This document shows, piece after piece, positions 1-33,965 of a stretch of 33,965 nt of DNA. Below the pieces are notes generated by a model. That model did not search any database. It saw only the letters and a program-made list of their open reading frames with translations, and was not told where the DNA came from. The translations under genes were made by a program, and so were the position numbers. Source of the DNA: a virus; IMG/VR virus record IMGVR_UViG_3300032334_000320, positions 1-33,965 of that record; one strand, 5' to 3'. The stretch's first letter is position 1; each line of letters begins with the position of its first letter.

Positions 1-81
1 GAATTACCAGACTCTACTATTGATAATATTATGGAGGTGTTTAATGAGTACGGTAGTACTTCGATCCATAGCATGGAGTAA
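1..81 (+). CDS. C-terminal end of an upstream gene, possibly SbcD/gp47-like nuclease
   Basis: The first frame is open from the window edge and ends at a TAA at 79-81, encoding 26 residues that start ELPDSTIDNIMEVFNEYG. It overlaps the start of the SbcC-like gene by 38 bases. In T4 (47/46), T5 (D12/D13) and bacteria (sbcD/sbcC) the Mre11-type nuclease lies directly upstream of the Rad50-type ATPase, so this is plausibly the end of the SbcD partner. That rests on position only: the visible residues carry no diagnostic motif. That the frame is a real gene end is likely, because the other two frames near the edge offer no better candidate. Confidence 0.5.
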   Translation, partial: ELPDSTIDNIMEVFNEYGSTSIHSME

Positions 82-1846
82 GTGCTTTAGCTTTGGAGAA
101 GATAACTTTATTGATCTATCTTCAGAACCTCTTACTCAAATTATCGCTCCTAATGGGTATGGTAAGTCCTCTATTCCTCTTATCATGGAAGAGTCCTTAT
201 ACAATAAGAACTCAAAGGGAGTTAAGAAGGCCGATATACCTAATAGACTTCTAGACAATAGCTACTACATTAAGCATGTGTTTGACGTAGACAACGATAC
301 CTATGAAGTAATCACTGAGAGAAAGAGTGGAATTAAGATTAAGCTTCTCAAGAATGGTGAAGATATTAGTAGCCACACAGCAACTAATACCTTTAAGCAA
401 ATTGAGGATCTGATTGGTATTGATTTCAAGACTTTTCAACAGTTGGTATATCAATCGACAAATTCTTCTCTCGCATTTTTGACCGCGACTGACACTGCTC
501 GGAAAAAATTTCTCATAGATCTATTTGACCTCAGTGAGTACACGCGTTTGTTTGAGCTTTTTAAAGACGCAGCGAAGTCCCTTTCGCTTGAAACAAGCTC
601 GTTAGAAGGTCGACTAGATACTATCAAAAAGTGGGTAGCTAGTAACTCTTCAATGAGTTTGGAGCGTTTCGCTTTAGTTGAGATTCCTGATCGGCCTGAT
701 TTTAGTACAGAAATAGGGGATTTGAACTCCGAACTTTCAAATATAAAATCTCGCAATTCTGCGATTCAAAAGAATAATCTATTGAAAAAGCAGTTGGATG
801 AGATTGATATTGAAGAGCTTAGATCACTAGACCTTATTAAAGAGTCTTATGATGAGTTTCAGGGACAGGTTGGCGAGTTAAAGTCAGCAAAGGCAGCAGC
901 AGATGCTGTCCTTAAAAAACTAAAAGGTCTAGAGGATAAGTGCCCTACATGTCTACAAGATATTGATCGCAAGTTTTATGAAGATCTTTTAGTAGACAAT
1001 ACAGCTATTTCGGCGTACAAGGGTGGACGTATCAGTCTGTTAGAGTCTGAGATAGAGCGAATTAAAAAGAACAATCGTTTATTCGATATGACACAGGAGC
1101 AGATTCGTGAATGGGAAGATATTAGTTCCCGTATTGATAGTTCTCTTCCCAATAACAAGCTTAACGCTACTGACATTGAAGAAGAACTATCCAGCATTAA
1201 AGAAACGTTGGCAGCAGCGGAAAAAGAAATAGCCGAAGCTACAAAGGCCAACAACGAAGCTATGCGTCATAATAGCAAGGTAGATATCTATCTTGAGCAA
1301 AATGAAGCATATGCTGTAGAGCTTGAAGATGTACAAAAGCAGCTTGATGTTCTAATGAATAAGCTCAAGAACCTAGAAGTACTAAAGAAAGCTTTCAGTA
1401 CTAATGGTCTTATTGCTTATAAGCTAGAGAATCTAGTAAAAGACTTAGAGGTGTTTACTAATGAGTATCTGTCAGAACTCTCAGACGGGCGATTTACTAT
1501 CGAGTTCAGCATCTCAAGCGATAAGCTTAATGTTATTGTCACAGATGAAGGCAATGAGATCAGTATCTCTGCACCTTCGTCTGGGGAGATGGCAAGAATC
1601 AACATATCTACTCTGCTCGCCATACGAAAGCTTATGTCAGGAATCTCAAAGAACACAATCAACGTTCTATTCCTTGACGAAGTTATTTCAGTCCTCGATG
1701 ACTACGGCAGAGAGCGACTGGTTGAGGTGCTCCTCCGCGAAGATGGTCTCAACACCTTTCTCGTATCTCACAGTTGGACACATCCCTTGGTGGATAAACT
1801 AGTCATCAAGAAGAGGGACGGCATTAGCTGGATTGATCGTGGTTAA
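44..1846 (+). CDS. SbcC/Rad50-like ATPase (recombination nuclease subunit)
   Basis: 600 residues. It has the full Rad50/SbcC layout: Walker A APNGYGKSS at residues 35-43, a coiled-coil arm, a zinc-hook CPTC at 300-303, the returning coiled coil, an ABC signature-like APSSGEMARI at 510-519, Walker B NVLFLDEV at 540-547 and a switch histidine in LVSHS at 576. The family pairs with an SbcD/Mre11 nuclease to process DNA ends during replication and recombination; T4 gp46 and T5 D13 are the phage members, of similar compact size. I chose ATG 44 because GGAGG at 33-37 lies 6 bases upstream; a TTG at 20 would add eight residues without a comparable site. It overlaps the gene before it by 38 bases and the nuclease after it by about 8-14 bases, as in an operon. 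Confidence 0.93.
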   Translation: MSTVVLRSIAWSKCFSFGEDNFIDLSSEPLTQIIAPNGYGKSSIPLIMEESLYNKNSKGVKKADIPNRLLDNSYYIKHVFDVDNDTYEVITERKSGIKIKLLKNGEDISSHTATNTFKQIEDLIGIDFKTFQQLVYQSTNSSLAFLTATDTARKKFLIDLFDLSEYTRLFELFKDAAKSLSLETSSLEGRLDTIKKWVASNSSMSLERFALVEIPDRPDFSTEIGDLNSELSNIKSRNSAIQKNNLLKKQLDEIDIEELRSLDLIKESYDEFQGQVGELKSAKAAADAVLKKLKGLEDKCPTCLQDIDRKFYEDLLVDNTAISAYKGGRISLLESEIERIKKNNRLFDMTQEQIREWEDISSRIDSSLPNNKLNATDIEEELSSIKETLAAAEKEIAEATKANNEAMRHNSKVDIYLEQNEAYAVELEDVQKQLDVLMNKLKNLEVLKKAFSTNGLIAYKLENLVKDLEVFTNEYLSELSDGRFTIEFSISSDKLNVIVTDEGNEISISAPSSGEMARINISTLLAIRKLMSGISKNTINVLFLDEVISVLDDYGRERLVEVLLREDGLNTFLVSHSWTHPLVDKLVIKKRDGISWIDRG

Positions 1847-2294
1847 TCCTAGAGCTAAAGGCACTATAGGAGAAAACAAAGTTAAGGAGTTCCTAGAGTC
1901 TAGGACTCCTTATACTTTTGAGCGTACTCCAGGATCAGGTAGTGGTAAAATAAAGGGCGATCTACATATTCCGGGATACCGCAATGTATTCTGCATAGAA
2001 GTAAAGAACTATGCAGAGTCGCCTTTCAATGACAAAATTTTAACAAGTAAAACGAACGACTTTGTACAGTGGTGGACTAAGCTTCAGAAGCAATCTGGTA
2101 TTATGAAGCCTCTATTATTTTTTAGGTACAATCGTTCAAAGCTATTCGTAGCAACTAGTGTTAAACCGACTAATGTTGAAAAGTATATTGACATTCCTTG
2201 GCTAAACTGCTATGTTATGCTATCAGACGAATGGATAGAAAGGGAAACAATTCAATGGCTAATTTTGCCAACAACCGACGCCCAGAAAATGTGA
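1833..2294 (+). CDS. PD-(D/E)XK nuclease, possible Holliday-junction resolvase
   Basis: About 153 residues. The N-terminal half shows a PD-(D/E)XK active-site pattern: Glu14 in GENKVKEF, Asp43 in KGDLHIPG, then Glu56 and Lys58 in CIEVKNY. This resembles small RecB-like or archaeal Hjc-like resolvases, which cut branched DNA. Its place between the SbcC-like ATPase and the flap endonuclease fits DNA-joint processing. The start is uncertain: TTG 1833 and GTG 1839 are both in frame and both overlap the end of the previous gene, and no ATG lies near. A purine-rich AGAGGGA around 1812-1818 may serve as ribosome-binding site. The last residues overlap the next gene in another frame. A general nicking or repair role rather than true junction resolution is possible. 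Confidence 0.75.
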   Translation: MIVVNPRAKGTIGENKVKEFLESRTPYTFERTPGSGSGKIKGDLHIPGYRNVFCIEVKNYAESPFNDKILTSKTNDFVQWWTKLQKQSGIMKPLLFFRYNRSKLFVATSVKPTNVEKYIDIPWLNCYVMLSDEWIERETIQWLILPTTDAQKM

Positions 2295-3085
2295 TGATCG
2301 TCGACACGATGAACCTTGCTTTCCGCTGGAAACACATGGGATCAGCTAGGTTCGCTGACGACTTCCTTAACACAGTTCTGTCGCTGGCAACCTCTTATGA
2401 TGCTGGCACTATTATTGCTGCTGCTGACTGGGGCGGTTCGACCTATCGTAAGGAAATCTATCCAGAATACAAGGCAAATCGTAAGGAGCTTGTAGAAAAG
2501 CAAACTCCAGAAGAAAAAGAACAAGCTCGTAAATTCTTTGATGAATACGAGAGGACACTGCAAGTACTTGATGCACATAAGGATATTCAAGTATTTCGGT
2601 ACAAGGGAGTTGAGGCTGATGACATTGCAGCATATATCTGCTCGCGTCTACATGATTATGGCTTCAGTCAAGCTTGGCTTATCAGTTCTGATCGTGACTG
2701 GGATCTTCTTATTGGTGAGTATGTGTCTCGTTTTTCTTATGTTACTAGAAAAGAGCATACACTTGATACATGGGATTACCCAGTATCTCCGGAGCAATAT
2801 ATCTCGTACAAAGTTCTAACAGGAGACGCTGGTGACAATATTATGGGGATTCCGGGCGTTGGTCCTAAGCGTGCCGCTGCTCTTATCGAGCAGTATGGTT
2901 CTGCTCTTGACATACATGATGCTCTTCCTCTACCAGGCAAGCAAAAATTTATTCAGGCACTAAACGATAGTGCCAATCTAATTCCACTTAACTACGAACT
3001 AATGGATCTCAAGAGTTTCTGTCAGGAAGCTCTAGGGTACGAGAATGTTCAAGATATTGGCCGTCGACTGGCCTTTGGAGAATAA
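2255..3085 (+). CDS. 5'-3' exonuclease / flap endonuclease (T5 D15-like)
   Basis: 276 residues. All FEN metal-binding segments are visible: Asp17 in IVDTMNLAFR, Asp58 and Arg65 with the YKANR motif at 72-76, the EADD cluster at 120-123, SSDRDWD at 144-150 (Asp146, Asp148), and TGDAGDNI at 189-196, followed by a helix-3-turn-helix GIPGVGPKRAAALI that binds duplex DNA. The family removes 5' flaps and RNA primers; T4 RNase H, T5 D15 and the Pol I 5' nuclease domain are relatives. I chose ATG 2255, with AAAGGGA about 12 bases upstream, over a start at 2198 that would add 19 unrelated residues. It overlaps the upstream nuclease gene by 40 bases and is followed after 6 bases by the reductase. Confidence 0.94.
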   Translation: MANFANNRRPENVMIVDTMNLAFRWKHMGSARFADDFLNTVLSLATSYDAGTIIAAADWGGSTYRKEIYPEYKANRKELVEKQTPEEKEQARKFFDEYERTLQVLDAHKDIQVFRYKGVEADDIAAYICSRLHDYGFSQAWLISSDRDWDLLIGEYVSRFSYVTRKEHTLDTWDYPVSPEQYISYKVLTGDAGDNIMGIPGVGPKRAAALIEQYGSALDIHDALPLPGKQKFIQALNDSANLIPLNYELMDLKSFCQEALGYENVQDIGRRLAFGE

Positions 3086-3091
3086 TAAAAT

Positions 3092-5056
3092 ATGGTAAGC
3101 ACACGCGCACAGATAATTACACGTAGGACCTACAACCGCCCTCTCAATGACGCAGGAACTGAATTCGAAACTTGGGCACAGACAGTATCACGAGTTATTG
3201 ACCACCAAGAGTGGCTTTGGACTCGTGCAGTCGGAGGACGTGAGCTAACCGATATAGAGTACGCCGAGCTTTATGATCTAGAACGTCTGATGCTTGATCG
3301 TAAGGTTTCAATGTCTGGTCGTACACTATGGCTTGGCGGAACCAGCGTTGCTAGAAACCGTGAGGCGAGTCAGTTTAACTGTAGTTTCACTGAGGTTGAG
3401 ACAGCCTACGACGTAGTGGATGTTCTATGGCTTCTTCTACAGGGCTGTGGTGTAGGTTTCAAGCCTGTTATCGGAACACTAAATGGCTTCTCGAAGCCAA
3501 TCAAGAACATAGAGGTAGTACGCAGCACACGTACAGAGAAGGGAGGCAAGGCATACAATGAAGAATTCTGGGACGAGGGAACGAAAACCTGGACTATCAA
3601 AGTTGGTGACAGTGCCGAGGCATGGGCCAAGTCAATCGGAAAGCTTCTTGCAGGTAAGTACTCAGCAAGAACATTGGTACTGGACTTCTCGGAATTACGT
3701 CCTGCAGGAGAACGACTAAAGGGTTACGGCTGGATCAGCAGTGGTGATCGTGCGATCTCAAAAGCATATGTAGCAATTGCTAACATTCTTAATGGTCGTG
3801 CGGACTCGCTTCTGACTCGTATGGACATTCTAGATATTGTCAACTGGCTAGGAACGATTCTATCTTCACGTCGCTCGGCTGAGATCGCTCTCTTTGAGTA
3901 TGGCCAGCCCGAATGGGAAGAGTTTGCTGTAGCGAAGAAGGATTTCTGGCTTTATGATCGTGAACACCGTACACAGTCAAACAACAGTCTAGTATTCAAT
4001 GATAAGCCTACCTATGAGGAGCTTCACCACATCTTTGCTCTTATGCAGGAAGCTGGTGGTTCAGAGCCTGGCTTTATTAATGCCGTAGAGGCGCGTCGTC
4101 GTGCTCCTTGGTTTAAGGGCTGTAATCCATGTGTGGAGATTCTACTTGGAAATAAGTCATTCTGTAATCTTACCGAAATCGACATTGGTAAGTTCAAGGG
4201 AGACACAGCCGGTCTACACTATGCGGTACGACTCGCAGCCCGCGCTAACTATAGACAAACTTGTGTCAACCTTCGAGACGGTATTCTACAAGAAGCCTGG
4301 CATCTTAACAACTACTTCCTACGACTTTGTGGGGTTGGACTTACAGGAATTGCCAAGCGTCCTGACATGGACTCTTATGCCTACCAGTACCTAAGCCGCA
4401 CAGCGACAGCTAGTGCTGTTTCAATGGCTGAGGAGCTAGGTCTACCTTATCCGAAGAATGTGACTTGCGTGAAGCCAAGTGGCACACTGTCAAAGATTAT
4501 GGATACCACTGAGGGTGTGCACAAGCCGCTAGGTAAGTACATTTTCAACAATGTTACATTTAGCAAGTATGATCCTATCATTGATAAGCTTCGTGCGGCT
4601 AACTACAAGGTTGTAAATCATCCTACGGATGACGACGGCGTGCTAGTAACATTCCCTGTGGCTTATGAGGATGTTCCGTTTGATAATTTCAACGGAATGG
4701 AAGTTAACCTAGAGTCTGCGATTACGCAGCTTGAGCGTTATAAGCTGCTACAGACTAGCTGGACTCAGCAGAATACTTCGGTAACAATCAGTTATGATCC
4801 TACAGAAATTGAAGATATCATTGACTGGCTTCTAGCAAATTGGGATATTTATGTGGGAGTGAGCTTCCTATATCGTAATGATCCAACTAAGACTGCTAAG
4901 GATCTTGGTTATCTATATCTTCCTCAGGAAGTTATTACAAAGGAAGTCTATGACAAGTACGTATCTACGCTGCTTCCAGTAGACTTTAACAACACAGAGT
5001 CATTTGACGAACTGACTGATGCGGAGTGCGCCAGCGGCGCCTGCCCGATTAAGTAA
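3092..5056 (+). CDS. nrdJ: Adenosylcobalamin-dependent class II ribonucleoside-triphosphate reductase
   Basis: 654 residues, resembling the monomeric Lactobacillus leichmannii RTPR but shorter than its roughly 740. Aligned landmarks: the TYNRPL and SGRTLWLGGT N-terminal motifs, redox Cys97 in FNCSF, GCGVGF at 118-123, the active-site loop N345-P-C347-V-E349 holding the thiyl-radical cysteine, Cys358 in SFCNL, VKPSGT at 460-465, and a C-terminal CASGACPIK tail with the Cys646/Cys651 re-reducing pair. It converts ribonucleoside triphosphates to deoxyribonucleotides with coenzyme B12 and needs neither an NrdB-like small subunit nor oxygen. A GGAGA lies about 11 bases before ATG 3092. It is the last plus-strand gene, ending just before the terminator. 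No thioredoxin or glutaredoxin is in the window, so a host or distant phage reductant is presumably used. Confidence 0.95.
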   Translation: MVSTRAQIITRRTYNRPLNDAGTEFETWAQTVSRVIDHQEWLWTRAVGGRELTDIEYAELYDLERLMLDRKVSMSGRTLWLGGTSVARNREASQFNCSFTEVETAYDVVDVLWLLLQGCGVGFKPVIGTLNGFSKPIKNIEVVRSTRTEKGGKAYNEEFWDEGTKTWTIKVGDSAEAWAKSIGKLLAGKYSARTLVLDFSELRPAGERLKGYGWISSGDRAISKAYVAIANILNGRADSLLTRMDILDIVNWLGTILSSRRSAEIALFEYGQPEWEEFAVAKKDFWLYDREHRTQSNNSLVFNDKPTYEELHHIFALMQEAGGSEPGFINAVEARRRAPWFKGCNPCVEILLGNKSFCNLTEIDIGKFKGDTAGLHYAVRLAARANYRQTCVNLRDGILQEAWHLNNYFLRLCGVGLTGIAKRPDMDSYAYQYLSRTATASAVSMAEELGLPYPKNVTCVKPSGTLSKIMDTTEGVHKPLGKYIFNNVTFSKYDPIIDKLRAANYKVVNHPTDDDGVLVTFPVAYEDVPFDNFNGMEVNLESAITQLERYKLLQTSWTQQNTSVTISYDPTEIEDIIDWLLANWDIYVGVSFLYRNDPTKTAKDLGYLYLPQEVITKEVYDKYVSTLLPVDFNNTESFDELTDAECASGACPIK

Positions 5057-5061
5057 AGAAA

Positions 5062-5095
5062 AGCCCCGCTAGAGCGATCTAGCGGGGCTATTTTT
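5062..5095. terminator. Bidirectional intrinsic terminator between convergent blocks
   Basis: A perfect 12-bp stem, AGCCCCGCTAGA (5062-5073) with TCTAGCGGGGCT (5078-5089), is closed by a GCGA tetraloop of GNRA type. On the plus strand it is followed by ATTTTTATT; on the minus strand by TTTTCTTTACTT. It can therefore stop both the reductase transcript and the incoming virion-gene transcript. It lies 5 bases after the reductase stop and touches the stop codon of the small minus-strand membrane peptide. Confidence 0.93.
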
Positions 5096-5249
5096 ATTCT
5101 GGAAGGAATATAGCGATTACTGCTGCGATCGCTACTCCTGCTGCGGAAATAGTTGCATACACAGGAGCCGCGATGCCAAAGGAGGCTGCGATACCTGCAA
5201 GTCCTGCCCATGTTGAAGGCTCTTTTAGTCTGTCTACTAGAAATTTCAT
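5094..5249 (-). CDS. Small membrane peptide, holin-like
   Basis: 51 residues, beginning MKFLVDRLKEPSTWAGLAG. A short basic, amphipathic N-terminus is followed by about 37 hydrophobic, Ala/Gly/Ile-rich residues (14-50), enough for one long or two short membrane helices, and a two-residue polar end. Small proteins with the EPSTWAG start are common in tailed phages and often listed as holins, but no endolysin or spanin is visible nearby, so the role is inferred. A GGAGA ribosome-binding site lies 6 bases upstream. Its ATG overlaps the stop of the gene before it as ATGA, indicating translational coupling. Its stop codon lies on the T-tract of the bidirectional terminator, so it is the last gene of the virion transcript. 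Confidence 0.8.
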   Translation of the reverse strand: MKFLVDRLKEPSTWAGLAGIAASFGIAAPVYATISAAGVAIAAVIAIFLPE

Positions 5250-5404
5250 TGTCTTTCTCCTTTAGGAAATTTTTCTTTAATTTCCCTTATGACATTTTTC
5301 CACGTGTCATACCCTTCGTGGTAAAGAATATCTAGTTGTTCTTCAATGCTTGGATATTCTTCTTTTCTACGCTCTACATAGTCTACTGGTACTTCTATTT
5401 TCAT
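5246..5404 (-). CDS. Small tail-region protein with YPSIEEQLD motif
   Basis: 52 residues, charged and probably helical. It contains YPSIEEQLDILYHEG at 17-31 and DTWKNVIREIKEKFPK further on. This Tyr-Pro-Ser-Ile-x-x-Gln-Leu-Asp pattern recurs in small proteins next to tail-fibre genes of many tailed phages (XkdW-like); their function is unknown to me, with fibre assembly or chaperoning a guess from location. It overlaps by four bases (ATGA) with the genes on both sides. An AGAGGTAA sequence inside the end of the upstream gene provides the ribosome-binding site. Confidence 0.8.
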   Translation of the reverse strand: MKIEVPVDYVERRKEEYPSIEEQLDILYHEGYDTWKNVIREIKEKFPKGERQ

Positions 5405-5763
5405 GTCTGAGTTACCTCTACAACTTTATACTGATATGGGAAGCTTGATAAGTATACTCTGTAAGTGCCAGGCAGGCTGAAGCTGAGTTCAGCACTGCCA
5501 TCGTCTATAGTATATGAACTACCATTTGTTCTTACCGTTGTAGGAATAGGAAGATTACTTATCACTGTTCCTGAGATACTTTCGGAGAAAGTTGGTCTTG
5601 GTGTTACACTATCATTTACTATATAAAATTTAGTATCATCCACTGAGGCATGCTCAATATAGTCTTCATCAGACAACATATCGTAAGTGATTAAGGTTTG
5701 AGGACCATAACAAGATCTAACTATCTCTCCCGATAACTTTTTATATACAATATAACTTATCAC
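5401..5763 (-). CDS. Unknown protein downstream of the tail fibre
   Basis: 120 residues, no family recognised. The N-terminal half starts MISYIVYKKLSGEIVRSCYG and is acidic. The C-terminal half (about 65-120) is beta-rich, with alternating hydrophobic residues (SYTIDDGSAELSFSLPGTY) ending in YKVVEVTQT, so a small beta-sandwich is plausible. It starts with GTG in a GTGA overlap with the fibre stop, and a GGAG from the last fibre codons lies upstream, so translation is coupled to the fibre. Location suggests a small tail-tip or fibre-associated protein. Confidence 0.75.
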   Translation of the reverse strand: MISYIVYKKLSGEIVRSCYGPQTLITYDMLSDEDYIEHASVDDTKFYIVNDSVTPRPTFSESISGTVISNLPIPTTVRTNGSSYTIDDGSAELSFSLPGTYRVYLSSFPYQYKVVEVTQT

Positions 5764-8700
5764 TTTTTTAACTCCACTACGCTCAGGGTTCTACTAGTAG
5801 CAGAAACTATTGGAGATCCTGCTGTTGGTACTGCGGAAACACTAACTCTTAAAGTATAGCTGTACGTAACAGGGTTCGTAAGACTGCCTGTAGGAGTATC
5901 TACAAATTGATAGGCAAGAGGCAGAGAGAACCCGCCATTACTAGCCACATAGAATGCCGCAGAATTCCATATTAAAGTAGAGTCTCTGTATATACTCGCA
6001 GCTACATAAGCTGGGGCAGTTCCTGTAACGGCAGTTAAAGATAACATAACTAATACAGGTTTTCCTATACTACTAAGAGAGCGTGTCTGCACAGTAGTAG
6101 TAGCGTTTTCTGGGCAACTAATTGCTCCTGAAGTGTATGCACTCTGTACGTTTGATACGGCATTATCTGTAATATATGCCGTATCAACACCTAGAGCTTT
6201 AATCTTAAGATTACCACTACCGTCTGTATCTAGAGTTAAGTTATCTAATTGAATAACGTCAGCCTTAAGACTAGCTATATAAGTACTAGTATTAGAGGAG
6301 GTTATTAGTCCATTCAGACTTGGTGCAACATAAGGAGAAGGAACAGTTGCCGAAGCACCTCTCGCCTCTTCTATCATTATACCAGTAAACCATAGGCTGC
6401 TGCTAGATGTAGTATTAGCTACTCTCGCTCCCGCAGAGGTTGTTCCAGAGTTAGTAGTAAAGGTTGTACTTACTCTAGTCCAGGTATTTGCTGTACCGGA
6501 TGTAGTAAAAGATGTAGTAGCGTCAGTTCCCACGTCGTCTAGCCTAATACGAAGCTGGCCGGCAACAGATGCTGTTGCAGCTTTTACGTAGGCAGAGTAT
6601 AGATACGTAGTATTTGGCTTTAGTACTATATTATAGGTACCAAATGTTCCCGCTAAATACGCATAGCATATAGAGCTAGCGCCAGTATTTATTCTGATAC
6701 TACCTAATCCAGACACTGGAGCCGCTGGAGACGGTGCTGAGTCTAGTACTACACTGAACGTTCCGGTGCTACTAGTAGTGGGTATGGTTGGGAGAGTGGC
6801 TTGATTGAATTGAGAATAAACAATATTTGCCAAGTTTATACCGGTTTGTCCATTATCAATACTACTTACCGGAGTAGAAGTACTTAATAAAGTAGCCCCA
6901 CTAGTATTCTTAAGTTCAAATCCGACATTACTTGAGTCCAAATAGCCTATTCTAACTAATGGATTTAAGGATGGATCCGTTATAGTCATTAACGGTTTAT
7001 TACCTGAATAAGCATTTCCATCTAACGTAAATGTAGGAGTGGTTGAGCTACCTAAATAAAGCTTATTTAATATTCCACTTTCTGCTGCTAGTACTTCGGC
7101 TTTAACACTTCCGGTAGTAATATTATTACCATCAATCGTTGTCTTACCTATCTTAGTAGTTAGATTAGTAACACTTGCGGCAGTAGGAGAAGAGAGCCCA
7201 ACAAAAGTTGCTAGTAAGATAGTATTATCTCTAGTAGCAGTGGCTCTTGTAGTAGCGTAATTTATTTGTGAATTTAAGGAAATTGTACCTGTTGTTCCGG
7301 ATGGGGCAAGGGGTACAGTATATGTTAAACTTGTAGAAGTACAAGACGTTACTGCAAAACTACCAACTGGAGGGTTAGTACCGGTTAATGTACCATATAC
7401 TTTTATTAGCTCGCCATTATTAAATGGTACATAGCCTTGATCTGCATAATTTAAAGTAACAGTAGTTCCGACTATAGAATAAGTAGTCACAGTACTTGGA
7501 GGCTTTACCCAATATAGGTAGACTGTGCCGCCCGACCAAGTAGCACTCCCAGCGTCTACTTGTCTCGCAATAGATACTCCATTATCAGTAGTAAATATTG
7601 TATTACCGGCAGTCCAAGTAACTACGTTAGTGGGCACATTTGAAGAATTTCTTTCTGCTTCAAATGTAATACTGGTTGTATCAATACCTCTCATGCCAAT
7701 AGTTAATTTATTAGCTGTGATTGTATTTGCAGCAATAGAGGCTCCGTTTATTTCAGTATTGTTTGGTCCCCCAATCCAACTAGTAAGATTAGTACTAGTA
7801 CCGGAATCAATAAGTATCTTTCCAGGTAAAATACTTGTTGAGGCAGTATTAATTCTAGCTGCTGGGTCTGCCGCTCTATCCCTTACGGTACCTAAAGTAG
7901 TCCCTGTACCATCAACAAATATACCTGGGTCTAAGAAATTACCTGGGGCAGGTACAGCGATCTTATCCGCAGTAAGAGAGCCTGCTACTATTTTATCTGC
8001 ATGAAGAGTTCCTGCTCGTATAACCCTACCACTAATTGTATTAGCGTTCATAGAAGATGAAGTGATTGATCCATCTACTATTACTTGAGCATTATTTCGT
8101 CTGATTGCTCTTACCTTAGTCCAGTATAAATTACCTGCCGTATGGTTTAGGTCGCGTATATACAACCAGCATCTACTTGCACCTGCTGGTACTGTAAATT
8201 TACCAATATACTGTGTCCAAAGTGTTGAGCTTAGGTCTGAGGGAGCAATAGTTGAGGCCCTATAAGGTCCAGCTTCTAGGTTTATAGTTCCTGCAACACT
8301 TTGAGACCCGGTAGCACTGCTAGCATAACTTACACTACTAGTTGTTGCAGCAGTCACTAAATAAGTACCATTATATGCTAATGGAGTGATTCCGCTTACA
8401 GTAATTGTATCCCCAACTAAGTAGGGAGCTACAGTTTGTGCAGTAAATGTTATAGTGGCAGTGCCTCCTGTTGCGGATGCCCCAGTAGTAGTCACTACAG
8501 CGCCCCTACTCAATAGTGTTACTGTTCCAGCAACAGTTTGAGCTCCAGTAGCATTATCTTCGTAACTAACACTACTTGCCGTTGCTGCGGTTACTACATA
8601 AGTACCATTATACCCGAGAGGTGTTACGCCCGATACTTTAATAGTGTCTCCTATTGCATACGGCGCTACAGATTGGGTTGGGAAGCTGATAGTAGCTACT

Positions 8701-11612
8701 GTTCCTGTTCCGGATGCTGCAGTTGTATTTACTATAGGAGTTAAAGTACACAGTCTATTAGTAGTGTGTGTACCATCTGACTTATAAAAGTAAGCAGATA
8801 CCTGTAGTCCATCTGCGGCTGCATAAGCTGCATTTTTTAATGCATGAATAGTAATGCTGTACTCTTCATCCTCATCTACTGCAAAACCATCCTGGTCTGC
8901 TCCGTTATCCGCGTAAGCCTTATCATGAGAGAAGGTACTTACAGTTGCAGCAGCTCCACTATAAGAGTATTTAGCTACATTAGCTGTAGGTACATCTGTT
9001 AAAGCAGTTGAAGGAAAATTACTTATAGTAGCTGCTGTAGTTTGAGCGCCAGTAGCTGTGCTAGTATAGCTGACAGAGGTAGTACTAGGTGCGGGACTTG
9101 CTAATACTGTGAAAGTACCATTATATCCTGACGGTACCGCGCCCGTAACGTAGATAGTATCCCCAGCGGAAAAGGGAGCATAAGGCTGTGTAGCAAATGT
9201 TAACGTCGCTACTGAACCGGTACCTGACATAGCAGTAGTAGTAATGCTACTAGCTATTACTGACTGGGAGGGTATAGTACCAAATGTTCTCCAATTAGTA
9301 AAATCTCCTGTAGCAAAATCAGAATTAGGGATCACATTGGATCCGGTCATTATCAGTTTGCTAGTAGTTATCGCATTTGAGGCTATTTCAGTAGCTGAAA
9401 TAGCTCCTGCTGCAATTTGTCCAGCAGTTATGCTATTAGCTACGATATCCGAACCTTCTACTGCTGCGGTATACGCGTCCGGACTCAGGGTAGTGTCCCA
9501 CCTATATAATTTTCCGGTACCCTCTAGAAGAATGGACCTGCCAACATTAGTTGTAGGTACGGTACTTCCGGGAACAATAACCACTGGCTGAATTCCGGTA
9601 GTAAACATTGACAGGGCATCAATGGCACCTGCCTGTATATCCACGTTTGCTACTTGTTCTGTTGTTGCACTTACTATGCTTGAGAATAGTCTGTAAGTAA
9701 GGCCAGTTGGTGTGCCCGCTGTAGTAGCGACAGCGGCTCCTCCAGAAGTAGTAGATAGCGTGAAGGTGGTTGAACCATTGGTTGCTATAATATAATAAGT
9801 TGTTGGATTTGTATATCCAGCTATAGAACCGGTTCCTCCAAAAGTACCACTAATTGCGACGGATGCACCAATTGCTAGAGAAGCGGTAGAGCAACTGAAT
9901 TGTCCGGCTGTTCCAGTTATGGTTACTCCAGATAGTGAACTCTCATTTCCAGATGTATCTACAGAAGTTAATTTGTAGAACCTTGTTGCCCCAGCACTTA
10001 GTCCACTTCTTGTGAAAGTACCTGCTGAAGATGCGCTTGCAGCTACAGTTCCTACAACAATATAAGTACCAGTAGAAGTGGTTGCTTCATAAATCTTAAC
10101 ATAAGCTAGATCGGATGCTGACGCATTGGTCCACGATAAGTAGACGCTCTTAAATGTAGCTGTGGCTGTGAGTCCGGTTGGTGGGGCAGGTGGAGTAGTA
10201 TCTCTAATGGTAGTTACAGATACTGGAGTGCAGAAAGCACTTCTATTATTGCTGCTATCTACTGCTTTTACCTTAACAGTATACGAGGTATTTGGCTTTA
10301 CTAACCAATCGTATGAATTAGAGGTGGTAACAAATTCAATAAATGTTCCCGAAGCTTCTTGTATAGCTACAATATAATAAGAAAAGTCTGCTTCAGCATT
10401 CGCAGTCCAGGTAGCAGCTAATTTTACCTGAATATCACCATTTGTAGTGGTAATTAAAGTACCTGTTGATGGATTAAAAGCTAGTCCAGTAGGAGTACCT
10501 GGAGCTATAGTATCTACGACTGCTCCCCTTACTTTTGAGAAAGTCTGTGTGGTCTTAATTCCAGTAAAAGTGACTCCACTACCATTGGTTCCTTCTACGG
10601 TATATTCTATTGAAGCTGTATCAGCTATCATTGACGATGCGGCAGTATATGTTGCATAGGCCCCCGCCGGTCCTGCTGAGGCTGCACCGGGAACTATAGT
10701 CCAAACATTGTATGTGAGCGTTCCCGGAGTACCTACTGTGGTAGTAATAGCTGCGCCACCAAGTGTTGCTGATAGAGTAAAGGTTGTGGTTCCATTGGTG
10801 GCTATAATATAATAAGTTTTCGGATTTGTGTGTCCACTTATTAAAGCCGTAGCCCCAGTAATAGTAATAGGAGTATTGACTGCTAAAGTAACCGATGCGG
10901 CTGAACAGCTAAACTGTCCAGCGGTACCAGTTATACTAACTCCAGATAGAGCTACTGTACTAGCTATAGCACTGGTTATTTTCCACTTGCCATTGGAAGT
11001 GCCCACACCATCATAAACTAGAGGTGTGCTGCCCTCCAGAGTAGTCAGTCTAGAGTCTCCGGAAGTAAGATAAACTTGGTTTAGTCCATCGGCATCTGTT
11101 GCTATAGAAACAGCTGGTTTGGTTAACGATACGGTTAAAGGTGAAGGGCCCACCGGCCCAGTTGCACCATCATCACCAATAAACTTACTCCAAGTATAGT
11201 GAGCTGGATTTGTGCTTTCTGTAGTGTTTGCTTTATTATAAGCAACGCCTATATACTTTCTAACTATACTACCGGAGTTATAAGCTCCGGTAGTAAAATC
11301 TACTGTCCCATCTGCACTATTAGCATAGACTATCCAGGTAAAGGTTCCCTGTGAGCCATAGTACTCCCAGAACCCATCGGCTGTGGTAGGAAGAACGGGT
11401 GGGGAGTGTATATTGCTTGGATGAGAATTGTTTGCAATACACTTCCATAATACTCCTTGATCAATAACTACGACACCTACTACGTAGTTACCAGTAGTTA
11501 CATAACTGGAAGCACTAGCTACTAACTCATTAAAAGTAGCACTACCAAAGTCTGATAGACTTGTACCTGCTGTGCCTGCTGTATTATTAAAGTCTGAATA
11601 GTATGTCTTCAT
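5760..11612 (-). CDS. Large central tail fibre with fibronectin III and repeated beta modules
   Basis: 1950 residues. In order: an N-terminal region (1-150) ending in a short collagen-like GDDGATGPVGP; a beta module at 222-303; two fibronectin III domains (about 370-470 and 474-560); a second copy of the module at 560-641; fibre-type repeats rich in ITAGQIAAGAISATEIA (about 720-755); a carbohydrate-binding-like region beginning NVIPNSDFATGDFTNW; three copies of a second module (793-863, 964-1032, 1043-1111); more TADKI-type repeats; a further module-like stretch; a second carbohydrate-binding-like region; and a beta-rich C-terminal domain. It follows the hub in the position of T5 pb4 and lambda J C-terminal parts, so it is probably a trimeric tail-tip fibre that contacts the host surface. 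ATG 11612 overlaps the hub stop as ATGA. Confidence 0.85.
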   Translation of the reverse strand: MKTYYSDFNNTAGTAGTSLSDFGSATFNELVASASSYVTTGNYVVGVVVIDQGVLWKCIANNSHPSNIHSPPVLPTTADGFWEYYGSQGTFTWIVYANSADGTVDFTTGAYNSGSIVRKYIGVAYNKANTTESTNPAHYTWSKFIGDDGATGPVGPSPLTVSLTKPAVSIATDADGLNQVYLTSGDSRLTTLEGSTPLVYDGVGTSNGKWKITSAIASTVALSGVSITGTAGQFSCSAASVTLAVNTPITITGATALISGHTNPKTYYIIATNGTTTFTLSATLGGAAITTTVGTPGTLTYNVWTIVPGAASAGPAGAYATYTAASSMIADTASIEYTVEGTNGSGVTFTGIKTTQTFSKVRGAVVDTIAPGTPTGLAFNPSTGTLITTTNGDIQVKLAATWTANAEADFSYYIVAIQEASGTFIEFVTTSNSYDWLVKPNTSYTVKVKAVDSSNNRSAFCTPVSVTTIRDTTPPAPPTGLTATATFKSVYLSWTNASASDLAYVKIYEATTSTGTYIVVGTVAASASSAGTFTRSGLSAGATRFYKLTSVDTSGNESSLSGVTITGTAGQFSCSTASLAIGASVAISGTFGGTGSIAGYTNPTTYYIIATNGSTTFTLSTTSGGAAVATTAGTPTGLTYRLFSSIVSATTEQVANVDIQAGAIDALSMFTTGIQPVVIVPGSTVPTTNVGRSILLEGTGKLYRWDTTLSPDAYTAAVEGSDIVANSITAGQIAAGAISATEIASNAITTSKLIMTGSNVIPNSDFATGDFTNWRTFGTIPSQSVIASSITTTAMSGTGSVATLTFATQPYAPFSAGDTIYVTGAVPSGYNGTFTVLASPAPSTTSVSYTSTATGAQTTAATISNFPSTALTDVPTANVAKYSYSGAAATVSTFSHDKAYADNGADQDGFAVDEDEEYSITIHALKNAAYAAADGLQVSAYFYKSDGTHTTNRLCTLTPIVNTTAASGTGTVATISFPTQSVAPYAIGDTIKVSGVTPLGYNGTYVVTAATASSVSYEDNATGAQTVAGTVTLLSRGAVVTTTGASATGGTATITFTAQTVAPYLVGDTITVSGITPLAYNGTYLVTAATTSSVSYASSATGSQSVAGTINLEAGPYRASTIAPSDLSSTLWTQYIGKFTVPAGASRCWLYIRDLNHTAGNLYWTKVRAIRRNNAQVIVDGSITSSSMNANTISGRVIRAGTLHADKIVAGSLTADKIAVPAPGNFLDPGIFVDGTGTTLGTVRDRAADPAARINTASTSILPGKILIDSGTSTNLTSWIGGPNNTEINGASIAANTITANKLTIGMRGIDTTSITFEAERNSSNVPTNVVTWTAGNTIFTTDNGVSIARQVDAGSATWSGGTVYLYWVKPPSTVTTYSIVGTTVTLNYADQGYVPFNNGELIKVYGTLTGTNPPVGSFAVTSCTSTSLTYTVPLAPSGTTGTISLNSQINYATTRATATRDNTILLATFVGLSSPTAASVTNLTTKIGKTTIDGNNITTGSVKAEVLAAESGILNKLYLGSSTTPTFTLDGNAYSGNKPLMTITDPSLNPLVRIGYLDSSNVGFELKNTSGATLLSTSTPVSSIDNGQTGINLANIVYSQFNQATLPTIPTTSSTGTFSVVLDSAPSPAAPVSGLGSIRINTGASSICYAYLAGTFGTYNIVLKPNTTYLYSAYVKAATASVAGQLRIRLDDVGTDATTSFTTSGTANTWTRVSTTFTTNSGTTSAGARVANTTSSSSLWFTGIMIEEARGASATVPSPYVAPSLNGLITSSNTSTYIASLKADVIQLDNLTLDTDGSGNLKIKALGVDTAYITDNAVSNVQSAYTSGAISCPENATTTVQTRSLSSIGKPVLVMLSLTAVTGTAPAYVAASIYRDSTLIWNSAAFYVASNGGFSLPLAYQFVDTPTGSLTNPVTYSYTLRVSVSAVPTAGSPIVSATSRTLSVVELKK
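7275..7485 (-). repeat. Fourth, divergent copy of beta module B in the fibre
   Basis: The translated stretch from TTYSIVGTTVTLNYADQGY through ELIKVYG to TGTISLN follows the same plan as the three clearer copies upstream: a Val/Thr strand, a YxPFxxG(E/D)xIxVxG strand pair, a short Gly-rich turn, TSxSLTY and a closing TGTISL. Boundaries are approximate. Similarity is at pattern level only, so the assignment is less certain than for the other copies. Confidence 0.5.
8280..8486 (-). repeat. Beta module B, copy 3 in the fibre
   Basis: Residues 1043-1111 of the fibre, closely matching copy 2: VAPYLVGDTITVSGITPL, YNGTYLVTAATTSSVSY, then ATGSQSVAGTI. It lies immediately after copy 2, separated by about ten residues. 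The protein match is strong, but many third codon positions differ. Confidence 0.85.
8517..8723 (-). repeat. Beta module B, copy 2 in the fibre
   Basis: Residues 964-1032 of the fibre: ASGTGTVATISFPTQ, VAPYAIGDTIKVSGVTPL, YNGTYVVTAATASSVSY, ATGAQTVAGTVTL. It interrupts a carbohydrate-binding-like region just after a strand ending in RLCTLTPI. Confidence 0.85.
9024..9236 (-). repeat. Beta module B, copy 1 in the fibre
   Basis: Residues 793-863: MSGTGSVATLTFATQ, YAPFSAGDTIYVTGAVPSG, YNGTFTVLA, SVSYTSTATGAQTTAATI. It is set into the region starting NVIPNSDFATGDFTNW, some 30 residues after that motif, and looks like a loop insertion. Confidence 0.85.
9690..9935 (-). repeat. Beta module A, copy 2 in the fibre
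   Basis: Residues 560-641. It shares with copy 1 LSGV(S/T)ITGTAGQFSCS, TNPxTYYIIATNG, TTFTLS, GGAA and TLTY/GLTY. It begins exactly where a fibronectin III domain (DTSGNESS) should end, and the fibronectin context resumes with VSATTEQV after it. The 18-base DNA string for TYYIIA is shared with copy 1. Confidence 0.88.
10704..10949 (-). repeat. Beta module A, copy 1 in the fibre
   Basis: Residues 222-303, homologous over 82 residues to the copy at 560-641. It starts LSGVSITGTAGQFSCSAAS and contains HTNPKTYYIIATNGTTTF. It lies N-terminal to the first fibronectin III domain. Confidence 0.88.
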
Positions 11613-14600
11613 TGAACTACCTTATATCTTATCCAATAGTACCTAATTGTACCACCTCCTGTGCTCGTATTAGGAGCGAATCTATCTATGTATTTTTGAG
11701 TTCCAGAAACTGCTAATACAGTGTCTACTAACGAGGCTGAGGCCAGACTATTAGTATCTGATCTCCATATTTCTACGTAAGTATTTGATATACTAGTGTC
11801 TGTTGGATTGACCCAGCTAAGTTCTATTTGGTTGTACTTATTAGACGTAGTATTTAATGTACCGGAAGGCACACCAGGTTTTTTACCTGGCATAAATCCA
11901 ATTGCCGTACCAGAATTAGTGGTAGCCGCTGTCGTAGATCCAGCAGCCTTTCTTATATTAGATAATGAGTAGAAACTATCATCGTATTCTTTTGCAACAA
12001 TATCTACTAGGCCGTCCGGTTGATAATTTACTGATTCTATTCTGAACTTCTTTCCGGGGCTTGTCCAGTTATATCTTGGATAAACTACCTGTATAACAGT
12101 GCCAGCAAGAAATAGGATACCGTGATACCTAACCGTCATACTAATAGATAGTCCAAATCTGGACTTATTAAGAAAACTATCTGCCAGTAGTCTAGTATTA
12201 TAGTAATTGGTTATTCCTGGGATTGATAGATTTCCCTTCTTTGGTACATTTCTATCTGCTTTTAAATAGTCGGAATTAAAGAAACTTACATTTCTAGCCT
12301 CAAACTTATTAGCCGGATCAGCAAATGCTGCTGTTAATGAGTTAAACGCAGATCGTGTACCTTCATCACTAAGTTGAATTTTGCCTATGATATCATCCGT
12401 AGTAATAGTTCTAATATCAGTAGTATCTATAGTTCCTGCCGCTTCTTCTACATCTAGATAGTACTTACCTGATGTATATCTAAGTATACCATTGAAGTGC
12501 TCTAGTAATGCATTGATGTTATCAAATAGAGGAACAGAAGTATCAATACCTATATTGCATTGGTTTCTTGTAACATATCTTTGTGCGTGCTCGTCCCAGC
12601 CACATAATCTCCAATAGTTAATGTCATCGGAATCATATAGTGAATAACCAGAATTTTTATTTCCATTTAGCCAAGTCTGAATTGGGTTGCCGGTAGCAGG
12701 AACGGTTGGTAAAGTAATAGTGCTGCTTCCAGAACCGCTTACCTTTGATACAGCAAAGCTTGTTGTCAGTGTTGTGCCCTGAGTACTAGAGCTAGTTGGC
12801 TCTGTAGCTATTACTCCCGCTGTAGTTATAGTGAAGAATTCGTAGGATGAGTTATATATAATCTCGCCCACCTTCCAAGACTTCCAAGAGTTCCACTTAT
12901 TTGTTAATTTACCTATAACATCTGTGAAGGTAGTTAAGTACTTTGTAGTTCCCTCTACAGTAACTGAGTATGTATCTACTGAAGCTATGCCTTGCCAAAT
13001 TAAGTTGCCTCCTACTACATAGTTGTATTTGTCTCCAATAAGTGCTGCAGGATTCCCAGTTGAAAGTATAGTAATATCTGATCTAGTATCACATTTTCTT
13101 CCGGCCTCTGTCCACGATGTGAGATCTATATCCTTATATGGATCTAATCCTCTACCATATGTTTTGGAAGTTACATAATCAAGTAGCTGTATAGCTGGAT
13201 TTATGCTTACTCTACCGTCAGCATACTTAGGATAAATTCTAACGGAGTCACCACTGGTACCAGTACCTACTGGAATGAAATCCCAGATAGTATCTATGGT
13301 TGCAATTTTATTAGTACCATCATAGCCAATAATCTCAGCCACCTGTACTATGCTTTTACCAGTTGTAGTATATCTCGTTACTTCTATGAGATAACCCTTA
13401 TAATAATCGGCTACTGAAGAAGCTGTAGAGGCTAATTTGATGGTATTCTTTGAAGCTAGTATGGCTCCGGTTGGTAGACCGGCCGCCTCGCTACTATAAT
13501 CTGTGTATTTATAGTAAGTAGTTAAGCTACTAGAGCTGACGGCGCTTCCAACAAATATAGCGTATGGAAATAGTGTTCCGCCACTTATTGGAGTATAGTC
13601 ACTATTTAAAACCTGAAACTTAGCGGTAGCATTGACTGGATCACCTTCAATTGGCATATTAGCATTTGTAGTATAGTTAATAGCTAGGCTTGTTCCTGCT
13701 GTAGTAAATCCTGTTGTTGAATAGGGAGTTGATATAGGAGAAGATATCGCTGCTCCTACAAATCGTCTGTTTACTGTATCTGAATACTCTGCACCATAGA
13801 TATTATAGTTATGAGTAACCATTGTCCACTTATTACCAACGCTATCCTTCATATAGAACTTTGTTATAGAAGGCTTACCGTTAACATACGCTAGTATGGT
13901 TTCCATAGCCGTGCCGTTGTCAAAGCGAAATCTAGTATTAATATCACCATCTGGGCTCATGAATGTCCACTTGTCAACAATCTGAAGTCCAGTTGCTAAA
14001 GGTACTTCAGCCAGAGATGCGTTAATATAGTAAAGTCCTATGCCAGTTTCACCAAGTGGGAAATTATCTGATAATTCTGAGACTACAGTTCCAGATGTAG
14101 CACTACCAGTTGCTGTAGTAGGAACTACTACTGTAGTTGATGTAACGCTTGAGATGGTTTTGCTGGTGAAGTTAAGAGCAGAATTCGAGGCATTAATAAG
14201 TGATATAGTTTGACCAGCTATTAATCCATGTCCAGTAGGTACAGTTATGGTCATATTACCAGCACTAATGCTAATAGTAGTGGCTGCTATGATTCCTGCC
14301 TTCTCGTCATGTAAGTAGCTATAGTCGTAGTTATAGCAGTCTATTACCTTACCTCTTACTACAAATTTAATCTCTGGAATAGTGGTATCGCCTTCTGCGA
14401 TTTTATACTTTCCAACTATGTAAGCGGTATCTAGTAATTTATGGTTTGGTCCCCAATACTCTGAAGTATCAGTTCCGGTCCAGTAATTATTTTGTACTCT
14501 AAAGTTTTTGGCGTAAGCAATATCACATAAAGCAGCAGAGGCGCTCTGTCCTGGCTTCCCTGTAAAAACATCTAGAGTAAAATTAATTGGTGTTGTGAGA

Positions 14601-16153
14601 GAGATAGATTCTCCATCAATGATACCATAATCATTATACGTTGATAAATTTGATACTGCTGAATACTGTCTTGCATACCACTCAGCTATATAATTGAAAT
14701 TCCCTCTATAAAGAGAATTTCCTTCTCCAGTAACATCATAGAAAAATCTAGGAAGGGCTGCTATAGATGATTGACCATTTAGAACATCTCCTCTATCAGA
14801 TCTTCCTACACAAGTTAGTTGTACAGACGAATTTTGATCTGTGGTTCTAGTCACTCCTGCAGTGGTGATGCCGCTCGCAGATCTAACATCAAAATCTGCC
14901 TTATCGTTACAGATCATGCTTAGGCCATCGACGTATATATCGTAGATACCTCCGATTTCTCCCTCACTTAGGGCGACTGCGGCGTATACTGTTGAGCTAT
15001 CATTATTTAATGTATCTGCAAAAATTGGAATACCTTCTGCTATTCTTACTCCGTAAATGATTGGAATAGCTTTAGCATTTAACTGAAAGTCGAGAACAGT
15101 ATTTCTATCCTCTGGCACCATCTGTTTCTTTGTCTTGACGCTGGCGCCGATACCTAGGAACCCTTTCTTTGAACTTACGTCAATCTTTTCTACCATCACA
15201 CTATACTTTGACAGTAGGTTTACTGACATTTCTGCGTGATTAAATCCTTTATCGTATGCGTATCCTGGCTTAAGAGTTGACGTAGGCTGTGGGATACCAT
15301 TTGCATCTAGTGCTCTATGTGCGGAGTCTGATGTAATTCTGCCTTTTACCTGAGCAAAGTCTCCCCAGTGACTAGAGAGTCCCCAAGTAACTTTAATTGC
15401 TGTTTCGGAGTCCTCGAAAGAGACGTTCTGAATAATTCCTTTGAAAAGCGGAAGAGGTGCTCCGACAATTACACCATTTTGAAAATAAGCTCTATAAATA
15501 TAGACCTCTCTATTAATAAAAGAAGCATATTCAGCGTCATTCTTATTTAGTAAAATACTAATTATTTCTTCGGAAGATAGTGTAAAGGGACAATCAGTGA
15601 TTGTTCCAGCAGTTAGTACACTATCAATTTTAGAAACTCTTACTACGTTATTTGCTCTAAATGACTGTATATTTACACTAATACCATTTACTGTTATTTT
15701 ATCGCCTTCTCTAAACCCTGCTGCGAGGAAGTCATCAATATTTATAGGTGCAGATAAAGCTATATCCCAAGGGCCGGTGCCACTGATGGTGACAGTAGCC
15801 TCTATATACGCGCCAATAGCATTACCATCAAGAACTATACTAGTATTTGATGTGGTGGCTTTTGTCTGCTCTTGCACTGCTCCAACACTTAGAACCTTAT
15901 TTGCAAGATAGGTTTGTGAACCATTTAAAGTACCTTGTAGGTCAGTACTTCCATCATCAAAGCTCACATTAATACTGGCATCGGTTAGATAGGTATAGCG
16001 CTGAGCAGCAGTAGATACTAGGCCGGACAGTGCATCCGGCCTAGAAGGTCTTTCAAACTTAATGAGATGAGCATATTGAAATGGCTCATTATTAACGAGC
16101 ATAGCCTTTATAGGCTGCTGTGCGGTAGTTAATGGTCTTTCAGTTGTACTCAT
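11609..16153 (-). CDS. Tail hub / tip attachment protein (T5 pb3- or lambda J-like)
   Basis: 1514 residues. The N-terminal part (about 20-290) resembles hub proteins with strands such as YLTDASINVSFDDGS and a SSHWGDFAQVKGRIT segment. Next is a J-like segment, IPIIYGVRIAEGIPIFADT, then SEGEIGGIYDIYVDG (about 365-425). A beta-rich insertion of the kind repeated in the fibre lies at about 620-690 (NMTITVPTGHGLIAGQTISL). The C-terminal 93 residues form one fibronectin III domain (IELSWVNPTDTSISNTYVEIW), linking in style to the fibre that follows. Its place between a distal-tail-like protein and the fibre matches the T5 order. It would form the tail-tip hub through which the tape measure and DNA exit. 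Overlaps are ATGA at both ends. Confidence 0.82.
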   Translation of the reverse strand: MSTTERPLTTAQQPIKAMLVNNEPFQYAHLIKFERPSRPDALSGLVSTAAQRYTYLTDASINVSFDDGSTDLQGTLNGSQTYLANKVLSVGAVQEQTKATTSNTSIVLDGNAIGAYIEATVTISGTGPWDIALSAPINIDDFLAAGFREGDKITVNGISVNIQSFRANNVVRVSKIDSVLTAGTITDCPFTLSSEEIISILLNKNDAEYASFINREVYIYRAYFQNGVIVGAPLPLFKGIIQNVSFEDSETAIKVTWGLSSHWGDFAQVKGRITSDSAHRALDANGIPQPTSTLKPGYAYDKGFNHAEMSVNLLSKYSVMVEKIDVSSKKGFLGIGASVKTKKQMVPEDRNTVLDFQLNAKAIPIIYGVRIAEGIPIFADTLNNDSSTVYAAVALSEGEIGGIYDIYVDGLSMICNDKADFDVRSASGITTAGVTRTTDQNSSVQLTCVGRSDRGDVLNGQSSIAALPRFFYDVTGEGNSLYRGNFNYIAEWYARQYSAVSNLSTYNDYGIIDGESISLTTPINFTLDVFTGKPGQSASAALCDIAYAKNFRVQNNYWTGTDTSEYWGPNHKLLDTAYIVGKYKIAEGDTTIPEIKFVVRGKVIDCYNYDYSYLHDEKAGIIAATTISISAGNMTITVPTGHGLIAGQTISLINASNSALNFTSKTISSVTSTTVVVPTTATGSATSGTVVSELSDNFPLGETGIGLYYINASLAEVPLATGLQIVDKWTFMSPDGDINTRFRFDNGTAMETILAYVNGKPSITKFYMKDSVGNKWTMVTHNYNIYGAEYSDTVNRRFVGAAISSPISTPYSTTGFTTAGTSLAINYTTNANMPIEGDPVNATAKFQVLNSDYTPISGGTLFPYAIFVGSAVSSSSLTTYYKYTDYSSEAAGLPTGAILASKNTIKLASTASSVADYYKGYLIEVTRYTTTGKSIVQVAEIIGYDGTNKIATIDTIWDFIPVGTGTSGDSVRIYPKYADGRVSINPAIQLLDYVTSKTYGRGLDPYKDIDLTSWTEAGRKCDTRSDITILSTGNPAALIGDKYNYVVGGNLIWQGIASVDTYSVTVEGTTKYLTTFTDVIGKLTNKWNSWKSWKVGEIIYNSSYEFFTITTAGVIATEPTSSSTQGTTLTTSFAVSKVSGSGSSTITLPTVPATGNPIQTWLNGNKNSGYSLYDSDDINYWRLCGWDEHAQRYVTRNQCNIGIDTSVPLFDNINALLEHFNGILRYTSGKYYLDVEEAAGTIDTTDIRTITTDDIIGKIQLSDEGTRSAFNSLTAAFADPANKFEARNVSFFNSDYLKADRNVPKKGNLSIPGITNYYNTRLLADSFLNKSRFGLSISMTVRYHGILFLAGTVIQVVYPRYNWTSPGKKFRIESVNYQPDGLVDIVAKEYDDSFYSLSNIRKAAGSTTAATTNSGTAIGFMPGKKPGVPSGTLNTTSNKYNQIELSWVNPTDTSISNTYVEIWRSDTNSLASASLVDTVLAVSGTQKYIDRFAPNTSTGGGTIRYYWIRYKVVQ
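14090..14290 (-). repeat. Beta-module-like insertion in the hub
   Basis: Residues about 620-690 of the hub: a Thr/Val strand, GHGLIAGQTISLINA, then TSKTISSVTSTTVVVPTTATGSATSGTVV. The order of strands, the AGQTI-type turn and the closing ATG...SGTV echo fibre module B. It sits between YDYSYLHDEKAG and ELSDNFPLGETG, which read as continuous hub sequence. Edges are approximate. Confidence 0.55.
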
Positions 16154-16905
16154 GGTTGTATTTCTTCCAATGATAATGAGAATTGATACAGATTATCTGT
16201 ATCTAAGTCATACTCTAGAGTATCTCCTTTTTGGATTACTCTGAACTTAGGGTTTATAAAATTAATTACTGAACCTGTAGCTACGGCTCTCGCTATAGGA
16301 GGCTGTGTCCAAATTCTTCTCTGTGTAGATGAAGGAACTGTGGTGCCCACTTGGTAAGTCGTTGCATCCTCTACTCTTAGTACCTTGTATGCTTTCTTAT
16401 GATTTGCATCGGTAGCATCAGTAATAGTAAAGAAATCTCCAGGGCTTGGCGCTCCAGAGCTTACTCCGGCCATTACAATAGTAGGTGAGCCTGCAGGTGT
16501 AGTGCCAGCAACGCCTGTGTTTGTCTGGGAGTATGCTGTTACACCACTAAGGTTTGCTAAAGTATATGATGCAAAAGCAGCATTCTTTGGTCTAGAATGT
16601 TGTGGTAAAATAACATAGAAAGGGCTTAGTCTTCCTCTACGGCTTTCTAGAAAAGAGGCTACTGGATCAAACTCATCACGAGTCATTGGATTATAGTTGA
16701 TGTCAAACGACCACTTATGAAAGCCGGGAGAGGCGGCTACGCCCCTCCCGCTTATTGTTCTAGACACCTGGGTATTATTTTCCGAGGTAAATTTAATCTT
16801 AGCAAAACCGGGTCCTGCAGATCCCGAAGCATCTGTAGCTCCGGCGTTATTTATTTTATTATTCGGATCTGGTAACAGATCAGAAAAACTTGTAAAAGTT
16901 GCCAT
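16150..16905 (-). CDS. Distal-tail-like minor tail protein
   Basis: 251 residues. The conserved-looking core is FHKWSFDINYNPMTRDEF (62-79) followed by FLESRRGRLSPFYVILPQ (85-102), typical of small minor tail proteins made of two beta-sheets. The C-terminus is beta-rich (FRVIQKGDTLEYDLDTDNLYQFSLSLEE). Residues about 138-205 look like an insertion with a PGDFFTITDATDANHKKAYKV core, similar in plan to the modules of its neighbours. By order (tape measure, this gene, hub, fibre) it fills the slot of T5 pb9, the distal tail protein that joins tube and tip; sequence alone does not prove this. ATG 16905 overlaps the tape-measure stop by one base (TAATG), and the stop overlaps the hub start as ATGA. 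Confidence 0.72.
   Translation of the reverse strand: MATFTSFSDLLPDPNNKINNAGATDASGSAGPGFAKIKFTSENNTQVSRTISGRGVAASPGFHKWSFDINYNPMTRDEFDPVASFLESRRGRLSPFYVILPQHSRPKNAAFASYTLANLSGVTAYSQTNTGVAGTTPAGSPTIVMAGVSSGAPSPGDFFTITDATDANHKKAYKVLRVEDATTYQVGTTVPSSTQRRIWTQPPIARAVATGSVINFINPKFRVIQKGDTLEYDLDTDNLYQFSLSLEEIQP
16291..16494 (-). repeat. Beta-module-like insertion in the distal-tail-like protein
   Basis: Residues about 138-205: AGSPTIVMAGVSS, PGDFFTITDATD, KKAYKVLRVEDATTYQVGTTV. The (P/G)GD-x-(F/I)-T-I and KAYKV-x-x-V strands parallel the GDTI...NGTYVVTA core of module B. Boundaries are approximate and homology is inferred from pattern only. Confidence 0.4.
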
Positions 16906-19900
16906 TATAATTTACCTACACTTGGACGAGTATAAACATTAACGTTTACGTCTTCCATGAATGTCTTGCCCGAAGCATTAGCTGCCTCTCTGAGCATCTT
17001 AATAATATTACCCTTCTGACTTACTAGAATGTCTTGGACACCGTGTGAGTCGAGGGCCTGAATTGTGAAGTTAGCGTTGATAGGCTGTGCTGAACCAACA
17101 TCGTTAGCTGGGGTAACTGAGATTGGAGTTTCTGGAGTAATAACTTCAGGGCCTTTCTCACCAACAACGAATCCACGATTACCATAGCCTCTCATTAGCT
17201 CACCACCATAGGCCGAGCCTACTGTGCGATAATTTGAAGCGTTAGTGCCTTGTCCCTCTGAGCCGCGTAGGTAACCAACTTCTCCGCCTGCGGTAGCATT
17301 CGAACCCTTAGCCAGATCTACTGAGTCTCCACGCTTACCTATACTTAGGTTAGTGGGGGTACTTACTGACTTTGGTGTATAAGAACTTTCATATTGTGTA
17401 CCAGCAATAATAGCTATCTGAGCAGCACCCATAGCGCCGATAATACTAGCTAAGATAATGCCTGTAATACCTGGATTTGACCCAAGTGCTCCGGCAATAC
17501 CTGCTGCTGTACTCATTACAGCTTGTGCCATCATTAGCTTCTTTTGAACATTAAAGGATTTTCTAGCTTGAGCATCCTTTTTCTTTTCAAGAGCATCTAG
17601 TTTAGCAACACTAGCTGCTGATTTACCATCACGCTTTTGTTCGGCTGCGATTTCTTTATCAATACCAGCTATCTTAGCATCAGAAGATGCTTTTAGTAGA
17701 CCAGCAACCGCACCTATCATTCCCGCTATAGCACCAAAAGCTACTGAAGCAGACTGCATTTGTTTATTGAAGCCCTCAGTAGTTTTAGTTTGTGCAACAT
17801 TTACCTCGGCACTAGCTGCTTTAATGCTGTCTGTACTTACTTTAGCGGTTTCTGCGGCCTTACTTGCTAGATTATCTAGTCCACCACTTAATTCGGTGGT
17901 AGTTTGAGATAGGCCAGATAACCCAGATACGCTACTACCAAGGTTGTCCACTCCTCCAGTTAAAGGAGCTGCAGGCGCTGCAGCAGAAATAGACCCAGCT
18001 AGAGTTGTATTGACAGGTTGTACCATTCCAGATACTGCGCTAACACTTTGTGCATTCATAGCAACTGGGAAGTCATTTATGGGTCCGCCGATACCTACTG
18101 GCGTTTTTGGGAATAAACCTTTCCAACTATCAGATATATCTTTGCTGAAGTTTCTTGTTTCATTTATTAAATTAGACAGTGCTGATATAACTCTACCTTG
18201 CGGACCAAAATCTTGACCAAGACGTTCTGCCATTTGCTGGCCTAACTTATCCATATCAGCTAATGCAGAGTCAAGTAGTCCTATAACTAATTGACCAAAG
18301 TCCATAGTGGCTTTTGTTACAGCTTGTGTAGTCTTTTCAGTTACTTGCCCTGCCGTAGTTGCAACATAGTCCGCCTGTAATTTTAGATCCGTTACTTCTT
18401 TTCTACGCTGTTCATCTATTTTTGGTTTTGAAGCTTCAGCAGCTGTTTCTCCAGTAATATTAGATACAGCATTATTTATTGTAGTAATGGCTCTTGTAGT
18501 AGTATCGGCCATGGCCTCAACAGCAGTATGAAAATGGTTTTCATGACTGGTATCTCCAGGTTTAGTAGGTTTTCCAGGACCAAAGAACTGAGTTGCCCCA
18601 GTTGTACCTTTACCTATCTTTAATCCATGTTTGGCCAGCCCTTCTTCTAGCATCTTCTGTGCAGTAGCGGCGGTATATTTGGTTAATCCACCTTCTGGAA
18701 TCCAATCATCGGCGTTGGCATTTGGACCCCAGTGTTCGGATATTCTTTTTGTACCCTTTACAAACTTAGAGTGCTGAGAATTATCCCCAATATAACTATT
18801 AGCTCCAAATACTTCCTTAATTACTGTAGCAAGGCTAGCAGCTGTAGCAGGTAACCTGTCACCCTCTGCGACTACCTGTGTAGTAGGAGTAGATAAAGCC
18901 TTAATATCTTTTGGATCTATTAAGGTATTTTTGCTAAGGGTTTCAAGAATATCTTTTAGATAAGAAGTCTGTAATAGAAGCTGCTGTAGTTGACCTTGAT
19001 CAATTGTTAATTTTGGCTTCTCTATAGCGGCTATCCTTCTAGCGTCTTCTCCGGCCTGAGCCGCAGCGATTTCCCTAGTTTTAGATGCCATTTCTTCTGG
19101 TAGATTCCTAAAGAAGTTTAATACTGCGTTATCAATTGGTCTAACGTCTCTCGCTACCTTAGCTTGTTCAAGATTAGTTCTAGCTAATTCCACATCAAGA
19201 TAAGCAGATCTTTCAGCTGCTCTCTGCATCTTTGAGTAATCAACAGTTTGTAGGTTAGAGGCCGCGTCTACAAGATTCTGTAGGTTTTGCTTCATGCCTG
19301 TATCATCCTGCATACCCATCATTTTCATTAGGGCTGATAGGAAGAATACTCTTGATTTTATTTCTTCTACTTGTACGTCTTTTTGAGCAGCTAATAGCTG
19401 ATATTCGGCTTTTATAGACTCCATGCGGATTCTATAGTTTTCTTCCGCTGCATTTAGAGCTATCTGTGCTGACTCTACTGCGAACTGCTTTTGAGCTCTC
19501 TCATTTACAGTTCCTCCAGCTTTGGTAACAGCTAAGGTTGACCTTGCTTGAGCTAGTCTTGATTCTTTATCTGCTACTTCCTGAGTAAGCAAAGCTCTTC
19601 TCTCAAGTAAATCTATAGACTCTTTTAATTTACCGGAAGTAAACTGTATACCACTACCTATAATTTGTTCGATGATGGATTGTTTTGCTTTTAGATTTAT
19701 CTGTTCTTGAGTAAGGTTATTAATTTCTACTTGCTTAGCAATCTCAGTTTCTTTATTTGTTATAATTTCATTTAGTAGCTTTCTGTGCTCTTCGTCCAGA
19801 TCTTTTCTAGTTAGGGCAGCTTTTGCTATTTCCTGCTCACCTTTAAGCTTACCAATAGTACCTTTTGTCTCTAACTCTGCCGCATCTCTGTCAATCTTTA

Positions 19901-22900
19901 ACTGACTAAGTGATGCAGCTAGTTCGAATTTTAAAGCACCTTGTCTGCCCGTAAGTGATGCTGTTATTTTGTCGTCTAGGACTTTATTTTGTGACTTTAG
20001 ACTAACTATCTTTTGCTCTGTAGCCTCCATCTGACGAGTTTGTTCTGCTTGAGCTTCTTTTACTCTTACATTAATCTCATCTTTATTTAATTGCTGAGAA
20101 CTTAAAGCAGCTATTGATGTAGATAGAGCTTTTTGTTGCTGGTCCAAGTCATTAATATTTAGTTTGACTACCTGTACCTCATGCATCTTATCACGCAGTC
20201 TTGTTGCTATTTCATAGTTTTTAACTGCTGATATATAAGACTTGGCTTCCGTTACTTGCTGTACTGTCCAGGACTTTTCTTGAGCATCTGTTAAGGCTTT
20301 ATAGTCTGTGAAGGCTTTTGAGGTAGTATCTTGTATTGAGCGTAAATGAGAGGCTACTCCTGAGAGCCAGTCTTGATTTATTCCTGTATCAACAGCTGAG
20401 CCTCTTGCAGCAGACATAACAGCTTGGGCTGCTGATGCTTCATTTGTAGCTTCCTGTAATGAAAGTTCTCTGCCTGCTTTTAGTCTCTCTTGCTCTATCT
20501 TCAATAGGTTTAGCTGAGCAGTAGCTTGATTAGCATAGATTTCTATCATAGAAAGTTGAGCTTGAATCTGTGCTTTCTGTAGCTCTATAGCTTGATTCTC
20601 TCTTTCTAGTCTTAGCTTGGTTCCTGATGCTGTCTGACTATAAAATTCTGAGTAAGCTTTAGTTATAGCATTAGCTAAAGTTAATTGATTTTGTTGATTT
20701 CTTACCTGATTCTGATAAAGTGTAAGCTGCTGTTGTGTTTGTAGAAGATTTGTTTTTACCTCCTCAGCGTGATCTGCAGCGGCCTGTTTTTGAGCCTCTG
20801 CTGCTTCTAGGTTCTTACGCTCTACTGGCAGTCTCTGCTGTGCTATAGCTAGTGCGTATTTGTCTTCTTCAGTTTTCCTACGCTTTGCCTCTAAAGTAGC
20901 TATTGTACTTTCATACTCCTCTTTGAGAGCCTTGGCTTTATTTGCGTTTACATCAGCGGTCTTAAAATCTTCAACAGTTTGTCTAGATTTAGGATCTAAT
21001 AGCCTTTTTAACTCATCTGGCATATTACTTAATAGTGCCATTTGTTTAATTGCACCAGCGGAACCTGCCACCTTACTTAGCTGATAAAACTGTTCATTGA
21101 TACCTCTGAAACCATCTATTAATTCATCAAAAGGAGTCTTAGGTATTGCATCATTAAAAAACTTAGTAATTGCGTCACCAGTCTTTTTATATGCCTCACT
21201 TAGTGCAGAAACTGCATCTGCTAAGCCTTCATAAGCGGTGGCTGCTTCTTGAATGAATGTCTTTCTTAATCCATTACTATTAGCTAGTTTATCAATACCT
21301 CCGTATGCCTTTACCATAGCATTATAGACATCTTGATCCATAACTCTAGATAAGTTATCCATAGCTTTAGCGCTCTCTATAGCCTCCTGATTAAGTCCAG
21401 CTAATTCGGGAGGCAGCATTTGAGCAAAGTACATGCCAATTTTACGTGTATCACTTGGCTTACCTGTAATTTTTTCTAGTATGAGTCCTGGGATGCCTCC
21501 TGCGAGAGCACCTATCTGTGCTGCGGTACTATTTTCTAGCTCTTTCTGTACCGCAGGGAGGAACTTGCTATTACGAGCTATACCAGTAGCATAACTAGTA
21601 ATATCTTCTTCGTTACCTATAATACTCTGCCAAAATGTTGATGCTGTATCTTTGTTTTTATCGGCTTTTATAGCACTTTTAATTGCTTCTTGAGCTTCTT
21701 TAAACGCTTGTGATATTTGAGCAGTTGTATTACTTTGTATTGTTAAACTCTGAGCTATTTTTTGTCCTAGGGGTACATTTAGTTCTTGTATCCTCTGAAA
21801 CTCTTTAGCGGACTTGGAGGCTGCCTCGTTTGCTAACTTAAGGTCCTCCATAGCTTTTATCTGGACTTTTGTAGCTTCTGATCTTCCCCAGTTCTCATAA
21901 GCTGCCCATAAAGCACCGACAGCAGTTGTAGCCCAACCAATATAAGGAATAAATTTCATGAATGCAGTAGAAGCTAACTGTGCACCAGTAGAGACCCCAG
22001 TCATACCTAATTTTAGCTTATCAAATATAGGAGGTAGCTGTGTAATACCTTCTCTACTTCGTGCTATTCTTTCATATTTTAACTTTTTCTGTTCTTCCTG
22101 TAAAGCTTCGCGACGTTTAGCCATTGCTTCTCGGATCTTGCCCTCACCAGCTAGCTCTATAGACTCGCCCTTTAGTTTTTCTGATAAAGCGGCTTTTTCA
22201 TTAGCACGGAATTTTGTATTCTCAGCTTTTGATTTAGCTCTGGCAGCTATTACTCCACTTTCACCTTTTTTCTGTGTATTATATAGATCTTCAAGCGCAG
22301 CTTTTACTTTTTGTATAGACCTTACTTCGGCCTCTTTTGTATCTATATAGTTTTTAGACCAGCCTTTTGCTACTACTCCTGCTGCGATTTCCTGTTCTGT
22401 TAGCTCTCCTCTTTCTCTTCTTATATTCTTCATTCTAGTAGATATAGAATTGTCAAGTTTAGCTATATTTTTGGCATGAGCTTCAGCATCTTGATCTACA
22501 GCGGATACAGCGGCTGCCTCATAGTCGAAGCCTTTGGAAGTGGCTTTAGTTCTGAGTTCCGGCCCTATAAGTTTTTCAGCTTTAGAACTTACAGCCGCTT
22601 TTTGTTGGGCGTTTGCTAGTTCTAAGGTAGCCTTAGCTGCATCTCTTGCCTCTGCCGCCATGTTCACGAAATTCTGTTGTCGCTTTTGTGCTAGCTGGCC
22701 CATAGCGTAAAGGGCTGGAAGCATTTGCTTTCTTATGGTGCTAACAAATAGTATTATTCCCCCAAGTAATGCGGTTTGGTTCCCACCAAATAAAGCTACT
22801 AATGGAGTTAGGATAGTATTTAGTCCACTTTCTATAGTTGTGATAAGATTACTAAAACTGGCAGCTAATTTATCGTAAGGATTTGCTCCTATTTCTTTTG

Positions 22901-23657
22901 ATAAGCCACCAAACTTTATAGTACCTTCAGTAACTACTGCATTTAGCATAGCTTGTCGTTTTTCAAAAGAAGATAGGGACTGTACACTTTTATTATTAGT
23001 TAATGCGTATTGACTTTGAGCTTCAGTTAATTTGGTCATAATACCAAGCTCATCTAAAAGTTCAGGTTCTAACTTAGTAACGCCCTTACTAATTCTATCT
23101 AATGAATCAGGAACATTCCTACCAAGAGCTAGAGACGCATCATAAGCTACTTGTGTTAGGTCTTTCATACCTTTGGCAGAGAATCCGGCAGAAGACATTA
23201 ATGCGGTAGCTTGCATCGCATCTGCTGCACTAATAGAATAATCTGTTATCTTTTGTAAAGATTGGGATACCCTTATTAAAGATTTACCTGTTCTTGCCCC
23301 TTGTGTTTCTAGGCCCTTCATCATCTGCTCTACTTGAGCAGCATTTCTTAGTGCACTGAAAGCAGCACTAACCGCAAAAGCATTAGTTGCAAGTGTCGCG
23401 TATGCCGCCACTAGTCCACTATTATTTCCGCCTACTGTATCTAATAATTTGGACATGCTTCTAGCGGAGTTGTTAGCACTAGCAACCCCGCCATTTAAAG
23501 CATCTCTATGTTTATTGGCATTCTTAGCTGCGTCTCCTTGAGCCGTACTAAGATCCCCTACTGCCTTACCGGCCTTTCTTATATTTTTTTCCGCTAGTAC
23601 TAAAGATCCGTCTTCACGAACCTTAAATACCATAGTAAATTCTGCGCTATTTGCCAT
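16905..23657 (-). CDS. Tape measure protein with embedded LAS-type peptidase-like domain
   Basis: 2250 residues. The N-terminus has the helical start of tape measures and a conserved SSAGFSAKGMKDLTQ region (about 150-170). The middle is long coiled coil rich in Gln, Lys, Glu and Ala. Hydrophobic stretches occur near 295-320, 566-590, 1969-1990 and 2052-2090, able to enter membranes. At about 1630-1720 is a possible zinc-peptidase site: SEHWGPNANADDW (His1642, Asp1650/1651) and HENHFH (1705-1710). The C-terminus has the FVVGEKGPEVITPETP motif usual for this family (about 2160-2175). It sets tail length (at about 0.15 nm per residue, up to about 340 nm) and leaves the tail on infection. A poor ribosome-binding site precedes ATG 23657, after a 49-base gap. 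Confidence 0.93.
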   Translation of the reverse strand: MANSAEFTMVFKVREDGSLVLAEKNIRKAGKAVGDLSTAQGDAAKNANKHRDALNGGVASANNSARSMSKLLDTVGGNNSGLVAAYATLATNAFAVSAAFSALRNAAQVEQMMKGLETQGARTGKSLIRVSQSLQKITDYSISAADAMQATALMSSAGFSAKGMKDLTQVAYDASLALGRNVPDSLDRISKGVTKLEPELLDELGIMTKLTEAQSQYALTNNKSVQSLSSFEKRQAMLNAVVTEGTIKFGGLSKEIGANPYDKLAASFSNLITTIESGLNTILTPLVALFGGNQTALLGGIILFVSTIRKQMLPALYAMGQLAQKRQQNFVNMAAEARDAAKATLELANAQQKAAVSSKAEKLIGPELRTKATSKGFDYEAAAVSAVDQDAEAHAKNIAKLDNSISTRMKNIRRERGELTEQEIAAGVVAKGWSKNYIDTKEAEVRSIQKVKAALEDLYNTQKKGESGVIAARAKSKAENTKFRANEKAALSEKLKGESIELAGEGKIREAMAKRREALQEEQKKLKYERIARSREGITQLPPIFDKLKLGMTGVSTGAQLASTAFMKFIPYIGWATTAVGALWAAYENWGRSEATKVQIKAMEDLKLANEAASKSAKEFQRIQELNVPLGQKIAQSLTIQSNTTAQISQAFKEAQEAIKSAIKADKNKDTASTFWQSIIGNEEDITSYATGIARNSKFLPAVQKELENSTAAQIGALAGGIPGLILEKITGKPSDTRKIGMYFAQMLPPELAGLNQEAIESAKAMDNLSRVMDQDVYNAMVKAYGGIDKLANSNGLRKTFIQEAATAYEGLADAVSALSEAYKKTGDAITKFFNDAIPKTPFDELIDGFRGINEQFYQLSKVAGSAGAIKQMALLSNMPDELKRLLDPKSRQTVEDFKTADVNANKAKALKEEYESTIATLEAKRRKTEEDKYALAIAQQRLPVERKNLEAAEAQKQAAADHAEEVKTNLLQTQQQLTLYQNQVRNQQNQLTLANAITKAYSEFYSQTASGTKLRLERENQAIELQKAQIQAQLSMIEIYANQATAQLNLLKIEQERLKAGRELSLQEATNEASAAQAVMSAARGSAVDTGINQDWLSGVASHLRSIQDTTSKAFTDYKALTDAQEKSWTVQQVTEAKSYISAVKNYEIATRLRDKMHEVQVVKLNINDLDQQQKALSTSIAALSSQQLNKDEINVRVKEAQAEQTRQMEATEQKIVSLKSQNKVLDDKITASLTGRQGALKFELAASLSQLKIDRDAAELETKGTIGKLKGEQEIAKAALTRKDLDEEHRKLLNEIITNKETEIAKQVEINNLTQEQINLKAKQSIIEQIIGSGIQFTSGKLKESIDLLERRALLTQEVADKESRLAQARSTLAVTKAGGTVNERAQKQFAVESAQIALNAAEENYRIRMESIKAEYQLLAAQKDVQVEEIKSRVFFLSALMKMMGMQDDTGMKQNLQNLVDAASNLQTVDYSKMQRAAERSAYLDVELARTNLEQAKVARDVRPIDNAVLNFFRNLPEEMASKTREIAAAQAGEDARRIAAIEKPKLTIDQGQLQQLLLQTSYLKDILETLSKNTLIDPKDIKALSTPTTQVVAEGDRLPATAASLATVIKEVFGANSYIGDNSQHSKFVKGTKRISEHWGPNANADDWIPEGGLTKYTAATAQKMLEEGLAKHGLKIGKGTTGATQFFGPGKPTKPGDTSHENHFHTAVEAMADTTTRAITTINNAVSNITGETAAEASKPKIDEQRRKEVTDLKLQADYVATTAGQVTEKTTQAVTKATMDFGQLVIGLLDSALADMDKLGQQMAERLGQDFGPQGRVISALSNLINETRNFSKDISDSWKGLFPKTPVGIGGPINDFPVAMNAQSVSAVSGMVQPVNTTLAGSISAAAPAAPLTGGVDNLGSSVSGLSGLSQTTTELSGGLDNLASKAAETAKVSTDSIKAASAEVNVAQTKTTEGFNKQMQSASVAFGAIAGMIGAVAGLLKASSDAKIAGIDKEIAAEQKRDGKSAASVAKLDALEKKKDAQARKSFNVQKKLMMAQAVMSTAAGIAGALGSNPGITGIILASIIGAMGAAQIAIIAGTQYESSYTPKSVSTPTNLSIGKRGDSVDLAKGSNATAGGEVGYLRGSEGQGTNASNYRTVGSAYGGELMRGYGNRGFVVGEKGPEVITPETPISVTPANDVGSAQPINANFTIQALDSHGVQDILVSQKGNIIKMLREAANASGKTFMEDVNVNVYTRPSVGKL

Positions 23658-23706
23658 CCTATTTCTTCTTGACGGAATCCGTTCTTACCAAAAACTAAGT
23701 TTTGAG

Positions 23707-24069
23707 TTACTTCTTTTTAACTGAGTCTCTAGCCTTTTTCATTTGATCAGCTGATCTCTTTATGAGGCTAGCATCAAGCCTTACAAGTGCCTCTAGAAAA
23801 ATATCTTTCTCTGTCACTCCCACTACTTCCATGTGTAATGGTAGCGCTACGTAATCTTTTCCCATATAGCCTATATCGGGATAGACTCTATCGCCTAGTC
23901 TATTAAAGACTTCTATAGCTTGTTGTAAAGGTAGCGGAAAATCCTCATAGTCAGGAGGGCATTTAGCTTCAGATGGTTCCTGGCCCATTTGTTCACACAT
24001 GGCCAGGTACCTATCTTTTGTCATGCCTATATCTATATTATTCTGCCACTTTTCCAGTCGCTGCCACAT
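23707..24069 (-). CDS. Second tail-assembly-chaperone ORF (gpT-like position)
   Basis: 120 residues; helical and charged, with a Lys-rich end (ADQMKKARDSVKKK) and a CPPDYEDFPLPLQQAIEVFNRLGD segment in the middle. It lies between the first chaperone ORF and the tape measure, where lambda gpT and its equivalents occur, usually made only as a frameshift extension. Its frame is +1 (equivalently -2) to the first ORF and opens at a TAG about 30 bases upstream of ATG 24069. AAGGGAG stands only three bases before that ATG, short for a ribosome-binding site but possible. Independent initiation, coupled reinitiation or a -2/+1 frameshift are all open. Confidence 0.78.
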   Translation of the reverse strand: MWQRLEKWQNNIDIGMTKDRYLAMCEQMGQEPSEAKCPPDYEDFPLPLQQAIEVFNRLGDRVYPDIGYMGKDYVALPLHMEVVGVTEKDIFLEALVRLDASLIKRSADQMKKARDSVKKK

Positions 24070-24484
24070 TAGCTCCCTTTGGCTCTGTACGAAAGTTCTC
24101 TAGATCGAACACCGTATCATTCACCCAAGTGTCAAACTCTGATGAGTTAGTAACTAGTAGCTTAGCATTATCTTGACTATATGGAAGTTCCTTTTCAGGA
24201 TCGACCTTTGAAATATCCACTAGTACGAAATCCTGTAGGAACTTGTACTTGAATCCTTTCCAGTTCTTGATCGTAGCCTTGGTGAACTCTGAAATGAACT
24301 TTTCTTCATTTAGTTCTTCCACAGGCTTACGTGTGTTCTTGTCATACTTAGTAATTAAGCAACGCTTACGTAGCGCTGTTAATTCGGGCCGAGAAAGATT
24401 TACTACTTCTACTTCAAAGCCTTCATAGCCTGGGTACTCTACCCATGCTGACTTTGTATCGACCATTAGTTCACTTAAATTCAT
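24038..24484 (-). CDS. First tail-assembly-chaperone ORF (gpG-like position)
   Basis: 148 residues, acidic, with SRPELTALRKRCLITKYDKNTRKP then EEKFISEFTKATIKNWKGFKY, a pattern of phage tail chaperones that resembles T5-like and other siphophage proteins in this slot. They coat the tape measure and recruit tube subunits. TAAGGAGT lies 7 bases before ATG 24484. Its 3' end overlaps the second ORF by 32 bases. An in-phase heptamer A-AAG-GGA lies at 24080-24074 near its end, but a -1 slip there meets TAA after one codon (AGC), so it cannot produce the usual fused product. Confidence 0.8.
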   Translation of the reverse strand: MNLSELMVDTKSAWVEYPGYEGFEVEVVNLSRPELTALRKRCLITKYDKNTRKPVEELNEEKFISEFTKATIKNWKGFKYKFLQDFVLVDISKVDPEKELPYSQDNAKLLVTNSSEFDTWVNDTVFDLENFRTEPKGANVAATGKVAE

Positions 24485-24493
24485 TATTACTCC

Positions 24494-25462
24494 TTAGTTG
24501 ATTAGAGCTATTAGACCACTATTTGCTGGAACGCTGAAGTTCATGGCTGTGGCTGTCTTAGCGGTTTTGTAAATTGGCTCTACTATAGTAGAGTTAGAAT
24601 TGAGTCTGAAATCGTAGACTCTGTTTATTAGCTCTTCGAAATTCAATCTTCTAGTAAATACCGCTGAGGGTAGAGTGAATCTCAAAAGAGGATTAGTTGC
24701 TGAGTATCCCAAATAATAAATACTAATATCTACAGGAGAGCTTGTGCTAGTATCAAATAAAGTATCTGAATTCTGAGATGTAATAAACTGAGTTATGGAC
24801 CCAGATAATGTTCTTCCTTGTAGTACATAAGAGTCTGGGTACATCATCGTGCTAGTAACAGCCTGATTAATTGTTGTGTACCCACCCCAGTTTATATCAT
24901 TCTTTAAATCCATATGAACTGCCGCTATGCTATCCAGCGTTACATTTGATATGGAGATATTTAGGCGATCTACTGTTGTGTAAGTTCTACCAAATCTATT
25001 TTCAGCATCTGCTAATCCTGGGATCCTTGCGGCACCTCCTACATTACCAAATTTGGCTAATTTTGATGAGGTTCCAGATACCGATACTGTTAATACTGCT
25101 CTCATTTCTACATTGAAAGCCATAGATTCTACGACGCAATTATTTAAAACATAAATAACGTTATCGGATTGTATATATAGATCAAAGGAACTTAGAGTTC
25201 CGCTAGAATAATCGGACCCTAGATTTAGGATTACGGGAGGATATCCTATGTTAGGAATAGGAGTGGTGAAAGAAAAATTAGCAGGATTTGCTTTATTGAC
25301 TACTGCATGATCGTGCAAGTCAGTCAAATTATGTAGCGTTTTTCTCTTATAGCCTTGCTCGTCAAAGGTTTGAGAAGCAGTTATATCTGAATATAGGTCT
25401 ATACGGTGGGTCGCACCAGAATATACTATATAGGCTTTTACGTTCTTTTTAAAGTTGTACAT
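24494..25462 (-). CDS. Second tail-tube-like protein (paralogue of major tail protein)
   Basis: 322 residues, mostly beta. It has the same segment order as the neighbouring major tail protein: a strand pair YVLNNCVVESMAFNVEMRAVLTVSVSGTSSKLA corresponds to YRIRDCCVNEATVNFEIDGITTISFSGMGTKIA in the neighbour, and a later LQGRTLSGSITQFIT corresponds to VTGTRSISGSFTCYA. It could be a minor tube ring, an initiator at the tip or a tube-terminating protein; sequence does not decide. It follows its own sigma70-like promoter. ATG 25462 has only a weak ribosome-binding match (TAAG), while a better AAGGA lies in the loop of a hairpin 25 bases upstream. The gap to the next gene is 9 bases. Confidence 0.75.
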   Translation of the reverse strand: MYNFKKNVKAYIVYSGATHRIDLYSDITASQTFDEQGYKRKTLHNLTDLHDHAVVNKANPANFSFTTPIPNIGYPPVILNLGSDYSSGTLSSFDLYIQSDNVIYVLNNCVVESMAFNVEMRAVLTVSVSGTSSKLAKFGNVGGAARIPGLADAENRFGRTYTTVDRLNISISNVTLDSIAAVHMDLKNDINWGGYTTINQAVTSTMMYPDSYVLQGRTLSGSITQFITSQNSDTLFDTSTSSPVDISIYYLGYSATNPLLRFTLPSAVFTRRLNFEELINRVYDFRLNSNSTIVEPIYKTAKTATAMNFSVPANSGLIALIN

Positions 25463-25474
25463 ATCTTACACGAA

Positions 25475-25502
25475 GGGGGAGCAAAATTCCTTCTGCTCCC
25501 CC
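25475..25502 (-). other. 5'-UTR hairpin with AAGGA loop
   Basis: A 9-bp stem, GGGGGAGCA with TGCTCCCCC, encloses a ten-base loop that contains AAGGA. It starts about 5 bases after the predicted transcription start and ends 12 bases before ATG 25462. It is not followed by a U-run (TTCGTGTAAG follows), so it does not look like a terminator for the major tail gene. A role in stabilising the 5' end or in modulating translation is inferred. Confidence 0.7.
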
Positions 25503-25513
25503 GAGTTTCTATA

Positions 25514-25542
25514 ATTATAGAATGGTTGGTCCTTAAAGTCAA
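25514..25542 (-). promoter_or_regulatory. Sigma70-like promoter for the second tube protein and downstream tail genes
   Basis: On the minus strand: TTGACT (25542-25537), a 17-base spacer and TATAAT (25519-25514), eleven of twelve consensus positions. Predicted start at A25508 or A25507. It lies in the 94-base gap between two genes and so is not a coding by-product. It would drive the second tube protein, chaperones, tape measure and tail-tip genes, probably using host RNA polymerase. Confidence 0.85.
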
Positions 25543-25556
25543 GAACTATTTTTGTA

Positions 25557-27035
25557 TTAGGATACGTAGCGAATTTTGGTTAGTTCGTCTGTACCACTAA
25601 TGGTGCTTGGTAGAGCTGTGAAGTTAACTTCATATCCAATTACATCATCAATATTGATTGTTGGAATCTCTAAGTGGCACTGTCCTAGATCAAACATGAT
25701 ACCTGGTGAAGCAGGATACCCCGCGGTACCGCCTCTTCCGCCAACGAAGAACTGTAGAGCAAACTTATTTGTAATTAGTCCTGTAGCCCCTAGAAGATCT
25801 TCATACAGCTGAATGCTTCCGTTAGTTATTTCGTCTGCATAGCAAGTGAAGCTTCCGCTTATTGAACGAGTTCCAGTCACATGTCCTAGTGGTGTATTAA
25901 CCACACCAATTGATTCTGGTGTTAGGAAGGTCATATTATTGCTAATAGTGATACTTCCGCCTGTTAGGGTTATACCATAGGTCTTAGCGCCAATACCAGT
26001 ATTTGAAGTATCACTGACTAGGCTTAATGAAGTTAGTCTATTACGAATCATATTAGTGGTACCTGCTGCACCAGTAGTAATTAGAGTATAGACAGTGCTT
26101 GCTGGCTCTCCTGGGTTACTTGCTGTTCCAGTGAAAGTCCATGAAGCTAGTTCTGCAATCTTTGTTCCCATTCCTGAGAAAGAAATAGTTGTAATACCAT
26201 CAATTTCAAAGTTTACGGTAGCTTCATTAACGCAGCAATCACGAATTCTATAGATTGTAGTAGCATCTGACGCTGTATAAGTATCTGCAGTACCACCAGC
26301 CTTACTTGCTCCAAGAACAAAGTATAGGTCAAAAGTACCTAGCTTTGTCTTATTTGAAGAAGTTGGGAGGAAGTCTAGTTCTGTTGCAGTTGTTGCAAAA
26401 GTGGTTGATACTACTTTTGCTCCTGCTGACGCGGTTACCGTACCTGATACAGTAGAAGGCACTGCACAGCTAACTGTAGTATTTGTCACTGCTGTAACGG
26501 TAAAAGTACCAGTAGCACCTACTGTACCAGTAGCTGCCGATAACCCACTTGTTGTTATCCTATCACCAACCTTGAAATATGTACCACCAGTTGGTGCCGC
26601 AGCTAGTGTAATTGTCATGATATTATCGGCTGTTCCACCTGTTACAGCGATTGTTGCTGCGGTGGTTCCTGCAGTAATTGCATAACCTGCTGCTAGTCCT
26701 GCTGCTGGGTACAGTACTGTTTCTGATAGCATTGAGTGCCATAGAATTTCTTCTGGTGCACGAACAACAGTTGAAAGTGTTGGACGAGCATAAAGATCGA
26801 AGCTCCATTCAGCTGGAGCTAAGGAATCGTTAAAAGAAGCTTGTCCACGACGACTATTACCAGTGGCACTTGCCATTTCGTTTAGTGTTACTTGACTTGA
26901 ATTTGTTGATTGACTAAATGAATACCCATTAAGTACTGGGAGCAACCATACGTTAGCTGTTGTTGAGCCGGTGTACTGAACTGCGTACACCTTTGTATCT
27001 CTATTGAAGAAGAGGTTTGTATCACCTACTGCCAT
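25557..27035 (-). CDS. Major tail tube protein
   Basis: 492 residues, beta-rich and nearly free of long helices, in the position of T5 pb6. It begins MAVGDTNLFFNRDTKVYAVQ and includes a WSFDLYARPTLS segment, a YRIRDCCVNEATVNFEIDG strand pair and LGHVTGTRSISGSFTCY, features common to tube proteins with duplicated tube domains. Residues 120-207 look like an inserted beta module (VGDRITTSG, GTFTVTAVTNTTVSC). AGGAG lies 9 bases before ATG 27035. It forms the tube rings stacked along the tape measure; a paralogue follows across a 94-base gap. Confidence 0.85.
   Translation of the reverse strand: MAVGDTNLFFNRDTKVYAVQYTGSTTANVWLLPVLNGYSFSQSTNSSQVTLNEMASATGNSRRGQASFNDSLAPAEWSFDLYARPTLSTVVRAPEEILWHSMLSETVLYPAAGLAAGYAITAGTTAATIAVTGGTADNIMTITLAAAPTGGTYFKVGDRITTSGLSAATGTVGATGTFTVTAVTNTTVSCAVPSTVSGTVTASAGAKVVSTTFATTATELDFLPTSSNKTKLGTFDLYFVLGASKAGGTADTYTASDATTIYRIRDCCVNEATVNFEIDGITTISFSGMGTKIAELASWTFTGTASNPGEPASTVYTLITTGAAGTTNMIRNRLTSLSLVSDTSNTGIGAKTYGITLTGGSITISNNMTFLTPESIGVVNTPLGHVTGTRSISGSFTCYADEITNGSIQLYEDLLGATGLITNKFALQFFVGGRGGTAGYPASPGIMFDLGQCHLEIPTINIDDVIGYEVNFTALPSTISGTDELTKIRYVS
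26415..26678 (-). repeat. Beta-module-like insertion in the major tail protein
   Basis: Residues about 120-207: TIAVTGGTADNIMTITLAA, TYFKVGDRITTSGLS, GATGTFTVTAVTNTTVSC, STVSGTVTASA. The plan closely follows fibre module B (GDxI-x-x-SG, GTFTVTA, SVSY/TVSC, SGTVTA). The insertion is likely exposed on the tube surface. Confidence 0.6.
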
Positions 27036-27054
27036 TTTAATCTCCTAAAGTACT

Positions 27055-27504
27055 TTATGCGTACTTTACTTGTAGGGTCATCTCTCCAACTCCTAGTGGT
27101 GATAGAGCTCCCTGATCTGTGTCTATGTATGTTATAATAATATCTCTTGTAGAGTCTGTATTACCGGAAGAGTCGACGTATGCCAACCTGCCATTTCTGT
27201 CTATGATTAATTCGACGTCTTCCAGTAATTTCTCTAAAGCAAGAGTGGAATCTTCTTCGTTCACATATGCGCGAAGAGTGAGGTCTAAATATCTATCTTT
27301 CATTCCTCCGCCTTGGTGGACGATAGACTCTGCTCCAGCGACTAAACATATACATGGGAACTCCTGGATCTCGTCCCAGAATCTCATCTTAGGGTATGCT
27401 TGTTCGCCTAAATCTGTTGAGTAACCATTAGCGTAACTAATAGTTTTTAGTTTATCAGTAAGAGCCTCTACAATAGAGCTCCTACGTGTTCTATTTGTAA
27501 CCAT
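27055..27504 (-). CDS. Tail terminator protein
   Basis: 149 residues, alpha/beta. It starts with a helical RRSSIVEALTDKLKTI, followed by a strand PCICLVAGAESIV and an alternating strand RYLDLTLRAYVNEEDSTLALEKLLEDVELII, the usual pattern of lambda gpU/T5 p142-type proteins that cap the tail tube and bind the head neck. Placement just before the major tail protein agrees. AAGGAG lies 7 bases before ATG 27504, which overlaps the previous stop by one base (TAATG). Assignment is from pattern and order, not a diagnostic motif. Confidence 0.75.
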   Translation of the reverse strand: MVTNRTRRSSIVEALTDKLKTISYANGYSTDLGEQAYPKMRFWDEIQEFPCICLVAGAESIVHQGGGMKDRYLDLTLRAYVNEEDSTLALEKLLEDVELIIDRNGRLAYVDSSGNTDSTRDIIITYIDTDQGALSPLGVGEMTLQVKYA

Positions 27505-28904
27505 TAGGCTCTCCTTGTGTAGAACCTACCAATTGCCATCTCCTGTACGATCTCTCTTACGGATTTATCAACTAAGGCTCTCGGGTCTCTTGCTGGCGTA
27601 TTCCATGGTGATTTACCTAAAGTCCTGTCGAATACATCGTAAGGATTTCTTTGATAATCAAAGACTATACTAGGGTATCCTTCTTTTGTAGTCTGTACAT
27701 TTACTACTTTAGCACTATCTGCAAGTCGGCCGGTTCTATAAACCAACCCTGGGGCTCTCATGTTATGCTCTACTTGTTTTGGTAGTTTTCGATTAATAAT
27801 AGCTATAAGAGAAGCCCAATTAACTTTTTGAGGCGTATCTTGCTTAGAAATAGACTTAGCTTTTACTTTTGAAAATTGTTCAGTACCAGAAGACGAAGTA
27901 GTAGTACCTTGAATGCCTCTCTTAGCAGATGTTTTAGAAGAGGACGCCTTCATAGCTTTTTTAACTTTAGCTCCACTAGCCTTAGCAGTATCTGTTAATC
28001 TAGAAATTGCCACATCTAAAGCACTAGAAGAAGTTTTTGTAGTGAATAAGTTTGTCTTATTAAGCAGATGATTCTTTACTTCCGTACTTAGTGCATTTAA
28101 AAATGCTCGCTCTCTGCTGGAATCACCTTGATTTCTTTTGGCTGACTCTTCATTTAATTTTAATGTACTTGTAAACTCTTTTAATAGTTTGCCAGCCTCG
28201 GCTTTAGCATACGTAGATACTTCTAACTTTAAAGATGCCCTTTCTTCTTTAGAGAACTTCGTACCCTTCAATACTTCTAGAGCTCCTCCAGCTTTAGACA
28301 GGCTACTTAGTATTTCTGCCTTTCTTCTAACGCTTACTGAGCCCTGCTTTTCGTGCCCTAATTGGAACAATCCACCGCCTCTTACTTCTTTACCAAATTT
28401 GTTAATATACTTATTACCATATAGAGCTTTATCTAGTTCCTCTGTATTCTCAGCTAAAAATATATCTAGTAAGATACTATCACGTAAGTCTGGTAATAGT
28501 TTGCGAGTTCTTACATTATTTATAGAAGTGAAAACATCTATTAGACCTTTACCAGAGGCTTTGACTCCTCCTGTAACTCTTATAGTAAATGATGAACTGG
28601 AACTACCCTTAAGAAATGTTATTGTAGCTTCCCCTTTATACTTCTTGTATGCTTCATACAAGCTATTGGTGTAGTTAGCTATTAAAGTATTTAGTACCTG
28701 CTTTCTTCTATTTATTTCAGCAGAGGAGGGATTACCAACGGTATTAATAAGTTCTTCTAGTTGATACAGAGCTTCTTTATTTAAGCTATTAAGGTCTACT
28801 GTGAACTCGTGCTTATAAGAATTTAGAGTCTCTCTTAAAGTACTATTGGCTTCTATCTGTTTAGTTATATTATCTACTATAATAGATAAATTACGCTTAG
28901 ACAT
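27504..28904 (-). CDS. Large tail-completion-like protein
   Basis: 466 residues, unusually large for this slot. The last about 110 residues resemble HK97 gp10-like tail-completion or neck proteins, including VYRTGRLADSAKVVNVQ and an aromatic YQRNPYDVFDRTLG, ending in ALVDKSVREIVQEMAIGRFY. The first about 330 are helical, with a Ser/Thr/Lys-rich, low-complexity linker at about 300-360 (KKAMKASSSKTSAKRG). No function for the N-terminal part is recognised; scaffold or DNA contact are guesses. ATG 28904 overlaps the connector stop by 8 bases and has no clear ribosome-binding site, so translation may depend on the gene before it. Confidence 0.7.
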   Translation of the reverse strand: MSKRNLSIIVDNITKQIEANSTLRETLNSYKHEFTVDLNSLNKEALYQLEELINTVGNPSSAEINRRKQVLNTLIANYTNSLYEAYKKYKGEATITFLKGSSSSSFTIRVTGGVKASGKGLIDVFTSINNVRTRKLLPDLRDSILLDIFLAENTEELDKALYGNKYINKFGKEVRGGGLFQLGHEKQGSVSVRRKAEILSSLSKAGGALEVLKGTKFSKEERASLKLEVSTYAKAEAGKLLKEFTSTLKLNEESAKRNQGDSSRERAFLNALSTEVKNHLLNKTNLFTTKTSSSALDVAISRLTDTAKASGAKVKKAMKASSSKTSAKRGIQGTTTSSSGTEQFSKVKAKSISKQDTPQKVNWASLIAIINRKLPKQVEHNMRAPGLVYRTGRLADSAKVVNVQTTKEGYPSIVFDYQRNPYDVFDRTLGKSPWNTPARDPRALVDKSVREIVQEMAIGRFYTRRA

Positions 28905-29472
28905 TACGGTACATATCTAATATTCTAATGATATGAACAGGCCATTCTGTAGCTAGTGCTCCGACTCTGCTGTTACTGTTATCAATAGAAGTATTTCCGA
29001 TTGAGCGCTTTTCCTTATACTCTTCTTTAACATACATATGAACTAAATCTAGGCAAGCCATTCGCAGATCGAGAGGTACGGTCTCGTACCCGGCCTTATA
29101 AGTAACTCTTGCTGCGCCGAAGCCAGAAGGCCAATATGAGGATCCCTGAATATATATGCAGTCTACATCTACATCAACATAATACTCAGTAGCGGACATA
29201 GTTGTATATGGCTGATCGTAAGCGCTTCTAGTTTCTACGCTTACCACCTGTACTATAGGCCATTCATTTAATTGTAATGAGGATTGACCCTCTTTTACAT
29301 TAAAAGTCTCTACATATGGAGTAGTGTAGTAATCTATAATAGAGTGGCCCACGAAAGTTCTTACAAGAACATTTACAGAGTCGATAATGTACTGTAGTTC
29401 AAGATCGGCATCTGTTTTAGTAATCTTCTTATATGTTTTATAATCTGCTAAAGTTACTAATGGTGCTCCCAT
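28897..29472 (-). CDS. Head-tail connector (HK97 gp6 / SPP1 gp15-like)
   Basis: 191 residues. It begins MGAPLVTLADYKTYKKIT, then an N-terminal helical pair YIIDSVNVLVRTFVG, a beta region TFNVKEGQSSLQLNEWPIVQVVSVE typical of gp6-like adaptors, and a C-terminal helix PLDLRMACLDLVHMYVKEEY. Such proteins form a ring under the portal. I chose ATG 29472 because GGAGA is 5 bases upstream; an upstream start at 29511 would add 13 residues and lie inside the terminator hairpin. It follows the capsid gene across that hairpin and overlaps the next gene by 8 bases. Confidence 0.85.
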   Translation of the reverse strand: MGAPLVTLADYKTYKKITKTDADLELQYIIDSVNVLVRTFVGHSIIDYYTTPYVETFNVKEGQSSLQLNEWPIVQVVSVETRSAYDQPYTTMSATEYYVDVDVDCIYIQGSSYWPSGFGAARVTYKAGYETVPLDLRMACLDLVHMYVKEEYKEKRSIGNTSIDNSNSRVGALATEWPVHIIRILDMYRNV

Positions 29473-29485
29473 GGTATCTCCAAAT

Positions 29486-29516
29486 AAGAAGGGGGCTGCT
29501 GGTAGCAGCAACCCCC
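29486..29516 (-). terminator. Hairpin with T-rich tail after the capsid gene
   Basis: On the minus strand, a GGGG...GCTGCT stem with AGCAGC...CCCC, interrupted by a two-base bulge, has an ACC loop and is followed by TTCTTATTT. It lies 20 bases after the capsid stop and 14 before the connector ATG. It probably reduces read-through and so lets capsid mRNA exceed the connector and tail mRNAs, or protects the capsid mRNA 3' end. Confidence 0.8.
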
Positions 29517-29535
29517 TCCTCGGTTAATTTAAAAA

Positions 29536-31005
29536 TTAAGTTGGGTATCTTAGACCAACAACTGCTGGAGCATCAGGAAGGATTTCACGGAAACCTAGAC
29601 GCTGTGTTGTTGTTAGTACTCTGTACTGACTCTCAACTAGGTACTGGCTTTCTACAGTAAGACCACGCTGACGTGTAACAACGAAGTTACGTACGTTAAC
29701 AGCTAGAGCTGCATAGGTACCTTCTACGCTTGAGTTTGCAAACTCGTCAGAAACTAGTACTGATGATCCAAAGATCTGACCAACTTCACCATTCATCTTT
29801 GTTGCAATGTTACCTACTAGGTTGAAGTCCTGGAACTCTGAATCCTGTAGTAGATCGAAGTATGCAGTCTGTGAAACGATGTAAACAACATCACCTGGAC
29901 GAATACCATACTTACCCATCTTCTTACGTAGTGCAAGTAGAGCCATTGCAGTAACGCTCTTAGTATCAGTATTTGGAGTTGCCTGGTTAACTGTGTTAGA
30001 GTTAATTACAAAACGTGAACCACCTGATAGGTTAGCATATGTTGTTAGACCCCCAAGACCTGATGCCATCTGAGCTGCAGGATACGCAGCATTCTGAACA
30101 GTAGGAGTAGGGATATAAGCCGTGCTGCTGCTACCTGCTGTTCCTGTTGTTGCCTGAGCACCACCATGTAGAATTAAGTTTTCAACGCCACGAGCGTGCT
30201 GACGGATCATAGACTCGCGTAGAAGCGGAAGAATAGGAATAATTGCGTCTTCTTCTGTTTCATTGGCTAGATAGCTCTTAGCGACCATCTTGATGGTGCG
30301 AAGATCAATTTCTCTAAGTAGCATACCTGTACCAGTCTGTGACCAAGTACCTCCGGCACGTTCATCTAGTGAACCTGCTGCGTAGGACCCAGATCCACTA
30401 CCTACTGCGTTACTGATCTGTGCATAGCTAGTATCTGGCATGATTGGCAGAACCATGCTTGCTGAATTCATTTGAATTTCGCGGAATAGAGGAGCTAGAA
30501 CTAGCTCTAATTGAATTTCGCGTTCAATGTTTGTTGAAACTTCGCGCTCGAAAGTATCACTTGATACAATGATTGAAGACATAGTATTTGCCTTCTGCAT
30601 AACTTCCTTAGCAAGATTTGTATCATATCCCTTTCCAGTGATACGTCCTAGTAGGAATGCCTTTTCCATTTCTGGAAGTAGCTCTGTCTTCCAGGAGTCT
30701 CCGCCATTACGGTCAGCAAATACGCGCTTGCTATTAGCAATTGCTTGTAGCTCAGTTGACTTCTCTGAGATTTCACTACGTAGACCTTCTAGCTTTGTCT
30801 CTAGTTCGCTCTTGTCATCCTTAAAGCGCTTCTCTAGTTCAGCGTATAACTTTTCTGACCCGGTCTCTAGTACCTTAGCTACGATCTTCTCTTCGGCTGC
30901 TTTAGCATCTGCAGCCTTTGCAGCTTCTGCTTCTACCGCAGCTTTCTGAGCTGCAAGAGCGTCTGCAACAGCCTTCTGGATCATGTCGTTTGTATTTTCT
31001 TCCAT
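29536..31005 (-). CDS. Nested major capsid protein from an internal start
   Basis: 489 residues, in frame with the polyprotein and beginning MEENTNDMIQKAVADALAA at its residue 481, exactly at the junction between protease and scaffold. AAGGAA lies 8 bases upstream. It would supply delta (scaffold) domain plus HK97-fold capsid without the protease, so that capsid subunits exceed protease. The capsid part carries an E-loop and spine region (GSLDERAGGTWSQTG; LPLLRESMIRQHARGVENLIL) and KKMGKYGIRPGDVVYIVS. Nested capsid-assembly genes are known (lambda C/Nu3). That this start is used is inference. Confidence 0.6.
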   Translation of the reverse strand: MEENTNDMIQKAVADALAAQKAAVEAEAAKAADAKAAEEKIVAKVLETGSEKLYAELEKRFKDDKSELETKLEGLRSEISEKSTELQAIANSKRVFADRNGGDSWKTELLPEMEKAFLLGRITGKGYDTNLAKEVMQKANTMSSIIVSSDTFEREVSTNIEREIQLELVLAPLFREIQMNSASMVLPIMPDTSYAQISNAVGSGSGSYAAGSLDERAGGTWSQTGTGMLLREIDLRTIKMVAKSYLANETEEDAIIPILPLLRESMIRQHARGVENLILHGGAQATTGTAGSSSTAYIPTPTVQNAAYPAAQMASGLGGLTTYANLSGGSRFVINSNTVNQATPNTDTKSVTAMALLALRKKMGKYGIRPGDVVYIVSQTAYFDLLQDSEFQDFNLVGNIATKMNGEVGQIFGSSVLVSDEFANSSVEGTYAALAVNVRNFVVTRQRGLTVESQYLVESQYRVLTTTQRLGFREILPDAPAVVGLRYPT

Positions 31006-32445
31006 TTTTAATTTCCTTGACGCCGTTTTAGCGCCCTCTGATGAGCCTCCGGTTTCAGCGAGAGGCTGACCACCTAGAGCATTTTCAAATTGTTTTCTAA
31101 AAGTTAGATAATCGCTTTGATTATCGAATGATTTAGCTACAGAGAATGTAGCGTCTTGGTTACAAGGTACTGATACTACAGATACTTCTAGAAGTTCTGC
31201 ATCTTTTATTATTAGTCCGTCACTTTCCTTGTCGTAGTCTGCATCCTTAATTAGGAAGCCTACGGAAAAGGTAGTTAGAACTCCTTCTTTAACAAGATTA
31301 TAAACATCTCCAGCACTCTTACTGATAATACCCTTGATTCTTAGGCCCTTACTATCTGTGCCCATCTCTACAACTTTACCTATTGGCTTGTCATAGTTAT
31401 GATTGAATAAAAGAATAGGGTTAGACTTATAATTGTTTAATCCGCCAGACTTATTCCATGCAGAGGCTAAAATCACATCTGCTGAGCGATCAACAGAGAC
31501 TGTGCTTGCATAGCCGTCGATCTTTAACTCTCCTTCTCCTGCATCTACTGCTTTGATTGCAGAGTCAAATGTAAACATCTTAGTTACTGGCTTATTCATA
31601 CTAAGAGAGATCATTTGACCATCCAGATTTGGTGTATCATTTTCCATCTCTACTTCTCCAGTATCATCTTCGCCATCGTCGGCATCTAATTCCCAACTTG
31701 CACAAGTTCTTATGCTAGTACAAGTAATATCCCACTTAGTACAATATCCACTTTCTGCGGTGACATCTGCCCACTTAGGTGTAACAGGTAAGTCCGAGGC
31801 TTTGAAAGTTGAAGACTTTAAACAGTCTAGAATTTTTGGTGAGTTATTATAATACTCACAATTTTGACATTGACGAACTCTGGCTTCATCCGATGAAACC
31901 ATCCATTGTTCCGCCATGTAATTCCAGTATGTATCACTTGGTGCAGTAGGATCTGCGGGCCCTAAATTAGCTTGTTGGATACATACTAAGTGATTGGCTA
32001 TATTAACCTCAGAATCTTGGGTCGCTGCAGGGCAGGACGCGCCAAATTCTGTATTTATGTCTTCTTCGTCGCTGAAATCTTTGGTATAATCTATACTTTT
32101 ACCTTCAAGACGATCTAATGTTTCTGACTTTGCTCTAGCCCATGTCTGGCCGGGATCTCCACCCCAAAGTGCCCAAGCAACTCTACCCTTAGAAGGATAA
32201 CCAGGTTCTCCGGGACTAAATCCCTCACCTTGCTTATCTACCTCGTGTCTACTAAAGAAACTATGCATTCTACGTACTGTACTTGGTGATAGTTCTTGCT
32301 TATTTACTAGTTGCCTAGCTCTTGCAAGTCCTACTGATGTACCACCTGAATTACCTTCTTTTCTCCAGTCTAGTGCTTTTTGTGCCTCTCTAGCCATACC
32401 ATCGGTAGGAGTAAGATCAATTTCTTCTCCACCTACTTTAGCCAT
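29536..32445 (-). CDS. Protease-scaffold-major capsid polyprotein
   Basis: 969 residues in one frame. Parts in order: an N-terminal phage domain (1-115; REAQKALDWRKEG, STVRRMHSFFSRHEVDK, WALWGGDPG) known in front of phage prohead proteins; a Cys-rich module (about 135-255; Cys138, 155, 193, 196, 208, 235, 242, 248); an S78-type prohead protease (about 290-440) with His349 in LLFNHNYDKP, Ser394 in TTFSVGFL and Glu420 in LLEVSVVSVP; a scaffold-like coiled coil (about 481-585; Ala/Lys/Glu-rich); and an HK97-fold capsid (about 590-969). The protease should cut out the scaffold and free the capsid after assembly. ATG 32445 has AAGGAG 8 bases upstream, 2 bases after the previous stop. An in-frame start at 31005 may give the capsid part alone. 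Confidence 0.9.
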   Translation of the reverse strand: MAKVGGEEIDLTPTDGMAREAQKALDWRKEGNSGGTSVGLARARQLVNKQELSPSTVRRMHSFFSRHEVDKQGEGFSPGEPGYPSKGRVAWALWGGDPGQTWARAKSETLDRLEGKSIDYTKDFSDEEDINTEFGASCPAATQDSEVNIANHLVCIQQANLGPADPTAPSDTYWNYMAEQWMVSSDEARVRQCQNCEYYNNSPKILDCLKSSTFKASDLPVTPKWADVTAESGYCTKWDITCTSIRTCASWELDADDGEDDTGEVEMENDTPNLDGQMISLSMNKPVTKMFTFDSAIKAVDAGEGELKIDGYASTVSVDRSADVILASAWNKSGGLNNYKSNPILLFNHNYDKPIGKVVEMGTDSKGLRIKGIISKSAGDVYNLVKEGVLTTFSVGFLIKDADYDKESDGLIIKDAELLEVSVVSVPCNQDATFSVAKSFDNQSDYLTFRKQFENALGGQPLAETGGSSEGAKTASRKLKMEENTNDMIQKAVADALAAQKAAVEAEAAKAADAKAAEEKIVAKVLETGSEKLYAELEKRFKDDKSELETKLEGLRSEISEKSTELQAIANSKRVFADRNGGDSWKTELLPEMEKAFLLGRITGKGYDTNLAKEVMQKANTMSSIIVSSDTFEREVSTNIEREIQLELVLAPLFREIQMNSASMVLPIMPDTSYAQISNAVGSGSGSYAAGSLDERAGGTWSQTGTGMLLREIDLRTIKMVAKSYLANETEEDAIIPILPLLRESMIRQHARGVENLILHGGAQATTGTAGSSSTAYIPTPTVQNAAYPAAQMASGLGGLTTYANLSGGSRFVINSNTVNQATPNTDTKSVTAMALLALRKKMGKYGIRPGDVVYIVSQTAYFDLLQDSEFQDFNLVGNIATKMNGEVGQIFGSSVLVSDEFANSSVEGTYAALAVNVRNFVVTRQRGLTVESQYLVESQYRVLTTTQRLGFREILPDAPAVVGLRYPT
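31013..31018 (-). promoter_or_regulatory. Internal ribosome-binding site for the capsid part
   Basis: AAGGAA on the minus strand, followed by an A/T-only spacer to ATG 31005, inside the sequence encoding TASRKLK at the end of the protease linker. A good Shine-Dalgarno match at a proper distance within a coding region at a domain boundary suggests a real start. Confidence 0.6.
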
Positions 32446-32447
32446 CG

Positions 32448-32729
32448 TTAAGCTCCTTTAGTCTTTTGGACTACTGGCTCAGCTTTTGGCTTCTCTTGTT
32501 TAGGTGCTTCTACTGGATCTGGTTCTTTAACAATATCTACTTCGATGCTATAGTTACTAACATCTCCAATCATGTTAAGAAGTCTACCCCAAGACCCGAT
32601 GGTTCTCTTGATTAGCACAAATCTAATTGGAGCGTCCTCTGCGTTTTTATACTCTTCCATGGTCATTGCTCCGCCCTTAGAGGCAAAATAAGCACCAAGT
32701 TGAGAAACTATATTTTTTCTTGTTGTCAT
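32448..32729 (-). CDS. Small unknown protein between portal and protease
   Basis: 93 residues, no family recognised. The first 65 residues are compact, with helix-like MTTRKNIVSQLGAYFASKGG and strands IRFVLIKRTIGSWGRLLNMI and YSIEVDIVKEP; the last about 28 are Pro/Lys/Glu-rich (PVEAPKQEKPKAEPVVQK) and probably disordered. Location between portal and protease-capsid suggests a head-assembly factor. ATG overlaps the portal stop by one base (TAATG). Confidence 0.8.
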   Translation of the reverse strand: MTTRKNIVSQLGAYFASKGGAMTMEEYKNAEDAPIRFVLIKRTIGSWGRLLNMIGDVSNYSIEVDIVKEPDPVEAPKQEKPKAEPVVQKTKGA

Positions 32730-33910
32730 TATTCGTTTCCTGTATTATCTTGAGGCCTACCACCTTTCGAAGGATCTGCAGCACTTCCAGCTACATTTTG
32801 TGGCACTCTAATATCGTCATGACCACCTAGTGGTGCTCTTCCCATGCCCTCTCTAGCTTCATTAGCGGTTAAGATACCACCATTTACTAGTGTAGAGTAG
32901 AATGCTGCTTCGTCTCTGAGTTCTGGTTGTAGTGCTGGAATACCAGCTACATCCTCTTTGATCTCGAACCCAAAGAACATTTGGAAAGCAGAGTTCATCT
33001 TCTTAATTATAGGTATAATAGTCTCTAGATAGTATAATCTATGATTTGGTCTTAGATTAGCGTTATTACCACTGTCTACTAAAACTGGGGGTACACCTAG
33101 AGCTTTTAGGATTACTTTTTCGTTAGACTCAATAGATGCAGCAAAATCTAGATCCTTAAAACTTACATTAGTAAGTGGATCTACTTCCATACCACCATCT
33201 AGAATTAATGGACTTCTTCCACCTGATTGAGGTCTATATGAGGTTTTCCAGTCTTCTTTCATTCTTTCCTTAATACGGTGACTTAGTACGTCAGGACTTC
33301 TAATTACTAGTCCAGGTACTGCGCCATTGGTAAAGAAATTATCTTGGAAGTCCCTCATTGACTTCATAAGCTTCATTGTTCGTAGAGCTGGTCTAAGTCT
33401 AGAGGCTCCTCTGTATAAAGATCTTGAGCTGTTGTCTTTTATATGAATTATTTCATCTACCTTAAAGTCTACTGTCCCCTGAAAAGTGTATTTTTCAACA
33501 TATGTCTTCTCATCAGAATATATAGTTACCTTATTAGCAGGTAATTGATATAAGTATGCCCCATCATAGTATATAAAAGCATTTCCGTCTAGTATTAGGT
33601 CCATGACAATGTTACGTCTAAAAGCATGCATATCTTGGTAAGGATTTGGTTGAATATTTAATAATGTTTCAACCGTTTTTCTCTTTACTCCAGATACTTT
33701 TGGAAATCCAATTTTTTCAGTTCCTATCTTAAAATTTATTTCTGCGGCATCATCAATAATCATATTGACCGCCCTATTAACGATTTCTAATGATTCGTAA
33801 TAGTTAATATATACCTGTTCTGGTTCAGTCGTAGGACTCTGAGGCTCCATATAGGAGATCCAGCGCTGACCAGGATTTAATTTCTCAACTAGCCAACTTC
33901 CTAGCTTCAT
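32729..33910 (-). CDS. Portal protein (HK97-like family)
   Basis: 393 residues, the size of HK97-type portals. Family hallmarks: LNIQPNPYQDMHAFRR (84-99), LDGNAFIYY (107-115), VDEIIHIKD (151-159), an RGASRLRPAL segment, NFFTNGAVPGLVI (191-203), ALGVPPVLVD (270-279), then NHRLYYLETIIPIIKKMNSA. The C-terminus ends in GGILTANEAREGMG and a disordered tail. It forms the twelve-fold DNA channel at one vertex of the head, where terminase docks and the connector attaches. AAGGAG lies 6 bases before ATG 33910. It overlaps the upstream partial gene by 26 bases. Confidence 0.95.
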   Translation of the reverse strand: MKLGSWLVEKLNPGQRWISYMEPQSPTTEPEQVYINYYESLEIVNRAVNMIIDDAAEINFKIGTEKIGFPKVSGVKRKTVETLLNIQPNPYQDMHAFRRNIVMDLILDGNAFIYYDGAYLYQLPANKVTIYSDEKTYVEKYTFQGTVDFKVDEIIHIKDNSSRSLYRGASRLRPALRTMKLMKSMRDFQDNFFTNGAVPGLVIRSPDVLSHRIKERMKEDWKTSYRPQSGGRSPLILDGGMEVDPLTNVSFKDLDFAASIESNEKVILKALGVPPVLVDSGNNANLRPNHRLYYLETIIPIIKKMNSAFQMFFGFEIKEDVAGIPALQPELRDEAAFYSTLVNGGILTANEAREGMGRAPLGGHDDIRVPQNVAGSAADPSKGGRPQDNTGNE

Positions 33911-33965
33911 ATTTCTCCTTTTGGATTTTTACCCAATTTTTCTGCTTCTCAGCAGTAGAAAGAGC
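33885..33965 (-). CDS. C-terminal end of the gene upstream of the portal
   Basis: One minus-strand frame is open from the window edge for 26 residues (starting ALSTAEKQKNWVKIQKEKYE) to a TGA at 33887-33885, overlapping the portal start by 26 bases. It is Lys/Glu-rich and helical. In most phages the large terminase subunit precedes the portal, so this may be its end, but nothing in the residues proves it. The other two frames stop within 36 bases. Confidence 0.45.
   Translation of the reverse strand, partial: ALSTAEKQKNWVKIQKEKYEARKLAS

Follow-up and report, generated by a model that had tools for sequence, protein, structure and literature searches.

The window, meaning the whole stretch of DNA analysed here, is a 33,965-base IMG/VR virus record with a siphophage tail cluster on its minus strand. 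The cluster encodes the tail fibre, hub, distal tail protein (Dit), tape measure, baseplate tube and major tail protein (MTP), and it also includes head genes. About 900 named T5-like records match the window MTP and hub, all at less than 60% identity, and the source phage is an uncultured T5 relative. A single 969-residue ORF at 29536-32445 on the minus strand looks like a fusion of a prohead protease and a major capsid protein. Three tail proteins of the window, the fibre, hub and MTP, carry all-beta modules of 70-84 residues, here named A and B. The genes and modules are as follows.

5760..11612, minus strand: tail fibre P0001, 1950 aa, bearing A1, A2 and B1-B4
10695..10946, minus strand: module A1, fibre residues 223-306; 94 bits with a profile A free of window sequences
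9681..9932, minus strand: module A2, fibre residues 561-644; 122 bits; adjoins the end of an fn3 domain
9021..9239, minus strand: module B1, fibre residues 792-864; 82 bits
8514..8726, minus strand: module B2, fibre residues 963-1033; 90 bits
8277..8489, minus strand: module B3, fibre residues 1042-1112; 86 bits; in near-tandem with B2
7272..7481, minus strand: module B4, divergent, fibre residues 1378-1447; 31 bits
11609..16153, minus strand: baseplate hub, T5 pb3 homologue, phrog_31; one module
14066..14299, minus strand: B-like hub module, divergent, residues ~619-696; 17.7 bits, 0/1000 shuffles
16150..16905, minus strand: Dit, pb9-like, phrog_1302 (1.4e-19); no module in the window
25557..27035, minus strand: MTP, T5 pb6 homologue lacking the C-terminal Ig domain, Phage_tube_2; one module
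26403..26678, minus strand: B-like MTP module, residues ~120-211, after the first helix; 14.5 bits, 0/1000 shuffles

Scores were taken from profiles built from other phages; window sequences were left out of both, and the B profile excluded relatives of the window as well. Each stretch was compared with 1000 composition-preserving shuffles, and every module in the fibre, hub and MTP scored above all 1000 of its own. Iterated searches of all the fetched loci included no reversed decoys. The first-pass annotation had counted two copies of A, three clear copies of B and one possible B in the fibre, and these assignments hold, B4 being a divergent copy. Pairwise comparisons within the fibre (z against 500 shuffles) gave 29 for A1-A2, 19-31 for B1-B3 and 5-8 for B4; the hub and MTP modules scored weaker than the fibre copies in such comparisons. 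Similar stretches had been reported in the hub, MTP and Dit. Those in the hub and MTP are modules, but the Dit stretch scores 0.0 bits against the module profiles, and 465 of its 1000 shuffles do as well.

The same annotation placed A and B in one family with a shared plan, a claim that did not survive comparison. Neither pairwise shuffles nor profile scoring detected sequence similarity between A and B, and hhalign gave the pair a probability of 23 (reversed control, 0.2). As the plan of short strands is shared but sequence similarity is undetectable, A and B are treated as two families, and a single superfamily is not supported. An alignment that pooled six B copies proved too diverse for use as a search query. 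Six module sequences were compared with Pfam: down to hits as weak as E 10 none matched Ig or fn3, and the search returned no CBM or lectin family. No NCBIfam or Pfam entry corresponds to A or B, no relative of either was found among solved structures searched by sequence (the B profile gave only chance-level matches to renin), and no description of them was found in the open-access papers searched. E1 FCCH (PF16190), considered as a candidate family, had no Pfam match with the modules, and a literature search found no link between it and phages. The initial description of an undescribed system is therefore retained in part: the module families are undescribed as far as tested, but the strategy of insertion is already known.

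The MTP is similar to pb6 by sequence (E 1e-82) and by fold, its predicted structure matching the pb6 tube domain with a Foldseek E of 7e-26 and TM of 0.60-0.78. The profile match stops at pb6 residue ~356, where the window protein also ends, and no Big_2 match to a C-terminal Ig-like domain was found. In the AlphaFold2 model (pTM 0.82), which Foldseek matches to T5/DT57C tubes, the module follows the first helix and contains six strands. A model of fibre residues 466-660, the fn3-A2 stretch (pLDDT 90, pTM 0.81), has five strands in A. A wider fibre alignment with both A and B rows misplaced the B rows onto A2, and that alignment was left out of the folding. The modules in the MTP and fibre are thus predicted to form compact strands. 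In Foldseek the fn3 part of the fibre stretch matches fn3 domains, and the best viral match (90 columns, 0.9 A, 69% identity) is to a pectate-lyase-type protein from an uncultured phage, which is consistent with that protein carrying an A module.

Insertion into recognisable fibre domains had also been proposed. A2 does adjoin the last strand of the fibre fn3 domain, but in two relatives about 10 extra residues separate fn3 from the module at the A2 position. The proposed interruption of a carbohydrate-binding-like region is not borne out: CBM_4_9 exceeds its cut-off only at fibre residues ~1658-1726, where there is no module. Around B1-B3 it remains below the cut-off (E 0.002-0.01), and a Pfam scan of the fibre stretch with the modules excised gave no gain in the CBM match.

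The survey of related phages, which the first-pass annotation had suggested, reveals that the presence of modules varies at sites in the fibre, hub, MTP and Dit. In the fibre, A1 is missing at intact sites in both relatives, L091 and L087. A2 is present in both and has an empty counterpart in L019, and B4 is present in L091 and missing at an intact site in L087. The hub matches T5 pb3 in three stretches (E 1.4e-96), and its insert is flanked by ...YNYDYSYLHDEK and ...SELSDNFPLG. Among the 58 aligned hubs that span this site the insert occurs in the window only; the other 57 are without it. At a second hub site, near the C-terminal fn3 region, seven relatives have a module, but the window, L092, L091 and L087 do not. 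An earlier hub stretch (residues 108-195) is marginal (9.7 bits, 1/991 shuffles) and conserved across the aligned hub relatives, and is probably integral to the hub.

About 14 near relatives share the MTP module, which is tandemly doubled in L012, and its site is empty in L019, L079, L098, L050, T5 pb6 and most distant MTPs. Five MTPs hold different inserts, unrelated to the module, at the same site, and four of these inserts are of the type ...GTNAVI...VTERGQKF..GQSITI... The five proteins are listed below.

L037:1355-3007: MTP with another insert
L045:1-1497: MTP with another insert
L049:1340-3034: MTP with another insert
L053:1189-2961: MTP with another insert
L059:3-1358: MTP with another insert

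Since different and unrelated inserts occupy the same place, this position resembles a hot spot for insertion.

The window Dit is related to the DT57C distal tail protein by a weak but collinear match (E 0.005). The match to the T5 pb9 type, in which the B (OB) domain is integral, spans the A domain and the GD...NH.K.YK stretch. The stretch reported as module-like is present in the aligned Dit relatives and has a counterpart in the distal tail protein of DT57C/T5, and for these reasons it is regarded as integral and not as a module. Modules do occur in the Dits of relatives. The L095 Dit bears a B module that shares 56% identity with fibre B2; its near relative L094 has none at that site, with flanks 88% and 78% identical. 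In the L098 Dit, a second site is occupied by a module that fits the A profile. Modules in four tail proteins had been claimed for this phage; three carry them in the window, but the relatives' Dits supply the fourth. With these Dits and the second hub site filled, four tail proteins of the clade take modules at at least eight sites.

The modules had been viewed as a family spreading through the virion of one phage. They are in fact found across hundreds of phage contigs from metagenomes, with A (query A2) in at least 283 IMG/VR stretches and B (query B2) at at least 79 IMG/VR loci; seven proteins bear both. The 167 module-bearing host proteins fall into 37 groups that lack similarity outside the modules, although several may have been merged in one group of 81. 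The hosts that could be assigned comprise, among others, Dit, a tail protein, tail fibres and a virion structural protein (phrog_3287). The phrog_3287 protein has A and/or B at several sites in different phages (e.g. L178:5074-7440 and L106:3684-6509), and its relatives in L198 and L195 have no modules. Very long proteins in L144:1-9351, L155 and L159 hold four to seven B copies each, and some B copies within one such protein are ~42% identical to each other. Neither module is common in prokaryotes, as far as a pattern scan of 84,980 genomes can detect them: module A was absent from the matches listed, and module B was present in one MAG contig among them. This B-bearing contig (L258), from an Opitutae MAG, may be phage sequence. 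In tblastn against named phages, where the low-complexity filter may hide some matches, neither module gave a match except for one weak B match in a metagenomic Caudoviricetes record.

An empty counterpart was found for 90 of 279 module copies. The modules are shown to be discrete in-frame insertions, since relatives have the homologous sites without them, and the original claim of repeated insertion is upheld by these empty and occupied sites and by the many otherwise unrelated host proteins. Between unrelated hosts, amino-acid identity is 60% for A and 46% for B. Identity at fourfold sites is 0.276 for A (0.254 expected) and 0.283 for B (0.272 expected), so that these sites are near saturation in both families. 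Because the protein is conserved while fourfold sites approach the identity expected from composition, the modules appear to have diverged for a long time under purifying selection. A recent mobile DNA cassette is ruled out by the near-saturated fourfold sites. Even the most similar module pairs in unrelated hosts have a DNA identity of only ~61-72%. No obvious duplication indicative of direct-repeat or target-site scars was seen at the junctions compared, those of the Dit in L095/L094 and of the hub in window/L092, where the flanks have diverged too far for a clear reading.

As a whole, these observations are probably best explained by two families of beta domains, repeatedly inserted in frame, that would serve as exchangeable accessory binding domains on the virion surface. 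Under this explanation A and B have entered tail proteins of aquatic T5-like phages, and many other phage proteins too, again and again. They would face outwards from the virion, both on the tail tube and at sites that vary in the hub, Dit and fibre. There they may act in binding or adsorption, probably through contact with glycans or the cell surface, and over long periods recombination among phages could have led to their gain, loss and exchange. Because Pfam links the modules to no family of CBMs, Ig domains or lectins, the adhesion role is argued by analogy. That the MTP carries a module instead of the C-terminal Ig domain found in pb6 supports, by the same kind of analogy, a putative outward decoration. 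A broader proposal is more tentative and somewhat less likely than not to be correct in full: that A and B are new phage-specific surface-binding families, circulating among aquatic tailed phages as interchangeable decorations that take, at many sites, the role which Ig-like domains and CBMs have in cultured phages.

The modules could instead be structural clamps or spacers that stabilise tube rings, or make the fibre longer and stiffer, without binding anything beyond the virion. The six predicted strands of the MTP module, and its position after the first helix and before the core strand that follows, fit this idea; the position is of the type occupied by domain2 of YSD1, which folds onto the neighbouring subunit (PMC8718954). 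However, families found in unrelated proteins are unlikely to have one fixed partner surface, and presence is polymorphic at most sites, and therefore the modules are not needed for assembly. A clamp or spacer role is accordingly considered unlikely, though it is the most credible of the rivals. Far less probable is that the modules are tolerated hitchhikers, functionless sequence in permissive loops. Their sites do look like loops and many relatives lack them, but strong conservation of the protein with near-saturated synonymous sites is not expected of neutral inserts.

Hardly any weight is given to the reading that no real family exists and that mere Thr/Ser/Gly-rich beta composition links stretches integral to each protein. 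It holds for the Dit stretch, which fails the shuffle comparison, and probably for the early hub stretch. It is refuted for the fibre, hub and MTP: for all the other stretches none of the 1000 composition-preserving shuffles reaches the score, the searches drew in zero reversed decoys, and empty sites exist in relatives.

If the modules of the two inserted families bind something, they would be widespread and uncatalogued parts of phage attachment, and their strong protein conservation would point to a shared target. The occupied and empty pairs are natural comparisons, with and without a module, for the effect of tail decoration.

The arrangement probably works like two known systems, the Ig-like domains and the CBM inserts of evolved tail proteins. 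CBM inserts in Dit, Tal and MTP bind hosts, some of them through host polysaccharide (PMC6669499, PMC7291167, PMC10688798). Like those of the "evolved" Dit, Tal and MTP of lactic acid bacteria siphophages, the modules are discrete loop inserts in several virion proteins, their presence varies among relatives, and insertions in Dit, hub or MTP have empty sites in relatives. Unlike A and B, which have no Pfam CBM match, the evolved proteins have recognisable CBM folds (such as BppA) and demonstrated host binding. Their phages infect lactic acid bacteria, whereas the carriers of A and B are T5-like and metagenomic. Ig-like domains also occur on phage virions (Fraser et al. 2006, as reviewed in PMC9022992), and they resemble the modules in being small beta domains that fibre, baseplate and tube proteins share promiscuously. 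T5 pb6 has such a domain whereas the window MTP has none, and the modules differ from Ig-like domains in having no Pfam Ig or fn3 match and in being mostly internal rather than C-terminal. In its position the MTP module is like domain2 of the YSD1 MTP (PMC8718954), a beta domain of a tube protein that likewise comes after the first helix and before the next strand of the core; YSD1 ranks very low, at 48, in the structure search with the window MTP (E 0.068).
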